Positions 1-57,700 of a stretch of DNA of 57,700 nucleotides are shown here, one piece after another. The stretch is taken from assembly GCF_000337035.1 (NCBI RefSeq), contig NZ_AOJL01000032.1, forward strand, positions 83,313 to 141,012, written 5' to 3'. Within the stretch, counting starts at the first letter, position 1. Every line of letters starts with the position of its first letter. The position numbers were made by a program, and so were the translations under genes. This stretch comes from Halorubrum coriense DSM 10284. Its GTDB lineage: Archaea > Halobacteriota > Halobacteria > Halobacteriales > Haloferacaceae. The notes below the pieces were generated by a model. It was not told the origin of the DNA, did not search any database, and worked only from the letters and a program-made list of their open reading frames with translations.

Positions 1-185
1 GCGACGGCGACCGACGAGGCTGGGGAGGAACGAGGCTGCGGTCGCCGTGCTGGGTGGGTGGGACTCAAAGGGGCGGCTGCGAGGACGAAGCACGACGACG
101 CAAGGACCACAGGGAGCGAGCACCGCGAGCGACTGAGGACCGCAGCGAGTCGCGCGAGTCCTCGCGGCCGGGGCTTTGGGGATGG
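1..185. repeat. Dispersed GC-rich repeat, copy 1 (left edge of window)
   Basis: No gene is seen before 259. The stretch shares blocks with 27290-27395: CCGACGAGGCTGGGGAGG, then CGAGGCTGC, then GGGTGGGACTC(A/G)AAGGGGCGGC and a terminal CCGGGGCTT. The blocks come in the same order with similar spacing. Such dispersed repeats are familiar from Halorubrum-type genomes, but that link is from memory. A TATA-like AAATATTTAAAC lies at about 203-215. The open frames crossing this region are low-complexity by-products of GC-rich sequence. Confidence 0.6.
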
Positions 186-258
186 TCACCGTCGATCTCG
201 TATGAAATATTTAAACGACCGTCGGAACCGACTGCTCTGCCGGCGTAGATATATCGCT

Positions 259-1368
259 CTATTTCCGCGCGACGATCCGCAACACGTCCTCGTCGGCGAG
301 CTCGTGGCCCTTCCCGACCTGCTGGTCGTCGTGCTTGGCGCTCTCGCCCGAGACGCGCGCGAACTTGAACCGGTCGTCGAGTTCGCCGCCCAGCTTCGTA
401 CAGGCGTCGCCGACGGTGTCGCCCTCGAAGAGGACGAGGGGCTCCTCGTAATCGACGCCGCGGCCCGGCTTGTCCATGTAAATCCGAATAACCCCCAACT
501 CCTCCCAGAGGCGCTCTTTGAGTCCGTCGAGACCGAGTCCCTTCTCGGCGGAGATGAAGAGCACGTCGTCGGGGTCGAGGTCGCGCTCGCGCAGCTCCTC
601 CTTCACGGTCGGGAGGTAGCTCTTGTCGATGAGGTCCGCCTTGTTCACCGAGACCATCGAGGGGAGGTACTCGCGGTTGTCCATCACGGCGTCGACGAGC
701 TCGTCGATCGTGAGGTCGTGGGGGATGGTGACCTTCGCGTTGACGTAGCCGTACTCGCGGAGGACCTGCTTGATCGTGTCCTCGTCGAGGCTCACGTCGT
801 CGCTCATCGTCACGCCGAGCCCGTCCTTGTGGGTCTTCCGGATGTTGATGTTCGGCGGCTCGGTGTCGAGGCGGATGTTCGTGTTGTACAGCTCCTCGCG
901 GAGCCGGTCGTACTGCTCGATCTCGAAGACGGAGAGCATGAACACGACCAGATCCGCGGTCCGCACGACCGAGAGGACCTCCTTCCCGCCGCCGCGCCCG
1001 CCGGCCGCGCCCTCGATCAGGCCCGGCACGTCGAGGATCTGGATGTTCGCGCCGCGGTACTGTAGCATGCCCGGGTTGACGTCGAGGGTCGTGAACTCGT
1101 AGGAGCCGACCTCGCTGTCGGCGTTGGTGAGGGCGTTGATGAGGGTGGACTTGCCGACGCTCGGGAACCCGACCAGGGCGACCGTGGCGTCGCCGTGCTT
1201 CTCGACCGCGTAGCCGTGGCCGCCGCCGGCGGAGGACTGGTTCTCCAGCTTCTCCTTCTTCTCCGCGAGCTTCGCCTTCAGCCGCCCGATGTGCGCCTCG
1301 GTGGACTTGTTGTAGGGCGTCTCGGCGATCTCCTCGCGGAGGTCTTCGATCTCCTCCTCCAGTCCCAT
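259..1368 (-). CDS. DRG/Rbg-family GTP-binding protein (OBG-HflX superfamily, TGS domain)
   Basis: This 369-aa protein is a translation-associated GTPase of the archaeal/eukaryotic DRG family. An N-terminal helical region (residues 1-45, rich in E/K) precedes a G domain with P-loop GFPSVGKST (about 67-75), switch II DVPGLIEG (about 113-120) and the NKAD guanine-specificity motif. A C-terminal TGS domain follows. The ATG at 1368 (MGLEEEIEDL) fits the family length. The longer in-frame extension to 1509 is Arg/Pro-rich and not conserved-looking, so it was rejected. It is transcribed away from the next gene. In archaea DRG proteins are single-copy core genes linked to ribosomes. The assignment is secure; the molecular client is not visible here. 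Confidence 0.95.
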   Translation of the reverse strand: MGLEEEIEDLREEIAETPYNKSTEAHIGRLKAKLAEKKEKLENQSSAGGGHGYAVEKHGDATVALVGFPSVGKSTLINALTNADSEVGSYEFTTLDVNPGMLQYRGANIQILDVPGLIEGAAGGRGGGKEVLSVVRTADLVVFMLSVFEIEQYDRLREELYNTNIRLDTEPPNINIRKTHKDGLGVTMSDDVSLDEDTIKQVLREYGYVNAKVTIPHDLTIDELVDAVMDNREYLPSMVSVNKADLIDKSYLPTVKEELRERDLDPDDVLFISAEKGLGLDGLKERLWEELGVIRIYMDKPGRGVDYEEPLVLFEGDTVGDACTKLGGELDDRFKFARVSGESAKHDDQQVGKGHELADEDVLRIVARK

Positions 1369-1546
1369 TACCCGTCTCTCGGCCGGTCGGCTCGTTAAAG
1401 GTGTTCCTTCGGGTCGCCGGCCCGCCCGCGGCGTCGGACCGCCGACTCGTCGACCCCGGACCGACGGCTCTCCGCCGAGAGAGTGGTTGGAGCGCCGATA
1501 CTTCGACACGGTTATATCGGCAACGAATAATGCCTATCTACGCCGA

Positions 1547-1747
1547 ATGCCAGATCCGTCGAGTCTCCGCGACAGCACGCAGATCGTCCTCCCGCGCCGG
1601 GCGCTCGACGGGCATCGGGAGTGCCTCGAAGACCGGTTCACCGTCACCGTCGTCGAGACCGCGGAGCAGTACCGGATCATCGGGAGCCCCGTCGAGATCA
1701 AGGCCGCGAGCGACTACCTCACGCGCAACGGCGTCGCCGTCGCGTAA
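1547..1747 (+). CDS. Small conserved haloarchaeal protein (VNG_1110C-like)
   Basis: This is a 66-aa acidic protein starting MPDPSSLRDSTQ and ending in LTRNGVAVA. It looks like a compact alpha/beta fold with no catalytic motif or membrane segment. From memory it resembles the VNG_1110C family of small haloarchaeal proteins; that is recognition, not a search result. The start at 1547 was preferred to the upstream in-frame ATG at 1487 because the upstream extension overlaps the likely promoter (GTTATAT at about 1511). It sits alone between the divergent GTPase gene and the oxidoreductase. Its function is unknown. Confidence 0.75.
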   Translation: MPDPSSLRDSTQIVLPRRALDGHRECLEDRFTVTVVETAEQYRIIGSPVEIKAASDYLTRNGVAVA

Positions 1748-1883
1748 CGCCGCCGATACGCGTTTCTCGCCGCGCTCCCGCATCGATACTACTCCCGGAC
1801 CCCCACGCGGGCTGCGACTTCCGGATCCCCCCGGCGGCTGCTGGGGTCCAAACCCTATTCTATTCCATGCTCCAACGGGGACC

Positions 1884-2906
1884 GTGACGAACACCAACCG
1901 CGAGTGGCTTCTCGCCGAGCGGCCGACCGGCGAGCCCGACGCCGACAGCTTCGAACTGCGCGAGACGGACGTCCCCGCCCCCGCACCGGGCGAACTCCTC
2001 GTTCGCACCCGGTTCCTCTCGGTCGACCCGTACATGCGCGGTCGGATGCGCGACGCCGAGTCGTACGCCGAGCCGTGGGACGTGGGCGACGCGCTCAGGG
2101 GCGGCGTCGTCGGCGAAGTGGTCGAGAGCGAGAGCGACGCGTACGCGGCCGGCGACCTCGTGACGGGCGAGGGGCGCTGGGCCGACTGCGCGACCCTCGA
2201 CGCCGACGACGTCGCCCCGGTCGACCCGGCCGTCGCCGACCCCGAGGCGTACCTCGGCGTCCTCGGCATGCCCGGGCGGACCGCCTACTTCGGACTCCTC
2301 GAGGTCGGCGAGCCGAAGCCCGGCGACACGGTCGTCGTCTCCGGCGCGGCGGGCGCGGTCGGCTCCGTCGTCGGCCAGATCGCGAAGCGCAACGGCTGCC
2401 GCGTGGTCGGCTTCGCCGGCAGCGACGAGAAGACCGCGTGGCTCACCGACGACCTCGGCTTCGACGCCGCGATCAACTACGAGACGACGGACGACTACCG
2501 CGCCGCGCTCGACGAGGCCGCGCCCGACGGGGTCGACGTCTACTTCGACAACGTCGGCGGTCCGATCACCGACGCGGTGTTCACGCAACTGAACGTCGAC
2601 GCGCGGATCGCGGTCTGCGGGCAGATCGCCCACTACAACGACGAGTCGGTCCCGACCGGCCCGCGGAAGCTCCCGCAGATCGTTCCGACCCGAGCCCGGA
2701 TCGAGGGGCTGCTCGTCGGCGACTTCGCGACCCGGTTCGGCGAGGCGAGCGAACGACTCGGCCGGTGGGTCGCGAGCGGCGACCTCGAACACCGCGAGAC
2801 GGTCGTGGAGGGGTTAGAGAACGCTCCCGACGCCTTCCTCGGACTGTTTTCCGGCGACAACATCGGCAAGCAGGTGGTGCGGGTGTCCGGGCCGGACGGG
2901 ACGTAG
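1884..2906 (+). CDS. NADP-dependent MDR oxidoreductase (leukotriene B4 dehydrogenase/CurA type)
   Basis: The 340-aa protein belongs to the zinc-independent medium-chain dehydrogenase/reductase superfamily, which reduces activated double bonds of enals or enones with NADPH. The N-terminal GroES-like part carries the family signature SVDPYMRGRM. The Rossmann part has the nucleotide-binding run SGAAGAVGSVVGQIAK. No structural-zinc cysteine cluster is present, as expected for the COG2130 group. The GTG at 1884 is chosen because the protein then begins at the usual family N-terminus (NREWLLAERPTG); frames extending to 1401 add unrelated residues. It is convergent with the next gene (17 nt apart). 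The physiological substrate cannot be told from sequence. Confidence 0.92.
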   Translation: MTNTNREWLLAERPTGEPDADSFELRETDVPAPAPGELLVRTRFLSVDPYMRGRMRDAESYAEPWDVGDALRGGVVGEVVESESDAYAAGDLVTGEGRWADCATLDADDVAPVDPAVADPEAYLGVLGMPGRTAYFGLLEVGEPKPGDTVVVSGAAGAVGSVVGQIAKRNGCRVVGFAGSDEKTAWLTDDLGFDAAINYETTDDYRAALDEAAPDGVDVYFDNVGGPITDAVFTQLNVDARIAVCGQIAHYNDESVPTGPRKLPQIVPTRARIEGLLVGDFATRFGEASERLGRWVASGDLEHRETVVEGLENAPDAFLGLFSGDNIGKQVVRVSGPDGT

Positions 2907-2923
2907 CGACCGCACCGAGCCCG

Positions 2924-3259
2924 TCAGAGGCGGTCGAGGGCCTCGTCCAGATCGAACTGCTCCGTCGATTCGCCGAACTCCTTCTCTTCCCCGTCGCGCT
3001 CCGACGCCGGCGTCACCAGCCCCACGAGGTCGTCGTCTATCGACTCCGCGGTCACGGTCGCGTCGAACCGCTCGCGCTCGCTCGCCGGCCCCTCGAACGG
3101 CTCGACGCGCTCGACGCCCTCGACCGAACACGCCACCGCGAGGCACACCGCCTCGCGGAGCCGATCGGTCGTCGCCCACCCCGCCGGCGGGACGCGGGGC
3201 AGTTCGCGTTCCCTGAACTGCCACGTCTCGATCACCAGTTCCGCGTCGCGAGAAGACAT
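2924..3259 (-). CDS. Conserved haloarchaeal protein of unknown function
   Basis: This 111-aa soluble protein begins MSSRDAELVIETWQF and ends in an acidic tail (FDLDEALDRL). I recognise no domain. The start at 3259 was preferred to an ATG nine codons upstream (3286), which lies closer to the likely promoter and adds only MSAVRVRLV. Codon use and acidity match the neighbouring core genes, so it is probably a genuine host gene. It converges with the oxidoreductase gene and is followed upstream by a 110-nt gap before the HTH regulator. Confidence 0.7.
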   Translation of the reverse strand: MSSRDAELVIETWQFRERELPRVPPAGWATTDRLREAVCLAVACSVEGVERVEPFEGPASERERFDATVTAESIDDDLVGLVTPASERDGEEKEFGESTEQFDLDEALDRL

Positions 3260-3373
3260 TACCAGTCGTACGCGGACCGCGGACAAGTGGGTTTTGCCGG
3301 GACCCTCGGTCGCGTTTGACCGGCCCCGGCCGGCGCGCGCGGCACCGGCACGCCCCCGCGGTCTACCCCCGAC

Positions 3374-4168
3374 TCACTCCTCGAAGGCCGTCGGATCGAA
3401 GGGGTCGGCCGCCTCCCAGTAGCCGGAAAACGTCTCGGCCGCCCACTCGCGGACCGCCGGGTCGTCGGTGTGGAGCGAGGCCCGGAGGATCCCGCCGTCG
3501 TCCCGGACGAGGAGGTAGACGGTCCCGTCGGCGACGGTGACCGCGAGCGGCAGCGGTTCGCGGCGGACCCGGATCTCCGCGTCGTCGCTCTCGGCCAGCG
3601 CCCGCAACTGCCGCCAGAGGGCGTCGTCGCCCGCGAGCGCCTCGATGGCGTCGGTCGAGAGGACCGCCTCGAACGCCTGTGCCCCCGCGGCCACCCGGTC
3701 CCGGGCCGTCGCGAGGCTCTGCTCGTTGAGCGTGTGCGAGAACGCGCGCAGCGTCCTCGCGTCCTCCATCGCGTCGAGCACGCGCTGGAGCGGCGCGCTG
3801 GGCCGCGTGCGACTCGGGACCGTCACGGTCGCGTCGGCGAGCCGGCGGAGGTCGAACCCCAGTTCCGCCGTCGGCAGGTACGCCACGACGTCGCGCAGCT
3901 TGGCCTCCGTCTCGAGCACGGAGACGAGTTCTTCGACCCCGTCGGCCACCAGCTCGCCGGTCGCGGTGGCGACGTACTCGCTCCCCTCGCGGGTGACCCA
4001 CGACCGCTCCGCGAAGTCCTCGAGGATCCGTCCCAGCGTCGCCTGCGACGCCCCGGTCGCCGTCGCGAGGTCTCGGCGCGTGTGCGGCCCCGACGCCAGC
4101 AGCTGTAGCACCTCGACGCGGTTCGTCGAGCGGGCGAGAAACTCGATCTCCTCGAGCGGGGCCTCCAT
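3374..4168 (-). CDS. Winged-helix regulator with FilR1-like C-terminal domain
   Basis: This is a 264-aa DNA-binding transcription regulator. The N-terminal winged helix (residues 1-80) reads EVLQLLASGPHTRRDLA, then GASQATLGRILEDF as recognition helix and a wing around SEYVATATGE. The remainder (about 90-255) matches the layout of the FilR1/DUF1724 sensor domain of haloarchaeal and methanogen regulators, with AFSHTLNEQSL and a late strand pair VTVADGTVYLLV. ATG 4168 (MEAPLEEIEFL) is preferred to the ATG at 4186 because the helix begins directly after it. It is divergent from the EamA transporter gene at 4379 and could regulate it, but no operator is clear. Confidence 0.85.
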   Translation of the reverse strand: MEAPLEEIEFLARSTNRVEVLQLLASGPHTRRDLATATGASQATLGRILEDFAERSWVTREGSEYVATATGELVADGVEELVSVLETEAKLRDVVAYLPTAELGFDLRRLADATVTVPSRTRPSAPLQRVLDAMEDARTLRAFSHTLNEQSLATARDRVAAGAQAFEAVLSTDAIEALAGDDALWRQLRALAESDDAEIRVRREPLPLAVTVADGTVYLLVRDDGGILRASLHTDDPAVREWAAETFSGYWEAADPFDPTAFEE

Positions 4169-4378
4169 ACGCGATCCAGCGGCCACCGGAATAAACCGGC
4201 TTCGCTCGTCGGCGGCGTTTCACGCCGTGATCGATCGGCACGGCGTGTGGCGCGTTTCTCCGCGTGGAATATTTTCCGAGATCCGTTATGAGCGTCCGGA
4301 TACTACGACTGATCGTGGCGAGAAACTCGTTCCAAGCCGATCGTTCGTTCGAAACCGTAGCCGGGGTGTCGCGGTAAC

Positions 4379-5323
4379 GTGTTCACCCGACGCACCGGCG
4401 CGCTGCTTCTCGTCTCGGCGGTCCTCTTCGGCGGTACCTTCGTCGCGGCGAAGGCCGGACTGGCCCACCTCCCGCCGCTGTTCTTCGTCGCCGTCCGGTT
4501 CGACATCGGCGCGGTCGTCCTCGCGGCGTTCGCGGCGACCCGGCTCTCCCGCGCGGACCTGCGCCCGCGGACCTGGGGGGACGTCGTCGGCATCGTCGCG
4601 ACCGGCGTGATCGTCATCGGGCTGACGAACGCGCTGCTGTTCGTCGGGCAGCAGTACGTGACGAGCGGCGTCGCCGCCGTCGTCTTCAGCCTGAACCCGA
4701 TCCTGACGCCGGTGTTCGCCGCGGCCCTGCTCAGCGGGGACGGGCTCTCGACCCGCGGGTTCGTCGGGATGGGTCTCGGGCTGTTCGGCGTCGCGCTCGT
4801 CGCCGACCCCGACCCCGCGGCGCTCCTCGCCGGCGGCGTCGGCGTCCCGCTGCTGTTCGCGGCCGCCGTGACGAGCGCGCTCGGCGCGGTGCTGATCCGC
4901 CGCGCGGACGCGACGCTGTCGAGCACGGCCCGAACCGTCTGGGGCGTCCCGCTGGCCGCCGTCCTCACGCACGCGATGAGCCTCGGGGCCGGGGAGTCCG
5001 TCTCCGGGCTGTCGGTGCCGCCCGTCGCGGTCGCGGCGCTGCTGTACGTCGGCGTCTTCTCCGGGGCGATCGCCTACCTCGCGTACTTCGCGCTGATCGA
5101 CGAGACCGACGCGACGCGCGCGAACCTCTTGTTCTACTTCGTTCCCGTCGTCTCCGCGGTCGGCGGCTGGGCGCTCCTCGGAGAGACGCTCTCGGTGCGC
5201 TCGCTCGCCGGCTTCGGCGTCATCTTCGTCGGGTTCCTCCTCGTCAGCGGGCTCTCCGCGGCCCCCTCGCGGCTCCTCCGTCAGCTGGTCCCGGCGCGCT
5301 TCGTCGACGACGGCCCGCTGTGA
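4379..5323 (+). CDS. EamA/DMT-family transporter
   Basis: This 314-aa integral membrane protein has about ten hydrophobic segments forming two tandem EamA repeats (about 1-145 and 155-290). Repeat starts are visible as GGTFVAAKAGLAHLPP and ALGAVLIRRADATLS. Members of the drug/metabolite transporter superfamily export amino acids, nucleosides or other small metabolites; the substrate cannot be predicted. Translation starts at GTG 4379, directly after GGTAAC. It is divergent from the winged-helix regulator 210 nt away; the gap holds an A/T-rich GGAATATTTTCC (about 4265-4276) that could be part of the promoter. Confidence 0.9.
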   Translation: MFTRRTGALLLVSAVLFGGTFVAAKAGLAHLPPLFFVAVRFDIGAVVLAAFAATRLSRADLRPRTWGDVVGIVATGVIVIGLTNALLFVGQQYVTSGVAAVVFSLNPILTPVFAAALLSGDGLSTRGFVGMGLGLFGVALVADPDPAALLAGGVGVPLLFAAAVTSALGAVLIRRADATLSSTARTVWGVPLAAVLTHAMSLGAGESVSGLSVPPVAVAALLYVGVFSGAIAYLAYFALIDETDATRANLLFYFVPVVSAVGGWALLGETLSVRSLAGFGVIFVGFLLVSGLSAAPSRLLRQLVPARFVDDGPL

Positions 5324-5423
5324 GCGGCGGCGGACCGAATTAACCGGCGGCCGACCCGCTTAACTCTCGGCGGCCCTCCGCCGCCGACGGTACAGCTATG
5401 CCTTCGCGGAACGTATCAGTGAC

Positions 5424-6326
5424 ATGAACAGATTGCGACTGGTCGCGGTCGCCGCGGTCGGGATCGTGATCGCGGTCGTCGCCGCGTACGCGGTCTTCGC
5501 CGGGGTGCTGATCGGGGCCGACGTGGCGTCGTACACCTCGGACGGCGTGACCGTGTCGGACCTCGCGTACGAGGACGCGCTGGAGGGGGCCGACGCGGCC
5601 GGCTACGCCGTCGAGCGCGTCGGGTCGAGCGGCTTCCACCCGGCGGGGATCGACGACCTCGACGCCGACCTCGGCCCCGAGTACGAGGCGTTCAGGGTCA
5701 CGTACGACCACTCTGCGTCGACGCGACTGTGGGCGACGTTCTACGACGAGGAGGGGATCACCGTCGTGACGCTGTTCGCGGACGACGCCGGCGGCGACCT
5801 CACCGTCGACGATCTGCCGCCCGACGAGTGGCTCGTCGACCGGCTCACGCTGCTGTTCGAGATGGACGAGGCGACCGCCGCGGCGTACGTCGAGGAGCTC
5901 AAGACGACGGTCCGGACCGGCGACCCGACCGAACCCGGTGCGAGCACGCCGAGCGTCGACGTCGACGAACCGGTCGCCTTCCGGACCGCCTACGACGACC
6001 TGACGGCGCGCGCGACGGCGGTCAACGCGACCTCCACGCCCGGGTCGGGCTGGCACGAGCGCGTGTATCGCGCCGGCGACGAGCGACTCGGGAGCGCCGA
6101 GTTCGTCCTCTCCCGCGCGACCGTGACGCACGAGGTCGACGGGTACACCTACCGCGTTCACGTCGACTACCACGGCGGCGTGGCGGTCGACGCGCAGACG
6201 CGCGCGTCCCGAGCGTTCGAGGAGGACGCCGTCCGGGTAGCCTTCCGAGAGATGTTCGAGGCGATGGGCATTCCACCCGAGACGGCCGACCACATCCAAC
6301 TCTCGTACCGGGGAAGCGTGTGGTGA
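5424..6326 (+). CDS. Membrane-anchored extracellular protein, unknown function
   Basis: The 300-aa protein has one N-terminal hydrophobic helix (residues 5-33, LVAVAAVGIVIAVVAAYAVF) acting as signal anchor. A large acidic, soluble domain rich in aromatic beta strands follows. No catalytic motif is recognised. The domain has two halves separated by a Pro/Thr-rich linker (about 165-180, PTEPGASTPSV). It is the last host gene before the tRNA-fragment zone and the integrated element, and its 3' end is intact. I do not recognise a family. Confidence 0.75.
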   Translation: MNRLRLVAVAAVGIVIAVVAAYAVFAGVLIGADVASYTSDGVTVSDLAYEDALEGADAAGYAVERVGSSGFHPAGIDDLDADLGPEYEAFRVTYDHSASTRLWATFYDEEGITVVTLFADDAGGDLTVDDLPPDEWLVDRLTLLFEMDEATAAAYVEELKTTVRTGDPTEPGASTPSVDVDEPVAFRTAYDDLTARATAVNATSTPGSGWHERVYRAGDERLGSAEFVLSRATVTHEVDGYTYRVHVDYHGGVAVDAQTRASRAFEEDAVRVAFREMFEAMGIPPETADHIQLSYRGSVW

Positions 6327-6400
6327 CCGGCGTCGTTTCGCTCGGTCTTATTTAAAAACGGCGTCGAGACTGCCCTCCTCGCGAAGTGCTCGGAGACGCA

Positions 6401-6424
6401 TGCGCGGGACCGGATTCGAACCGG
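6401..6424 (-). repeat. tRNA-Leu 3'-end fragment 1
   Basis: The plus strand reads TGCGCGGGACCGGATTCGAA then CCGG, the reverse complement of a tRNA T-arm plus acceptor 3' strand ending in CCCGCGCA. It matches the tRNA-Leu copies at 6613 and 27067 but stops before the variable arm. It is probably a scar of an earlier integration at the same tRNA. Confidence 0.75.
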
Positions 6425-6511
6425 AGGAAGACGTGCTCGCTCGCTTCGCTCGCTGTGCGCGACTTCCGGGGTACAAATCCGCTCCTGCTCTTCGCTCACT
6501 TCGTTCGCTCA

Positions 6512-6533
6512 TGCGCGGGACCGGATTCGAACC
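6512..6533 (-). repeat. tRNA-Leu 3'-end fragment 2
   Basis: A second copy of the same TGCGCGGGACCGGATTCGAA run, in the same orientation, about 110 nt to the right of fragment 1. Beyond it the sequence diverges at once (CTCAGTCACTC). The spacers between fragments are low-complexity (GCTCGCTTCGCTCGCT and similar). Confidence 0.75.
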
Positions 6534-6612
6534 TCAGTCACTCCGCTCCGCTTCGTTCCCTGCTTCGAATCCTCGGCACGCATTTGCGGCTCACGGATTG
6601 TTCGCCGCAAAA

Positions 6613-6697
6613 TGCGCGGGACCGGATTCGAACCGGCGGACCCCTACGGGATAGCGTCCTAAGCGCGACTTGTGCCATCGCGCTTGGCAACCCTGAG
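6613..6697 (-). pseudogene. Broken tRNA-Leu(UAG) copy carrying the left attachment site
   Basis: On the minus strand the 3' half is intact: anticodon loop CTTAGGA (anticodon UAG), variable arm, T-arm CCGGTTCGAATCCGG and acceptor strand CCCGCGCA. The 5' half (6667-6697) still looks tRNA-like (GGGTTGCCAAGC) but its acceptor strand (CTCAGGG) cannot pair with CCCGCGC, and the anticodon stem has a C-U mismatch. This is what is left when an element integrates within a tRNA gene: the host 3' half stays here and element sequence replaces the 5' half. Confidence 0.8.
6638..6666. repeat. Left attachment core (29-nt direct repeat)
   Basis: Positions 6638-6666 are identical to 27092-27120 inside the intact tRNA-Leu gene. 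The core spans the variable arm and anticodon arm. Outside it the copies diverge on both sides, which defines the recombination endpoints. Confidence 0.88.
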
Positions 6698-6835
6698 ACG
6701 CTTATCGACCGCACACCAACCACATGCGCCATATCGCGTAGTGCGCCGGGGTCTATCGCCCGTTCTGAGCGCTTACGGCGTCTTGCGGCTTTGCTTGTAT
6801 CTCGGCGTCTCACTCCAACTACTTAAAAATAATCG

Positions 6836-6910
6836 CGGCGTAGCGTGCTGCGATACAGGGACTCAATCGCACCCTCCGGGGTCCGCAGGTTGCGAATCCG
6901 GTCCCGCGCA
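6836..6910 (+). pseudogene. Degenerate tRNA-Leu-like fragment (opposite orientation)
   Basis: The plus strand from about 6888 reads GGTTGCGAATCCGGTCCCGC then GCA, a T-arm and acceptor 3' strand with one inserted base. It is preceded by a variable-arm-like CCCTCCGGGGTCC and a possible anticodon arm with ACTCAA (6861-6866). No matching 5' acceptor strand or D-arm is recognisable. It lies just inside the left attachment site, so the element itself may carry it. It could be a decayed tRNA-Leu(CAA); only the 3' part is convincing. Confidence 0.5.
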
Positions 6911-6931
6911 TTTCTGTTCGGACGGGCTATC

Positions 6932-7312
6932 TCACTCGTCCCCTTGACCGTGATATCGCTTCAGTACATCTGCGTCATCTTCGCCCTCGTGTTCGCACCT
7001 GGGGCCATCGAATCGAGTGTGATTGATCAGCGCGTCGACTCGCAGCTTTAGCTCCCGGTCTAATTCACTGTAATCGAGCTCCCGGTTCTCTGCGTCGTAC
7101 GCATCTCCCGCCTCGTGCTCGCAGAGATTGACAATCTCGATGCTGGCGCTTGCGTCCTTCGTCGCCCCTTCCCCCTCACGCTCAATCTCGATCAGTATAC
7201 TCGTCGGAGAGATACTCTCCCCGAGCCTGACTCTGTCCTTCGGCGGCCCCATCGATGCCGTTACTATATCGTCCTCAACGTCGTCGAATCCGCTCGGGTT
7301 GTCGTCTGCCAT
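6932..7312 (-). CDS. Small acidic element protein, paralog of the 7828 gene
   Basis: This 126-aa protein has no recognised domain. Its first 50 residues (MADDNPSGFDDV, VTASMGPP, VRLGESIS, ILIEIERE) closely match the N-terminus of the protein starting at 7828, and the two upstream regions are also duplicated. The C-terminal 75 residues are unique and include spaced Cys/His residues (NLCEHEAGD, GPRCEHEGED) that could bind a metal. It is the leftmost gene of the element. The pairing suggests a tandem duplication followed by replacement of one C-terminus. Confidence 0.7.
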   Translation of the reverse strand: MADDNPSGFDDVEDDIVTASMGPPKDRVRLGESISPTSILIEIEREGEGATKDASASIEIVNLCEHEAGDAYDAENRELDYSELDRELKLRVDALINHTRFDGPRCEHEGEDDADVLKRYHGQGDE

Positions 7313-7370
7313 GCACTTGTCGACGTATGATCGACCGTCAAAAACAATCGCAAATCGGTTCGTCGCGGCT
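7313..7370 (-). promoter_or_regulatory. Duplicated upstream region of the 7312 gene
   Basis: The sequence TGCACTTGTCGACGTAT next to the start codon, followed by ACAATCGCAAA and GTTTCGTCGC-like blocks, is repeated upstream of the 7828 gene (7829-7885). Conservation of non-coding DNA between the copies suggests it carries the promoter or an operator. Confidence 0.6.
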
Positions 7371-7414
7371 CAACACACAGCAGTGTTTTGTCGCGTCCTC
7401 TCGTAGGGACAGGC

Positions 7415-7513
7415 ATGCTCTGCGACGCGGTTGGTCCTCGGCAGGCGTTAATACTCTCAGTCGGGCTCGCTATGGTCGCCGTCGGACTCGTCGGTGTGTT
7501 GACCACCCTTTAG
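7415..7513 (+). CDS. Possible 32-aa single-pass membrane peptide
   Basis: An ATG at 7415 opens a 32-codon frame ending at TAG 7511-7513. It starts MLCDAVGPRQ and continues with a hydrophobic helix of about 20 residues (ALILSVGLAMVAVGLVGVLT). It is one of very few plus-strand frames in the element, lying between two minus-strand genes. No promoter or ribosome-binding site is obvious. Small membrane peptides are common in haloarchaeal viruses, but this could be chance. Confidence 0.35.
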   Translation: MLCDAVGPRQALILSVGLAMVAVGLVGVLTTL

Positions 7514-7516
7514 CCG

Positions 7517-7828
7517 TCATTGCGTACTGATGTCAGCGAGCGCTTCATCGACACGCTCGTTGTCGGCTCTCGCATCGAGATACCACCCGCGTCGCTCATC
7601 GTCCTGATGGATGCGCGAGAGGCTCTGCCGAGTCATCGTAAGCCCGCCTGCGGTCGCTCTGTAGCTCGCCCCCTCCTCCTCACGGTCAATCTCGATCAAT
7701 ATCCGTGTCGTCGATATCGCACCTCCGAGCCTGACGGTTTCCGGGCTCGGACCCATCATCGATGCCGTGACTAACTCGCCCTCCTCTCCGACGTCGTCGA
7801 ATCCGCTTTGAGTATCGTCGTCTGCCAT
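7517..7828 (-). CDS. Chimeric small protein: paralog N-terminus fused to serine-recombinase C-terminus
   Basis: The first 50 of 103 residues match the N-terminus of the 7312 gene (MADDD, SGFDDV, VTASMMGP, VRLGGAIS, ILIEIDRE). From EEGASYRATAGGLTMTRQ to the end the protein matches the C-terminal HTH region of the serine recombinase (EEGASYRATADGLTMTRQ). At DNA level 7562-7676 is near-identical to 8669-8783. The recombinase part kept is the DNA-binding helix-turn-helix without the catalytic domain, so the product could bind recombinase or operator sites. It is read in frame throughout and has its own duplicated upstream region, so it is not obviously dead. Confidence 0.75.
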   Translation of the reverse strand: MADDDTQSGFDDVGEEGELVTASMMGPSPETVRLGGAISTTRILIEIDREEEGASYRATAGGLTMTRQSLSRIHQDDERRGWYLDARADNERVDEALADISTQ

Positions 7829-7885
7829 GCACTTGTCGACGTATTATCTGGTCAAATAAACAATCGCAAAACGTTTCGTCGCACC
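7829..7885 (-). promoter_or_regulatory. Duplicated upstream region of the 7828 gene
   Basis: This is the second copy of the upstream block of the 7312 gene, with small differences. Immediately beyond it (7893-7905) lies ACACGATCGCTAC, a half-site of the element-wide palindrome. Confidence 0.55.
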
Positions 7886-7929
7886 CTCAATACACACGAT
7901 CGCTACTGAATCCAAAAGCTACAGAGTCG

Positions 7930-8088
7930 TCACTCGTCGGCGTTCCCTGCGCCCCTCTGAATCGTTTCTCTGTGGTCCCGGGCGATGGGGTCGTCTCCCT
8001 CATCGAGTGGCACTGTGTCCGCGTCGTCGGCTGCCGCGACAAGTCGCTCCATCCGGTCGATGACTTGCTCGCCGTCGTCAGAGGTCAT
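7930..8088 (-). CDS. 52-aa acidic protein, last gene of the recombinase operon
   Basis: An ATG at 8088 opens a 52-codon frame starting MTSDDGEQVIDRMERLVAAA and ending with TGA at 7930-7932. It has the acidic composition typical of halophile proteins and lies 21 nt downstream of the methyltransferase stop in the same direction. There is no recognised domain; the N-terminal half is probably a single amphipathic helix. Likely real from composition and operon position. Confidence 0.55.
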   Translation of the reverse strand: MTSDDGEQVIDRMERLVAAADDADTVPLDEGDDPIARDHRETIQRGAGNADE

Positions 8089-8109
8089 GTCCGCACATTG
8101 GTCCGAACC

Positions 8110-8589
8110 CTAATCAAAATCGGCCCATGTCTGCTGCCCGGGATACCGCCTGAAAACAGTGATTTGACTAATCTCGCCGAACGGGTGGTCCGCTCGTCGA
8201 TGCCGACTGACTACTTCGCACTGATCGGATGCGGGTTCCCAGGGAGCGTTATAAACGATGAGACCGCCCGGTTTGGTGACTCTGCACAACTGATAGAATT
8301 GCTTCCATCGGTCAAAGTAATCCATGCCTCGCCAGGGTGGGTCCGATATGACGGCGTCGAATTCGGCGGGTGGAAGGTCTAAATCCATCATATCGCCCTC
8401 CTCGATGTCCTCGCTCTGTGGTTCTGCATCGACCAATACGTCCCCGAGACGGCTACTGCCAGCTGGCACGTTGAGCACGCGCGCGTCCTCGTCGCGGGGG
8501 AGTTGCTCTCGGATGAATCGTTCCACGGACTCAGGCCACTGCCACGCGTCCGTATACTCATGTACGGATGGGATGTCCCGGGTGTCCAT
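8110..8589 (-). CDS. Small DNA methyltransferase (DPPW motif)
   Basis: The 159-aa class I SAM-dependent methyltransferase is probably an N6-adenine or N4-cytosine DNA modification enzyme. Motif IV is ISDPPWRGMDY (about residues 85-95). Motif I appears degenerate (LNVPAGSSRLGDVL, about 39-52), and a later strand KPGGLIVYNAPWEP is typical of the fold. It is short, with no target-recognition domain, like many orphan methyltransferases of haloarchaeal viruses. Its start codon is separated from the recombinase stop by one base, so it is co-translated with it. Its target could be GATC within the ACACGATCGTGT motif, but that is only a guess. No cognate restriction enzyme is present. Confidence 0.82.
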   Translation of the reverse strand: MDTRDIPSVHEYTDAWQWPESVERFIREQLPRDEDARVLNVPAGSSRLGDVLVDAEPQSEDIEEGDMMDLDLPPAEFDAVISDPPWRGMDYFDRWKQFYQLCRVTKPGGLIVYNAPWEPASDQCEVVSRHRRADHPFGEISQITVFRRYPGQQTWADFD

Positions 8590-8590
8590 A

Positions 8591-9367
8591 CTATCTCTCG
8601 CCTCCTACACGATCGTGCGCGTCGTCGCCGTCGTTGACAATTTCGAGCGCTTCGCTCACCCGCGCGTCGTCGGCTCTCGCATCGAGATACCACCCGCGTC
8701 GCTCGTCGTCCTGATGGATGCGCGAGAGTGTCTGCCGCGTCATCGTTAGCCCGTCCGCGGTCGCTCTGTAGCTCGCCCCCTCCTCGATGGCTTCGAGGGC
8801 TGCTCGTATCTCAAGATATCCATCCTCGTCGGGGTCCGGGTTGAGAATCGGTCGGAGGTATCCTTGGTCGTTTCTCTCGAATCCACCGGGAGTTTCGCCC
8901 AACCACTTCCCCTGCTTTCGAGCTCGCTTAATGCCCGAGTTCACGCGAGAAATGAGCTTCCGTCGCTCCTCCTCTGCGACTGCCGCACTGATATCTGCGA
9001 TGAGTTTGCCGGTCCCATCGGGTCGAATGGTGTCGGTCCACCCGTTCGTCACGTTCACAACTACACCGGCGTCCGCGGCTGCCTCGAAAAACTCCTGGTA
9101 CGTCGACCCAAGTCGGCTTAGGCGGCTGATCTCCCACGTAATAACACGGTCGTACTCCTCTCGCTCAACGGCGTCGATGAGCGCACGGAATTGCTCGCGC
9201 CCGACGTCGGTGCCTGATTTGGCGTAGTCCGCGTATCGGTCGATTTGAGACGTGTCGATGCCGTTCCTCTCGGCCCATTCATCGATGTCATCGAGTTGGT
9301 GTTGTTCGTCCTGATCAGCTGTACTTGAGCGCACGTATGATGCGACGTCCTCGTCTGTTGTGTTCAT
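8591..9367 (-). CDS. Serine recombinase (resolvase/invertase family)
   Basis: This 258-aa site-specific recombinase has the resolvase N-terminal domain. The catalytic Ser sits in YVRSSTADQ (Ser15 most likely), and the arginine motif is ISRLSRLGST (about 80-90). A linker helix with SRVNSGIKRARKQGKW and a C-terminal helix-turn-helix (SYRATADGLTMTRQTLSRIH, about 200-220) follow. The extreme C-terminus encodes IVNDGDDAHDRV, which contains both element-wide DNA motifs (8607-8618 and 8633-8640). It may resolve multimers, invert segments or move a small unit. Its C-terminal region was copied into the 7828 gene. The element also has a tyrosine integrase, so integration does not need this enzyme. Confidence 0.92.
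   Translation of the reverse strand: MNTTDEDVASYVRSSTADQDEQHQLDDIDEWAERNGIDTSQIDRYADYAKSGTDVGREQFRALIDAVEREEYDRVITWEISRLSRLGSTYQEFFEAAADAGVVVNVTNGWTDTIRPDGTGKLIADISAAVAEEERRKLISRVNSGIKRARKQGKWLGETPGGFERNDQGYLRPILNPDPDEDGYLEIRAALEAIEEGASYRATADGLTMTRQTLSRIHQDDERRGWYLDARADDARVSEALEIVNDGDDAHDRVGGER
8607..8640. repeat. Element motif pair (imperfect ACACGATCGTGc + GTTGACAA)
   Basis: ACACGATCGTGC at 8607-8618 and GTTGACAA at 8633-8640, 14 nt apart, inside the 3' end of the recombinase gene. The first differs from the perfect palindrome by one base. Confidence 0.65.
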
Positions 9368-9370
9368 GAT

Positions 9371-9499
9371 TTACAACCTCTCGATTATCTCCTCGAAACA
9401 CTCCTCGCAGAGCAATTTCCAACAACCGAACCACTCAGTATACACAAGTTCGGTGTCCTCCGCCCCACAGTCGGGACACCCCCCTCGCAGCTCCGTCAT
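9371..9499 (-). CDS. 42-aa zinc-ribbon protein, paralog of its upstream neighbour
   Basis: The ATG at 9499 overlaps the stop of the upstream gene (ATGA). The protein starts MTELRGGCPDCGAEDTELVY and has a second cysteine pair CEEC, giving a CPxCG-type zinc ribbon. CPDC...DT.xVYTEW is shared with the neighbouring 61-aa protein, so the two are tandem paralogs. It ends 3 nt before the recombinase start. Such mini zinc-finger proteins are frequent in haloarchaeal viruses and plasmids and probably regulate transcription or contact DNA/RNA. Confidence 0.75.
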   Translation of the reverse strand: MTELRGGCPDCGAEDTELVYTEWFGCWKLLCEECFEEIIERL

Positions 9500-9681
9500 A
9501 CACTCGCCCCTCCCAGCGGCTCCTCGATATCTTGAGCAAACAGACTGAGCTGGTTAGTATACTGAGTCTGGCAGCTATTGCAGACACGTGTCTCCTCAAC
9601 GGTGTCGGTGGACCACTCAGTATACACACGATCGGTGTCGTGCGTCTCACAGTCGGGACACTGCCCCCGTCGCCCCGTCAT
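9496..9681 (-). CDS. 61-aa zinc-ribbon protein
   Basis: MTGRRGQCPDCETHD is followed by VYTEW and a second pair CNSC, forming a four-cysteine zinc ribbon. The C-terminal 25 residues (QLSLFAQDIEEPLGG) are unique compared with the 42-aa paralog downstream. It overlaps both neighbours by 4 nt (ATGA at each end), so translation is coupled across the operon 9941-7930. Confidence 0.8.
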   Translation of the reverse strand: MTGRRGQCPDCETHDTDRVYTEWSTDTVEETRVCNSCQTQYTNQLSLFAQDIEEPLGGASV

Positions 9682-9941
9682 GCGTTCGCCTCTCCGTCGC
9701 CCTCTCGGAGCGCGAGCATGGTCGTGTTGACTGCGAGGTCCCAGGTGCGGTCGTCAACATCGAGCGACATCCGTTCGACAGCTATTGCGACCCATCGAGC
9801 GGCGGACGTGGGTCCCGCGTCACCCGCGAGTTCGAGCGCCTCGTCAACGATGTCGGCAGCGACATCGAGGTGCCCGCGTCCGTCGTCGTCGATTATCTGC
9901 GGGAGTTCGCCCGTTTCGACGTCCGAATTTGGGTTTTTCAT
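9678..9941 (-). CDS. 87-aa protein heading the recombinase operon
   Basis: MKNPNSDVETGELPQIIDDD starts an acidic, mostly helical protein with no recognised domain and no membrane segment. It is the first gene of a six-gene operon (two zinc ribbons, recombinase, methyltransferase, 52-aa protein). Upstream lies the promoter/operator shared with two other element operons. ATG 9941 is used; nearer-promoter ATGs at about 9945-9953 are in other frames or would add a few residues. Confidence 0.7.
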   Translation of the reverse strand: MKNPNSDVETGELPQIIDDDGRGHLDVAADIVDEALELAGDAGPTSAARWVAIAVERMSLDVDDRTWDLAVNTTMLALREGDGEANA

Positions 9942-9952
9942 CTACATACATC

Positions 9953-9980
9953 GGTAGGTGATCACAACGCATAAAACGGG
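9953..9980 (-). promoter_or_regulatory. Shared promoter/operator, copy A (upstream of 9941)
   Basis: Read on the minus strand: CCGTTTTATGCGTTGTGATC then ACCTACCGA. TTTTAT is a TATA-like box about 30 nt before the ATG, implying a leaderless or near-leaderless transcript. GTGATCAC (9958-9965) is a perfect palindrome between the TATA box and the start codon, where a repressor would block initiation. The same arrangement precedes 12088 and, partly, 19639. Confidence 0.75.
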
Positions 9981-10028
9981 CAACCCGCGCACAGGTGTGT
10001 ACGGACTAGTGTCTGTATTCACCAAAAC

Positions 10029-10049
10029 TAGAACACTAACTGCGTCTGC
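10029..10049 (-). pseudogene. 3'-end remnant of a duplicate of the 11228 gene
   Basis: This 21-nt stretch is identical to 10483-10503, the last codons of the gene at 10482-11228 (AQTQLVF and stop). Upstream sequence is unrelated. It marks a past duplication or recombination that left only the tail. Confidence 0.55.
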
Positions 10050-10072
10050 TCAAAGAGCCGCGAAAAACGAAT

Positions 10073-10219
10073 TCACTCGTCGCCGTCGTCGTCCTCGTCC
10101 TCAACCTCGATGACCGCGAGCGTCACCTGCTTGCCTGCCTTGTCCGGGCCGATTGCGACGCGCCCCTTCGCATCTGCCTTCCGTTCGACTAGATCAGAGA
10201 CTTCGACTTCTACTTTCAT
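10073..10219 (-). CDS. 48-aa AbrB-like small protein
   Basis: Starting at ATG 10219 the protein reads MKVEVEVSDLVERKADAKGR and continues VAIGPDKAGKQVTLAVIEVE with an acidic tail. The pattern (basic loop, KGRVAIG, then beta strands) resembles swapped-hairpin AbrB/SpoVT proteins that bind DNA as dimers, and resembles the element's other AbrB-like protein at 19639 in size. The in-frame TTG-like start at 10255 was rejected because it runs into the upstream gene. It lies 5 nt downstream of the 10422 gene. Confidence 0.6.
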   Translation of the reverse strand: MKVEVEVSDLVERKADAKGRVAIGPDKAGKQVTLAVIEVEDEDDDGDE

Positions 10220-10224
10220 CTGTG

Positions 10225-10422
10225 TTACTCCACGTGGAATTTGTCGCTGTTGCAACGGAAGTTTAATCGGTCGCGGTCGACGGTCCGTCGCTCCCCGGTG
10301 TCTGTAAACTCGATTGTAACCTCGGTCCGGTCCGGCGATACCGACTCAACCCAACACTCGCGCCGACCGTGGACCCCGTAGTCACCCATACGCGCATCGT
10401 CCGCGACATTGTCTCGTGCCAT
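10225..10422 (-). CDS. 65-aa hypothetical protein
   Basis: MARDNVADDARMGDYGVHGR begins a small protein with SH3/OB-like beta character (CWVESVSPDRTEVTIEFTDT and TVDRDRLNFR). This pattern is seen in short nucleic-acid-binding proteins; function is not established. The ATG at 10422 lies 25 nt downstream of a TATA-like TTTAAG, giving a leaderless start, so it was preferred to the ATG at 10431. Confidence 0.65.
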   Translation of the reverse strand: MARDNVADDARMGDYGVHGRRECWVESVSPDRTEVTIEFTDTGERRTVDRDRLNFRCNSDKFHVE

Positions 10423-10442
10423 ACATCCCACTTATTCCCCCA

Positions 10443-10475
10443 TTAACTTAAATCTATCCCACCTAATCCCACCTA
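10443..10475 (-). promoter_or_regulatory. Promoter with tandem 10-bp repeat upstream of 10422
   Basis: ATCCCACCTA occurs twice in direct tandem (10456-10465 and 10466-10475). Next to it, toward the gene, is a TATA-like TTTAAG on the minus strand (10447-10452). The repeat sits exactly at the TFB-recognition/activator position, so it may be an activator site or an extended BRE. Confidence 0.65.
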
Positions 10476-10481
10476 TTGGGG

Positions 10482-11228
10482 TTAGAACACTAACTGCGTC
10501 TGCGCGGGGTGCCTGCTCTGCGCCGACTCGCCCGGACGGTCGTAATCGAGCGAATACGCACTGCCGGGGTTGTTGAGCGCGTCGTGTACGTTGGTGAGAC
10601 TCGCCTCAACACGTTCGTAATATCCGACGTCGTCGCCCGTGTCGAACCAACACCTTCGGTCGCGGGTGTGTGGTCCGAATTGCGTCGGAGCAAAAACATC
10701 GCCCATACTCGCACCCTTGAAGACTGCCGCGCCGTCCGCACTGTCGACACGATCGTGTAGGATTTTGATTGCTCGCAACTGAGTAATTGGAGAACCGCCG
10801 AGTAAATGAATTGAATCGCATCCATGGTAGTCCGTGATTTGATGCTCGTCGTCGCTCCCGAACGACGCGAGCGGGAGTCCGACTCTCCACTGTTCGGGGA
10901 CGTCCCCCGGGTGGATACTCTTCGGGACCACTATCACCTCATCGGCAAAGTCACTGAGCTCCCGCGCCTGCTCATACACGTCCTGCGCGTCTCGCCCGCG
11001 CTCGATGTCCGGTGCGACGGTGACCGCGGGCTCGATGCCCGCGACCGTCTCGCAGTGCTCATCGAATGATTGGTCCTCTTTGCTAAATGGATAATCGACG
11101 AATTCGATTCCCTCCGATTTGATTTGATGCTGGTTCTGTGACTCGATTCCCAGCTGCGCATCTGACCGTTTGACCGCCTCGCTCGCCTCGCTGCCGCCGT
11201 TCACTGTCGCAAAAACATCGAGGGTCAC
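10482..11228 (-). CDS. Possible TGT-like (DpdA/tRNA-guanine transglycosylase fold) protein
   Basis: This 248-aa protein is of a kind found in haloarchaeal viruses and plasmids (from memory the DUF6610 group). Visible features are a strand-helix pattern (ADEVIVVPKSIHPGDVPEQW, then VGLPLASFG) and DSIHLLGGSPITQL, which resembles the HLLG-type loop of TGT-like TIM barrels. If correct, it would act on a modified guanine base in DNA or tRNA. The zinc cluster of canonical TGT is not seen. The start is GTG at 11228, overlapping the stop of the wHTH gene (GTGA). A perfect ACACGATCGTGT (10747-10758) lies inside. The fold assignment is an inference of modest certainty. Confidence 0.6.
   Translation of the reverse strand: MTLDVFATVNGGSEASEAVKRSDAQLGIESQNQHQIKSEGIEFVDYPFSKEDQSFDEHCETVAGIEPAVTVAPDIERGRDAQDVYEQARELSDFADEVIVVPKSIHPGDVPEQWRVGLPLASFGSDDEHQITDYHGCDSIHLLGGSPITQLRAIKILHDRVDSADGAAVFKGASMGDVFAPTQFGPHTRDRRCWFDTGDDVGYYERVEASLTNVHDALNNPGSAYSLDYDRPGESAQSRHPAQTQLVF
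10747..10758. repeat. Element palindrome ACACGATCGTGT, copy 1
   Basis: A perfect 12-bp palindrome inside the 10482-11228 gene (encodes HDRV). No GTTGACAA is close by. Confidence 0.8.
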
Positions 11229-11389
11229 ACTTCTGCGACGTCGAACCCCCGGAGTCGGACGTCGTTAGACCGTTCCACACACGGATATATCGTTAGTAGC
11301 GGTATCTCGGTCCTATCTCGGAGCTCGTGAATAGTCATCGGACCGTCGTTGCGCACTACCTCCTCGATGAGCCGTCTCGTCGCGCTCAT
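11225..11389 (-). CDS. 54-aa winged-helix-like protein
   Basis: An ATG at 11389 overlaps the upstream stop (ATGA). The protein starts MSATRRLIEEVVRNDGPMTI and continues HELRDRTEIPLLTIYPCVER, a plausible three-helix wHTH (helix 1 LIEEVV, helix 2 TIHELRDRT, helix 3 PLLTIYPCVE). It ends GTGTGA, overlapping the next gene's GTG start. Probably a DNA-binding regulator within the 12088-10482 operon. Confidence 0.65.
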   Translation of the reverse strand: MSATRRLIEEVVRNDGPMTIHELRDRTEIPLLTIYPCVERSNDVRLRGFDVAEV

Positions 11390-11580
11390 CGACCCACCTC
11401 TATAAGTCCGGGTATGAGGGCTATAGTCACAGTCCCTACAAAAAAGGAACCCGCACTGAATGCGAGGGATTTCAGTAGCGGTATATCGCCTGTAAGTCCC
11501 AATACGCAGTAAATCAACGGCGTAAACATTACCACTGGGTGTGTAACTACCTCCCCGATGGGCTTCCGCGCCATGCTCAT
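11386..11580 (-). CDS. 64-aa two-pass membrane protein
   Basis: MSMARKPIGEVVTHPVVMFT starts a protein with two hydrophobic stretches (VVMFTPLIYCVLGL and SAGSFFVGTVTIALIPGL). ATG 11580 overlaps the upstream stop codon (ATGA), deciding among three closely spaced ATGs. Its place between zinc-finger and wHTH genes suggests a small accessory or regulatory membrane protein. No family recognised. Confidence 0.7.
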   Translation of the reverse strand: MSMARKPIGEVVTHPVVMFTPLIYCVLGLTGDIPLLKSLAFSAGSFFVGTVTIALIPGLIEVGR

Positions 11581-11894
11581 CGATACCACCTGAGAATTTG
11601 ATCTAGTATAGGTATTTGAATCGCCACTTCCACCTCCGAAAGGTCGATTTGTTCCATTTGCTCCTCATCCATCACGTCTGTATATTCCATCAGGCGGTCG
11701 AAATCACCTACTGAAGTGTCCGTAAATGGCACTTGGATGTTGAACCGGGTGTAACCACGGTGTCTTTCGCAGTGAGCATGAAGTGATCCGATGTTCGTCG
11801 ATATGTGATCACACTGCCGGCAGCGGTATATCTGTAATTCGTCATGCGGCTCGAACAGTTCTCTATACTCCTCGATGTCCATCGTCATCGTCAT
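11577..11894 (-). CDS. C2H2-type zinc-finger protein
   Basis: The 105-aa protein has a finger YRCRQCDHISTNIGSLHAHC followed by ERH (about residues 23-45), with Cys-X2-Cys and His spacing close to classic C2H2. The rest is acidic and helical. It overlaps both neighbours by 4 nt. Single C2H2 fingers of this type are common in haloarchaeal mobile elements and probably bind DNA. The 5' end has three repeated ATGAC(G) units (11880-11894); the first, overlapping the upstream stop, is taken as the start. Confidence 0.8.
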   Translation of the reverse strand: MTMTMDIEEYRELFEPHDELQIYRCRQCDHISTNIGSLHAHCERHRGYTRFNIQVPFTDTSVGDFDRLMEYTDVMDEEQMEQIDLSEVEVAIQIPILDQILRWYR

Positions 11895-12088
11895 CGACTC
11901 TCACCGGCAGAACCCTGCCCTTGCGCCGTCTCGCGTTCGCCTGCTGGCGCGGCACACTGTACGCACCACTCCTCTCCTCGCCCGCCCTCCACGGGCGTCC
12001 CGCACGTGCTACAGCGCTCTGTCTGTGCGTCGCCGTAGTTGTACGCATCAAGCGTGTCTGATCCGCCTGCGTGTTGTGGTTTCTCCAT
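11891..12088 (-). CDS. 65-aa zinc-ribbon protein heading the second early operon
   Basis: The sequence contains CSTCGTPVEGG and later CVQC (about residues 26-46), a double CxxC zinc ribbon like that of many small haloarchaeal proteins. It is the first gene of a five-gene operon ending at 10482. The shared promoter/operator lies immediately upstream, with the TATA-like box 25 nt from the ATG. Confidence 0.78.
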   Translation of the reverse strand: MEKPQHAGGSDTLDAYNYGDAQTERCSTCGTPVEGGRGEEWCVQCAAPAGERETAQGQGSAGESR

Positions 12089-12099
12089 ATATTCGGTAA

Positions 12100-12121
12100 G
12101 TGATCACAACCCATAAAACGG
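12100..12121 (-). promoter_or_regulatory. Shared promoter/operator, copy B (upstream of 12088)
   Basis: On the minus strand: CCGTTTTATGGGTTGTGATC then ACTTACCGA. The TATA-like TTTTAT is at 12113-12118 and the palindrome GTGATCAC at 12100-12107. It matches the 9941 promoter almost base for base over about 25 nt. Confidence 0.78.
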
Positions 12122-12225
12122 ATAGCGGCGGACCCTCATCGACCCACAAGAACACTGTCCCCCTCCCCCGGGGACCCCCGGGGCTATGCGCGAGCGTGCC
12201 CGCGCGCACGCGAGGGAGTCGCCTC

Positions 12226-12264
12226 ACACGATCGTGTCGGTCGCCCGCCTGTCATCGTTGACAA
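12226..12264. repeat. Element palindrome ACACGATCGTGT, copy 2, with GTTGACAA (intergenic)
   Basis: The perfect palindrome at 12226-12237 and GTTGACAA at 12257-12264 lie in the 230-nt gap between 12121 and 12353. The same gap holds a strong GC-rich inverted repeat CCCCCGGGGACCCCCGGGG (about 12165-12183). No gene is evident in the gap. An in-frame continuation of the 12571 gene past its stop would encode the usual VVN...DTIV linker, so this may be a truncated coding end. Confidence 0.75.
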
Positions 12265-12352
12265 CATCGCTCCTGCCGGCGCGATACCTGGGGTTCGTGT
12301 TAGTATGAGCGTATCCTGGCCCCTCAGTATCTGCAAAAAGAGCCCGCGTCCG

Positions 12353-12571
12353 TTAGTCGTCGGCGTCGTCGTCGCTCTGCTCGCGCGTCCATCGTAGTTC
12401 GTCGGCGACGACACGCGCAAAGTCGGCATACCCGTCCACTGCGAGCTCTAAGTCTTTGATCTCCGCGTCGGGCACACCGCACTGCGACAGTCGCTCACGC
12501 GCCTCTGCGTGTCCGTACATACATGCTCTCTCCTGTTCGACCCGGTCGTCGGCGTGTGTTGTGTGTGACAT
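12353..12571 (-). CDS. 72-aa acidic protein at the end of the structural operon
   Basis: MSHTTHADDRVEQERACMYG starts a helical, acidic protein with no known domain. It follows the 13377 gene by 8 nt. The stop TAA (12353-12355) is followed in the same frame by 41 more codons ending at 12238, whose last part encodes the linker SDVVNDDRRATDTIV. The gene may therefore have lost its C-terminus by a stop mutation. Confidence 0.6.
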   Translation of the reverse strand: MSHTTHADDRVEQERACMYGHAEARERLSQCGVPDAEIKDLELAVDGYADFARVVADELRWTREQSDDDADD

Positions 12572-12579
12572 TGTAATCT

Positions 12580-13377
12580 CTAAGCGTTGACCGGCGCGTC
12601 TGCAGCTTCAATCTCGTCCGGTGACCAACCGAATTCGTCGATAAGCGCCTCACGGGCGTCGTCGTCGCCGTTTTTAGCGTACTTGAGCGCGTTCTCTTCA
12701 AGCCCCGACTGCGCCTCGCGGTAGGACGTCGTCCGGTCGTCGACGCCCTCCTCTTCGTCCGTACGGTCGCCTACGATGGACTCCCGGTTCTTTCGCGCGG
12801 CGTCGCGCGCCTCGTTGACCGTCTTGAGGTCCTCGCTCCACACATCGAGCCATGAGCTCCCGTCGATGCCCTCGCCCCGTATCGCCCCCTTAGCCCGTTT
12901 CGCGGTCGGGAGGTCGGTTTTTGTGAAATCGATCCGTTTTCGCTCCTCGTCCGTGATATTGATTTGGCCGGACCCACCCTCAACCTCCTGTCTCATATCC
13001 TCCGCATCGAGTTGGATGAGCTCCTCCGCGCGCCGGGGCGCGGCTTCTGAGAGTTGGATCTCGGTCTCTCGCCTGTCATCGGTCGGCGAGAGTACATCCT
13101 CGCCGAACTTATCGATGAGCTCGTCTCGCACTGAGTTAGCGATTGGTCGGGCGAATAGCTCCGCGCTCTCGCCGTCTCGATACCGGGCTAAGGCAAAGCC
13201 CTCCTCGCGGAGTTCGGCGGTCTCCTCGTCGCTCAACTCCTCGGGATCGACCTTTCCGACCGGACCCAAGTAGTGCCAATATTGCCCGTTAGAGCCCGCC
13301 TTAGGGTGGTCTGAGCCGTGGACTCTGTACGCATATGGACCATACTCCTGCCGCATCACTGTTTGTATCGATGTCAT
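12580..13377 (-). CDS. Hypothetical element protein downstream of the NTPase
   Basis: This 265-aa acidic protein starts MTSIQTVMRQEYGPYAYRVH. The N-terminal 60 residues (GQYWHYLGPVGKVDPEEL) look folded. The remainder is highly charged and probably helical/coiled, with no membrane segment. ATG 13377 lies just after the NTPase stop (13379-13381) and was chosen over a TTG upstream. Position directly after the NTPase suggests a role in assembly, membrane recruitment of DNA or host interaction; nothing in the sequence proves this. Confidence 0.65.
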   Translation of the reverse strand: MTSIQTVMRQEYGPYAYRVHGSDHPKAGSNGQYWHYLGPVGKVDPEELSDEETAELREEGFALARYRDGESAELFARPIANSVRDELIDKFGEDVLSPTDDRRETEIQLSEAAPRRAEELIQLDAEDMRQEVEGGSGQINITDEERKRIDFTKTDLPTAKRAKGAIRGEGIDGSSWLDVWSEDLKTVNEARDAARKNRESIVGDRTDEEEGVDDRTTSYREAQSGLEENALKYAKNGDDDAREALIDEFGWSPDEIEAADAPVNA

Positions 13378-13378
13378 G

Positions 13379-14755
13379 TTAGTTGACAACCTCGTTAGCG
13401 TCGTCCTCGCCGCCGCTGATTATCTGCTCCGCCATTCGCTCCGCCCGGTGTCGATTGACAACGTCGCCGACGTCTCCCGGGCTGTCTGCTTGCAGTGCGG
13501 CGGCGATGAGGGCTTCATCGTCGTCGTCGCCCTCTCGCTCACCGGTCACTGCCTGTGTCGCTTTCAACACGCCCGCAAGACCTTCGAGCGGGGTCGCGCG
13601 CCGGGCGTCGTCCGTCACATCACCATCATCGTCGTCGCTACTGTCCGTTAATCGCGGATCCGGATCGCCATTCCACTGGTGTCGATGAGTTTGGCAGTAT
13701 CCGCTTTCGTGGGTGACGTGCGTCGTCCCGCAGCGCTCGCCGCGCTTGTTCGTCCCTCGGCACTTCACCCGCCGGTCCTCGCCCGTTCCGTCGGGGTCAT
13801 CGGCGTCATCGCGGTCCTGGTACTGCTGCCAATCCTCGATGAGCTTCCCTCGCCGAATCTGCTCTCTCGGAGAGTCCAAATCCGGTTCGAAGTACGCAAA
13901 GTAATTCGTATCGGCTCCCCAGATACTGGCGTCATCGACGTCCTGTAGCCCTCTAAGGGTGAATTCCTCGTCGCCGGTGACGTAGTCATCCCACCCGGCA
14001 TAGATGTGCGCACGATCGGCGAGACCGTCGTCGGCTTTGCCGGCCTTCTCGATGACAACATCGCTCTGCGTGCGGAGGATTGAGGCGATGTCCGTGTCGT
14101 GCTCGTGCCCGACTATCATGAGGCGGGTCGAACCCCCTCGACCCTTGCGTAAGGCGTTAATGAAGCGGCTCACGGTCTGTCGGACGTCGCCCCCAGGATG
14201 CGCGTTGGCATTCATCGTCGTGGACCACTCGTCGCCGATCACCAATTTCTCGCCGGGGGTGTCACGCACCCACTCAAGCATCTCCGACATGGTCTCCACG
14301 AACGTGACCGCGGGGTGTTCATCGGGTCCTTTGATGTTGGTGGCGATTTCGAGATCGCCGTCAAACTCCGCGTACAACCTCTTAGCGGCGTCCAACACAA
14401 ATACGGTCTTGCCGCTCCCCTTCGGGCCTTTAACGAGTATCTGCTGCGCGGCGGGGGTGAGGCGGTTGACAAGTAAGTCGTAGCCCGTCGCCTCGACAGA
14501 GCTCTCCCCGAGCCCTGTCGCCGCGTTCAAGGTCGGAGCATGCCCCTGCTTGCGGGCTTTCCTGAGCGTGTGCGACGTCGATGCCCGGGATAGGAGCGCG
14601 TACAAGGGGCTCCCCTCGTCGTCGATGCCCGCTCTCTCCGCGGCGAGCATCATGTTCGCCACGGGGTGCTCGTCACTGAGCACTGAGTCGATATTAGCGT
14701 CAATCTCTCCCCCTCGAATCTCGTCTGCCGTTTTGGCTGTCTGATAGTCTGACAT
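13379..14755 (-). CDS. P-loop NTPase, VP8-like of pleolipoviruses
   Basis: The 458-aa cytosolic ATPase has Walker A VKGPKGSGKT (about 109-118), a Walker B-like VIGDEWSTT (about 173-181) and a following LMIVGHEHDTD strand resembling sensor/motif III of the FtsK-HerA or DNA-packaging type. A C-terminal metal-binding knuckle CRGTNKRGERCG...GYCQTH (about 328-352) and a long acidic tail with two GD/EVVN linker sequences follow. Its position after the membrane protein matches VP8 of pleolipoviruses. The start overlaps the upstream stop (TGATG). It probably energises genome loading or particle budding. Confidence 0.8.
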   Translation of the reverse strand: MSDYQTAKTADEIRGGEIDANIDSVLSDEHPVANMMLAAERAGIDDEGSPLYALLSRASTSHTLRKARKQGHAPTLNAATGLGESSVEATGYDLLVNRLTPAAQQILVKGPKGSGKTVFVLDAAKRLYAEFDGDLEIATNIKGPDEHPAVTFVETMSEMLEWVRDTPGEKLVIGDEWSTTMNANAHPGGDVRQTVSRFINALRKGRGGSTRLMIVGHEHDTDIASILRTQSDVVIEKAGKADDGLADRAHIYAGWDDYVTGDEEFTLRGLQDVDDASIWGADTNYFAYFEPDLDSPREQIRRGKLIEDWQQYQDRDDADDPDGTGEDRRVKCRGTNKRGERCGTTHVTHESGYCQTHRHQWNGDPDPRLTDSSDDDDGDVTDDARRATPLEGLAGVLKATQAVTGEREGDDDDEALIAAALQADSPGDVGDVVNRHRAERMAEQIISGGEDDANEVVN

Positions 14756-16260
14756 CAGTTGTCGTCCTCCTTGTCGTCGTCCTCGTCCCCGTCGCGCGGG
14801 TCGATGAGGTCGGCGAGACCGCCCTCGTCGTCGCTCTCGTCGTCCTCATCGGTGTCTGTGTACTGCCCTTCGAAGCGCGTGCCCTGGCTCGCGCGGTCTA
14901 AGAGCCCATCAATCGCCCCGCTGTCGACGGTCGCCATCTGCCGGAGCTCCTTGTCTACAGCTGCCATCGCCTGCGTGTCGCTCGATGTGGCGATTGCTGG
15001 CAGCGCACCCACCAACGTTCTAAACATCCGCGACTCGTCGCGGAGTATCTCCTTGTTGGCGTCAATCTTCGAGCGCTCGGCGATGATCTCTGCGTCGTTC
15101 GCAGTGCCAACCCAACACCCACGGGCGACGTTCCTCTGTGGGTCGAATTCGTTGACAATCACGGCCCGCCCGCCGGGCACCCTGATCTCTGCGGGCTCCC
15201 CATCGACATTCATCTGACTCACACGATCGGGGCTGCCAGAGTATATCGCAGTGATTGTCGCGTCCTCGATGCCTTCGAGTTTGTCTGCGACGTCGTCGAT
15301 GTCGTCTGCCGCCTCGATGCGCGCGAGCCCGCCGTCGGCTCCGATGCCTGCATCGAGCACGTCGCGGTCATCGAGCTCTAAGACGAATTCCGTGGCGGGG
15401 TCCCAGAGACGGTCTAGCACGACGTACGCGGGAATGAATCCGAACACGATGAGCGCCAGCGTACTCGCCGCGAAGACCCTCTGCACGTCGTTGAGGGTGT
15501 CCCAAAACGACGCGGGCGACGGAACGACACCCACACGAACTGCGAGCAAGTACGCCAGAATACCGGCGATAGCGACGAGCGCGATACGGTGATTCGAAAA
15601 CCACCTTTTCACACTCCCCCAGAATCCTGCGACAGGGTTAGATTCGACAGATATCCGCTCTTCCGACGTGAGCTCTTTGTAGGTGTTTTCGTGTTTTCGC
15701 TTCTTCATTCCCGCGCCGAATGCACTGGCGAGCAACACGCCGAACCCACCGCCGAGCGCGCCACTCTGTACGGTTTGCGTATCGGCGGGGTTCGTGATTA
15801 TATCGATGAGCGCGCGGTCACCGGAGTCGGCGAACATGACCCCACCTTGTTGGATGGTTATGAGCTCGTCGTCGCCGCGGAGCGGGAGTCGGAGCTCATA
15901 GACGCCCTCTCCCTTCGAGTAAGACTGAAAGCTCACACGCGCGCCGTCATCGCTCCCTAAACCTTTGACCGCGCCCGAGTCGGTCAGTGTGACGGTGGAA
16001 GGCTCATTGTACCGCGCCGTCACGATCGCCGTCGAATTACGGTATTCGACCGAGGCGATGTCGACTGAGTCAAGCTGGTACTCGATACTCTCGATGTCCT
16101 CGCCCGGCGCATCGACCGCGGTCGAATTCGGAGCTGGCGATGTGGACTGTGCCGCGCCGAGCCCCGCAGCCATGCCGAGCCCGAGCCCGATCGTGACGAT
16201 GACGACGCTGAATATCGCCACGTATCGCATGATCTCAGCGTACGTCCACCCGCGTCTCAT
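14755..16260 (-). CDS. Multi-TM membrane protein, ORF7-like of pleolipoviruses
   Basis: The 501-aa protein has an N-terminal signal/anchor (residues 11-38, YVAIFSVVIVTIGLGLGMAA) and a beta-rich extracellular domain (45-160). A glycine-rich hydrophobic segment follows (LGGGFGVLLASAFGAGM). Then come two or three further TM helices (ALVAIAGILAYLLAV, VFAASTLALIVFGFIPAY) and a cytosolic domain of about 220 residues with an acidic tail. Pleolipovirus ORF7 occupies the same position between the small hydrophobic ORF6 and the VP8 NTPase. It probably links the spike layer to the NTPase. Family equivalence is inferred from order and topology. Confidence 0.75.
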   Translation of the reverse strand: MRRGWTYAEIMRYVAIFSVVIVTIGLGLGMAAGLGAAQSTSPAPNSTAVDAPGEDIESIEYQLDSVDIASVEYRNSTAIVTARYNEPSTVTLTDSGAVKGLGSDDGARVSFQSYSKGEGVYELRLPLRGDDELITIQQGGVMFADSGDRALIDIITNPADTQTVQSGALGGGFGVLLASAFGAGMKKRKHENTYKELTSEERISVESNPVAGFWGSVKRWFSNHRIALVAIAGILAYLLAVRVGVVPSPASFWDTLNDVQRVFAASTLALIVFGFIPAYVVLDRLWDPATEFVLELDDRDVLDAGIGADGGLARIEAADDIDDVADKLEGIEDATITAIYSGSPDRVSQMNVDGEPAEIRVPGGRAVIVNEFDPQRNVARGCWVGTANDAEIIAERSKIDANKEILRDESRMFRTLVGALPAIATSSDTQAMAAVDKELRQMATVDSGAIDGLLDRASQGTRFEGQYTDTDEDDESDDEGGLADLIDPRDGDEDDDKEDDN

Positions 16261-16343
16261 GCCGTCACCCCCGGGGTATGGGCCGACTCAATCGGTATTG
16301 TCAATCCTCGCAATCCGTCGCCGTCGTGTGTGTTGTGTCTCAT
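16257..16343 (-). CDS. Possible 28-aa peptide coupled to the membrane-protein gene
   Basis: ATG 16343 opens a 28-codon frame (MRHNTHDGDGLRGLTIPIES and on) whose stop TGA overlaps the ATG of the 501-aa gene (ATGA). The overlap is the pattern used by neighbouring genes, which argues for translation. It has no domain and could act simply as a leader that couples translation. Confidence 0.4.
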   Translation of the reverse strand: MRHNTHDGDGLRGLTIPIESAHTPGVTA

Positions 16344-16367
16344 TGTGAAATGGGTGCGTGAGTGTGG

Positions 16368-16526
16368 TTAGAAGCCTACCAACGACCGGGCGAGCCCATC
16401 GAGGAGCCCCGCGTCACCGAGGAGCACAAGCACCCCGAGCCCGAGCGCCCCGAGGAACACGAGGCGGACTGCGAGCCCGATTACACTCGTGTACAGCCCG
16501 ATTGGTGTGAGCGCCAACTCAATCAC
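16368..16526 (-). CDS. 52-aa hydrophobic membrane protein, ORF6-like
   Basis: GTG 16526 overlaps the stop of the spike gene (GTGATTGA). The protein starts MIELALTPIGLYTSVIGLAV and continues RLVFLGALGLGVLVLLGD: two membrane helices joined by a short turn. Size, hydrophobicity and position right after the spike gene match ORF6 of pleolipoviruses. A longer frame starting at 16607 was rejected because it lies inside the spike gene and gives an Arg/Ser-rich leader. Confidence 0.7.
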   Translation of the reverse strand: MIELALTPIGLYTSVIGLAVRLVFLGALGLGVLVLLGDAGLLDGLARSLVGF

Positions 16527-18438
16527 CCCCGAGCCCGAGCGCGGCGATAGTCGCTGCGAGCCCGCCCCCGAGCGCGTACACGAGCGCGTTATCGCCGAGC
16601 GGCCCACCGCCGCCCGCCGCTCCGCCGCCCGAGCTCCCGTCGTCGATGATGATCCTGTCGTAATCCTCCGCGGCGTCCTGCCGCCGGTCGTAGAGGTCCT
16701 GTAGGTCGAAGTTATTCAGCGTCTCCGGCGCGTACGTGCGTATCGGTAAGAGCGGCAGAGACTCGCCCTCTGCCGTCTCGAACGCCTCGATGACGAATGC
16801 ATCCGCTGCATCGAGCGACCGCGAGCCGTCCTTGTCGTGGATGTTGATGTTCCCAACCGCCTCAGAGTCCGCATCGTACGCCTTGCCGACGATGAGCCCA
16901 CCCACCTCCGCGGGTAGTTCTGTCTCGCTGTCGTTGACAAGTTCGCTCGTGTCGATTTGCTCGCCGGTGTTTTGCACGACCGGGTAGGACTCTGTGTACC
17001 GGTCGTCAGCCTCCATCGAGTCCGTGATGTCGGCGGCATTGGTCGATTTGTACACTGCGACCGTCGCTGGCCCGTCCGCCGCATACCGCCCCTGCGACAG
17101 TTCGAAGTAGCGCGTATACGCGGCGTCGCCGGTAATCGCCCAATCCTCGCCCGCCTCGGTGAGCATCCCGCCCGGGGTTCGGTTTTTGGGGTCCTCGATT
17201 TCATCTGGGTCGATGTTCGCATAGTGGTTCGTGACGAATTCCTCGATTTCAGTCTCGATTGTATCGACGAGAGTGACGAATTCGTCATAGAGCGCATTAA
17301 CGTCGTCTAGACCCCATTTGCCCTGAGTATCGAATACATCAGATTGACTGGGGTATGTCAGATCGAGGTGTATTTTTGATTGCCCCGGCGGTTCGTAGTT
17401 TAGGAATAGTGTGTGGTTGGGATATCCCTCACTCCCGTAGGTACCCTCGCTCCATAGGTCCATATCTGGGAATAGATCGTGACCCGTGTTCTGATGTGCG
17501 AGCATCAGCGGCACAAGCTGCCAACTGCCGTTGGCCTTCGTTTGGATGTTCATGTGCTCAATCTCAATTGTCTCGCCGTTCACGAGGGTCAACTCGCCGG
17601 TTAGCGTAGTGTTGAGTGATTGAATCCCCCAATCATCGGCAGTATGATTCGAATAATTCAGCCCGTAGTAGTTTGCGGGCTGCCAGTTGTCGTCGCCCGC
17701 TTGCGCGGTCATATGCCAGCCCCAATCTCCGGTTAAGCGGATTCCTAGCTGCTCACACGTACGAGCGTAGTTCTCTTGCCAGATTGCGATGCGGTCGTAT
17801 GCCGCCTGCCGGACGTGTCCAATCGCCTGCTGCTCGCCCATCTGCTCGCGTCGCGCTTCCACCGTGGCGACTTCGATGATATTGTATAGTATCGCGTACA
17901 GATCATCGAGGTCCATCATCACCGTTATCAGGTCGTTAAACGTCTGATACGACCCCTTCATGTCGTAGTAAACCTCGTTGTCGACGACCTGAGCATTCGG
18001 GGATTTGGTTTCCACCTCGAAGGGTCCGAAAATGTACTCTTGCATGTAGTCGACAGTGGTGTGGTCCGGGTCCGTCGCACCCGCCACTGCCGCGGACAAG
18101 ACGCCGAGCGGGCTCGCGGTGTATGCGATACCGAGAGACTCCTTCTGCGTCGGCGTCTGAGCGGCGTAAATGCCGTTGTCCGTAGCGATGTAGTTCCTGA
18201 TCTCCTCGCTGCTCTCGAAGCGATCCGTGTCCGTCTCATTTTGCGCGGCGACCGTCCCCGCCCCCCCGCTCCCGAGCGCTCCGACCGCCGCCGTGCCAAC
18301 CGCCGCCCGCTTCATGAACCCCCGGCGCGACGTCCCGCTCACACGATCGCTACCGATCGTGTCGCTGTCGTCACTGCCGTCGTTGACAATATCGTTACCA
18401 TCGCCGTCTGCGTGTTGTGTGTTGTTTTCGTCTGACAT
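16519..18438 (-). CDS. Tat-exported spike-like surface protein (VP4-like)
   Basis: This 639-aa protein has a twin-arginine signal SRRGFMKRAAVGTAAVGALG (Arg38-Arg39; cleavage expected near VAAQ at about 66). A large ectodomain follows with several Asn-X-Ser/Thr sites, a heptad-like region near the C-terminus (FDLQDLYDRRQDAAEDYDRI), a Gly/Ser-rich spacer and one C-terminal membrane helix (ALVYALGGGLAATIAALGLG). Single-anchor spikes with a membrane-proximal coiled coil are typical of pleolipovirus VP4, and Tat signals are known in that group. The n-region is unusually long and carries the linker DIVNDGSDDSDTIGSDRV, whose DNA holds both element motifs. ATG 18438 was chosen over a TTG three bases upstream. 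Confidence 0.82.
   Translation of the reverse strand: MSDENNTQHADGDGNDIVNDGSDDSDTIGSDRVSGTSRRGFMKRAAVGTAAVGALGSGGAGTVAAQNETDTDRFESSEEIRNYIATDNGIYAAQTPTQKESLGIAYTASPLGVLSAAVAGATDPDHTTVDYMQEYIFGPFEVETKSPNAQVVDNEVYYDMKGSYQTFNDLITVMMDLDDLYAILYNIIEVATVEARREQMGEQQAIGHVRQAAYDRIAIWQENYARTCEQLGIRLTGDWGWHMTAQAGDDNWQPANYYGLNYSNHTADDWGIQSLNTTLTGELTLVNGETIEIEHMNIQTKANGSWQLVPLMLAHQNTGHDLFPDMDLWSEGTYGSEGYPNHTLFLNYEPPGQSKIHLDLTYPSQSDVFDTQGKWGLDDVNALYDEFVTLVDTIETEIEEFVTNHYANIDPDEIEDPKNRTPGGMLTEAGEDWAITGDAAYTRYFELSQGRYAADGPATVAVYKSTNAADITDSMEADDRYTESYPVVQNTGEQIDTSELVNDSETELPAEVGGLIVGKAYDADSEAVGNINIHDKDGSRSLDAADAFVIEAFETAEGESLPLLPIRTYAPETLNNFDLQDLYDRRQDAAEDYDRIIIDDGSSGGGAAGGGGPLGDNALVYALGGGLAATIAALGLGGD
18341..18389. 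repeat. Split element palindrome plus GTTGACAA in the spike n-region
   Basis: ACACGATCG and CGATCGTGT (18341-18362) are separated by CTAC, so the palindrome is split by 4 nt. GTTGACAA follows at 18382-18389, 19 nt further on. The left half plus CTAC also occurs at 7893-7905. Confidence 0.7.
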
Positions 18439-18472
18439 CAAAAATCACCGTTTCACGGGTGTCTGCGGGTTG

Positions 18473-19330
18473 TTACTCTGCCTTTGCTGCGAGTCCGAGG
18501 AACGCAAGCACTGCGAGGACACCGCCGATAAAGACGGGGTCCGTCGCTGGCGAATCAGCCGGTAGCGATATTGCGCCCGCGAGAGCGCCCTCCTCCTGCA
18601 CCGTCAGGGTCGCCGGCTCGGAGTTGTACTCGCCCCAACTAACACCGACGTCGTACTCGTCGCCGATCGTGACGTTACCATCGATGTCCGACTCGTTGAT
18701 CTCGAATTCAACGGAGCCGGTCTCCCCGGCGCTAACGTTGACGGGGTCAACGGTGTCGGTGTACACCATGTTACCGTCGGCGTCGGCGACAGTGATCTCT
18801 GCGGGCCCCGAGTAGGATGACCCGTCCGTCGCTGCGAGGTCCGCCGAGAACATCGTTGAGCCGTTTTTCACGATCGTGTCGTTCGAGACCCCGGACACGC
18901 TCGGCTCCGCGGGCGGCTCCTCGACCGTCAGACTCGTCCGCTCTGCCGTGCCGTTGACGTTGGCGTCGAGGTCGTAGTCACCCGGAGACAGGCCCTCCTC
19001 GGACGGATTGAGCTCGAAGGACACCGTCTCGCTCGAATCCGCAGCTGGGCTTACGGTCTTACTGAGCGAGGTGACCGCCTCGCCGTTCTGCACGACAACT
19101 AGGTCCACCGGTTGGTCAGTGAGTCCGTCCGCGTCGGCTGTCACAGTGACATCGACAGTCGTCGCACTTCCGTCTGTCACCGCCGTATACCCGCTGCCGT
19201 CATCATTAGCGAACTGTACGCCCGACGTCCCCGCCGCGGCCATGCCGACCCCCAAGCCGGAGAGGAGCACGGCTCCCGCAAAGACGAGAGCCATGACCAC
19301 CGTCATCGAGTCGCCGATATCTCGGAACAC
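18473..19330 (-). CDS. Secreted Ig-like surface protein with C-terminal anchor
   Basis: The 285-aa protein has an N-terminal signal/anchor (TVVMALVFAGAVLLSGLGVG), two beta-sandwich domains of CARDB/Ig-like type (about 45-140 and 145-245; repeated pattern VSAGETGSVEFEI and PAADSSETVSFEL) and a C-terminal helix (PVFIGGVLAVLAFLGLAAKA). It is rich in Thr, Ser and Asp and probably decorates the virion or cell surface beside the spike. The start is GTG 19330, three bases after the upstream stop. Pleolipoviruses normally lack such a protein at this position, so it is a notable addition. Confidence 0.75.
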   Translation of the reverse strand: MFRDIGDSMTVVMALVFAGAVLLSGLGVGMAAAGTSGVQFANDDGSGYTAVTDGSATTVDVTVTADADGLTDQPVDLVVVQNGEAVTSLSKTVSPAADSSETVSFELNPSEEGLSPGDYDLDANVNGTAERTSLTVEEPPAEPSVSGVSNDTIVKNGSTMFSADLAATDGSSYSGPAEITVADADGNMVYTDTVDPVNVSAGETGSVEFEINESDIDGNVTIGDEYDVGVSWGEYNSEPATLTVQEEGALAGAISLPADSPATDPVFIGGVLAVLAFLGLAAKAE

Positions 19331-19333
19331 GAT

Positions 19334-19522
19334 TTACTCCGTGATACCCGCCTTATCGGCAAGGTCGTAGGCCCCGATCCCAAACAAGAGCGTGGCGAAT
19401 ACGATTCCCAGCTCCGGGCCGGCGATATCCAAGAGCCCGTAGCCAAACGCAGCTGGCAACCACATAATCGAGCCAGCAGAGTTGAGCGCGGTCTTGGCGA
19501 GATCAACTGGTGACATTGACAT
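19334..19522 (-). CDS. 62-aa membrane protein, first gene of the structural operon (VP3-like?)
   Basis: MSMSPVDLAKTALNSAGSIM is followed by two hydrophobic stretches (WLPAAFGYGLLDIAG and LGIVFATLLFGIGAYDLA). VP3, the internal membrane protein of pleolipoviruses, lies upstream of the spike gene but usually has four TM helices; this protein is half that size. It could be a reduced VP3. Start at ATG 19522; another ATG is two codons downstream. Confidence 0.6.
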   Translation of the reverse strand: MSMSPVDLAKTALNSAGSIMWLPAAFGYGLLDIAGPELGIVFATLLFGIGAYDLADKAGITE

Positions 19523-19569
19523 TGCGCTCGTTGATTAGGCCCTAAACCCCCAAAAACATCGCATTCAAA

Positions 19570-19638
19570 GGTGCTCACGGGTGATCAGGGGTGCGCACAG
19601 GTGCCCGTTTTATGGGTTGTGTCCGGGTAGGTAGCAAC
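19570..19638. promoter_or_regulatory. Divergent control region with GGTG repeats and shared promoter copy C
   Basis: Between the structural operon and the AbrB-like gene, GGTGCTCACG, GGTGATCAGG, GGTGCGCACA and GGTGCCCG follow each other with a period of about 10-11 nt (19570-19607), i.e. on one face of the helix. Then comes CCGTTTTATGGGTTGTG (19605-19621), the shared promoter, with its TATA-like box 26 nt before ATG 19639. This is a likely operator for switching between regulator and structural genes. Confidence 0.7.
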
Positions 19639-19809
19639 ATGCACATCAGGGTGTTACAATCCGGGGGGAGCAGTGGGTCCGTGCGCCTCAACGTTCCAAA
19701 AGATGCGCTTGATGAGTTGGAACTCGAAGGGGGCGACTCAATCGCTATCTCAGTCGACTCAGACTCCAAAAAAGTCGAGCTGCAGTCGTGCGACGAACTC
19801 GGACGCTAA
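19639..19809 (+). CDS. AbrB/SpoVT-like DNA-binding regulator
   Basis: This 56-aa protein starts MHIRVLQSGGSSGSVRLNVP and continues KDALDELELEGGDSIAISVD. It is the standard swapped-hairpin AbrB pattern: SxRLNVPKDALDELxLEGGD followed by a beta pair. Such proteins act as dimeric repressors or activators. It is the only confident plus-strand gene in the element, divergent from the structural operon, so a repressor-like role in lysogeny control is plausible. ATG 19639 fits the TATA-like box for a leaderless transcript; the longer frame from 19591 runs through the promoter. Confidence 0.8.
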   Translation: MHIRVLQSGGSSGSVRLNVPKDALDELELEGGDSIAISVDSDSKKVELQSCDELGR

Positions 19810-19813
19810 CCGA

Positions 19814-20245
19814 CTACGCCTCTTGCTTGTGGTCCGCCTGAGAGCCGCCAGCAGACGCGCCAGCGTATTCCGTCAGTGTGGATTGGTGGTTGGTCGTCTG
19901 AGCCCCCGACGAGCTCTGCGACCGGGCGGGGGACGGGTCGGACGATGTTGTCAATTCATCGCGGGCGAATACCGGACGAGACATGTCGACTCCGTGCCGT
20001 TCACTCATGTACTCGGCCAGCCGCTCTGTCGAACGATATCGCCCGTCATCGAGGCGGACGAGGAGCCCCGCGTCGCGGAGCGCGATACCGATGCTCGGGT
20101 CGGCGACCCCGCGCCCGTGCCGGGCGACGAAGACGTCTGACCACCGCCACGCGTCCGCCTCAGGCGCGGGTATGAGCTCGATGTCGCTCACATACCACGC
20201 GATTTTACTCTTGATCTTCCGTGGGATTGTCTCTGTGCGTGTCAT
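19814..20245 (-). CDS. Hypothetical protein coupled to the helicase gene
   Basis: The 143-aa protein starts MTRTETIPRKIKSKIAWYVS, overlapping the helicase stop (ATGA). Residues 25-85 (WRWSDVFVARHGRGVADPS, ALRDAGLLVRLDDGRYRST) have a wHTH-like helix-helix-wing pattern. The C-terminal 50 residues are Ser/Thr/Gln-rich and probably disordered. It may help the helicase at the origin. It converges with the AbrB-like gene, with 4 nt between them. Confidence 0.65.
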   Translation of the reverse strand: MTRTETIPRKIKSKIAWYVSDIELIPAPEADAWRWSDVFVARHGRGVADPSIGIALRDAGLLVRLDDGRYRSTERLAEYMSERHGVDMSRPVFARDELTTSSDPSPARSQSSSGAQTTNHQSTLTEYAGASAGGSQADHKQEA

Positions 20246-23200
20246 TCCGCCACCTCACCGGTTTCGACTGTAAACAGCTCGTCCTCCGCTGGGTGCTCGA
20301 TGAGCGTCCCGGAGCGTCGCAGGGCCTGTATCGCTGCCTCGACATCGTCCTCGTCCGCCGCGGGCGATTCACTACCGCGGAAATCGTACATTAGCGACGA
20401 CATGTGAGCGCGCGGCTTGATTGCGCCCCTGCCTGCCATCTTGTTCAGACGTTGTGACACGATCTCTACTATCTCGTCACTCACACGATCGTGTGAGTCG
20501 ACGTCCGTGTCGTCGTCGTTGTCGCCTTTGACAATGATATCTCCGCGGTTCTTGAGCTTCTCAATCCGGCCTTTAATCACGTGTAAGTTGTCGGTATCGA
20601 CGTCTGCGCTCACCTCGCCAGCAATCGCCGCGAGCGACTTCTCGCCGCTATCGTCGCTGGCGTCGATTATCGCCTCATCGAGCTCTTCCATATCGGTCTC
20701 CTCGTCACGATCGTGTGAGTCGACGTCGCTGGCGGCGTTGACAACATCGTCGCCGCCGTCGTCATCGTCGTCATCGAGGTCGTTCTGGTCGTCATCCGTC
20801 CCGCGCTCGATGCGTGTCACGTCCGACATTCCCGGGATTAATTGGAGTTTGGTCTCGCCGTCCTCTTCGAGCGCGGCGACGTCGCGGATGACGTACCACT
20901 CTCCCTCTTCGAGAGAGATCCCGGGCGCTTGCACGTAGTATCGGATAGTGTCCTCGTCGTCGCGGAGCACACCCTCCTCATGCCGCCCGTAGGACGTCTT
21001 CCCCGTCGATGAGGTGACCTTTACCTTCACACCCTCGCGTCGCCCGAGCTCGGTGTCCTCTCGAATCTCTTTGAGTGTCTCCCGAGCGGGTCCGCCTTCA
21101 CCCTCATCGCTGGCGTCGACGTAATAGTGCTTTATCGACTCAGGCACCCATGCATCGAGTGCCTTCTCGCTGAACCCAACCCCAAGGTATCTCGTCGGTC
21201 GTCCATCGAACGGATTATCGCGCGAGCGGTCACGTACGACCGGGTACTGCGGCATCTCAGAGATGTAGTCATACAGGTCCGAGAGCTGTTTGCCGGCGTG
21301 GTCTTTCGCTTCTGCAAACCCGTCGAACGCTGTCTTGAGGTGCTGCGCTTTGATACCGTGCTCGTCGTCTGGCGCGGGGACAAGCGCGTTTCGCGCAAAG
21401 TCGTGTGCCGGGTCGGAGAACGACTCATACTGGTTAATGCGCTCCTGACGAGACCGTTTGTCCGTGATCCCCGGCTCGCCGCCCCCGTCATCGTGGAGTA
21501 GTCGCACGAGCCCATCGAGTCCGAGGTATAGCATCGCCTTGAGGCGTTCCTCAGCGCGCAATTCCTCCTCGACAACCGTCTTACCCCGCTCTTGGAGCTG
21601 TAGCGGGTCGTTCGGGTCCGGGTCGGGTACGTAGCTCGCCGGGAATTCGATAGGATGGAAGCGTCGCCCCAGCGCGTCCCCGTCCTGGTCTGAGGGGAAG
21701 CGTGGCGGGGAGTCGCTCGCAAAAATCATCGTCGCGTCGTTGTAACTGTTATACGCATTTTCTCTCTTCAGCTCGACTTCCGTCTCCTCGCCGGACGAAT
21801 ACGCCTTTAACGTATCTATCGATTTGATTTGCTCGCCACTAAGCTCGGTGCTGATGTTCATCCTCATCTCGGGGATCGGTTTCCCAGCCGCGAAGTCCGC
21901 GCTTTCGATCTGCTGTAGCGTCCGCACGCCGACGTTATCGCCCCCAATCATCTTCTTAATCACCTCTAGCACCTGCGATTTACCACTGCCGCCGGTCCCG
22001 ACCGCGATCGCAAATGCGTCTGTAGGATACCCAGGATACAGCGCGTGTCCGACCAATTCATAGAGCACTGAACGCTCGTTCTGCGTGCGAATTATGTCCT
22101 TGAGCCACGACCTGACGGCGTCGATATCGGCGTTCTCAGGGTCCCATTCGGTCTGTATCCGGTAAAGGAAATAGTTGTCCGGGTCCATATCTTCGACCAC
22201 AACACTATCGGGGTCGATGTGCACGCGGCCCTCGTCGTCTGTTCCATCGAGCTCGATTTCATCGACGTTTATCGTCCCATTAGCGACTGGGATTAGTGTG
22301 TCATCGGTGTCCCCGCCGTTCACTTCGTCCTGCGAGATATAGTTGCGCCGGGCGAGTTGACTCCTGTAATGCCCGTCCTCGGTATCTGTGGCTTTGCTCC
22401 CGAGCTCTCGCGCGGTGATCTCAGAGATATACGTCGATGCATCATCTTGCCACCCCTCGTCCTCGTCCCACCGATGTAGGGCGTAGTGGTTGCCGGGCTC
22501 CGAGCGTTCACGGATAGCTACCCATTCCGTCTCTTCTTGTAGCGCATCGACAACGCTGTCGCGGGCATCCGCACGCGTGATCGGCGACGACTGCAGCCGC
22601 GCCTCCGCATAGCGGGAGGCGGCGCGCCGCCAGGGGTCATGTTCGTCGTCGTCATCGTCATCCTCGCCGTCGTCTCTGGCGTCTGCTCGAATAAGCGGGT
22701 CCGCGTGCCCGTCAACATACTCCGAGCTCACATCGAGCTCGATTTCACACCCGCCACCGTGCGCGTCGCTAATCTCACTCACAGTGCCGATCGTGTCGGT
22801 GACGAACGTGTCGCCGGGCTCCCCGCCCGTCTCCGACTCGATTAACGCCCCCACAGCGACGCCGTCTAACGCCTCGCTCGCCCCTGAGTAGGTGTCTCGA
22901 TGCATTCGCACGTCTTCGAGCACTTCATTCATCCCGCTAACACCGGGACGTCGAACCTCAGGCTTCTCATCGCTTGCGACACTTAGGTCGAATGTCCACT
23001 CCCAATCGTCGTCCCCCATACCCGTCTGGTGGGTGTATACGCGGATAACGAGGTCGTGTTTGCGGAGCACCCGGGCGTCGCGGTCGTTGAGGTCCTCGAT
23101 GTCCTCCTTAGTGATATCGATATCAACATCGTCGGGCTCTCCGCGTCTGTTTATCGCATTTTCGACGTCGTCCGCGGAGGCGTCCGGGTGCGAGCGACCG

Positions 23201-23709
23201 AAGTGTGTCTTCGCTCCGTGCGCGCTCTTCACGACAGCCTCGCAAATCGTGCACATCCACTTCCCTTCCTTGTTGTGCTCAAAACGGGATTTGAGGGGGC
23301 GAGCGGTCGCCACTCGGAGGTCGTCCGAGTTTCGAATGTATCCGTCGTCGTCGTTGGGGCCGTCCCCGTCGTCCGTGTCGTTGACAACATCGTCGCCGTC
23401 CGCCTCACCGCGCGCCCGAATCTTCTCCGCTTCCTCGTCGCTGAGAGCGTCCTCCTCGACGTTGTTCACACGATCGTGTGAGTCGACGTCCGTGTCGCCG
23501 TCGTCATCGTCGGGAGTATCGGGATGTTCGCTGTATCGATCCGCGAGCGCGTCGTCCTCCGCGCCCGGTATCTCGACCCCCGAAAAGTCTGTATCGACGT
23601 CCTCGACGTCGTCCGCGGGCTCGCCGCCGTCCGTCATCAACCGATTCGCATCCGCAAATGCGTCGATGGTAGCCTGCTCTGTGCTCGTGTTCGTGTGGTA
23701 TCGTGACAT
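20242..23709 (-). CDS. Zinc-finger SF3/D5-like replicative helicase
   Basis: This 1155-aa protein is the likely replication protein. The acidic N-terminus (1-145) carries linker repeats DVDSHDRV and DVVN. A zinc finger CTICEAVVKSAHGAKTHFGR with a final SH lies at about 151-172. The middle contains a D5-like helicase with Walker A AVGTGGSGKS (about 565-575), the sensor-like IFASDSPPRF and GRRFHPIEFP. The C-terminal third holds wHTH-like segments separated by further linkers (DVVNAASDVDSHDRDEETD; DTDVDSHDRVSDEIVEIV). No clear primase active site was found, though the N-terminal third could hide one. The candidate origin lies upstream. Pleolipoviruses normally use Rep, RepA-like or PolB proteins, so this is unusual. 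Confidence 0.85.
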   Translation of the reverse strand: MSRYHTNTSTEQATIDAFADANRLMTDGGEPADDVEDVDTDFSGVEIPGAEDDALADRYSEHPDTPDDDDGDTDVDSHDRVNNVEEDALSDEEAEKIRARGEADGDDVVNDTDDGDGPNDDDGYIRNSDDLRVATARPLKSRFEHNKEGKWMCTICEAVVKSAHGAKTHFGRSHPDASADDVENAINRRGEPDDVDIDITKEDIEDLNDRDARVLRKHDLVIRVYTHQTGMGDDDWEWTFDLSVASDEKPEVRRPGVSGMNEVLEDVRMHRDTYSGASEALDGVAVGALIESETGGEPGDTFVTDTIGTVSEISDAHGGGCEIELDVSSEYVDGHADPLIRADARDDGEDDDDDDEHDPWRRAASRYAEARLQSSPITRADARDSVVDALQEETEWVAIRERSEPGNHYALHRWDEDEGWQDDASTYISEITARELGSKATDTEDGHYRSQLARRNYISQDEVNGGDTDDTLIPVANGTINVDEIELDGTDDEGRVHIDPDSVVVEDMDPDNYFLYRIQTEWDPENADIDAVRSWLKDIIRTQNERSVLYELVGHALYPGYPTDAFAIAVGTGGSGKSQVLEVIKKMIGGDNVGVRTLQQIESADFAAGKPIPEMRMNISTELSGEQIKSIDTLKAYSSGEETEVELKRENAYNSYNDATMIFASDSPPRFPSDQDGDALGRRFHPIEFPASYVPDPDPNDPLQLQERGKTVVEEELRAEERLKAMLYLGLDGLVRLLHDDGGGEPGITDKRSRQERINQYESFSDPAHDFARNALVPAPDDEHGIKAQHLKTAFDGFAEAKDHAGKQLSDLYDYISEMPQYPVVRDRSRDNPFDGRPTRYLGVGFSEKALDAWVPESIKHYYVDASDEGEGGPARETLKEIREDTELGRREGVKVKVTSSTGKTSYGRHEEGVLRDDEDTIRYYVQAPGISLEEGEWYVIRDVAALEEDGETKLQLIPGMSDVTRIERGTDDDQNDLDDDDDDGGDDVVNAASDVDSHDRDEETDMEELDEAIIDASDDSGEKSLAAIAGEVSADVDTDNLHVIKGRIEKLKNRGDIIVKGDNDDDTDVDSHDRVSDEIVEIVSQRLNKMAGRGAIKPRAHMSSLMYDFRGSESPAADEDDVEAAIQALRRSGTLIEHPAEDELFTVETGEVAE
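20483..20534. repeat. Element palindrome ACACGATCGTGT, copy 3 (18-bp version)
   Basis: CTCACACGATCGTGTGAG at 20480-20497 is a perfect 18-bp palindrome. The block 20482-20512 recurs at 23467-23497 in the same gene, with identical flanks through GAGTCGACGTCCGTGTCG. TTTGACAA follows at 20527-20534. Confidence 0.85.
20705..20744. repeat. Element palindrome (one mismatch) plus GTTGACAA
   Basis: TCACGATCGTGT at 20705-20716 is followed by GAGTCGACGTC, as in copies 3 and 4. GTTGACAA is at 20737-20744, 20 nt downstream. Confidence 0.75.
23468..23497. repeat. Element palindrome ACACGATCGTGT, copy 4
   Basis: The perfect palindrome at 23468-23479 has the same downstream sequence as copy 3. A separate GTTGACAA lies at 23380-23387, on the other side from the usual arrangement. 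Confidence 0.85.
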
Positions 23710-23987
23710 TAGATATCGCCTCCGTCTGCCGCTAATTCGTTCTCTTCCACGGACTCGTCGATTGCCCGAGCGCCAGCTGGGCTTTGCGCAATTACAGCTA
23801 CATTGCTCAGGGGAATTTTGACATCGATTCCCCCGTCTCGCTCGTCGATATGCAGCCCGAGCGTCTGCTCGCTCGGGTTGATTACGTGATTCACCGCGTC
23901 GTATGTCTGATTATCGCGCGTTTCGACTCGTGCTGGCTTCAGAGTGAAGCCATCCGTTTTATCAGCGTTCGTATCGTAGTCTTGCAT
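23709..23987 (-). CDS. 92-aa protein preceding the helicase
   Basis: MQDYDTNADKTDGFTLKPAR starts an acidic beta-rich protein (TLGLHIDERDGGIDVKIPLS). Its stop overlaps the helicase start (TAATG), so the two are co-translated. No domain is recognised. It may be a helicase partner or origin-binding protein. ATG 23987 is preferred to one four codons upstream; the evidence between them is weak. Confidence 0.65.
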   Translation of the reverse strand: MQDYDTNADKTDGFTLKPARVETRDNQTYDAVNHVINPSEQTLGLHIDERDGGIDVKIPLSNVAVIAQSPAGARAIDESVEENELAADGGDI

Positions 23988-24028
23988 GGGGTGCGGCACA
24001 CCTCTCAGGGCGACGCGTTGATGGCGCG

Positions 24029-24101
24029 TCGTCCACTTGTGGACGATTCACTGACGCCCCGAGCGGTGCTTATCTCACCCTATCTTTGCCTTACGTATAA
24101 A
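24029..24101 (-). promoter_or_regulatory. Promoter and palindrome upstream of the replication operon
   Basis: TCGTCCACTTGTGGACGA (24029-24046) has 8-bp arms and contains GTGGAC, the core of the origin repeats. On the minus strand TTTATACG (24094-24101) is a TATA-like box that would place the transcript start near 24070, with the palindrome in the 5' leader. Autoregulation by the protein that binds the origin repeats is possible. Confidence 0.55.
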
Positions 24102-24142
24102 ACCTCGTCAGCAATCTTCTATTCTTACTCTAATGTAACGCT

Positions 24143-24166
24143 ATATTCGATCAGATGATCGAATAT
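24143..24166. promoter_or_regulatory. Perfect inverted repeat overlapping an AT-rich promoter-like region
   Basis: ATATTCGATC and GATCGAATAT flank AGAT, giving 10-bp arms with a 4-nt loop. It is directly followed by ATTTATAAAC (TATA-like). It looks like an operator dimer site; the gene controlled is not clear because no good frame starts nearby on the plus strand. Confidence 0.6.
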
Positions 24167-24301
24167 TTATAAACCTCCGTGTGGCGCGGTTGCAACCACA
24201 CACTGAGAGTTACCCGACTACAACTACAGCAAAGTTTGGCGGCGACGCGCGGGCGTCCGCACCTCACCGGCGACCGCCTCGGTCCCGGTCGAATTCGAAC
24301 A

Positions 24302-24618
24302 GGTGGACAGGCCGGACAACCCATTTTGAAAACGCCTGTCCACCCTTTAGGACAGATAGAGGGCCTATACCGTCTGTTTTTAGAGGGTGGACAACCGGAC
24401 AGGCTGTTTGGGGAAACTCAGGATAAAGTTGGTAAAAGCTTTGTTTATAGATAAAGCATGTCGCAATAATACTTTTAGCTTTTACAACCTGCTGTGTGGC
24501 TAATATCGCCATTTCGCCTGTCCGGTTGTCCACCCCCAATATTCGAAGCTTACAGGGCTCAGTACTGCCGATATCGGTGGACAGGGGGATTTGGGGGTGC
24601 CTGTCCACCGTTGTCCGG
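24302..24618. other. Candidate replication origin of the element
   Basis: A gene-free region contains nested copies of GGTGGACA. GGTGGACAGG is at 24302-24311, its inverse GCCTGTCCACC at 24334-24344. GGGTGGACAACCGGACAGGC is at 24385-24404, with its perfect 20-bp inverse at 24516-24535. GGTGGACAGG is at 24576-24585 and GCCTGTCCACC at 24599-24609. CCGGACAAC/TTGTCCGG half-sites lie at 24312-24320 and 24611-24618. Between the 20-bp arms is about 110 nt of AT-rich sequence (24405-24515) with TAAA/TTTATAGATAAA runs, a plausible unwinding element. The helicase operon lies immediately to the left. Confidence 0.78.
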
Positions 24619-24710
24619 GGCAGTGCCCGCGCGTCACCCGCCGGTCTTTGCGGTTGGCGGTGCGACGCGGCGCGACGTCAACTCCGACAACCGTGACAAC
24701 CACACGATTC

Positions 24711-24753
24711 ACACGATCGTGTCGGAGCGGTCGCTCCTCGATGGGATTGACAA
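24711..24753. repeat. Element palindrome ACACGATCGTGT, copy 5 (intergenic, beside the origin)
   Basis: The perfect palindrome at 24711-24722 is followed by ATTGACAA at 24746-24753. It lies between the origin repeats and the 3' end of the HTH gene. Confidence 0.8.
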
Positions 24754-24769
24754 GAAAAGAGCCGGCGGC

Positions 24770-25471
24770 CTACTGCTGGGGGATATCGAAGAGGTCGGGT
24801 CGCTTGTTGATTGTGTTTGTGATTGTGCGCCGCGTACAGCCAATCTGCCGCGACGCCTCGCTCTTCGACAAGTCATCAAACACGACTCGATGAATCAACT
24901 CACGGACGTCGTGGTAATTGTCGCCCTTGACGAGCTGTCCATCGATGACTTCGGTCGCAACCGGGGGGCGGCCTCCCGACCACTGCTCTTTGAGTATCTC
25001 GTCGTCGTTGCGGGTCGTCTTGCGCGTTTTGACCGCTGCCATAGTCCGATGTATAGTCTCGGGCGACGCGCCTCGTTCGATGGTGATCCGCTTCGAAGCG
25101 ATTGTGAGCTTATCGACTTTCCTGAGATATTCGTAGGCTTGTGATGCCTGTATTATGTGGGGCTTAGCGTCTGCGACTATCATCTCGCCCACACCCTGAC
25201 CGAACGCGGTCGACATAACCTCGCCTGCTGTCTCCCCGTCCCGGTCGATGTCCAACCGCTCTGCGACGAAACGGATGTCTGGTTTGTCGTCGTCCGCGAT
25301 TGGGACATTGACCGCTGCGGACCGCTTGAGTCGGCGGAGATGGTCCGCCTTGCCACCCTCGCCTAATGACTTGTCTGTACGGTGCTCGATGAGCTCCACA
25401 CACTGCTCGTATTGCTCTGCTATCATCTCGTCGCTGCTCCCTGTCAGATATACCAGCGTCTCCTGCGCCAT
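24770..25471 (-). CDS. HTH-containing DNA-binding protein between origin and integrase
   Basis: The 233-aa protein starts MAQETLVYLTGSSDEMIAEQ. The N-terminal two thirds are helical and charged with no recognised fold. A C-terminal helix-turn-helix (about 195-225, FDDLSKSEASRQIGCTRRTI then TNTINKRP) is of the resolvase/HTH_23 kind. It is monocistronic, with gene-free regions on both sides. Position suggests an origin-binding, partition or excision-control protein. ATG 25471 lies behind TACATATCCATAATC, which may include the promoter. Confidence 0.7.
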   Translation of the reverse strand: MAQETLVYLTGSSDEMIAEQYEQCVELIEHRTDKSLGEGGKADHLRRLKRSAAVNVPIADDDKPDIRFVAERLDIDRDGETAGEVMSTAFGQGVGEMIVADAKPHIIQASQAYEYLRKVDKLTIASKRITIERGASPETIHRTMAAVKTRKTTRNDDEILKEQWSGGRPPVATEVIDGQLVKGDNYHDVRELIHRVVFDDLSKSEASRQIGCTRRTITNTINKRPDLFDIPQQ

Positions 25472-25481
25472 ACATATCCAT

Positions 25482-25999
25482 AATCTTGGATCGGTAAAAA
25501 CGGTGGGAGATACTCGACGCCCGGGGTGGGATAATTGTGTGAGATTCTATTTTTGATGGTTGAGATTTACAAGTTTCTTCCGCCGCGTTTCTAAGAGTCT
25601 TTTAGAGTTTCTAAGAGTTTTTCAAGTGGCGGATTGGGTATCTCACATGGATTATCGCCCCCGATTTCGTCCTAAGATGTGTACTGGTGTCGGACGGGAT
25701 TTACCCACCCAAAGAGACACTCACGCGCCGTTGGGCTTCGGGGGTTGCGTGCGCGGCTGGGGGCGAGAGCGCTCGCCTCCTACACGATCGTGTTGGGTGC
25801 GACTACAACTACAAATTTTGGGAGGGGGTGGTTCCGGAATTCCCTCACAGAGCACACCCGGTTTTATGAGATATCGGAGACTAGTATCTGATAGGACTCG
25901 GGTCGCACCCTTGCCTCTGTGGCTGGGTCCGACCCGCGAGCACGTGCGGTCATAGCGCACGTGCGATGACGTCCATCGACTCAACCACTGTAGTTACAA
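25482..25999. other. Gene-free region upstream of the HTH gene and behind the integrase
   Basis: No credible gene is seen in 518 nt. The region holds two copies of TTTCTAAGAGT (about 25589-25617) around a CTTTTAGAG. It also holds a perfect ACACGATCGTGT (25782-25793), CGACTACAACTACA (about 25799-25812, also at 24216-24229), two GCACGTGC palindromes (about 25939-25965) and TGTAGTTACAACTACA (about 25988-26003) overlapping the integrase stop. Clustered short repeats next to an integrase fit arm-type sites for integrase or an excision factor. Confidence 0.55.
25782..25793. repeat. Element palindrome ACACGATCGTGT, copy 6 (intergenic)
   Basis: A perfect copy in the gene-free region behind the integrase. 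No GTTGACAA is adjacent; a CGACTACAACTACA repeat follows within 10 nt. Confidence 0.8.
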
Positions 26000-27022
26000 C
26001 TACATCTTATCGAGCGCGTCTCGACGTTGCTCAGGTGGAACCTGATCGTACTTGAGCGTGGTCTGTGCTGATTGGTGTCGCAACTGCGCTTGGGTCGCTG
26101 CGAGGTCTCGCTCTTGCGTCATGTACGTCCCGGTTGAGTGCCGGATTGCCAGCCAGGTCACGTCCCGCCCGCCCGCCTCGATGTCCGCCTCATCAAAGAG
26201 TCGCCTGAGTAGGCGCGCGAGGGCTCGGGAATTGTACGTCGTCGACTCTCTCGTAAGCCAGAGTGCGTCCGTGTCGGCGTACTTATCGATATCCTCTCGC
26301 TCCTCTAGCCAGTTCTCTAATGCAGTGGCGGTCCTCGAAGTAATCGATACTCTCCAATTGTCCGCGTTCTTCGAGGAGTCCTCGCGCGGGATTCTGAGAA
26401 CACGGTTGACAATATCGACCCACTCGGTTCGGGCGCGACCAACCTCGACCGGTCTCAACCCTGCATCGAGGCTCACACACACGATCGATGCTATCTTCCA
26501 TCCGTCGTCTTCTGCGAGCGCCTGCTCGCGGACTAGGCGTCGCTCTCGCCGGGTTAGGTAGTCGCGTGGCGCATCGCCCCCTCCACTGCTAAAGAGTTGG
26601 TCGTGCTCCCACTCGGCGACGTGAGACGTCTGTGCTACCCACCTCATATATCGCGTCAATGCCTCCTCGATTTTGCCCTTCGTACTGTTGCTCACGTCGC
26701 GGTATACGACGTCGTCGTCGATGTACTCGCTCGCGTGCTCACCGGTCGGTGGGATGGTGTATCGGTCCTCATCGGCCCATACCCACCTATCAAATCGAGC
26801 GCTCTTGTACGCGGTTTCATAGACCGTATAGTCGCTGTATCCCTCCCGCTTCTGCGGATGCTTACCCTGCTCTCGAAGCCATTTGATCCACCGTCGTCGA
26901 TACCCGACATAATCGACCAATTGCTTTTCGTTGAGCTCCTCGCGGTTCGTCTCGGGAACGATTTTGAGGCTCCGTCCGTCGTCTAGATCAATCGAGTAGC
27001 GTTCTGAGTCGTCTGTGGTCAT
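26000..27022 (-). CDS. Tyrosine recombinase (integrase) of the element
   Basis: This 340-aa XerC/D-type integrase has an N-terminal SAM-like core-binding domain (about 25-140) and the catalytic domain (about 165-335). Catalytic residues visible are Arg in LDAGLRPVEVGRAR, the AIRHSTGTYM box, the LRHQSAQTTLKYD box with the nucleophilic Tyr, and a beta-hairpin lysine region (DSSKNADNWRV). ATG 27022 lies 45 nt from the tRNA 3' end; the frame open to 27046 has no better start. Adjacency to the intact tRNA-Leu and the 29-nt repeat shows that it catalysed integration. No separate excisionase was identified. Confidence 0.93.
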   Translation of the reverse strand: MTTDDSERYSIDLDDGRSLKIVPETNREELNEKQLVDYVGYRRRWIKWLREQGKHPQKREGYSDYTVYETAYKSARFDRWVWADEDRYTIPPTGEHASEYIDDDVVYRDVSNSTKGKIEEALTRYMRWVAQTSHVAEWEHDQLFSSGGGDAPRDYLTRRERRLVREQALAEDDGWKIASIVCVSLDAGLRPVEVGRARTEWVDIVNRVLRIPREDSSKNADNWRVSITSRTATALENWLEEREDIDKYADTDALWLTRESTTYNSRALARLLRRLFDEADIEAGGRDVTWLAIRHSTGTYMTQERDLAATQAQLRHQSAQTTLKYDQVPPEQRRDALDKM

Positions 27023-27066
27023 AGTCGTGAACACAACCAAAACCACAAGACGCGAAAGGGATTGAG

Positions 27067-27151
27067 TGCGCGGGATCGGATTTGAACCGATGGACCCCTA
27101 CGGGATAGCGTCCTAAGCGCTACGCCTTTGGCCTGGCTCGGCAACCCGCGC
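27067..27151 (-). tRNA. tRNA-Leu (anticodon UAG), regenerated by integration
   Basis: The minus strand folds as a class II tRNA of 85 nt. The acceptor GCGCGGG pairs with CCCGCGC plus discriminator A. The D-arm is TTGCCGAGCCAGGCCAAAGG and the anticodon stem TAGCG/CGCTA encloses the loop CTTAGGA (anticodon UAG). A long variable arm TCCCGTAGGGG and T-arm TCGGTTCAAATCCGA complete it. The 3' half (27067-27091) differs from the left copy (6613-6637), so it was supplied by the element while the 5' half is host. CCA is not encoded. Confidence 0.95.
27092..27120. repeat. Right attachment core (29-nt direct repeat)
   Basis: Identical to 6638-6666 and located in the anticodon and variable arms of the intact tRNA-Leu. 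It marks the right junction of the element. Confidence 0.88.
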
Positions 27152-27289
27152 GCAAAGCCGAGTACGCGAAACCGACTCAAGAACCTGACGAACCGCTAGC
27201 AGTGACGCGATTTATAAATGATTGCGGCGGCGCGTGCCTGCGAGCAGCACGCGCGAGGGAGTCGGTGGTCCGAAGCGAAGCGACGGACC

Positions 27290-27395
27290 ACCGACGAGGC
27301 TGGGGAGGTGCGAGGCTGCCGTGCGGTACGGGTGGGACTCGAAGGGGCGGCCGCGAGCGCATCGAGCCCCCGCGACCGGGGCTTCGGCGGCGTTC
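27290..27395. repeat. Dispersed GC-rich repeat, copy 2
   Basis: This lies in the 310-nt gene-free gap between tRNA-Leu and nth. It has the same ordered blocks as the repeat at the window start: CCGACGAGGCTGGGGAGG, CGAGGCTGC, GGGTGGGACTCGAAGGGGCG and CGACCGGGGCTTCGG. Just before it, GTCGGTGGTCCG and CGGACCACCGAC (27261-27294) form a strong inverted repeat. Confidence 0.6.
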
Positions 27396-27462
27396 CCCGA
27401 GCGAGCAGCCGTGTCTCACCGAGCCGTCGAACGTTCGCCGAGGCTTACCGACTGGCAACTAC

Positions 27463-28164
27463 TTACGAGCAGTGTTCGCAGTCGCAGTACGCCTCGCAGA
27501 CGGGGTTGTCGCAGTCGGCGTTGCGGGCCGAGCAGTGCTCCCGACCGTGTCGGATCAGGAGGACGTGGAGCGGGTAGATCAGTTCGTCGGGAACCCGCTC
27601 GTCCAACACGTCGTGGGCGCGCTCGTTCGACGCGGACTCCGGGACCAGTCCGAACCGCTTCGAGACGCGCTCGACGTGGGTGTCGACCGCCATCGTCGGC
27701 TTCCCGAAGTGGAAGTTCAACACGACGCTCGCGGTCTTTGGCCCGACGCCCTTGATCTCGGTGAGCCACGCCTTCGCGTCGTCGGTCGGCAGCGCGTCGA
27801 GGAACGCGAGCGAGTACGCGCCGCCGGTCTCCTCGCGGATCGCGGTCAGCGAGCGCTGGATGCGCGCGGCCTTCTGGTCCGGGAGCCCGGCCACGCGGAT
27901 CGTCTCCCGCAGCTCCTCGTGGTCGGCGGCCTCGATCGCGGCGAAGTCGTCGTACCGCTCGAACAGCGCCTCCGACGCGCGACGGGTGTTCTCGTCGGCG
28001 ACGTTCTGCGAGAGGATCGTCGTCACCAACTGGCGGACGCCCTCCCCGGGCTCGGCCGTCGGGTCCGCCCCGTGTTCGGCCACCCGGTCGACCGGCTCGT
28101 ACAGCGCCACGAGGTCGTCGTGGAGCGCCCGGACCCGCGTCTCGTCCCACGTCTGCGTCGACAT
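27463..28164 (-). CDS. nth: Endonuclease III (DNA glycosylase/AP lyase)
   Basis: The 233-aa protein excises oxidised pyrimidines and nicks AP sites in base-excision repair. It shows the helix-hairpin-helix LTEIKGVGPKTASVVL with the catalytic Lys after GP, and the Asp in MAVDTHVERVSKR (HhH-GPD signature). It ends with a four-cysteine iron-sulfur motif (CSARNADCDNPVCEAYC, then CEHCS; one extra Cys is present). Length is typical. It is the first host gene to the right of the element. Confidence 0.95.
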   Translation of the reverse strand: MSTQTWDETRVRALHDDLVALYEPVDRVAEHGADPTAEPGEGVRQLVTTILSQNVADENTRRASEALFERYDDFAAIEAADHEELRETIRVAGLPDQKAARIQRSLTAIREETGGAYSLAFLDALPTDDAKAWLTEIKGVGPKTASVVLNFHFGKPTMAVDTHVERVSKRFGLVPESASNERAHDVLDERVPDELIYPLHVLLIRHGREHCSARNADCDNPVCEAYCDCEHCS

Positions 28165-28331
28165 ACGCGCGCTACGTCCGCGGGCGACTTCAGGGCGACG
28201 GCCGCGGCCGATTTCGGCGGGCAGGTCCGCACGCTCTCGACGCGGAACGGCCCGGCCGACGCGGCTCCGACCGCGCCGGACCGCCCCGCTCGACGCGGTC
28301 GTTTATATGTCCGCCTCGACTACGTGACGGT

Positions 28332-28640
28332 GTGTACCGGGCGAGCGATCGGGTCGACAACGAGGCGTGGATCGAACTGCTCGAGGAGGCGTGCGCGTCG
28401 CTCGACCTCGCCGAGGAGACCCGCTCGACCGCGGTCGACCTCTTCCTCTCCCGCGCGCCCGACGACGACCGCGGCAAGCGCGTCGCGGCCGCGGCCAGCC
28501 TCTACGCCGCCGGACTGATCCGCGGCGAGGAGCGGTCGCAGTCTGCCGTCGCCGACGCGATGGACGTCTCGCGGCTCTCGGTCCAGAAGCGGTGGAAGCC
28601 TATCCTCGAGGACGCCGGCTTCTCGCCGCCCTCGTGGTAA
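28332..28640 (+). CDS. Short TFIIB-like (single cyclin-fold) protein
   Basis: The 102-aa protein starts at GTG 28332. It resembles one cyclin repeat of archaeal TFB: EEACASLDLAEETRSTAVDL, then KRVAAAASLYAAGLIRGEER and QSAVADAMDVSRLSVQKRWK. It lacks the zinc ribbon and second repeat, so it cannot replace TFB but might modulate it or bind DNA through its HTH-like end. A TATA-like TTTATATG lies at about 28299-28306, consistent with a leaderless transcript. Confidence 0.82.
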   Translation: MYRASDRVDNEAWIELLEEACASLDLAEETRSTAVDLFLSRAPDDDRGKRVAAAASLYAAGLIRGEERSQSAVADAMDVSRLSVQKRWKPILEDAGFSPPSW

Positions 28641-28723
28641 CGTCCGCGAACGAGCGGACGCGACACCGTCGCTAACGTCCTCTCCGTCAGAATCTCTCGA
28701 CGGCGATACTTTTATTATCTAAC

Positions 28724-28756
28724 GTAAAGTGTCCTTTACTGTAAAGCGAGCTTTAC
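28724..28756. promoter_or_regulatory. Tandem operator GTAAAG-N4-CTTTAC (two copies)
   Basis: GTAAAG(TGTC)CTTTAC at 28724-28739 and GTAAAG(CGAG)CTTTAC at 28741-28756 are perfect dyads one base apart. A TATA-like TTTTATT at about 28710-28716 puts them over the transcription start of the DUF2178-HTH pair. The XRE-type regulator encoded by the second gene is the obvious candidate to bind here. Confidence 0.8.
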
Positions 28757-28785
28757 ACACGGTTCCCGCTCGCTTTACGATCGCC

Positions 28786-29202
28786 ATGAGCGAACACACA
28801 ACCCCCGCGACGACGCGGCCTTCCACGCGGAAACGGTACAAGCGCATCGCCTACGGACTGCTCGGCGCCGGGATCGGCGCGCTGTTCGTCGCCGTCGCCT
28901 TCGACCGGTTCGTCCTCGGCGTCGCGCTCTACTGGGCCGGCGGTCTCGGCATGGGGCTCGTCCAGCGGTTCAGCCCCGTCGAGCTGTACGACGAGCGCGA
29001 CACGACCATCGAACGGGAGGCCGGCCACTACACGATGAAGCTGTTCGCGTACGTGTTCATCCTCGGTGCCCCCGGCGGACTGGTGCTGGAGGAGAGCGGC
29101 GTTCTCACGCTTCCGGGCGAGTTCTACGGCGCGATGTGGACGCTGTTCGCAGTCTTCGTCGCATACGGCGCGTTCGTGATCTACCACAAGTACCGGCTGT
29201 AA
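28786..29202 (+). CDS. DUF2178-like membrane protein
   Basis: The 138-aa protein starts MSEHTTPATTRPSTRKRYKR and has four hydrophobic helices (IAYGLLGAGIGALFVAVAF; FVLGVALYWAGGLGMGL; MKLFAYVFILGAPGGLVL; MWTLFAVFVAYGAFVIY). A central DERDTTIEREAG loop is the family hallmark. Such proteins are nearly always paired with a small XRE regulator, as here. Function is unknown. ATG 28786 is used since the upstream frame covers the operator. Confidence 0.8.
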   Translation: MSEHTTPATTRPSTRKRYKRIAYGLLGAGIGALFVAVAFDRFVLGVALYWAGGLGMGLVQRFSPVELYDERDTTIEREAGHYTMKLFAYVFILGAPGGLVLEESGVLTLPGEFYGAMWTLFAVFVAYGAFVIYHKYRL

Positions 29203-29209
29203 ACCGCAC

Positions 29210-29404
29210 ATGAGAAACGACATCCCCGACAGACGCGCGGAGACCGACGAGAGTCAGGCCGACCTCGCCGCCGCGGTCGGGGTCACCAGACAGACGATCA
29301 ACGCCATCGAACGCGAGCGCTACGACCCGTCGCTGGAGCTGGCGTTCGCGCTCGCGGACCACTTCGACTGCCGGATCGAGGACATCTTCGAGCCGGAGGA
29401 GTGA
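29210..29404 (+). CDS. Small XRE-family HTH regulator
   Basis: This 64-aa protein is essentially one HTH_3 domain. ESQADLAAAVGVTRQTINAI is helix 2-turn-helix 3, followed by ERERYDPSLELAFALADHF and CRIEDIFEPEE, the typical ending of YozG-like regulators. It follows the DUF2178 gene by 7 nt. It most likely represses its own operon through the GTAAAG-N4-CTTTAC dyads. Confidence 0.9.
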   Translation: MRNDIPDRRAETDESQADLAAAVGVTRQTINAIERERYDPSLELAFALADHFDCRIEDIFEPEE

Positions 29405-30043
29405 TCACTTCGGCGTCGCCACGACGCCGAGGTGGTCCTCGTGATACCGGTCGAGCCGCCGCGTCTCCAAGACCTCGTACGCCTCCCGGAGCCGGTCGAG
29501 CGCGCCCTCGAACACCGCGTCCGGCTCCGCGGTCACGTCCTCGCTGCGCGCCTTGATCGCCAGCAACAGCCGCCCGTCGTCCGCCAGGAACCGCGCGTTG
29601 CGGACGGCCACCTCGGCCTGCCCGCGGGTGGCGACGTCCTGAACGATCGCGTCGACGTCGGCCTCGACGACGTGCGCGTACCTCTCCGGCTTCCGCGCGT
29701 CCTTGAGCAGCGGGAACAACCGATCTCGGCTCGCCGCGGCGTTGAGCAGGTCGCGGGCCGGTCGCGGCGCGAACTCCACCGCGTACGTCGGGCCCGCGAA
29801 GTCGGCGACGTGGCTGACCGTCGTCCCGCTCGCGGCGCCGAGGTAGAGGACCGTCTCGCCGCCCGACAGGCCGGTCTCCAGTCCGAGTTCGAGCATACCG
29901 CCGAGCTTCGACCGCTCGGGGTCCCACGCGCGCCACCCGTCGGCGGTCGGCTCGCCGTACACCGGCTCGCCGCGGGTCGCCAGCCGCCGCTCGCCGTCGA
30001 TCTCGCGGCGCTCGACGCCGCCGGGGAGCGCGGGCTCACTCAT
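29405..30043 (-). CDS. flpA: Fibrillarin-like rRNA/tRNA 2'-O-methyltransferase
   Basis: The 212-aa catalytic subunit of archaeal C/D box RNPs methylates ribose 2'-OH groups. It shows AWDPERSKLGGMLELGLETG, the SAM-binding VLYLGAASGTTVSHVAD, YAVEFAPRPARDLL and the KARSEDVT motif. Length is normal. It overlaps the nop5 gene by 8 nt, the conserved archaeal nop5-flpA operon. It converges directly with the XRE gene. Confidence 0.96.
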   Translation of the reverse strand: MSEPALPGGVERREIDGERRLATRGEPVYGEPTADGWRAWDPERSKLGGMLELGLETGLSGGETVLYLGAASGTTVSHVADFAGPTYAVEFAPRPARDLLNAAASRDRLFPLLKDARKPERYAHVVEADVDAIVQDVATRGQAEVAVRNARFLADDGRLLLAIKARSEDVTAEPDAVFEGALDRLREAYEVLETRRLDRYHEDHLGVVATPK

Positions 30044-30980
30044 CGTCGGCCCCCGCGACGTCCGGCTCGTCGGCGTCCGCCCGCGCCCGGATCGTCGCCA
30101 TCCGCTCGCGGAGGTCGTCGTGGAGCTGTGCCCTGCGCTCGCCGGCGTAGTGGTCGGCGCGGGCCGCGAGCGCCAGCTTTCCGGCGAGCGCGCGCGCCGC
30201 GGAGCCGCGGTCTTCGGGCCGCGTGCCGCGGACGAACTCGTGCGTGTAGATGATGCCGTGTTTCGGCGAGGGCGCGCGCCCGGAGAGGTGCGCGAACAGC
30301 GCGTCCTCGGCTCCGAGCACCTGAACCGTGCCCGACGGCTTCTTCGCGAGCGGCTCCAACCCGCCCGCGAGCGCGATCAGCCGCGCCGCGAGCTCCGGGC
30401 CGGCCATCTCGGCGAGATTCGGTGCGACCGCGGGCGCGATCCGCGCTATCGTCTCCGCGAGCGCCGCGCGTTCGTCGTCGAGCGCCGCGGCGCGGGCCGC
30501 GAGGGAGACGGCCCGCCGCTCGACGTCGCTCTCGGGGTCGCGCGCCGCGATTGCCCGCGCGCCCTCGACTCCGGAGTCGACCTCGTCGAAGAGCGTTCCC
30601 GCCCACTCGACGGCGCGCTCGGCCAGCTCGTTGGCGACGCGCTCGGCGTCGTCCATGGCCCGGACCGCGTGGATCAGCTGCGCGTCGTCGGCGCGCTCCC
30701 GCTCCCGGACCGCCTCGCGGGTGGCGCGGGTCGTCGCGGCCTTGAGCCGGTCGTAGTACGCCGCCCCGTCGGCCGCGGCCCCGGCCTCGACGGCCCGCGC
30801 GGGCCAGTCGGCGGGCGACGCGGCGGTTCCGTCGCGCACCCGCGTCGCGGCCGCGTCGAGCGCGGCGTCCTCGTCACTCTCCGTCTCGTCGTCGGGCCCG
30901 TCGGTCGGCAGCACCTCGAACCAGCCGTCTCCGCCGTCGGACGCCGCGCTCCCGTCCGGTCCGGCGTCGGTGTCGCTCAT
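30036..30980 (-). CDS. Nop5/Nop56-58 C/D box RNP protein
   Basis: This 314-aa scaffold protein bridges fibrillarin and L7Ae on C/D guide RNAs. The N-terminal part is acidic and divergent. A coiled-coil region (about 130-190) leads to the NOP domain, with NLAEMAGPELAARLIALAGG, LAKKPSGTVQVLGAEDALFA and KHGIIYTHEFV. The usual basic C-terminal tail is short, as in other haloarchaea. It forms an operon with flpA. Confidence 0.94.
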   Translation of the reverse strand: MSDTDAGPDGSAASDGGDGWFEVLPTDGPDDETESDEDAALDAAATRVRDGTAASPADWPARAVEAGAAADGAAYYDRLKAATTRATREAVRERERADDAQLIHAVRAMDDAERVANELAERAVEWAGTLFDEVDSGVEGARAIAARDPESDVERRAVSLAARAAALDDERAALAETIARIAPAVAPNLAEMAGPELAARLIALAGGLEPLAKKPSGTVQVLGAEDALFAHLSGRAPSPKHGIIYTHEFVRGTRPEDRGSAARALAGKLALAARADHYAGERRAQLHDDLRERMATIRARADADEPDVAGADDE

Positions 30981-31066
30981 TGCCGGCGGCTACTCGCCCC
31001 GGCGGTATAGACGTTCCCGATGCGACCGGCGCTGCTCGCTCCGCGAACCGCTCCGCGGGCCGCCGT

Positions 31067-31321
31067 TCACGCCGCCGCGTCGGCCGCGCCGCTCTCGTCG
31101 CCCTCGCCGTCGCCGCCCTCACCGTCACCGTCCTCTTCGCTCGCGAACAGGCCGTCGGCACCCGACTTCAGTTCGGCGACCGTCGCGCCCGCCAGTCCGC
31201 CGAGCGCCCCGCCGGTGCTGGCCGCGTTCCGGCTCCACAACCCGCCGACCGCCGCGCCCACCGCAGCGCCGACGGCCGCGTACTTCGCCCTGCCGATCGC
31301 GGTTCGAATTCGTGATCCCAT
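31067..31321 (-). CDS. Small glycine-zipper-like membrane protein
   Basis: The 84-aa protein from ATG 31321 starts MGSRIRTAIGRAKYAAVGAA and continues VGAAVGGLWSRNAASTGGAL, a Gly/Ala-rich helical hairpin of glycine-zipper type. An acidic Asp/Glu/Gly tail follows. ATG 31321 is chosen because TTTTATG (31340-31346 on the minus strand) would be its TATA box; the upstream ATG at 31345 overlaps that box. Function unknown. Confidence 0.65.
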   Translation of the reverse strand: MGSRIRTAIGRAKYAAVGAAVGAAVGGLWSRNAASTGGALGGLAGATVAELKSGADGLFASEEDGDGEGGDGEGDESGAADAAA

Positions 31322-31532
31322 ACCACACCATTCTTGTCGACTCATAAAATTGTTTCTGCGGAAACCACGAATTGACCCGAACGGCGGAGTCCGCGCGGTC
31401 GCTACGGCTAGTCGTCGACGGGCGGTGCTGGCGGCGCGGTCGACGCGAACGGCGCGGTGAGTCACCGACTGTCGGTGAGGCGGCGCGGTCGCTCGACGCC
31501 GGTCGCGCGTCGGTCGCGCGCCGGTCGCCCGG

Positions 31533-32315
31533 TCACTGGAGCCGCTTTGTCGTCTCCATGAGGGGGTGTCGCGCGTAGTCGACGATCTCGATGTCGTCGA
31601 CGACGCGGAGCCCCTCCTTCTCGGCGGTCTTCGCCATCCCCAGTTCGACCGGCGTCCGCGGGACGATCACGTACGCGTCCATCGTCTCGATGCCGGCCTC
31701 GCGGGCGGCCATCGCCCGGTGGTGGCCGTCGGCGAGGTAGAGCGTGCCGCCGTTGTCGATGACGACGAGCGGCTCCGCGAGCCCGTGTTGGAGCTCGTAC
31801 TGTCTCCCCTCGAGTTCGTCGGCGTACACCCGCGCCTGCGTCGGCGTGAGGGCCGCGATCTCCACCTCGCGGCGCTCCTCGTCGAGGTCGACGCCGTGGA
31901 TCTGCGAGAGCGTGCGCATCAGCTTCCCGACCTTGCCGGGCGTCGCGCGCTCGATCTGCGAGCGGACCACGTCGGTGTTCGAGATGATCCCGACGAGGTT
32001 GTCGGCGTCGTCGACGACCGGGAGCCGCTGGATGCCCGACCGCAGGATCACCCGCGCGGCGTCGGTCACCTTCATGTCCGGGTGCGCGACGATCAGGTCC
32101 TCCGTCATCACCGTGAACACGGGGGCGTCGTCGTCCGCGAGCAGCAGGTCTCCGGCCGAGACGAACCCCTCGACGGTGCGGCCCTGCGTGACCGGGAACC
32201 CGTTGTGTCCGTCGCTGTCGGCCATGCGACGCGCGACGGTCGCCACCGTCTCGTCCGGGCTGACCGTCTCCACCTCGCGGGTCATGTACTCCCCGACCGT
32301 CGGTTTCCCGCTCAT
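31533..32315 (-). CDS. CBS-pair protein with ParB/Srx-like C-terminal domain
   Basis: The 260-aa protein has two CBS motifs (about 6-60, TVGEYMTREVETVSPDETVA; and 68-125, TEDLIVAHPDMKVTDAARVI), which typically sense adenine nucleotides. A ParB/sulfiredoxin-like domain follows with the signature LYLADGHHRAMAAREAG (about 195-210). Proteins of this architecture are widespread in haloarchaea. The C-terminal domain may be an NTP-dependent enzyme such as a free-serine-kinase relative; partitioning is unlikely. The start is ATG 32315. Confidence 0.85.
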   Translation of the reverse strand: MSGKPTVGEYMTREVETVSPDETVATVARRMADSDGHNGFPVTQGRTVEGFVSAGDLLLADDDAPVFTVMTEDLIVAHPDMKVTDAARVILRSGIQRLPVVDDADNLVGIISNTDVVRSQIERATPGKVGKLMRTLSQIHGVDLDEERREVEIAALTPTQARVYADELEGRQYELQHGLAEPLVVIDNGGTLYLADGHHRAMAAREAGIETMDAYVIVPRTPVELGMAKTAEKEGLRVVDDIEIVDYARHPLMETTKRLQ

Positions 32316-32398
32316 CGTCCGCCGTACACGCTCCCGGGATAAAAGAGGGCGGGGAGCGGGACGCGCCTCCGGCGAGCGGACGCTCGCACGGGCCGCCG

Positions 32399-32764
32399 CT
32401 ACCTCCCGTTCGGCTCCCACGCCACCTCCTCGTCGGGGTCGCCCTTCGCGCGCTCGACTCGGGCCCTGAGCCGGCCCTCCTCGCCGACGGCGACCGAGAC
32501 GCGGCGCACGCTCCGCTCGTAGCGTCGATACTTCCCCCGCTCCGCGTCTATCGCGACGTGTTCCGTCACCAGATCCAGCTCGTTGAGCGTATCCAAGCGC
32601 CGGTACACCGTCGACATCGGGATGTCGCACCGCTCGACGAGTTCGGCGACCGAGGCCGGCTCGTCGAGCAGCGACAGGATCGTCCGGTTCGTCTCCTCGC
32701 TCAGCGCGTCGAGCAGCCGCCGGGCGAACCGCGACCCGTCGCCCTTCGAGGCGGCGTCACTCAT
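32399..32764 (-). CDS. Winged-helix (ArsR-type) transcriptional regulator
   Basis: The 121-aa protein has a wHTH (about 15-85): LLDALSEETNRTILSLLDEP, ASVAELVERCDIPMSTVYRR as the HTH, then LDTLNELDLVTEHVAI. The C-terminal 35 residues are charged. It resembles haloarchaeal helix-turn-helix regulators of the ArsR/TrmB group. No ligand-binding cysteines are present, so metal sensing is unlikely. Its target is not evident. Confidence 0.87.
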   Translation of the reverse strand: MSDAASKGDGSRFARRLLDALSEETNRTILSLLDEPASVAELVERCDIPMSTVYRRLDTLNELDLVTEHVAIDAERGKYRRYERSVRRVSVAVGEEGRLRARVERAKGDPDEEVAWEPNGR

Positions 32765-32940
32765 GACGACCGCCCGGTGACCCGGGTTCGCTGTGCCGGC
32801 GTTCTCCCCGGTCTTCCGCGTGCTTCGCCGCCGCCGCAGCGTGAGAACCGCTCATTACGTACGATTGCCCGCACAGCGGCTAGTGTGTCCGTTTGTCGTG
32901 GGACAACCGCCGGCGTTCGACCTCGCCCCCGGCGGGTGAC

Positions 32941-33876
32941 TCAGTCGCCGCCGTCCGGCTCGCCGACCTCGATCGGGACGCCGATCATGTTCCCCCACTC
33001 CGTCCAGGAGCCGTCGTAGTGCCGCACGCGGTCGTACCCGAGCAGCTCCTCGAGGACGAACCACGCGAGCGAGGACCGCTCCCCGATCCGACAGTAGACG
33101 ATCACGTCGTCGTCGGGGGCGATCCCCCGCGACGCGTACAGGTCGGCGAGCTCCTCGGGCGACTTGAACAGGCCGCTGGGGCGCACGTTCTCGGCCCAGA
33201 ACACGTTCGTCGCCCCGGGGACGTGGCCGCCCCGCATCGCCCCCTCGTCGCTGCCCGGCGGCTTCGTGATCTCTCCCCGGTACTCCTCGGGCAGGCGCAC
33301 GTCGACGAACTCCGTGTCGCCGTCGAGCGCCGCCCGCACGTCGGTGCGGTCGGCTCGGACCTCCGGTCTGGGCGGGGCGTCGGGCGCGTCGCCGTACGTC
33401 ACCGCGGGCGGATCGACCGGCTCCGTCGTGGTCGGGTAGCCGTGTTCCACCCAGTACTCGCGACCGCCGTCCATGATCCGCACGTCCGGGTGGCCGTAGC
33501 GGGCGAGCTGCCAGTACAGGTGGGCCGCGAACCAGTTCCTGTTGTCGCCGTAGATGACGACGGTCGTCTCCTCGGCGATCCCGCACGACTCGAGGAAGGC
33601 GGTCATCTCCGCCGGGGAGAGGATGTCGTGTGCCTCCGCCGACCGGAGGTCCGTCCGCCAGTCGACGCCGACGGCCCCGGGCGCGTGACCCTCCTCGTAA
33701 AACGAGGCGTTGACGTCGACCTCGAGGAGCCGCAGGTCGGGCGCGTCGGCGCCGAACCGGTCGAGTCGCGCCGCCACCCAGTCGGGCTCGACGAGCACGT
33801 CGGTCGGATATCGGTCGCTTTCGGACGCGTCCGTCGGCGTTCGCCGCTCGTCGTCGGTGGGAGTGTCGGGGGTCAT
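32941..33876 (-). CDS. Thiosulfate/3-mercaptopyruvate sulfurtransferase (two rhodanese domains)
   Basis: The 311-aa enzyme transfers sulfane sulfur to cyanide or thiol acceptors. Two rhodanese domains span about 25-150 (inactive, with VVIYGDNRNWFAAHLYWQL) and 170-300 (active). The catalytic loop is VIVYCRIGERSS with Cys nucleophile. Its ATG overlaps the stop of the Bat-like regulator (ATGA), so they form one operon. The frame remains open far upstream but that part is Arg-rich by-product sequence. Confidence 0.92.
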   Translation of the reverse strand: MTPDTPTDDERRTPTDASESDRYPTDVLVEPDWVAARLDRFGADAPDLRLLEVDVNASFYEEGHAPGAVGVDWRTDLRSAEAHDILSPAEMTAFLESCGIAEETTVVIYGDNRNWFAAHLYWQLARYGHPDVRIMDGGREYWVEHGYPTTTEPVDPPAVTYGDAPDAPPRPEVRADRTDVRAALDGDTEFVDVRLPEEYRGEITKPPGSDEGAMRGGHVPGATNVFWAENVRPSGLFKSPEELADLYASRGIAPDDDVIVYCRIGERSSLAWFVLEELLGYDRVRHYDGSWTEWGNMIGVPIEVGEPDGGD

Positions 33877-34592
33877 GCTCGTTGGTCGGCGAACCGCTTC
33901 GCCAGCTCCGCGGTCGCGCGTCGAAGCCGATACGACACCGTCGAACGCGGCTCGTCGAGCTCCGCCGCGAGCTCGTCGAGCGTCGCCTCGCGCGGCGTCT
34001 CGAAGTAGCCGCGCTCGACCGCGAGCAGCAGCGTCTCGCGCTGTTCGGCGCGGACGTCCGGTCGGGAGAGCAGCTCGCTCTCCCAGCGGTCGACCTCGGT
34101 CAAGTGTTCGAAGGAGAACGAGCGCCCGTCGCCGAGCCGCGCGGACAGCGTGTCGTACAACAGCCCGATCTTCGAGTCGTCCTGTACCAGCACGCGCCAC
34201 CGGACGGTGTCCCCGGAGCGCGTCTGCTCGAAGAGCGCGCCGCCGTCGACGTACTTCGCCGCGATGAGCGGGACGGACTCGCAGTAGTCCACGTCGGAGA
34301 GGTAGGTGTACGTCACCCGCCGCCGCTGCTCGTCGGTCAGCAGGCTCGTCGCGCGGGTCGCGCGACACGCCCGATCGCTGATCGACTCGCGGTCGACGGA
34401 CTCGTCCAAGAGCAGCTCGTCGACGGCCGCGAGGTCGGTCGCGTCGCCGGTCACCGATTCGAGCTTCCACAGCTCCGCGGGGTCGAGACACGAGTAGGTC
34501 GCCTCCGACCGGAGGGAGCTGCGGTCGATGAACAGGTCGACGTACTCGTCGACGCCCGGTTCGTACGTTATCTCGAAGCTGAAGTCGTACAT
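33873..34592 (-). CDS. Bat-type HTH-10 regulator, upstream of the rhodanese gene
   Basis: The 239-aa protein has an N-terminal sensor-like domain (FSFEITYEPGVDEYVDLFID) and a C-terminal bacterio-opsin-activator HTH. The latter shows EQRETLLLAVERGYFETPRE, ATLDELAAELDEPRSTVSYR and LRRATAELAKRF. It is in an operon with the sulfurtransferase and may control sulfur transfer or stress genes. ATG 34592 gives the usual start of this family. Confidence 0.88.
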   Translation of the reverse strand: MYDFSFEITYEPGVDEYVDLFIDRSSLRSEATYSCLDPAELWKLESVTGDATDLAAVDELLLDESVDRESISDRACRATRATSLLTDEQRRRVTYTYLSDVDYCESVPLIAAKYVDGGALFEQTRSGDTVRWRVLVQDDSKIGLLYDTLSARLGDGRSFSFEHLTEVDRWESELLSRPDVRAEQRETLLLAVERGYFETPREATLDELAAELDEPRSTVSYRLRRATAELAKRFADQRA

Positions 34593-34746
34593 CTGACGGT
34601 GAACTGGTCCGGTCGTGCGGTGGCGGTTCGCGGCGCGGGCGACGGTCCCGCGGGCGACCGGACGGTCGCGACCGGTCGCGTCGCGGCGGGAAGTTGTCCC
34701 TCGACAACGCGTCTGATACGGGCCCGACGCACTTACGTTGTCTCGT

Positions 34747-34986
34747 ATGGGAACCTCACGTTCCGGTCGCGGGACCGCGACCGCGCACCGAAGCCGTCTC
34801 CTCGTCCCGGCCGCCGTCGCGCTCGTCGCCGGCATCGGAGGGGTCGCCTTCGGACTCGCCCACGACGACACCGTCACCGCGCTGGGCGCGCTGCTGTTCC
34901 TCCCGAGCGCCGCGCTGCTGTTCGGTATCGTCGCCAAACGCCGCGGCGTCGGACCGTTCGGATCGTCGGGTCGGGGAGCGGACTGA
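34747..34986 (+). CDS. Small two-TM membrane protein
   Basis: The 79-aa protein has a basic N-terminus followed by two helices (LLVPAAVALVAGIGGVAFGL and TALGALLFLPSAALLFGIVA) and a basic/Gly tail. It is divergent from the Bat-like regulator gene and convergent with the cyd-linked membrane gene. No family recognised. ATG 34747 was chosen over a TTG three codons upstream. Confidence 0.65.
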   Translation: MGTSRSGRGTATAHRSRLLVPAAVALVAGIGGVAFGLAHDDTVTALGALLFLPSAALLFGIVAKRRGVGPFGSSGRGAD

Positions 34987-35008
34987 CGGGAGGCGCGACG
35001 CGCTCGGA

Positions 35009-35254
35009 TCACGTCGCCTCCCGAACGCGGGCCGCGACGAGCCGGTCGACGTTGAACATGAACACGCCGACCGCCGCGAGGACCGTCGTGAAGTAGACGA
35101 CGAGCTGGGGCGGACCGGACGCGGCCCCGCCCGCGACCGCCCCGACGAACCCGACGACGACGAGTTCAGCCCACGTGACGAGCACGCGCGAGAGCAGCGG
35201 CCTCCCGACCGGCGAGCGCCGAGCCGGCGCGCTCGCCTCCGAGCCCTCGCTCAT
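35009..35254 (-). CDS. Small membrane protein in the cydAB operon
   Basis: The 81-aa protein starts MSEGSEASAPARRSPVGRPL and has two hydrophobic helices (LVTWAELVVVGFVGAVAGGA and QLVVYFTTVLAAVGVFMFNV). It begins right after the cydB stop (35256). Position suggests an accessory subunit of the bd-type oxidase, analogous to the small CydX/CydS subunits in placement but larger and with two helices; this is an inference. Confidence 0.7.
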   Translation of the reverse strand: MSEGSEASAPARRSPVGRPLLSRVLVTWAELVVVGFVGAVAGGAASGPPQLVVYFTTVLAAVGVFMFNVDRLVAARVREAT

Positions 35255-35255
35255 G

Positions 35256-36260
35256 TCAGTACGCCTCCTCGGCCGTGATCGGGCCGCTGAACGCCGAGTA
35301 GAGGACGGCGAAGTACGTGACGACCAGCGGCAACAGCAGGGCCGCGCCGATCGACATGAGGTTCAGCGGCAGCGTCGAGACGATAGCCTCCGCGACCGTC
35401 GCCCCCGTCGCCGGGTCGATACGCGGGTACATGAGCAGCCCGACCACGGCGATCAGTCCGTAGGTCAGCCCCCCGGCCGCCGCGAGCGCGACGAGGTCCG
35501 CCCCCCGTCGAAGCGCGACGCCGTAACCGGCTCCGAGCGCGACGGAGGCGGCGACCAGCGCGAGCACCGGGGGCGACAGCACCGCGTCGACGCCGGCCGG
35601 GAGCCGAGTCGCCAGGACGCCGAGGGTCGCGACGACCGCGAGGAGGTACGCCGCGACGGCCCCGATTCCGATCTCCGCCACTCTCTCGGGGAGCGCGTCC
35701 CGGGCCTTCAGACGGAGGAACGCGGCACCCGAGACGACGGTCAGGGCCGTGACGGCGACCCCCGCGACGACGCCGACGAGCGTGAGCGAGCGGGGGCTCC
35801 CGACGAGCCAGTTCCCCGCGAACGCGCCGAGGAGGAACGGCGCGAGGACGCTGCCGGCGACGAACGACCGACCCCACCACCGCTGCCACCGCGCGTCGCG
35901 GCGCTGCTCGTACATCTCCGGGGCCAACCCCCGGAGGATGAGCGCGCCGAGGATGCCGAACATCAGGAGGTAGTGGCGGCTGAACAGCCCGGCGTACACC
36001 GACGGGAAGGCGGCGAACAGCGCGCCGCCGAAGACCACGAGCCACACCTCGTTGCCGTCCCAGAACGGCCCGATCGCCGACAGCACCGCCTCGCGGCCCC
36101 GGTCGTCGGGGAGCGTCGCGAAGATCGCGCCCGCGCCGAAGTCGAAGCCGTCGAGGAACAGGAACGTTCCGAGCAGGGCGAACACGAGCGCGAACCACAG
36201 CTCCGGGAGCGGCAGGCCGAGCACCGGCCCTCCCGCGAGCGCGTCGACGACGCTAGTCAT
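35256..36260 (-). CDS. cydB: Cytochrome bd-type quinol oxidase subunit II
   Basis: The 334-aa membrane subunit has eight or nine helices. The family signatures are LGTFLFLDGFDFGAGAIFAT, AIGPFWDGNEVWLVVFGGAL and ALFAAFPSVYAGLFSRHYLL. With CydA it reduces oxygen to water using quinol at high affinity, without proton pumping. It overlaps the cydA stop by 8 nt. Confidence 0.94.
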   Translation of the reverse strand: MTSVVDALAGGPVLGLPLPELWFALVFALLGTFLFLDGFDFGAGAIFATLPDDRGREAVLSAIGPFWDGNEVWLVVFGGALFAAFPSVYAGLFSRHYLLMFGILGALILRGLAPEMYEQRRDARWQRWWGRSFVAGSVLAPFLLGAFAGNWLVGSPRSLTLVGVVAGVAVTALTVVSGAAFLRLKARDALPERVAEIGIGAVAAYLLAVVATLGVLATRLPAGVDAVLSPPVLALVAASVALGAGYGVALRRGADLVALAAAGGLTYGLIAVVGLLMYPRIDPATGATVAEAIVSTLPLNLMSIGAALLLPLVVTYFAVLYSAFSGPITAEEAY

Positions 36261-37677
36261 CGCCGGGCACCTCCGCGGGCGCGGCGTCGCGCTCGGCGGC
36301 GGACCGCAGCTCGCGCACGCTCGGGGGCCCGTCCCGGATCACCCGCGCGACGACGTACGCGTACAGCGCGAGGATGCCGGCGTAGACGCCGACGAACCCC
36401 GCGAGCGTGATCAGCGCCTCCGCGCCGGTGAGGCCGGGCGACACCCCCTCGCTCGTCTTCAACACGCCCTGGATCACCCAGGGTTGGCGACCGACCTCCG
36501 TGACGACCCACCCGAGCTCGACCGCGACGAAGCCGAGCAGACCGGAGGCCATCAGCGCCTTGTGGAGCAGTCCGTCTTCGAACAGCTCGCCCGTGTACCA
36601 CCGGTAGCCGCCCCAGAACGCGAGGAGGATGAACCAGAAGCCCATCCCGACCATCGCCCGGAACGACCAGAACACGACGGCGACGGGGGGCGCCTCCGTC
36701 TCGAATGTGTTCAGTCCCCGAATCTCCGCGGTCGCGTCGCCCCCGCTGGCGAGCCACGACGCCCCGCCCGGGATGCCGACGCCGAACAGCTCCTTCGCGC
36801 GCGGGTCGGTGAACTGGCTCAGGTCGGTCGGGATCGCGAAGATGTACTCCGGCACGTACGCCTCGGTGTCCCAGACCGCCTCCATGGCGGCGAACTTCTG
36901 CGGCTGCGTCTCGTAGACGTGCCGCGCGTACAGGTCGCCCTGGAGCACCTGTAGCGGGGCCGTGATCAGCAGCGCGACCAGCGCGATCTTGAGCGTCTTC
37001 CGCCAGAACGCGATATGTTCCGTCTTCGTCCCCCAGACGTGGTGTCGGTAGACGTAGTACGCCGAGACGCCGGCCATGAACAGCGCCACCGACTCGACGG
37101 CGGCGTTTTGCATGTGGACGTACATGTAGCCGAACCGGGGGGTCAGATACGCCGCGACCGGGTCGACGAGGCGGACCACCTCCCCGCCGTTCTCGGACAC
37201 GAGCTCGTAGCCGCGCGGCATCTGCATCCACGAGTTCGCGATGAGGATCCAGACGGCCGACAGCCACGTGCCGACGCCGACGGCGAGACTGGACACTAGG
37301 TACAACCGGTCGGAGACGCGCTCGCGACCGAACACGAAGATACCGAGGAACGTCGCCTCCAACATGAACGCCATCATCCCCTCGACGGCGAGCGGGCCGC
37401 CGAACAGCTCTCCCGCGGTCGTCGAGAACGCCGCGAAGTTGGTTCCGAACTCGAACTCCAGGACGATCCCGGTGACGGTTCCGACGACGAACGAGATCGC
37501 GAATATCTTCGTCCAGAAGCGACGCAGCTGTTCGTACACCGGATCGCCGCCCCGGACGTCCCGCCACGTGAAGTAGATGAGGAAGGGAGCGAGTCCCATG
37601 CTCATCACCGGGAAGACGATGTGGACGACGGTCGTCAGGGCGAACTGGAACCGGCTCGCGAGTACTGGGTCGATCAT
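36253..37677 (-). CDS. cydA: Cytochrome bd-type quinol oxidase subunit I
   Basis: The 474-aa heme-binding subunit has about nine helices. Visible features are SRFQFALTTVVHIVFPVMSM (axial His near the N-terminus), GTVTGIVLEFEFGTNFAAFS, GMMAFMLEATFLGIFVFG and SWMQMPRGYELVSENGGEVV. Later, the ELGWVVTEVGRQPWVIQGVL motif is typical of CydA. ATG 37677 is the family start; the frame open to 38106 is by-product sequence. The C-terminus is hydrophilic and acidic. Confidence 0.95.
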   Translation of the reverse strand: MIDPVLASRFQFALTTVVHIVFPVMSMGLAPFLIYFTWRDVRGGDPVYEQLRRFWTKIFAISFVVGTVTGIVLEFEFGTNFAAFSTTAGELFGGPLAVEGMMAFMLEATFLGIFVFGRERVSDRLYLVSSLAVGVGTWLSAVWILIANSWMQMPRGYELVSENGGEVVRLVDPVAAYLTPRFGYMYVHMQNAAVESVALFMAGVSAYYVYRHHVWGTKTEHIAFWRKTLKIALVALLITAPLQVLQGDLYARHVYETQPQKFAAMEAVWDTEAYVPEYIFAIPTDLSQFTDPRAKELFGVGIPGGASWLASGGDATAEIRGLNTFETEAPPVAVVFWSFRAMVGMGFWFILLAFWGGYRWYTGELFEDGLLHKALMASGLLGFVAVELGWVVTEVGRQPWVIQGVLKTSEGVSPGLTGAEALITLAGFVGVYAGILALYAYVVARVIRDGPPSVRELRSAAERDAAPAEVPGDD

Positions 37678-37900
37678 GTGGTGGTGAGTCCGGAGCGACG
37701 CGTCACTCCGACGCGCGCCGCGGTCGTGCGCTTCGTGTGACGCTGGGTTCCGCTCGTCAATAACCCCGGAGTTGGCGCAGGACAACCGACGAGCGAGCGG
37801 TCGCCGCCCTCCCGGCCGCGACGCGCCGGCTCGCCCGAGGGGCCGAGAGTTGTCCCACGCCAAGCAATCGCTTTGGGCGGCGTGGCGGCTCCGGTCACTC

Positions 37901-38080
37901 ATGGAGACACGGCACGCCGTGCTGGCGCTCGTCGCGCTCGTCACGCTGGTGATGACCGTCAGAGCGCTCGTCGCCGGCCTCGACGGCGACTTCGGGACGG
38001 TCGGCCGGCAGGTCGGCGTCGGCGGGGTCGTCCTCGCGTTCGGCGTGGGGCTGTACCGGAACTGGGAGGCGGTCGGGTGA
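37901..38080 (+). CDS. 60-aa-class small membrane protein (59 aa)
   Basis: METRHAVLALVALVTLVMTV starts a two-helix protein (second helix VGGVVLAFGVGLYRN). It is divergent from cydA. The open frame begins at 37772 but the upstream part is basic and Pro-rich. Real coding is supported only by hydrophobic pattern and codon bias. Function unknown. Confidence 0.5.
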   Translation: METRHAVLALVALVTLVMTVRALVAGLDGDFGTVGRQVGVGGVVLAFGVGLYRNWEAVG

Positions 38081-38149
38081 GGCGGCGGGCCCCTCCGCGG
38101 GGACACCGGTCGAGCGTTCGGCCGCGGACCGAGTCGGCGGTCGGACCGG

Positions 38150-39070
38150 TCAGGCCGGCTGCGAGTCCAGCTTCTTGTAGTCGATGTAGTCCGCCCCGCG
38201 GATCTCCTCGAGGAGGTTGATGGCCGCGCGGGCCCCCTCTCCGACGGAGGTCGCGATCTGTTGGTGGCCGCCGGTGACGTCGCCCGCCGCGTACACGCGG
38301 TCCACCGGCGTCGACTGCGCCTCGTCGGTGACGACGTCGCCCCCGTCGACGGGGACGCCCAGCATCTCCGCGAGGTCGGTGCCGCCGGCGGTGCCCAGCG
38401 CGACGAACAGCCCGTCGACCGATATCTCGTCGCCGTCCCGCGTGACGACGGCCTCGAGGACCTCGTCGCCGGCGAGTCGATCGAGGTCGTCGGTGACCAC
38501 CGGGATCCCCGCTTCGGCGATCCGGTCCCGCAGCTCCTCGTCGGCCGCGAACGACGACCCGTTGGTGAGGATCCGGACGTCGTCGGTGTAATCGAGCAGC
38601 ATCAGCGCCTCGGTCGCGGCGTAGTTGTCGTCGCCGACGACCGCGACGGGGCTGTCGCGGTAGAAGTACGCGTCGCACTCGACGCAGTAGGAGACGCCGT
38701 GGCCCTCGTACGCCTCGACGTCCGCGACGGCCGGCCGCTCGTAGTCCGCGCCCGTCGCGATGATCACCCCGTCGACGGCGTACTCGTCGACGGTCGTCTC
38801 GACGCGGTACCGGTCGCCGTCGGGTTCGAGCCGCACGACCTCCTCCTCGACGATCTCGGCACCGTACTTCCGCGCGTGTTCTCTGCCCAGATCGACCAGT
38901 TCCGGGCCCGTGACGCCGTCCGGGAACCCGTAGACGTTCTCCATCGTGTCGACGTCGCGGGTGGTCCCGCCGCCGTCGTCGAACACGAGCGTTCGCCTGT
39001 CCGCTCGGGCGGTGTAGATGGCGGCGTTCAGTCCGGTCGGTCCTCCGCCGACGATCGCGATCCCTGACAT
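38150..39070 (-). CDS. Thioredoxin-reductase-like FAD/NAD(P) oxidoreductase
   Basis: The 306-aa flavoprotein has an N-terminal FAD dinucleotide fold (IAIVGGGPTGLNAAIYTARA), the redox-active pair SYCVECDAYF (Cys-Val-Glu-Cys), a second Rossmann fold (VAVVGDDNYAATEALMLL) and the final FAD motif VDRVYAAGDVTGGHQQIATS. The second fold has GDDNYA instead of GxGxxG/A, so NADPH binding may be altered. A perfect palindrome just upstream (39074-39085) suggests its own regulation. It could reduce thioredoxin or ferredoxin-type partners. Confidence 0.9.
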   Translation of the reverse strand: MSGIAIVGGGPTGLNAAIYTARADRRTLVFDDGGGTTRDVDTMENVYGFPDGVTGPELVDLGREHARKYGAEIVEEEVVRLEPDGDRYRVETTVDEYAVDGVIIATGADYERPAVADVEAYEGHGVSYCVECDAYFYRDSPVAVVGDDNYAATEALMLLDYTDDVRILTNGSSFAADEELRDRIAEAGIPVVTDDLDRLAGDEVLEAVVTRDGDEISVDGLFVALGTAGGTDLAEMLGVPVDGGDVVTDEAQSTPVDRVYAAGDVTGGHQQIATSVGEGARAAINLLEEIRGADYIDYKKLDSQPA

Positions 39071-39422
39071 CTGTATTGCGCAATACGCACTATACTAACT
39101 TATGTATTCCGACCCTCTCAGTTCTTCCGAAGCGACGGGTGGTCGCCACTCGAGGAGATATTCTAACGCTATTTGCGACACATGGGGCGCATGGCGAGTG
39201 GTGGCCGTTATGACGGCTCTCTCCCTGCCCAGCAAAACGTGCGGCTAACCGGCGATTCTGTATTGCGTCATTCAAGCAATATAGGCACCTCGCGCTCACA
39301 CGGTGAACGACCGAGACCGAGTTAGCCGCCGATCGGCGGACGGAGATCCCCCGGCTGCTCGCGGTGCGGTAGCTCGGGGGAGCGAAAAGTGAAAGAACCC
39401 GGGCCGCGAGGCGCGGAGCCGC
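39071..39422. promoter_or_regulatory. Regulatory gap upstream of the flavoprotein with TATTGC/GCAATA dyads
   Basis: TATTGCGCAATA (39074-39085) is a perfect 12-bp palindrome four bases from the ATG. A second dyad TATTGC...GCAATA (39261-39266 and 39276-39281) has a 9-nt spacer. Between them is no convincing gene; a 69-codon minus-strand frame looks like noise. The rest holds the lonB 3' side and AT-rich TACTAACTTATG sequence. Confidence 0.6.
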
Positions 39423-41702
39423 CTACTGCGGGCTCGGGTTGGACGGGCTCGAGACGTTTCCGTCGTTCAGCGCGGAGCCCGTGATCGACTTCAGCCGGGA
39501 GACGAGCGAGTCCTTCTCGGCCTCGCCCTCGAGGGCGATGTCGAGGACCTCGCTGATGTGCGACACCGGGATGACCTCGATCATCTCCTCGTACTCGTCT
39601 TCGATCATCACGTCCTGCTCGTTGGCCGCGGGGATGATCACCCGGTCGCAGCCGGCCTTCGCGGCCGCCTCGATCTTGTGGGTGACCCCGCCGACGGGGA
39701 GCACGTCGCCGCGGACCGACAGCGAGCCCGTCATCGCGAGGCTCTGGTCGACCCCGACGTCCTCCAGCGCGGAGATGACGGCGGTCGCGACCGTGATGGA
39801 CGCGGAGTCGCCGTCGACCCCCTGCTGGCCCGTCTGGATGAACTGGATGTGGATGTCCTTCTCCGAGATGTTCTCGTCGGAGAACTTCTTGATGATCGCC
39901 GAGACGTTCTGGACCGACTCCTCGGCCATCTCCTTGAGCTGGCCGGTGGCGATCACCTGCCCGCCGCCCTGGGTCGGCGTCACCTCGGCCATCACCGGGA
40001 GCATGATCCCGGAGTCCTCGCCCATCACGGCGAGGCCGTTGACGCGACCGGTGACGTAGCCGTTAGAGACCTGAAGCTCGTAGTCCTTCCGGCGCTCGAT
40101 GTAGTCGTCGGCGAGCTGCTGCTCGATGGACCGCGAGCGGCCCTTCGCCTGAAGGACGTGGTCGCGGGTCGTGCGCTCGGCGTCCTCACCGCGGGCGATG
40201 TCGCCCGCGACGCGGACCATCCCGCCGAGGTTCCGCATCTTGAGCGTGAGGTGGCCCTTGCGACCGGAGCGGCGCTTTGCCTCGAGGATGATCTCCTCGA
40301 CCGCCTCCGCCGAGAACTCGGGCAGGCGGCCGTCCTTCGCGACCTCCTGGGCGATGAATCGGACGTACTTCCGGCGCATCTCCGGCGTGTCCTCGATGGT
40401 GTCCTCCATGTACACCTCGTAGCCGTACCCCTTGATACGGCTCCGGAGCGCCGGGTGCATGTTCTCCATCGCGTCGAGGTTCCCGGCCGCGATCATGACG
40501 AAGTCCGTCGGGACGGGCTCGGTCTGGACCATCGCGCCCGAGGAGCGCTCGGACTGGCCCGTGATCGAGAACTCGCCCTCCTGGATCGCCGTCATGAGGT
40601 GCTGCTGGCTGCGGATGTCCAGCGTGTTGATCTCGTCGATGAACAGCACGCCCTTGTTCGCCTTGTGGATGGCCCCGGCCTCGACGCGGTCGTGGCTGGG
40701 CGTCTCCATCCCGCCGGACTGGAACGGGTCGTGGCGGACGTCGCCGAGCAGCGCGCCGGCGTGCGCGCCGGTCGCGTCGCGGAACGGCGCGGTCTTCGTG
40801 TCGCCGTTGTTCACCAGCAGGTTCGGGATCATCGCGTCCGACCCGCGGTTCAGGTAGCGGAAGACGAGGTACACCACGCCGGCCGCGATGATGCCGACGA
40901 GGATCTGGCCGACGATGATGAGCGCGTAGCCCAGCACGACGGCGATGATGATCCACATCAGCAGCGACCGCATCTGGTTGCGCTTGCGCGCCTCCTCGCG
41001 GTGCGCCTCGACGATCTGGTCGCCCTTGCCGGCCGGCACCGTCCGGACCTTCGGCTTGTTGCCGTCCTCGGGGTTGTGATACACCAAGACGTCCTGAAGC
41101 TCCTCTTTGGGGAGAAGCTCGGACATCGCCTTCGCGAGCATCGACTTCCCGGTCCCGGGCGAGCCGATCATCATCACGTGGCGGCGCTGCTTCGCCGCCT
41201 TGATGATCACGTCGCGGGCGTGTTCCTGCCCGATGACCTGGTCGACGAGCCGATCCGGGATCTCCAGTTCGGCCGTCGTGTCGATCTTGAGCCCGCCGAG
41301 GAGGTCGTCCTCGTCGGGGTCTTCCTCTATCTCGGCTCCCTCGACCTCGACGGTGCTACCGAGCTCGTCGATCCCGCCGTCGTCGGCCGGACCGACGCCG
41401 TCGCCGTTCCGGCCCTCGTCGGGACCGTCGCCGACGACCTCGGTCTCGTCGAACCCGTCGTCGTCCACCACGACGCCGTCGTCCCATGGGTCGTCGTCGG
41501 GGTCCGCGGCCGACTCCCCGCCGGAGTTCGCGGCCGGGTCCTCGCCGACGCCGGGCTCGTTCGACGGACCGTCGTCGGGCTCGGGGTCGCCGTGCGCGGC
41601 GTCCTCGCCGTTCCCCGCCGGGCTCGAGTCGTCGACGCCGCCGCGAGGCGGTTCGTCGGGGTCGTCGGCCGTGGGGTCGTTCGTGTCCTTCTCGTTGCTC
41701 AT
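39423..41702 (-). CDS. lonB: Membrane-bound ATP-dependent protease LonB
   Basis: The 759-aa archaeal Lon is an essential quality-control protease in haloarchaea. Residues 1-125 are highly acidic. The AAA+ domain follows, with Walker A MIGSPGTGKSMLAKA (about 178-190). Inserted in it are two TM helices (MWIIIAVVLGYALIIVGQIL and VGIIAAGVVYLVFRYL), then Walker B GVLFIDEINTLD. The C-terminal serine protease domain has the Ser in GVDGDSASITVATA and Lys in THKIEAAAKAGC. ATG 41702 is chosen; the extension to 41837 overlaps the promoter. Confidence 0.96.
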   Translation of the reverse strand: MSNEKDTNDPTADDPDEPPRGGVDDSSPAGNGEDAAHGDPEPDDGPSNEPGVGEDPAANSGGESAADPDDDPWDDGVVVDDDGFDETEVVGDGPDEGRNGDGVGPADDGGIDELGSTVEVEGAEIEEDPDEDDLLGGLKIDTTAELEIPDRLVDQVIGQEHARDVIIKAAKQRRHVMMIGSPGTGKSMLAKAMSELLPKEELQDVLVYHNPEDGNKPKVRTVPAGKGDQIVEAHREEARKRNQMRSLLMWIIIAVVLGYALIIVGQILVGIIAAGVVYLVFRYLNRGSDAMIPNLLVNNGDTKTAPFRDATGAHAGALLGDVRHDPFQSGGMETPSHDRVEAGAIHKANKGVLFIDEINTLDIRSQQHLMTAIQEGEFSITGQSERSSGAMVQTEPVPTDFVMIAAGNLDAMENMHPALRSRIKGYGYEVYMEDTIEDTPEMRRKYVRFIAQEVAKDGRLPEFSAEAVEEIILEAKRRSGRKGHLTLKMRNLGGMVRVAGDIARGEDAERTTRDHVLQAKGRSRSIEQQLADDYIERRKDYELQVSNGYVTGRVNGLAVMGEDSGIMLPVMAEVTPTQGGGQVIATGQLKEMAEESVQNVSAIIKKFSDENISEKDIHIQFIQTGQQGVDGDSASITVATAVISALEDVGVDQSLAMTGSLSVRGDVLPVGGVTHKIEAAAKAGCDRVIIPAANEQDVMIEDEYEEMIEVIPVSHISEVLDIALEGEAEKDSLVSRLKSITGSALNDGNVSSPSNPSPQ

Positions 41703-41872
41703 AGAATCGGGTTTCGCTATCGAAAAGGACGGGTCGGCTACTGATATACTTTCTCCCCCCAGCGACACCGCCCGGGTGGCAGTAAAAGCGGTCGTGAAGC
41801 CGTATAGGCGCTGATCTCGGCGCACGACCGTTCCCACGGGGTTTATAAATGACGCCGACGCTACGTGGATCC

Positions 41873-42403
41873 ATGCGGGGGTTTTACATCGGCCGGTATC
41901 AGCCGTTTCACGACGGCCACCAGCACATGGTGGAAGAGATCGCGGCGGACGTCGACGAGCTGGTCTTGGGGATCGGCTCCGCCGGCGACTCGCACACCAC
42001 GCGGAACCCCTTCACCGCCGGCGAGCGCGTGATGATGGTGACGAAGGCGGTCGAGGACCTCGACGCCACCACCTACGTGGTCCCCATCGAGGACCTCGAC
42101 CGGAACTCGGTGTGGGTGAGCCACGTCCAGAGCATGACCCCGCGGTTCGACGTCGCTTACTCGAACAACCCGCTCGTCGTCCGCCTGTTCGAGGAGGCCG
42201 GCGTCGAGGTGCGTCAGTCCCCGATGTTCCGCCGCGACGTGCTGGAGGGGACCGAGCTCCGCGAGCGGATGATCCGGGGCCGCGAGTGGGAGGGCCTCGT
42301 CCCCGACGCCGTCGTCGACGTGATCCGGGAGGTCGACGGCGTCGACCGCATCCGCCGTATCGCCGAGACCGACTCGATAGGCACGGAGCCGTCCGACGTG
42401 TAG
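41873..42403 (+). CDS. nadM: Archaeal nicotinamide-nucleotide adenylyltransferase
   Basis: The 176-aa enzyme makes NAD from NMN and ATP. It has the nucleotidyltransferase motif GRYQPFHDGHQHMVEEI (HxGH), GIGSAGDSHTTRNPFTAGER and SNNPLVVRLFEEAG. The acidic C-terminal tail is longer than in methanogens. TTTATAAA (41842-41849) is a TATA box 24-31 nt before ATG 41873, so the transcript is leaderless; the ATG at 41849 lies in the TATA region and is rejected. Confidence 0.95.
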   Translation: MRGFYIGRYQPFHDGHQHMVEEIAADVDELVLGIGSAGDSHTTRNPFTAGERVMMVTKAVEDLDATTYVVPIEDLDRNSVWVSHVQSMTPRFDVAYSNNPLVVRLFEEAGVEVRQSPMFRRDVLEGTELRERMIRGREWEGLVPDAVVDVIREVDGVDRIRRIAETDSIGTEPSDV

Positions 42404-42516
42404 CGCGGCCGGCGCGAGGCAAGCGTGGGCCGCCCGCTCGCAGACGCGCGTCCCGGGAGAAACCGGGAGCGCCGCGGCCCGTTCGTTTTAACCGCCCGCC
42501 GACCTCTCCTTCCGGT

Positions 42517-43440
42517 ATGATCACGCTCACCTCGGACTTCGGCTCGCCGTACCCCGCCGCGATGAAGGGAGTGATCCGCCGGCACACGGACGCCGAGCTG
42601 GTCGACGTCGCGCACGACCTGCCGCGCGGTGACCCTCGGGCCGCCGCCTTCTGGCTCCGGTTCGTCCTCCCGGAGTTCCCCCCGGCGGTCCACTGCGCCG
42701 TCGTCGACCCCGGCGTCGGCACCGACCGCGACGCCCTCGTCGTCCGCGCCGGCGCGCACGTCATCGTCGCCCCGGACAACGGCCTCGCGATGCCGCCGGC
42801 GCGGGCGCTGGCCGCCGACGAGTCGGACATTGAGGCGTGGACCGTCGCCGTCGACGACCCCGCGAGCGAGACGTTCCACGGCCGCGACGTGTTCGCGCCG
42901 ACCGCGGCCCGCGTCCGGGTCGCGCTCGACGACGCGGCGGGGAACGCGGGAGACGCCGCTGCGGGCTCGGCGGGAGACGGCGCGCTCGACGCCGACGCGG
43001 TCGCCGCGGCGCTCGCGGGACTCGACGACCTCTCGCCCGCGAGCGGCCCCGTCGACATCCGCTTCCCCGAGCCGTCGATCGAGCGCGACGCGGGCGACGG
43101 CGAGGACGGCGGGAAAAGCGACGACGACACTCGACGCGGGGACGACCCCGACGGCGACGTGGTCGCTATCGACGGCGAGGTGCTCGCGATCGACCGGTTC
43201 GGGAATGTGATCACCAACGTGCCCGGCGACCTGGTCCGCGACCGCGACTGGGTCCGCGTGAACGGCGACCTCACGCCGGTCGCGGAGACGTTCGGCGCCG
43301 TCGACCCGGGCGAGCGACTCGTCACCGTCGGGAGCCACGGCTACGCGGAGTGCGACGTGAACGACGGGCGCGGCGACGGCGCGTTCGACCTCCGGCCGGG
43401 CGACGCGGTGCGGTTCGTGCCCGACAGCGTCAGCCTCTGA
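42517..43440 (+). CDS. SAM hydroxide adenosyltransferase (DUF62/COG1912)
   Basis: The 307-aa enzyme of the chlorinase/fluorinase superfamily hydrolyses S-adenosylmethionine to adenosine and methionine. Signatures include MITLTSDFGSPYPAAMKGVI, VVDPGVGTDRDALVVRAGAH, VAPDNGLAMP, TFHGRDVFAPTAARV and, in the C-terminal domain, IDRFGNVITNVPG. A disordered acidic insertion (about 145-205) is a halophile addition. The halogenase-specific loop is not evident, so hydrolase activity is most likely. Confidence 0.9.
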   Translation: MITLTSDFGSPYPAAMKGVIRRHTDAELVDVAHDLPRGDPRAAAFWLRFVLPEFPPAVHCAVVDPGVGTDRDALVVRAGAHVIVAPDNGLAMPPARALAADESDIEAWTVAVDDPASETFHGRDVFAPTAARVRVALDDAAGNAGDAAAGSAGDGALDADAVAAALAGLDDLSPASGPVDIRFPEPSIERDAGDGEDGGKSDDDTRRGDDPDGDVVAIDGEVLAIDRFGNVITNVPGDLVRDRDWVRVNGDLTPVAETFGAVDPGERLVTVGSHGYAECDVNDGRGDGAFDLRPGDAVRFVPDSVSL

Positions 43441-43476
43441 CCGTCGGGCGGTCGGGTCGCCAGCAGCGGGCGGCCG

Positions 43477-43956
43477 CTACAGCTCGACGCCGGAGGGGAT
43501 CAGGCTCTCGCTACGGAGCAGGTTCCCTGCCGGGTCGTACACGAGGAAGGTGTCTTTATCGTAGGCGACGAGGCGCTCGCCGTTGACGTCGATCTCGACG
43601 CGGTACCGCGCGTCGCCGTCGTCGGTCGCGTCGCGCGCGGCGCGGATGAAGGGGAGGACGTCCGTCGCCGTCTCGTTGAGTTCGAGGACGAAGTCGCCGG
43701 TGAACCGGTTGGTGACGCCGACGACGCCCTCCGGATCGTCCGCCTCGCCCAGCGGCTCGCGGAGCCGGAAGGCGACGTCTATCTGGTCGGCACCGAGCAG
43801 GTCGCCGTCGTCAGCCCCGTCGCTGTCACCTCCGGAAAGCCGCTCGCGGAGGAGCTCTTCCGGCCCGTGGAAGTCGATCCGCACGAGCGGGGGCGATCGG
43901 GTGTCGGAACCGTCTCCGACGCCCTCGACGGCCAGATCGAAGTAGTCACGCCGCAT
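43477..43956 (-). CDS. DUF5793-like haloarchaeal protein
   Basis: The 159-aa acidic protein starts MRRDYFDLAVEGVGDGSDTR and contains RFTGDFVLELNETATDVLPF and YDKDTFLVYDPAGNLLRSES, a sequence pattern I recall as the DUF5793 family. It has no catalytic motif. It is convergent with the SAM hydrolase gene and divergent from the secretion ATPase operon. Function unknown. Confidence 0.8.
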   Translation of the reverse strand: MRRDYFDLAVEGVGDGSDTRSPPLVRIDFHGPEELLRERLSGGDSDGADDGDLLGADQIDVAFRLREPLGEADDPEGVVGVTNRFTGDFVLELNETATDVLPFIRAARDATDDGDARYRVEIDVNGERLVAYDKDTFLVYDPAGNLLRSESLIPSGVEL

Positions 43957-44128
43957 TTCGTACCTGTTGCTTTGCGGCCCGGCCGTATCAACGTAACGGG
44001 CGGATCGGCGGCGTAGCAGACGCGACGCGTCGGCGTCCGGGTCGGCGGCGTCGCGAGGGGCGTCGATGTCGATCCTGATAATCGTCGGGGGTAGTTTAAC
44101 TTCCCCCCGGCTCTAGAAGCCCATATCT

Positions 44129-45871
44129 ATGGCGAGTGACGCCGGCGGGGGCGACCTCGGCGACCGGATCGAGGACCTCCAGCGGCGACTCTCGCACGCG
44201 TGGGAGCTGTTTCAGGGGTCGACGCTCGACGTCCGCCCGTTCCGCCTGGGCGAGGACGGCCCGCTCGCGTCGTTCACCGTGCCGGCGGACGAGCGCGAGG
44301 TCGACCGGTACTGGGTGAACTCGCCGTACGCGTACGTGGTGATCACCTACGACGACGCCGAGAGCGAACACCGCTACTACGCGGTCGAGCCCGAGCTCGA
44401 CGCGTTCGAGCGCGAGCTCCTCGACCGGGTCGTCGACGACATCCGCGACCCGCTCCTGTACCGCGAGGGGACCGGGAAGACCGACGAGGAGACGCTCCGC
44501 GCCGAGCTGGAGACGCTGCTGGAGGGGTACGGCGTCGAGGCCGGGATGGACACGTTCCACGCGCTCGCGTACTACCTCTACCGGGACTTCCGCGGCTACG
44601 GGAAGGTCGACCCCCTCCTGAACGACCGGCACATCGAGGACGTCTCGTGTGACGGCTACGACCTCCCGATCTTCGTCTACCACGACGAGTACACCGACAT
44701 CGAGACGAACGTCTCCTTCGCGCAGGAGGCGCTCGACAGCTACGTGATCCGGCTCGCCCAGCAGTCGGGCCGCCACGTCTCCGTCGGCGACCCCATCGTC
44801 GAGACGACGCTCCCCGACGGGTCGCGCGCGGAGCTCGCGCTCGGCGAGGAGGTGACCCCCCGCGGCTCGGCGTTCACCATCCGCCAGTACGCCGAGGACC
44901 CGTTCACGCCCGTCGACCTCGTCGAGTACGGGACCTTCTCCGTCGAGCAGATGGCGTACTTCTGGCTCTGTATCGAACACAACAAGAGCCTCATCTTCGC
45001 GGGCGGCACCGCCTCCGGGAAGACCACCTCGATGAACGCGGTGTCGATGTTCGTCCCGCCGCGCGCGAAGGTGCTCACCATCGAGGACACCCGCGAGCTC
45101 TCCTTATACCACGACAACTGGCTCTCGGCGGTCACCCGCGAGCGCCGGTACGAGGGGACGGACATCGACATGTACGACCTGTTGCGCTCGGCGCTGCGCC
45201 ACCGCCCCGAATACATCGTCGTCGGCGAGGTCCGCGGCGAGGAGGCGATCACGCTCTTCCAGGCGATGAACACGGGCCACACCACGTTCTCGACGATGCA
45301 CGCCGACTCGATCGAGACGGTGATCAACCGGCTGGAGAACGAGCCGATCAACGTGCCGCGCGCGATGGTCCAGTCGCTCGACATGCTCTCGGTCCAGACG
45401 CTCACGCGCGCCGACGACGAGCGGGTGCGCCGCGCGAAGACGATCGGCGAGATCGGCGGCATCGACCAGCGGACCGGCGAGCTCGACTACTCCTCGGCGT
45501 TCGAGTGGCGGCCGGACTCGGACACGTTCCGCCGGAACGACTCGTCGCTGCTGGAGGAGATCGCCGACGAGCGCGGCTGGTCGCGGTCGGAACTCCTCCA
45601 AGAGGTCCGGCGGCGCGAGCGCTTCCTCGAACTGCTCTCCGCGCTCGGCATCGACGACTACCGCACGTTCACCGCCCTCGTCAACGAGTACTACGCCGAC
45701 CCCGACCGGGTGATGGACCGGCTCGACGAGCGCGCCGCCGCGGCCGACGGCGTCGCCGCGACCGACCGCGCGGACGACGACGACGGCGTCCGAACCGACC
45801 CCGGTCCCGCCGCTTCCAACGGCGACGGTGCGGACGTCGGAAACGCGCGGTCCGACCCCCCGGACCGATGA
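44129..45871 (+). CDS. Type II/IV secretion system ATPase (TadA/PilB family)
   Basis: The 580-aa hexameric motor ATPase drives pilus assembly or secretion. The N-terminal domain (about 1-200) precedes the RecA-like core with Walker A IFAGGTASGKTTSMNAVSMF (about 288-305), the Asp box VLTIEDTRELSLYHDNW, VVGEVRGEEAITLFQAMNTG and the His box FSTMHADSIETVINRLE. The Asp/Ala-rich tail is likely disordered. The stop overlaps the next gene (ATGA), so ATPase and membrane platform are co-translated. No pilin gene is adjacent, unlike the archaellum locus. Confidence 0.94.
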   Translation: MASDAGGGDLGDRIEDLQRRLSHAWELFQGSTLDVRPFRLGEDGPLASFTVPADEREVDRYWVNSPYAYVVITYDDAESEHRYYAVEPELDAFERELLDRVVDDIRDPLLYREGTGKTDEETLRAELETLLEGYGVEAGMDTFHALAYYLYRDFRGYGKVDPLLNDRHIEDVSCDGYDLPIFVYHDEYTDIETNVSFAQEALDSYVIRLAQQSGRHVSVGDPIVETTLPDGSRAELALGEEVTPRGSAFTIRQYAEDPFTPVDLVEYGTFSVEQMAYFWLCIEHNKSLIFAGGTASGKTTSMNAVSMFVPPRAKVLTIEDTRELSLYHDNWLSAVTRERRYEGTDIDMYDLLRSALRHRPEYIVVGEVRGEEAITLFQAMNTGHTTFSTMHADSIETVINRLENEPINVPRAMVQSLDMLSVQTLTRADDERVRRAKTIGEIGGIDQRTGELDYSSAFEWRPDSDTFRRNDSSLLEEIADERGWSRSELLQEVRRRERFLELLSALGIDDYRTFTALVNEYYADPDRVMDRLDERAAAADGVAATDRADDDDGVRTDPGPAASNGDGADVGNARSDPPDR

Positions 45872-48042
45872 TCGAGTACCTCCCGCTCGTCGCCGCGGTC
45901 GGGGCCTGTCTGGCCCTCGCGCTCCCGCTCGTCGACGACCGGGCGGACCTGTTCGTCACCCGCGTCGCGCTGTCGGCGTTCGGGGATTACGTCGGCGAGA
46001 ACGAGGCGCGGCGGCGGAGCCAGCGCGACCGGATGCGCGCGGCCCACGTCGCCGGGACGACGCACCGGGTGTACGCCTCGCGGACGCTGTTGTACGCCGC
46101 CGTCCTCGGCGTCGCCGGCAGCGTCGTCGGCGTGTACGGGGCCGCCGCCCTGCTCGCCGCGCTCGACGTCGGCGAGGCGGCGATCCGCGGGGCGCTTCCG
46201 AGCGCGGTCGAGTTCGTCGCGGTCGTCGCGCGCCTCGCGGACCTCGGGCTCTTCCGGCTGTTCGTCCTGCTCGCGGTCGTCTCCGCGACCGTCGGCGCGG
46301 GGCTCGCGCTCGGCGCGTACGTCGCCCGCTGGCAGCTGCTCGACCAGCGCGCCCACGCCCGGGCGGCCGAGATAGACGCCACCCTGCCCCGGACGGTCGC
46401 GTTCATGTACGCGCTCTCGCGCTCGGGGATGGCGTTCCCGCGGGTGATGGACACGCTCGCGGAGAACGAGGCGGTGTACGGCGAGGCCGCCACGGAGCTG
46501 TCGGTGGCCGTCCGCGACATGAACGCCTTCGGCACCGACGCGCTCACCGCGCTCCAGCGCATCTCTCGCCGGACGCCCAGCGACGACCTGGCCGACTTCT
46601 CGGAGAACCTCGCCTCGGTCCTCGGGACCGGGCAGCCGGTGTCGACGTTCCTCAACGACCAGTACGAGCGCTATCAGGCGGAGGCGGAGGCGAAACAGGA
46701 GCAGTACCTCGAACTCCTCTCGACGTTCGCCGAGGCGTACGTGACGGCGTTGGTCGCCGGCCCGCTGTTCTTCATCACCATCCTCGTCGTCATCGGCCTC
46801 GTCTTACAGGACACGCTCCCGCTCCTCCGCGTCGTCGTCTACGTCGGCGTCCCGCTCGCCACCTTCGGGTTCGTCGTCTACGTCGACAGCGTGACGCAGG
46901 GCGTCGGCGGCACCGAGGCGGTCGCGGAGTCGTCGCTCGCGGACCCGGACACCCCGTCCGTCACCGGCGTGCGACACGCGAGCGACGAGTCCGGAGCCGG
47001 GAGCGACTCGCCGCGGTTCGACGGCGGAGCGACCGGACGCGACGCGGACGCCGCCGGCGCGGACCGCTGGGCGGAGAGCCGCGAGCGGCTCCGCGTCCAC
47101 GACCGCCTCCGCTGGGTGCGGCGGCTGATCGCGTCGCCGGCCGAGACGGTGTTGGCCTCGCCGCGGACGGTCCTCCTCGCCGCGGTCCCGGTCGCGGCGG
47201 TCGGGCTGCTCGTCTTCGCGTTCCCTATCACGCTCGGGACGCCGGTGGAGATGGTCGACCAGATCGACGGCCCGATCGTCGTCGCGACCGCCTTCGTCCT
47301 CGCGACCTACGCGGTCGCCTACGAGTTCGACAAGCGCCGGGTCCGGCGCGTCGAGTCCGCGGTGCCGGACTTCCTCGACCGGCTCGCCAGCGTCAACGAG
47401 GCCGGGACCGCCGTGGTCGGCAGCGTCCGGCGCGTCGCCGACTCGAACCTGGAGGCGCTGACGGAGGACCTCCGCCGGACCCGGCGCGACATCGACTGGG
47501 GCGCGGACGTCTCGACCGCGCTGCGCCGTCTGGAGCGCCGGGTCAGGTCGCCGATGACCTCCCGGGCGGTCGCGCTCGTCACCAACGCGATCCGGGCGAG
47601 CGGGGACGTGGGACCGGTCCTCCGGATCGCGGCCGACGAGTCGCGCGCGACGTGGTCGCTCCGGCGCGAACGGCGACAGGTGATGCTGACGTACCTCATC
47701 GTCATCTACATCTCCTTCCTCGTGTTCCTCGGGATCATCGGGGCGCTCTCGGTGTCGTTCATCCCGGCCATCGAGGCGGCGGGCGTCCCGGGGACCGGCG
47801 GTAGCCTCCCGGAGACCGGCGGCGGCGTCCCCGCCGGCCCCGGCGGGATCGCGGACGGGATCGGCGACATCGACGTCGCCGCCTACGAGCAGTTGTTCTT
47901 CCACGCCGCCTCGATCCAGGCGGTCTGCTCCGGCCTCGTCGCCGGACAGCTCGGGGAGGGGTCGGTGCGCGACGGCGCGAAACACGTCGTGGTGCTGCTG
48001 GCGCTCACTCTCCTCGCGTTCGTCGGGATCGCACTGGCGTGA
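45868..48042 (+). CDS. Type II secretion F-domain membrane platform (TadC/PilC-like)
   Basis: The 724-aa polytopic protein partners the ATPase upstream. It has two T2SSF domains (about 165-310 and 495-650), with LPRTVAFMYALSRSGMAFPR and PDFLDRLASVNEAGTAVVGS as domain starts. Hydrophobic helices occur at about 5-20, 65-90, 115-150, 290-340, 415-470, 605-640 and the C-terminus. An acidic linker (340-400) separates the halves, as in haloarchaeal PilC proteins. The two genes probably export adhesive pili. Confidence 0.92.
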   Translation: MIEYLPLVAAVGACLALALPLVDDRADLFVTRVALSAFGDYVGENEARRRSQRDRMRAAHVAGTTHRVYASRTLLYAAVLGVAGSVVGVYGAAALLAALDVGEAAIRGALPSAVEFVAVVARLADLGLFRLFVLLAVVSATVGAGLALGAYVARWQLLDQRAHARAAEIDATLPRTVAFMYALSRSGMAFPRVMDTLAENEAVYGEAATELSVAVRDMNAFGTDALTALQRISRRTPSDDLADFSENLASVLGTGQPVSTFLNDQYERYQAEAEAKQEQYLELLSTFAEAYVTALVAGPLFFITILVVIGLVLQDTLPLLRVVVYVGVPLATFGFVVYVDSVTQGVGGTEAVAESSLADPDTPSVTGVRHASDESGAGSDSPRFDGGATGRDADAAGADRWAESRERLRVHDRLRWVRRLIASPAETVLASPRTVLLAAVPVAAVGLLVFAFPITLGTPVEMVDQIDGPIVVATAFVLATYAVAYEFDKRRVRRVESAVPDFLDRLASVNEAGTAVVGSVRRVADSNLEALTEDLRRTRRDIDWGADVSTALRRLERRVRSPMTSRAVALVTNAIRASGDVGPVLRIAADESRATWSLRRERRQVMLTYLIVIYISFLVFLGIIGALSVSFIPAIEAAGVPGTGGSLPETGGGVPAGPGGIADGIGDIDVAAYEQLFFHAASIQAVCSGLVAGQLGEGSVRDGAKHVVVLLALTLLAFVGIALA

Positions 48043-48125
48043 CGCGGCCGCCCGGGACGCGGCGGGTCCCGACCGCCCGAGGTCTCGGTCGCACGAGCTA
48101 AACCGGTCGCGGTCGAGCGTAGCGT

Positions 48126-48812
48126 ATGGACCCTGATCCGGGACGCGAGTCGGGGTCGGCGGGCGGCGATCCGCCGTCGGGCGACCCGCGGCGCACCTAC
48201 GACCGCATCGCGACGCACTTCTCGAAGACGCGGGAGTACGCGTGGCCCGAGGTCGAGTCGTTCCTCGAGGGCCGGTCGGGGACGGTCGCCCTCGACGTCG
48301 GCTGCGGGAACGGTCGCCACACGGAGGCGCTCGCGGCGCGCGCCGAGTTCGCGGTCGGAGTGGACCTCAGCCGCGGCCTGCTCGACGAGGCGGCGGCGCG
48401 CGCTCGCGACCGGGGGTTCGCTGACGCGAGCGCGTTCGTCCACGGCGACGCGGCCGCGTTGCCGCTGCGCGACGACGCGGTCGACCTCGCGACCTACGTC
48501 GCCACGCTCCACCACCTCTCGCCCCGAGCGACCCGCGTCGAGAGCCTGGACGAACTGGCGCGGGTCCTCGCGCCCGACGGCGTCGCGCTCGTCAGCGCGT
48601 GGAGCACGGCCCACGACCGGTTCGACCGCGACGAGGGGTTCGACACGACCGTCGACTGGACGCTGCCGGGCGGCGAGACCGTCCCGCGCTACTATCACAT
48701 CTACTCGCCCGCGGAGTTCGCGGTGGACCTCTCGGCGAGCGCGCTCGAACTCAGTCGTTCGGAGATATCGAGCGGAAACTGCTACGCGGTCGTCACCCCC
48801 GAGAACGACTAA
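48126..48812 (+). CDS. TRM9-like class I SAM-dependent methyltransferase
   Basis: The 228-aa enzyme carries YDRIATHFSKTREYAWPEVE at its start, the hallmark of the Trm9/ALKBH8 tRNA wobble-uridine methyltransferases. Motif I is VALDVGCGNGRHTEALAARA. VDLATYVATLHHLSPRATRV and RVLAPDGVALVSAWS complete the fold. In eukaryotes Trm9 methylates cm5U to mcm5U with Trm112. The archaeal substrate is not known from this sequence. Confidence 0.87.
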   Translation: MDPDPGRESGSAGGDPPSGDPRRTYDRIATHFSKTREYAWPEVESFLEGRSGTVALDVGCGNGRHTEALAARAEFAVGVDLSRGLLDEAAARARDRGFADASAFVHGDAAALPLRDDAVDLATYVATLHHLSPRATRVESLDELARVLAPDGVALVSAWSTAHDRFDRDEGFDTTVDWTLPGGETVPRYYHIYSPAEFAVDLSASALELSRSEISSGNCYAVVTPEND

Positions 48813-48872
48813 TTATCACGTGAGATATCGAGGGGGGTGGATTAAATAGTCCCTGTCGACCGCCTGATGGTA

Positions 48873-51308
48873 ATGGCCGATGCCTTTCTCGAACGGGTGT
48901 TGCGGCGCGTCACGCCCGACGCCGTGGCGCGGAGCTACCTCGCGAAGTTCGTCGTCGCGCTCGTCGTCGTCGTGATCGCGATCGGTGCGGTCGGGGCGGT
49001 CACCTACGCCGAGACGACGGAGCAGCTCGAATCGAACGCGCAGGGCGACTACACCGCCGTCGCGGAGCTGAGCGCGACGGAACTCGACGGGTGGGCGACC
49101 GAGCGTCGCACGTTCCTCGGCGACGTCGCCGACAACCACGCGTTCTCCCAGGAGCCCGAGCGGGTCGACAGCTACCTCGCGTCGCACTTCTCGCGGGCCC
49201 CGGAGGGCGTCGCCGCCTTCCACTTCGTCGATCGGGACGCGGGGACGGTCGTCGCCACCACCGACGACGAGGACGGGGGCGAGACGGTGACCTCGCAGGC
49301 GTGGTTCGGGGAGGACCTCCTGTTCTCCGACGACACGTACACCAGCGAGACGTACGTGGTCGACGGCGAGCGCCGGTTCGCGTACATCACCTCGACGCCG
49401 CTTCGCGACTACCTCGTGATGGAGGTCACCCTCGCGACGGCCGCCGCCGACTTTCGGCGGCCGACCGAGAGCGCGTTCACCACCGTCGTCGAGCCCGACG
49501 GGCGGATCGCCGCGAGCAACGGGGACTACGTCGCCGGCGTGCGCTACGACACCGACGTCCGATCGGCGATGCTCGGGGAGACGCGGTCGGTCGGCTTCAT
49601 CCCCTCCGCCACCTTCGGCTTCGCCGACGGCGGCGAGTACCTCGTCGCGTACGCGCCGCTGGAGGCGGAGGAGTGGTACGTCGCCACGCACGTCCCCCTC
49701 TCCGAGGCGTACGCCCTCTCGGGGATGATCGGCCGGAACCTGCTCCTGATCGTCGGGGTCGCGGTCGTCGGGCTCGGGCTCGTCGGCGTGACGCTCGGCC
49801 GGGGGACCGTCGTCGAACTGAACCAACTCCGCGGGCGCGCCGCGGCGCTGGCCGACGGCGACCTCGACGTCGACTTCCACACGGGCCGGCGCGACGAGTT
49901 CGGCGACCTCTCCGGCGCGTTCGCCACCATGCGCGACTCGCTGCGCGAACAGATACGGTCGGCCGAGGACCAGCGCGAGCGCGCCGAGGAGGCGAAGGCG
50001 GAGAGCGAGGCGTTCGCCGACCGGCTGGAGTCGCGCGCGGACGACTTCGGGCGGACGATGGCGGCCTGCGCCGACGGCGACCTCACCGCCCGGCTACGCG
50101 CCGACCCCGACGACCCCGAGGCGCTCCGCACCATCGCCGACGAGTTCAACGACGCGATGGACGAGCTGGAGGCCGCGATCGCGGAAGTGGACGCCTTCGC
50201 GGTCGAGGTGGCCGAGCGGAGCGACGCGGTCACCGACGGCACCGACGAGGCCGCGGCCGCCGGGCGAGAGACGAGCGACGCGGTCGACGAGATATCCGCC
50301 GGCGCGGAGCGACAGAGCCGCCAGCTCGCGGACGTGGCCGGCGAGATGGAGGACATGTCGGCGACCGTCGAGGAGGTCGCCGCCTCCGCGGACGAGGTGG
50401 CGACCACCTCCCGGCGGGCCGACGCGCTCACCGAGGAGGGCCGCGAGGCGGCCGCCGACGCCGCCGAGGAGCTCCACGGGATCGAGGCGCGTTCCGAGTC
50501 CGCCGCCGAGACGATCGAGCGGCTCGAGGCCGAGATGGCCGAGGTGGACGCGATCGTCGAGACGATCTCGGAGATCGCCGACCAGACGAACCTGCTCGCG
50601 CTCAACGCCTCGATCGAGGCCGCCCGCGCGGGCGAGGCCGGCTCCGGATTCGCGGTCGTGGCCGAGGAGGTCAAGTCGCTCGCCGAGGAGACCCAGGAGT
50701 CCGCCGCCGAGGTGGAGTCGCTGATCGAGGGCCTGCGCGAGCGCACCGACGAGAGCGTCGACGAGATGGCCGCGATCCGCGAGGGCGTCGACGACGGCGT
50801 CGACGTCGTCGAAGACGCCGAGGACGCGCTCGCCGACGTCGCCGACCGCGTGAGCGAGGCCGACGACGGCGTTCAGGAGATCTCCGGCGCGATGGACGCG
50901 CAGGCCGCGTCGGTCAGCGAGGTGACCGGCGCGGTCGACGACCTCGCGGGCGTGAGCGAACAGACCACCGCCGAGGCGACCACCGTCGCCTCCGCCGCCG
51001 AGGAGCAGGCCGCCACGCTCAACGAGGTCTCCGAGCAGGCGCACGACCTCCACGAGCGCGCCCGCGGCCTGCGCGAGACGACCGAGGAGTTCGAGGTCGA
51101 CGCGCAGGAAGGCGCGGTCGGCGAGGTCGGTTCGCCGGGCGACGCGGCCGCCGAGGCGACCGAGCCGGCGTTCTCGTTCGGCACCGACGGGGACTCGGAC
51201 TCGACCGCCTCCGCCAGTACGGACGGGGGCACCGCGGACCGAGCGGACGAGTCTGCGGAGTCGGACGCCGCCGGCGAGAGCGGGTCGAGTCCCTCACGCG
51301 GCGAGTAA
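48873..51308 (+). CDS. Methyl-accepting chemotaxis/signal transducer protein
   Basis: The 811-aa transducer has TM1 (about 24-45, [20 protein letters not shown]), a periplasm-side Cache-like sensor (about 50-285), TM2 (about 288-310, [20 protein letters not shown]) and two HAMP-like regions (about 312-365 and 395-450). The coiled-coil signalling domain has the tip [20 protein letters not shown] and EVKSLAEET. The tail is acidic and disordered. TTAAATA (48842-48848) lies about 25 nt before ATG 48873; an ATG two codons upstream is possible. The ligand is unknown. No other che genes are in the window. Confidence 0.93.
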
Positions 51309-51389
51309 GCACGCAACAGAAGAGTGACCGTGGCCGTTCGCGACGACGCGTCGCACCGGTCGCGTCGCGGTCCGTGATTCCCGCGCGGT

Positions 51390-51674
51390 TCAGTCCGCCA
51401 TCGTCTCGTGGCGGACGTCGCTGTCCTCGGGCATCGGCGTCACGAGCCGGTACGCCGCGTACAGGCCCAGCACCGCGATGCCCGCGAGCACGAAGCCGGT
51501 GCGGATCTCGGGGGAGATCAGCGGCGTCGCGACCACGTCGCCCGCCTCGTTCGTCATCGGGGCCGGAGCGAACGGCTGTCCGGCCAGCGTCTCGATCAGT
51601 CCGAGGACCGCGATGCCGAACAGCATCAGTCCCGCGCTCAGCGCCCGTGCCGCCGTGTCGATGATGTCTGTCAT
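51390..51674 (-). CDS. Small two-TM membrane protein downstream of doxX
   Basis: The 94-aa protein starts MTDIIDTAARALSAGLMLFG and has two helices (LSAGLMLFGIAVLGLIETL and GFVLAGIAVLGLYAAYRLV) separated by an extracytoplasmic loop. It lies 13 nt after the DoxX gene in the same operon and is probably its partner. No family name recognised. Confidence 0.75.
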   Translation of the reverse strand: MTDIIDTAARALSAGLMLFGIAVLGLIETLAGQPFAPAPMTNEAGDVVATPLISPEIRTGFVLAGIAVLGLYAAYRLVTPMPEDSDVRHETMAD

Positions 51675-51687
51675 TGTGAGTCACCTC

Positions 51688-52212
51688 TCAGCCGAGCAGG
51701 TACCGCAGCTTGGGGTGTTGCTTGACGAGCGCCGTCTGCTCGATGAGCGCGTCGAGGCCGTAGTACCGACCGGCCGCGAACACGATCACCGTCATGAACA
51801 GCAGGAGGCCCATCAGGTCGCTGTTGACGACGCCGTGTCCGAACCCGGCGTTGCCGATCCAGAACAGGGACATGAAGATGACCCCGCCGAACGCGGCGAG
51901 CCGGGTCAGCGCGCCGGCGATCAGCGCCAGCCCGATGAGCGTCTCGAAGAGGGGCACCCCCGGCGCGATGAGCCACGCGAGGTTGTTCCCCATCCAGACC
52001 GGGATGCCGCCGAGGACGGTCCCGCTCATCTGTTGCATGTACGCCGGGCCGTAGCTGAACGCGAGCCCGTCGGTCAGGAGCTTCGTGAACCCGGCGTGGA
52101 AGAACCACCACCCGGTCACGACGCGCAGGAACGCGATCCAGTACGTCGCCCACGGTCCGTCCAGGGCGAACTCGACCTCGCCGACCAGGGGATTGCTCGA
52201 TTGGTATGACAT
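51688..52212 (-). CDS. DoxX/DoxD-family membrane protein
   Basis: The 174-aa protein has four TM helices and DoxX-type sequence (AFLRVVTGWWFFHAGFTKLL, VPLFETLIGLALIAGALTRL, FGGVIFMSLFWIGNAGFG). DoxD-type proteins are subunits of thiosulfate:quinone oxidoreductase, but most haloarchaeal members have no proven role. ATG 52212 is preferred to the ATG at 52251, which lies next to the promoter. The upstream region holds GTACACACATATGTAC (about 52242-52257), a possible operator. Confidence 0.88.
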   Translation of the reverse strand: MSYQSSNPLVGEVEFALDGPWATYWIAFLRVVTGWWFFHAGFTKLLTDGLAFSYGPAYMQQMSGTVLGGIPVWMGNNLAWLIAPGVPLFETLIGLALIAGALTRLAAFGGVIFMSLFWIGNAGFGHGVVNSDLMGLLLFMTVIVFAAGRYYGLDALIEQTALVKQHPKLRYLLG

Positions 52213-52449
52213 CGGTGTCACCTCACGGGTGTACGTTGGGTGGGTACACACATATGTACCATAGCGGGTTCTAATCGCCTGAAAAGCGTTCTAAGGCGCT
52301 GGGAGACGCCCTCAGTATCGTGGTTCTTTAAATATACGTAGTCGCCGAATCGCGGCCGCGGCCGGACCGCGGTCCGGCCGTCTGCCGGAACACGGAACGC
52401 TTATGAAACTCGTTCCGCCTACGTGTAGATGCGTCATCGACCGACGCGA

Positions 52450-52520
52450 GCGCCGGTGGTCTAGTGGTAGGACCTGAGCCTTCCAAGCTCATGGCCCGGG
52501 TTCAAATCCCGGCCGGCGCA
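52450..52520 (+). tRNA. tRNA-Gly (anticodon UCC)
   Basis: This 71-nt cloverleaf has acceptor GCGCCGG/CCGGCGC plus A, a D-arm with GGTCTAGTGGTAGGACC, anticodon stem TGAGC/GCTCA around CTTCCAA (anticodon UCC) and T-arm CCGGGTTCAAATCCCGG. A repeat of its last 14 nt lies at 52572-52585. Confidence 0.95.
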
Positions 52521-52571
52521 CTCCCTTCGGTCGTGCGCCGGCCGACCTCCCGCTCGCTGCGCTCGCGGGAG

Positions 52572-52585
52572 TCCCGGCCGGCGCA
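52572..52585 (+). repeat. Repeat of the tRNA-Gly 3' end
   Basis: TCCCGGCCGGCGCA repeats 52507-52520 exactly, 65 nt downstream. The spacer contains GC-rich inverted repeats (CTCCCGCTCGCTGCGCTCGC then GGGAG). It looks like an attachment-site scar of an element that has left or decayed. Confidence 0.6.
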
Positions 52586-52613
52586 TTTCTTGGCGTCTCG
52601 TCCTGTCAATCGT

Positions 52614-53384
52614 CTAGTAGTGTCTTCTACCGAGACGGTAGATCGCGTCAAGTACGCCTTCAGAATGGTGTAAGATATCCATGTTCCCAGAGATAATTCC
52701 CATTACACAGCTTACCGGGTCCTCAAACAGTCTTCCGACTACAGGTAGCTCCGGGAGAGCACCGAGAATGTAGAATAGTCCAACCAAGAATAATCCACTT
52801 CGTCCAATCAGAGAACGATTCCAGACGCCGTAGCCCACAATCTGTGCCCGGCGGCGGGTCTGTACTCTTGCTCGACCGACCCGAAGCTCTCCACTTAACG
52901 TCTGGTGAATGAGCTTGTCAGCGCGCAGGAGACACAGATAGACAATTACCACTGCCATGACCGTCCGAGGAATATGACCTCTAATTACTCCGATCAGCTG
53001 AATACCATCAACAGCGAGCGCCCACAACCAGTTGATAGAAAGTACTGAACCAGTGGCGAAGGCGACAATCAGGAAGTTACGGGTCTTCGATAGGACCTTT
53101 TCGGGAAATTGTAGCAGAGCCGTCACCGCTTCATGTGGGTCATAGTCGGTGATGTGGTCATACGGTTCGACAGCCCACCCTCGAAGGTCCGAATTACTTT
53201 GGTCGAACGCGTCTTGAAATTCGTCGATCTCCAGATAGGCCTCAAGAAAAAGACTGACCACTTGCTGACGTGCTTCTTTCAGACCATCTATTGGAGCAAG
53301 CGCGAGGATCAGCTTGGTCCACAAGTGTCTGAGCCGGAGCGATCGGAGGGCGTGAGCCGGGTGTGTTCCAGATTGGCTCGACAT
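52614..53384 (-). CDS. Low-GC orphan membrane protein
   Basis: The 256-aa protein starts MSSQSGTHPAHALRSLRLRH. It has about four hydrophobic segments (FLIVAFATGSVLSINWLWAL; VMAVVIVYLCLLRADKLI; GLFLVGLFYILGALPELPVV; a weaker one near the C-terminus). Base composition and codon use (many A/T-ending codons) differ clearly from the neighbours, indicating recent acquisition. It lies directly behind the tRNA-Gly and its repeated 3' end. I recognise no family. Confidence 0.75.
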   Translation of the reverse strand: MSSQSGTHPAHALRSLRLRHLWTKLILALAPIDGLKEARQQVVSLFLEAYLEIDEFQDAFDQSNSDLRGWAVEPYDHITDYDPHEAVTALLQFPEKVLSKTRNFLIVAFATGSVLSINWLWALAVDGIQLIGVIRGHIPRTVMAVVIVYLCLLRADKLIHQTLSGELRVGRARVQTRRRAQIVGYGVWNRSLIGRSGLFLVGLFYILGALPELPVVGRLFEDPVSCVMGIISGNMDILHHSEGVLDAIYRLGRRHY

Positions 53385-53488
53385 AGTGTAATTAGGGCGA
53401 AACAACTGAAAAAACTACCTTCCGACTCGGTCAGCGAATCTTGTCACGAGTACCGCAGAGAATCTACTGACTCGTAGAATCTCTCTGG

Positions 53489-53500
53489 ACGAAAAAAAAT
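53489..53500 (-). terminator. T-rich terminator after the flavoprotein gene
   Basis: Eight A residues on the plus strand (53492-53499) give a U8 run on the minus strand about 25 nt after the stop of the 53522 gene. This fits archaeal intrinsic termination. The adjoining AGGGTTCAAACCT (53509-53521, minus strand) also looks like a tRNA T-arm, possibly by chance. Confidence 0.6.
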
Positions 53501-53521
53501 CGCCGCTAGGTTTGAACCCTA

Positions 53522-54598
53522 TCAGTCGTCGTCCGCGGCCGGCGGCTCGGCGCTCTCGACCTCCGCGGACTCGCGCGGACCGCCGGCGTGCCCCTCGTGG
53601 GCGACGGCGGTCGCCATGAGATGCGGCGGGATGGCGGGTACCTCGTCTTCCTCGACGGGGCCGTCCTGCGCGATATCCTCGGTCGAGCGCGGGAACTCGC
53701 GGAGCTCCTTGTGGACCGCGATGCCGGCCTTCGCTCCCTGTCCCAGCGCGACGGGCACCTGGTTGTGGCCGGGCGTGATGTCGCCGACCGCGAAGACGCC
53801 GTCCTCGCTGGTGCGGCCGTGGTCGTCGACGTCTATCTCGCCGCCGTCGGTCAGGTCGCAGCCGAGCCCCTCGGCGAGCGCGGTGTTGTAGTCGGAGCCG
53901 TACATCGGGAAGCCGCCCCGGTACTCGCGGCGGGTGCCGTCCTCGAACTCCATCGCCTCGAGCCAGCCGGAGTCGGGGTCGTTCTCGATCCCGCTCACGT
54001 CCTCGTGGACGACTTCGACGGGGTGCGCCTCCAGCTGCGCCGCGGTCTCCTCGCTCCACGTCGGCTCCGCGCCGCGCGTCAGGAGGTCCACGTCGTCGGT
54101 CATGTTCAGCATGATCATCGCGACGTGGGCGGCGGCCTCGCCGTGGCCCATCACGTACACCGGCTCGTCGACGAACATGTAGGCGTCGCAGTGGAGACAC
54201 CAGTGGAGCCCCTTCGCGTTCCGCGGGAGCGGCGGCTCCGGGCGCTCGTCGGAGAACCCGGTGGCGAGGACGACGCGGTCCGCGAGGATCTGGCTGTCGT
54301 TCGTCGACAGGCGGAACCGGTCGTCGTCGGTGCGCTCGACGTCGGTGACGAAGCCGCGCTCGAAGGTGCCGCCGTACGACTGTACCTGCTCGCGACCGGT
54401 CGCGAGCAGCTCGTTGCCGGACACCTCCTCCGTGACGCCGATCACGTTGTGCGTGTCGGCCATCATCGCGGCGCGGCCGCCGCCCCGGTCGATCAGCACC
54501 GTCTCGTGCCCCAAGCGGGCACCGTACAGCGCGGTCGTCAGCCCCGCCGGCCCGCCGCCGACCACCGCGATCTCGTACTCGTCGTCGGACGAACTCAT
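53522..54598 (-). CDS. Second thioredoxin-reductase-like flavoprotein
   Basis: The 358-aa protein has FAD fold EIAVVGGGPAGLTTALYGAR, redox pair HWCLHCDAYM (Cys-Leu-His-Cys), second fold YVMGHGEAAAHVAMIML and terminal FAD motif GVFAVGDITPGHNQVPVALG. A C-terminal extension of about 40 residues (ESAEVESAEPPAADDD) is acidic. The nucleotide-binding loop GHGEAAA is close to consensus. Its paralog at 38150-39070 is shorter and has a less typical second fold. Confidence 0.9.
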   Translation of the reverse strand: MSSSDDEYEIAVVGGGPAGLTTALYGARLGHETVLIDRGGGRAAMMADTHNVIGVTEEVSGNELLATGREQVQSYGGTFERGFVTDVERTDDDRFRLSTNDSQILADRVVLATGFSDERPEPPLPRNAKGLHWCLHCDAYMFVDEPVYVMGHGEAAAHVAMIMLNMTDDVDLLTRGAEPTWSEETAAQLEAHPVEVVHEDVSGIENDPDSGWLEAMEFEDGTRREYRGGFPMYGSDYNTALAEGLGCDLTDGGEIDVDDHGRTSEDGVFAVGDITPGHNQVPVALGQGAKAGIAVHKELREFPRSTEDIAQDGPVEEDEVPAIPPHLMATAVAHEGHAGGPRESAEVESAEPPAADDD

Positions 54599-54762
54599 TA
54601 CCGGTCGTACGGCTCCCGGCGGTTTAAATTGAAGCGTGTTGTGCGCGGTCGTCGGCCAGCCAACGCGGTCGGCTTCCGGCCGGTCGGCGCGGCGTCGCGG
54701 CGTCGCCGCGGCCCGACCGCGCGCCCGGTGATTTATGCTTCCGTACCGCGTTCGCCCGGTCA

Positions 54763-55080
54763 GTGCCTTCCCGTTTCGCCGTCGCCGGGTGTCTCCTGCT
54801 CGTCGGCATCGCCGCCGACGTGGGGACGACGTACGTCGCGCTCACCGGGAGCGAGTACGTCGAGGGGTCGCCCGTCGGTCGGCTGTTCATCTCCCGGTTC
54901 GGTCTCCTCGGCGGGATGCTCCTCACGAAGGCCGTCGGCATGGCCGTCATCGGGGTCCCGGTCGCGGTCGCCGGCGGCACGCGTCGCTTCGTCGCGACGC
55001 TGATGTGCGCCGGCGTCGGCGTCCTCTCGCTACTGGTCGCCGCGCGGAACCTCCTGTTCGTCGCGGGGCTGTGGCCGTGA
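54763..55080 (+). CDS. Small membrane protein (DUF5658-like)
   Basis: The 105-aa protein starts at GTG 54763 and has three or four helices (FAVAGCLLLVGIAADVGTTY; GLLGGMLLTKAVGMAVIGVP; VATLMCAGVGVLSLLVAARN). The polar/small pattern ADVGTTYVALTGSEYVEGSP is like the DUF5658 family, from memory. A TATA-like TTTATG at 54732-54737 fits a leaderless start. Confidence 0.7.
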   Translation: MPSRFAVAGCLLLVGIAADVGTTYVALTGSEYVEGSPVGRLFISRFGLLGGMLLTKAVGMAVIGVPVAVAGGTRRFVATLMCAGVGVLSLLVAARNLLFVAGLWP

Positions 55081-55188
55081 CGTTCGCGGTGGCGGGGGCG
55101 GTCGATCCGGCGGCCGCGAAGTGAGCCGACCGGCGGCCGCGGCCGCCGCGACCCCAGCCGTTTTGCGTCGCCGGCGACAGTCGAACGT

Positions 55189-57393
55189 ATGTCGCGCCGA
55201 TCCGCTCCGGCCCCGTCGCCGCCGGAGACCCGACGCGAGGTCGTGACGGAGACCCTCCACGGGGTCGACGTCGACGACCCGTACCGATGGCTCGAAGCCG
55301 ACGACGACGCGGTCCGCGAGTGGACCGACGAGCAGAACGCCCACGTCGACGCCGCGCTCGACGACGGGCTCCGCGACCGGCTCCGACCGCGCTTCGCGGA
55401 CCTCGTCGAGGTCGCCGACTACGGCCCGATCACGGTCCGCGAGGGGCGGTACTTCGCGACGGTCCGCGAACCCGGCGCGGACCACGCCCGCCTCGTCGTC
55501 CGGGACGCGCCCGACGGCGAGGACCGCGTCCTCGTCGACCCGAACGCGTGGCCGGCGAACCGCGACGACGACCGCCCGCCCCGGTCGATGGCGTGGTACG
55601 TCCCGTCTCACGACGGCGAGCGCGTCGCGATCGGCGTCACCGAGGGCGGCGACGAGAACTACGACGTGCGGGTGCTGTCGGTGCCGGACCCGAGTGAGCC
55701 CGGGGATGAGTCACCGGCCACCGAGGGGGACGGCGCGGGCGTCGAGGAGGTCGCGGTCCTCCCCGACCGCGGCCGCGTCAACGCGGGGAGCCTCGCGTGG
55801 GCGGCCGACGGCGGGGGGCTCGTCTACGTCGCCACCGGCGGCGCGGCCGACGGCGCGCAGATGGACAAGGAGATCCGCCGGTTTCGGTTCGCCGACGGCC
55901 CCGACGACGAGACGGTCCTGCTCGAACACGACGACCAGCACGTCTGGCCGCGGGTGACCGTCGACCCCGACTCGGGGCTGCTCGCGGTCGCCTTCTCCGA
56001 GATGGTGGGCGGCACCGAGTGGTACGTCCACGTCGACGGCGACCTCCGGCCGGTCCTGACCGACACCGACGCCGAGACGTCCGTCCGGTTCCACGACGGG
56101 ACCGCGTTCGTCTCGACCGACCACGGCGCGCCCCGACGGCGGCTGCTCGCCTGTTCCGTCGACCGCTTCCGCGAGGGGGACCTCTCCTTCGAGGAGTGCC
56201 GCGAGGTCCTCCCCGGCAGCGAGGGGATCATCCAGTCGGTCGTGCCGACGCCGGAGCGGCTCCTCGTCCACCGCCAGCGGGACGCCCACTCCCGGCTCTC
56301 GGTCCACGACCGCGACGGGACGCGCCTGTCCGAGGTCTCGCTCCCCTCGTACTGCTCGGTCACGTGGGTCTCCGGGAACCGCGACGCGCCCGAGGCGTTC
56401 TTCGGGCTGACCGGCTTCGACCGACCGCCGGCCGTCCGGGGGCTCGACCTCGCCGACGCGCCGGAAGTCGAGGACGACGAGGCCGTCGGGAACGTGCGTG
56501 ACGAGGCTGAGCATGACGAGGACGGCGACGCGCCCGAGATCTCGTCGACGGCGATCGATTCGGTGGACCTCCCCGTCCCCGACGACCTCGTCGTCGAACA
56601 GCGGTTCGTCGACTCGACGGACGGTGCCGAGGTCCCGGTGTTCGTCTGCTACCGCGAGGACGTCGCCGTCGACGGCCCGCGCCCGACGCAGCTGTACGGC
56701 TACGGCGGGTTCCGTAACAGCATCACGCCCTCGTTCGGCCGGTTCCGGCTCCCGTTCCTCGCGGACGGCGGCGCGTTCGCGGCGGTGTGCGCCCGCGGCG
56801 GGTACGAGTACGGCGAGCCGTGGCACGAGGCCGGGATGCTGGGAGACAAGCAGCACACCTTCGACGACTTCGTCGCCGCCGGGGAGGCGCTCTGCGAGTC
56901 GGGGCTCACCGACACGGACCACCTCGCGGTCGCCGGCGGGTCGAACGGCGGCCTCTCGGTCGGCGCGGTCGTCACCCAGCGTCCGGACCTGTGGGCGGCC
57001 GCGCAGTGCGCGGTCCCCCTGCTGGACATGCTGCGGTTCCACCGGTTCCTGCTCGGCGAGTCGTGGACGACGGAGTACGGCCACCCGGAGGACCCGGAGG
57101 CGTTCGAGTACCTCCGGGCGTACTCGCCGTACCACAACGTCGACCCCGAGGCGACGCACCCGCCGGTGTACTTCACCACGGCGGCGAGCGACACGCGCGT
57201 CCACCCCTCGCACGCTCGGAAGATGGCCGCGCGGCTCCAGAACGAGGCCGAGGGCGGCCCGTTCCTCCTGCGGACCAAGTCCGAGACCGGCCACGGCGTC
57301 GGCAAGCCCGCCTCGATGATCGTCGACGAGCAGACCGACTCGTGGGCGTTCTGCTACGAGCAGTTGGGCGTGGAGGTCGGCGACGACGCCTGA
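55189..57393 (+). CDS. Prolyl oligopeptidase family serine peptidase (S9A)
   Basis: The 734-aa protein has an N-terminal seven-bladed beta-propeller (about 75-430, with DPYRWLEADDDAVREWTDEQ ahead of it) and a C-terminal alpha/beta-hydrolase domain. The catalytic Ser lies in AVAGGSNGGLSVGAVVTQRP (about 583), the Asp in AASDTRVHPSHARKM and the His in ETGHGVGKPASM. Substrates are short proline-containing peptides. No signal peptide is visible, so it is cytosolic. Two acidic insertions (about 165-185 and 425-455) are halophile additions. Confidence 0.95.
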   Translation: MSRRSAPAPSPPETRREVVTETLHGVDVDDPYRWLEADDDAVREWTDEQNAHVDAALDDGLRDRLRPRFADLVEVADYGPITVREGRYFATVREPGADHARLVVRDAPDGEDRVLVDPNAWPANRDDDRPPRSMAWYVPSHDGERVAIGVTEGGDENYDVRVLSVPDPSEPGDESPATEGDGAGVEEVAVLPDRGRVNAGSLAWAADGGGLVYVATGGAADGAQMDKEIRRFRFADGPDDETVLLEHDDQHVWPRVTVDPDSGLLAVAFSEMVGGTEWYVHVDGDLRPVLTDTDAETSVRFHDGTAFVSTDHGAPRRRLLACSVDRFREGDLSFEECREVLPGSEGIIQSVVPTPERLLVHRQRDAHSRLSVHDRDGTRLSEVSLPSYCSVTWVSGNRDAPEAFFGLTGFDRPPAVRGLDLADAPEVEDDEAVGNVRDEAEHDEDGDAPEISSTAIDSVDLPVPDDLVVEQRFVDSTDGAEVPVFVCYREDVAVDGPRPTQLYGYGGFRNSITPSFGRFRLPFLADGGAFAAVCARGGYEYGEPWHEAGMLGDKQHTFDDFVAAGEALCESGLTDTDHLAVAGGSNGGLSVGAVVTQRPDLWAAAQCAVPLLDMLRFHRFLLGESWTTEYGHPEDPEAFEYLRAYSPYHNVDPEATHPPVYFTTAASDTRVHPSHARKMAARLQNEAEGGPFLLRTKSETGHGVGKPASMIVDEQTDSWAFCYEQLGVEVGDDA

Positions 57394-57394
57394 C

Positions 57395-57700
57395 TCACTC
57401 CCCCTCGTAGAGCCGGTCCGCGGTCAGTTCCGGGAGGTCGGCCTCACGGACCGCCTCGGCGACGCGGTCGATATCGTACTCGACGCGGTGCGTCTCGACC
57501 GCGTCGCTCCCGTCGGCCGTCGTGTCGAGGACCGCGTAGCCCGCCCGCGGGTCGCCGTCGCGCGGCTGCCCGACGCTGCCCGGGTTGAGGACGAAGCCGC
57601 CGGCCACCTCGCGAACTCCCTGAACGTGGGTGTGGCCGAGGACGATCCCGTCGTACTCCGACACGTGCCGATCGAGGTTCGAGAAATCGTCCGGGTAGAC
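57395..57700 (-). CDS. Metallophosphoesterase (YfcE/MJ0936-like), 5' end cut by window
   Basis: The frame stays open to the window edge; 102 codons are visible. The visible part is the C-terminal half of a calcineurin-like phosphoesterase. DGIVLGHTHVQGVREVAGGF contains the metal-binding GHTH, followed by VLNPGSVGQPRDGDPRAGYA, typical of MJ0936/YfcE phosphodiesterases. The N-terminal metal motifs lie outside. It converges with the peptidase gene, one base apart. Confidence 0.88.
   Translation of the reverse strand, partial: VYPDDFSNLDRHVSEYDGIVLGHTHVQGVREVAGGFVLNPGSVGQPRDGDPRAGYAVLDTTADGSDAVETHRVEYDIDRVAEAVREADLPELTADRLYEGE

Follow-up and report, generated by a model that had tools for sequence, protein, structure and literature searches.

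Introduction

In cluster A mycobacteriophages such as L5 and TipsytheTRex, more than 20 copies of a short site, the stoperator, are distributed over the genome and serve one phage-encoded repressor (PMC9283540, PMC6550527). The orientation of the stoperators tracks transcription, conserved sites are found next to the repressor gene, and divergence of the repressor goes along with divergence of its site (PMC9283540, PMC6550527). In betapleolipoviruses (HRPV-3, SNJ2, HHPV4) the motif GCCCA occurs at single-strand interruptions and is repeated over the genomes (PMC5867852). A further genus of the Pleolipoviridae, Epsilonpleolipovirus, has been proposed, with large spike and ORF6-like proteins and with genes for a P4-like primase, an integrase and an invertase (PMC10599561).

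The window analysed here is a stretch of 57,700 nucleotides from Halorubrum coriense DSM 10284, which carries a 20.45-kb mobile element integrated in a tRNA-Leu gene. To our knowledge, little is known about the silencing and immunity of archaeal proviruses and integrated islands, and no archaeal system with silencer sites dispersed in this way came to light in the searches made here.

Results

The features of the element are given in Table 1. Genes for the spike, the ORF6/7-like protein and the ATPase (PHROGs 2231, 1938, 5952 and 1979) are present and ordered as in HRPV-3, as is expected for a pleolipovirus provirus; PHROGs 1979, 1938/5952 and 2231 are common to this block and to HRPV-3 ORF5, ORF3/ORF4 and VP2. 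A 159-aa methyltransferase is also encoded, its gene starting 18 nt from the palindrome at 8607, and a repeat-rich non-coding region lies at about 24.0-24.7 kb. Rfam gave zero matches within the element. The structure model of the 143-aa protein was poor (pLDDT 56).

Table 1. Features of the integrated element, in window coordinates
Feature	Position	Strand	Remarks
attL	6638..6666		element left end; 29-bp direct repeat of tRNA-Leu segment (GGACCCCTACGGGATAGCGTCCTAAGCGC), identical to 27092-27120
Half-site ACACGATCG(CTAC)	7894..7902	+	66 bp upstream of 7517-7828 gene
Serine recombinase	8591..9367	-	keeps in its N-terminal region the residues that an active enzyme should have (YVRSST, SRLSR)
Palindrome ACACGATCGTGC, 1 mismatch	8607..8618		serine recombinase C-terminal extension; upstream of methyltransferase start; TTGACAA 8634
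Palindrome ACACGATCGTGT	10747..10758		within DUF6610 gene
Palindrome ACACGATCGTGT	12226..12237		intergenic; TTGACAA 12258
Pleolipovirus-like structural block	13379..19522	-	ATPase 13379-14755, ORF6/7-like 14755-16260, spike-like 16519-18441
285-aa secreted protein and 62-aa membrane protein			same structural block; assigned by position only
Spaced palindrome ACACGATCG-CTAC-CGATCGTGT (+10 bp)	18341..18362		spike-like gene 5' end; TTGACAA 18383
Palindrome TCACGATCGTGT, 1 mismatch	18868..18879		285-aa secreted-protein gene; other reading frame (TIV)
143-aa protein	19814..20245	-	in 3 of 4 motif-bearing elements; L027 contig stops short of locus
P4-type primase-helicase, 1155-aa	20242..23709	-
Palindrome ACACGATCGTGT, within 18-bp CTCACACGATCGTGTGAG	20483..20494		primase-helicase gene 3' part; TTGACAA 20528
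Palindrome TCACGATCGTGT, 1 mismatch	20705..20716		primase-helicase linker; TTGACAA 20738
Palindrome ACACGATCGTGT	23468..23479		primase-helicase N-terminal linker; TTGACAA at 23381 precedes
96-aa protein, function not assigned	23709..23999	-	same module
Palindrome ACACGATCGTGT	24711..24722		48 bp from 233-aa gene stop codon; with TTGACAAGAAAAGAGC at 24747; kept in 4 of 4 elements
233-aa protein	24770..25471	-	predicted fold of a serine recombinase without its catalytic residues; HTH at C-terminal end; candidate palindrome reader
Palindrome ACACGATCGTGT	25782..25793		between integrase and 233-aa gene; ~311 bp upstream of 233-aa gene start
Tyrosine integrase	26000..27046	-	~70% identity in motif-bearing relatives and G106
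attR	27092..27120		element right end, inside tRNA-Leu (27066-27151, minus strand)
Further half-sites	9626, 15221, 22788, 26479
TTGACAA	7128..7134, 8634, 12258, 13383, 13455, 14466, 15152, 16934, 18383, 20528, 20738, 23381, 24747, 26406	+	without close preceding palindrome: 7128, 13383, 13455, 14466, 15152, 16934, 26406

A sequence-only reading had described an element-wide palindrome, and its six exact copies, three near-copies and one split copy were all recovered. The core is CACGATCGTG, usually within ACACGATCGTGT. The element holds nine and six exact copies of these, respectively, against 0.084 and 0.006 expected in 20.8 kb under a second-order Markov model, so that one site is dispersed in many copies far above chance, as stoperators are. 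The half-sites can sit one helical turn further apart: the split copy is longer by exactly 10 bp, and a near-identical spaced form was found in a related Halorubrum element, G125 (G125rc 36403). The absence of the motif from the flanking chromosome was borne out, CACGATCGTG being missing from the window outside the element. The whole-genome count, which had been put forward as a refutation test, gave a host density near zero, with a single exact ACACGATCGTGT (C26:67242) and scattered one-mismatch copies elsewhere in the 3.65-Mb genome. The C26 copy lies within genes, has no relatives of element genes nearby and was taken as chance.

The majority of the palindromes are intragenic and few lie near predicted gene starts. 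Both intergenic DNA (12226) and coding linkers (20705 and 23468) are occupied, as was first noticed, and in the relative L027 the counterpart of the primase-helicase N-terminal linker also has CACGATCGTG, at 1335. Each of the four elements that bear the motif has conserved sites on both sides of the 233-aa gene, and the counterpart of the 25782 site lies 284-348 bp upstream of that gene in each of them.

The palindrome was also said to be followed by a second word on the plus strand in at least six cases. This arrangement stands, and the word is better defined as TTGACAA, found 26-44 nt past the palindrome start at six of the ten window palindromes, with GTTGACAA in about half of the cases. 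The plus strand of the element has 14 copies (0.89 expected), the reverse word TTGTCAA occurs twice (1.27 expected), and 37.4 kb of flank have zero copies of TTGACAA. In the four elements, nine palindromes are followed by TTGACAA 15-55 nt downstream (0.68 expected) and none has it upstream. TTGACAA reaches 37 copies on one strand against 4.5 expected, and the reverse word stays at chance (37 vs 7). A polymerase on the leftward genes reaches TTGACAA ahead of the palindrome; the palindrome itself is symmetric, and it is TTGACAA whose orientation follows transcription in the manner of stoperators.

The earlier proposal that a DNA function shapes the proteins was examined by shuffling codons with the proteins unchanged. 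Shuffled genes contained 0.30 copies of CACGATCGTG and 2.0 of TTGWCAA, against 6 and 14 observed, and 0 of 1000 shuffles reached either count; since shuffling yields so few in-gene palindromes, the DNA-level selection is real. For the palindrome in the other elements, 3 copies against 0.11 were obtained for L027 (0/500 shuffles), 2 against 0.11 for L032 (4/500) and 5 against 0.31 for G125 (0/500). Coding-strand TTGTCAA was observed 13, 9, 3 and 8 times, where 1.3, 0.8, 0.3 and 3.1 were expected. All five HDR peptides of the element are encoded CAC GAT CGT, and (V/I/L)VN peptides are mostly encoded NTT GTC AAY. The serine recombinase ends in a C-terminal extension (EIVNDGDDAHDRVGGER) that holds both motifs and is missing from its relative in the motif-free element G124; both motifs are kept even where the encoded proteins get longer or reshaped. 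Motif loss with the linker peptides kept, which would have spoken against a DNA function, was not seen, the HDR peptides being missing as well in the G106 and G124 primases and in the G124 recombinase.

Three further Halorubrum elements (L027, L032 and G125) occupy the same tRNA-Leu gene with unlike replication genes and cargo, and the same palindrome is their top inverted repeat. In some of the motif-bearing elements the replication proteins are either highly diverged or without relationship. G125 has both motifs and DNA-modification genes and none of the window's pleolipovirus structural genes. In an unbiased inverted-repeat scan, CACGATCGTG or a 12-mer containing it led in four of four elements (log10 p about -15, -9.7, -7 to -8 and -13); among 29 other regions, L113 was of similar strength, L036 had a GC-rich repeat at -7.1 and the others were weaker. 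A serine recombinase that looks intact is encoded next to the 25-bp inverted repeat of L113, and the repeat is more likely the recombination site of that enzyme. The idea that each diverged HTH relative has an element-wide palindrome of its own was unsupported in 22 other regions, L113 apart.

The motif-free element G106 shares the integrase (72%), the 96-aa protein (49%), the primase (43%) and the 143-aa protein (33%), matches the 233-aa protein at HTH level only, and lacks the palindrome in 50 kb. In two overlapping sets of 392 and 391 genomes, full-length close relatives of the 233-aa protein were found only in the four motif-bearing elements (E <= 1e-98 in the profile search; next best 1e-26). 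Among comparable genes, only these full-length relatives thus appear to track the palindrome, in a sample of four elements from a single genus, two of them on partial contigs, and the 143-aa protein appears to do so as well where it is visible.

Wider searches were made with several probes. The pattern CTCACACGATCGTGTGAG was too specific, giving only the window's own copy in 170 family genomes. When viral contigs were scanned for the primase, for the 233-aa protein and its alignment, and for the paired motif and a conserved 16-mer, no further member emerged; the motif matches are ascribed to chance, because those to the paired motif had one palindrome each and those to the 16-mer none. A scan of genome contigs with the paired motif gave 27 matches, of which the only haloarchaeal ones were the elements of Halorubrum yunnanense Q85 and Halorubrum sp. 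GN11_10-6_MGM, both found before, and the remainder were set aside as chance by taxonomy. In tblastn searches of phage records the 233-aa protein, the spike-like protein and the ATPase had no relatives, and none of the 233-aa protein was detected in plasmids.

The predicted structure of the 233-aa protein (model pLDDT 85) has serine recombinases as top matches, with Z 9.5 over 124 residues and 9.4 over 191. It combines a recombinase-like N-terminal domain with an HTH, as serine recombinases do, and the HTH profile-matches the window's own recombinase (E 1.4e-4). In the alignment, the Y-x-R-x-S motif reads YLTGS, YLSGS, YITAT and WVNGL in the four members; none of the four has the catalytic Arg or an SRxxR-type motif, and two lack the Ser. 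With the one motif degraded and the other absent, the protein is judged not to be an active recombinase.

Discussion

The motifs, their DNA-level selection, orientation, pairing and conservation in four elements, and the covariation with the 233-aa protein among comparable genes were all obtained by computation. It is quite possible, and tentatively proposed, that the palindromes are dispersed stoperator-like operators to which the 233-aa protein binds, silencing or bridging the element. The palindrome would be the binding site of a protein of the element itself, and copies planted all over the element would allow a single protein to control everything. As reader the 233-aa protein is the likeliest candidate; it may descend from a dead DNA-cutting enzyme and probably binds as a dimer, silencing the integrated element. 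At sites ahead of genes initiation would be blocked; at intragenic sites elongation would be blocked or distant sites bridged, as by mycobacteriophage repressors at stoperators. TTGACAA would make the effect directional, either as the site of a second factor, possibly the 143-aa protein, or as an RNA signal (UUGUCAA).

The choice of reader is open to some doubt. The usual dimer site of a serine recombinase is longer than a 12-bp palindrome, which counts against the 233-aa protein. The diverged relative in G106 has a recognition helix much like it, yet G106 lacks the palindrome, so that specificity is unproven by sequence; and since the motif is tracked by the 143-aa protein too where this can be seen, that protein could be the reader instead. 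The mostly intragenic position of the palindromes, few of them being near predicted gene starts, also counts against the proposal. The broadest form of the proposal is rather speculative and somewhat unlikely: a catalytically dead serine recombinase turned element-wide DNA-bridging silencer that reads the oriented word together with palindromes planted all over the elements, coding linkers included. Archaeal mobile elements would thereby have a stoperator-like system of immunity and dormancy that travels from one kind of element to another, here a pleolipovirus-like provirus and a DNA-modification island.

The main rival is partition, in which the palindromes would be dispersed centromere sites for an element-encoded centromere-binding protein, keeping the excised or replicating element in both daughters. 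Centromere sites are scattered in phage N15, such sites need no promoters, and the palindromes are element-wide and under DNA-level selection. The replication genes and the repeat-rich non-coding region suggest, moreover, that the elements may exist extrachromosomally. Partition is nevertheless unlikely: the proteins common to the four elements included no recognisable ParA-like NTPase (small genes scanned in part), partition has no obvious need of a second word that keeps one orientation with respect to transcription, and integrated elements co-segregate with the chromosome.

It is decidedly unlikely that TTGACAA is a strand mark used in priming, nicking, translocation or packaging and that the palindrome is an auxiliary binding site. 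The word is indeed strongly one-directional, and the window element has structural genes like those of pleolipoviruses, of which the betapleolipoviruses carry a motif, GCCCA, at single-strand gaps or nicks (PMC5867852). GCCCA is, however, rarer in the element than expected (13 copies against 30.7, and for the reverse 5 against 31.3). The diverged replication proteins of some motif-bearing elements, and the motif-free G106 with its 43% primase, also argue against such a signal, as does G125, which has both motifs and lacks the structural genes; for this last reason a packaging role is disfavoured.

Use of the palindromes by the intact serine recombinase in inversion or resolution is improbable. 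Serine recombinases bind palindromes, the recombinase gene carries a site at its 3' end, and a 67% relative occurs in motif-bearing G125; G124, however, has a recombinase 72% identical (and a primase 38% identical) in 40 kb free of the palindrome, which disfavours this role, and recombination among ten sites, many intragenic, would delete or invert a short element. Very improbable is a switch of binding through modification of the GATC at the palindrome centre by the 159-aa methyltransferase: the closeness of its gene start to a palindrome is set against the lack of a detectable relative in G125, which is the other motif-bearing element recovered in full, and GATC, a common word in the host, occurs in the element about as often as expected (74 against 72). 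Strongly disfavoured, finally, are HDRV and DVVN as acidic-linker peptide motifs that look alike in DNA through common linker ancestry, for although the helicase linkers are repetitive and in-gene copies mostly use one reading frame (HDRV, [VIL]VN), synonymous shuffling retains the peptides and loses the motif, copies are also intergenic and in other frames, and the spaced and palindromic forms are senseless at protein level. From the roles first listed for the palindrome, operators or an immunity mark are best supported, and recombinase, packaging and GATC-methylation sites are disfavoured.

With the motif-bearing elements, a site and its partner word are defined, a reader is proposed and four variants are available from nature, which makes the silencing question directly testable. 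They also offer a clear case of a DNA-level function imposing peptides, in which codon choice, linker peptides and a C-terminal extension follow DNA sites.

The 233-aa protein resembles gamma-delta resolvase and phiC31 integrase in its predicted fold, with an N-terminal recombinase-like domain and a C-terminal HTH, and differs from them in the loss of catalytic residues in all four members. The spike, ORF6/ORF7-like and ATPase gene block is like that of Epsilonpleolipovirus; here, however, it belongs to a Halorubrum provirus whose motif module is found also in G125 without the block. With the betapleolipovirus GCCCA the element shares a short motif repeated across related genomes, but the sequence is another one, GCCCA itself is depleted, and the motifs extend to an element devoid of the window's structural genes. 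Compared with cluster A stoperators, the main site is a symmetric palindrome, orientation is given by a separate 7-bp word, many copies are intragenic, the candidate reader has a serine-recombinase fold, the host is archaeal, the motifs are common to elements with unlike cargo, and silencing is a proposed function; the orientation and dispersal of the motifs, and the conserved sites beside the candidate reader gene, are alike in both.

Palindrome and partner word

Every palindrome listed in the sequence-only reading was found to be present. The exact 12-mer occurs six times in the window element (0.006 expected) and its core CACGATCGTG nine times (0.084 expected). A count across the whole genome yielded a single exact 12-mer outside the element, with no relative of the element genes nearby. 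Motif-bearing elements were found in three further Halorubrum genomes, namely L027 (in G155), L032 (in G143) and G125, and in each an unbiased palindrome scan gave CACGATCGTG or its 12-mer as the strongest. Half-sites (ACACGATCG) are present in addition to the full palindromes. In one window copy a 4-nt split results in an arm gap of 12 instead of 2 bp, exactly one extra helical turn. When arm spacing was scanned over the four elements, the 2-bp gap was in excess (31 vs 4.4) and the 12-bp gap showed a small excess (8 vs 3.9). The arms ACACG/CGTGT at a 4-bp gap are also over-represented (13 vs 3.8 expected).

The partner word TTGACAA occurs 14 times on the plus strand of the window element (0.9 expected), its reverse being at chance, and is absent from the flanks of the element. 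Over the four elements, 37 copies lie on the plus strand, opposite most genes (4.5 expected), and seven, about chance, in the reverse orientation. With proteins held constant, coding-strand TTGTCAA numbered 13 vs 1.3, 9 vs 0.8, 3 vs 0.3 and 8 vs 3.1 in the four elements, and coding-strand TTGACAA was at chance level in each. For nine palindromes a TTGACAA begins 15-55 nt downstream on the plus strand (0.68 expected; reached in 0 of 2000 randomisations), and for none does it lie upstream at that distance. Thus, a polymerase on leftward genes meets TTGACAA first and the palindrome second. The word may act either as DNA or as UUGUCAA in RNA.

Selection at the DNA level

Synonymous codons were permuted within each gene, all proteins and codon usage being kept. 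In the window-element genes, this reduced CACGATCGTG from six copies to 0.30 on average, and TTGWCAA (TTGACAA or TTGTCAA) from 14 to 2.0. Neither observed number was reached in any of 1000 shuffles, and the result was the same in the relatives. HDR peptides are encoded by CAC GAT CGT in all five cases, most (V/I/L)VN peptides by NTT GTC AAY, and sites were found in further reading frames and in intergenic DNA too. The C-terminal end of the serine recombinase, EIVNDGDDAHDRVGGER, carries TTGACAA and a palindrome, and the 72% identical recombinase of the motif-free G124 element is without this extension. Codon shuffling, codon choice, other-frame and intergenic sites and the recombinase extension bear out the earlier proposal that DNA function shapes the proteins.

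The L027 primase-helicase N-terminal linkers hold the palindrome variants TCACGACCGTGT and ACACGATCTTGT.

Window element and its relatives

The window element spans 20.45 kb between tRNA-Leu repeats, adjoining a tyrosine integrase, and nearly all its genes run leftward. Its genes include those for a P4-type primase-helicase and a serine recombinase, along with a virion-type gene block. PHROG families 2231, 1938, 5952 and 1979 of this block, and their order, correspond to the spike, ORF3, ORF4 and ATPase of betapleolipovirus HRPV-3, and on this agreement the element is identified as a pleolipovirus-like provirus. The palindrome is not the betapleolipovirus GCCCA motif, because GCCCA is depleted in the element. 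Spike-like and ORF6-like proteins of large size, together with a P4-type primase, an integrase and an invertase-like recombinase, give the element the appearance of an Epsilonpleolipovirus-like provirus in Halorubrum; this proposed genus is reported to have had no identifiable host (PMC10599561). SRRGFMK, a signal of the twin-arginine type, lies about 38 residues into the spike-like protein and is preceded by an acidic N-terminal stretch in which the spaced palindrome and TTGACAA are encoded.

Coordinates of the features described (in the window unless another element or genome is named)
Feature	Position	Remark
29-bp exact direct repeat of tRNA-Leu gene	6638-6666 and 27092-27120	element boundaries
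Epsilonpleolipovirus-like region	6638-27120	
Spike-like protein	16519-18441	
Split palindrome	18341	
Stretch between 233-aa and 96-aa genes	24000-24700	non-coding, many GGACAGG/CGGACAACC-type repeats; candidate replication origin
ACTACAAC repeats close to integrase	24217, 25802; L027 5145; L032 5521, 7040	possible integrase arm-binding sites
Primase-helicase N-terminal parts	L027 55-3204; L032 1159-5031	recurring peptide ELVTDGG and related linkers
Island L096/L097 (G125)	~2.30-2.34 Mb	38 kb
Inverted repeats, L113 (G463:C1)	2601, 7919, 9944	possibly recombination sites

The same tRNA-Leu gene tracts adjoin the integrase in all four elements and in the motif-free relative G106, and the same endonuclease III-like gene comes next in the window, L027 and G125. 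The G125 element (~38.5 kb) has none of the virion genes of the window element. Its TGT-like and QueC/QueD/QueE-like genes, read from sequence as 7-deazaguanine DNA modification, adjoin the same integrase module at the same tRNA-Leu, which suggests that the island encodes such a modification system.

Candidate reader

Each of the four elements encodes the integrase and the 233-aa protein, together with a 96-aa protein relative (a weak match in L027). Their replication genes are unlike: primase identity to the window element is 73% in L027 and ~28% in L032, and no match was obtained in G125. G106 shares the integrase (72%), 96-aa protein (49%), primase (43%) and 143-aa protein (33%), its counterpart of the 233-aa protein is diverged to HTH-level similarity only, and it has no palindrome; neither has G124, whose primase is 38% identical. 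Among 392, then 391 genomes (overlapping sets), only the four motif-bearing elements encode proteins closely related to the 233-aa protein over its full length, with profile matches of E <= 1e-98 for these members and 1e-26 for the next. In all four, a site lies ~40-85 bp past the gene stop, followed by a shared TTGACAAGAAA(A/G)GAGC, and another 284-348 bp before the start. The 233-aa protein and the palindrome thus appear to covary in this small sample of four. A rival candidate reader is the 143-aa protein, present in three of the four elements; the L027 contig stops short of its place.

An AlphaFold2 model of the 233-aa protein, built on a 12-sequence alignment, reached a pLDDT of 85. Its best solved-structure matches were serine recombinases: phiC31 integrase (Z 9.5, 124 residues), a phage serine recombinase (Z 9.4, 191 residues) and gamma-delta/Hin (Z 8.0, 103 residues), unrelated folds scoring Z < 6. 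A profile comparison matched its C-terminal HTH to the serine recombinase encoded in the window itself (E 1.4e-4). In the alignment of the four members, the catalytic Arg of the Y-x-R-x-S motif is missing in all and the Ser in two, and the SRxxR-type motif is missing in all; the protein is therefore not expected to cleave DNA. As dimers, serine recombinases bind palindromic sites, and as tetramers they bring distant sites together, a behaviour that would suit a site-bridging silencer.

In L113 the 25-bp inverted repeat GATAGAC-N11-GTCTATC is present three times. One copy lies ~20 bp beyond the stop codon of an apparently intact serine recombinase gene, and the repeats may be recombination sites of that enzyme.

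Proposed function and known systems

One element-encoded protein would occupy the dispersed sites and bring about element-wide silencing. This stoperator-like reading is tentatively favoured because it fits dispersed sites for one proposed reader, a directional component, conserved sites next to the gene of that reader, and the presence of sites in or ahead of most gene blocks; binding, silencing and immunity are what we infer. The main rival, that the palindromes are partition sites, is considered unlikely, and a replication- or strand-linked role of the one-directional TTGACAA somewhat less likely still. Recombination sites (the 72% identical recombinase of G124 comes without the palindrome), methylation switches and peptide repeats (codon shuffling preserves the peptides but not the motif, and sites also occur between genes) are disfavoured.

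The palindrome system may work in the manner of stoperators, yet it is not classed as a stoperator system. Cluster A mycobacteriophages carry more than 20 asymmetric stoperators oriented with transcription, at which the repressor is proposed to halt initiation and elongation (PMC9283540, PMC6550527). Both systems have dispersed sites, a directional component and conserved sites beside the (candidate) reader gene, whereas the fold of the candidate reader differs.
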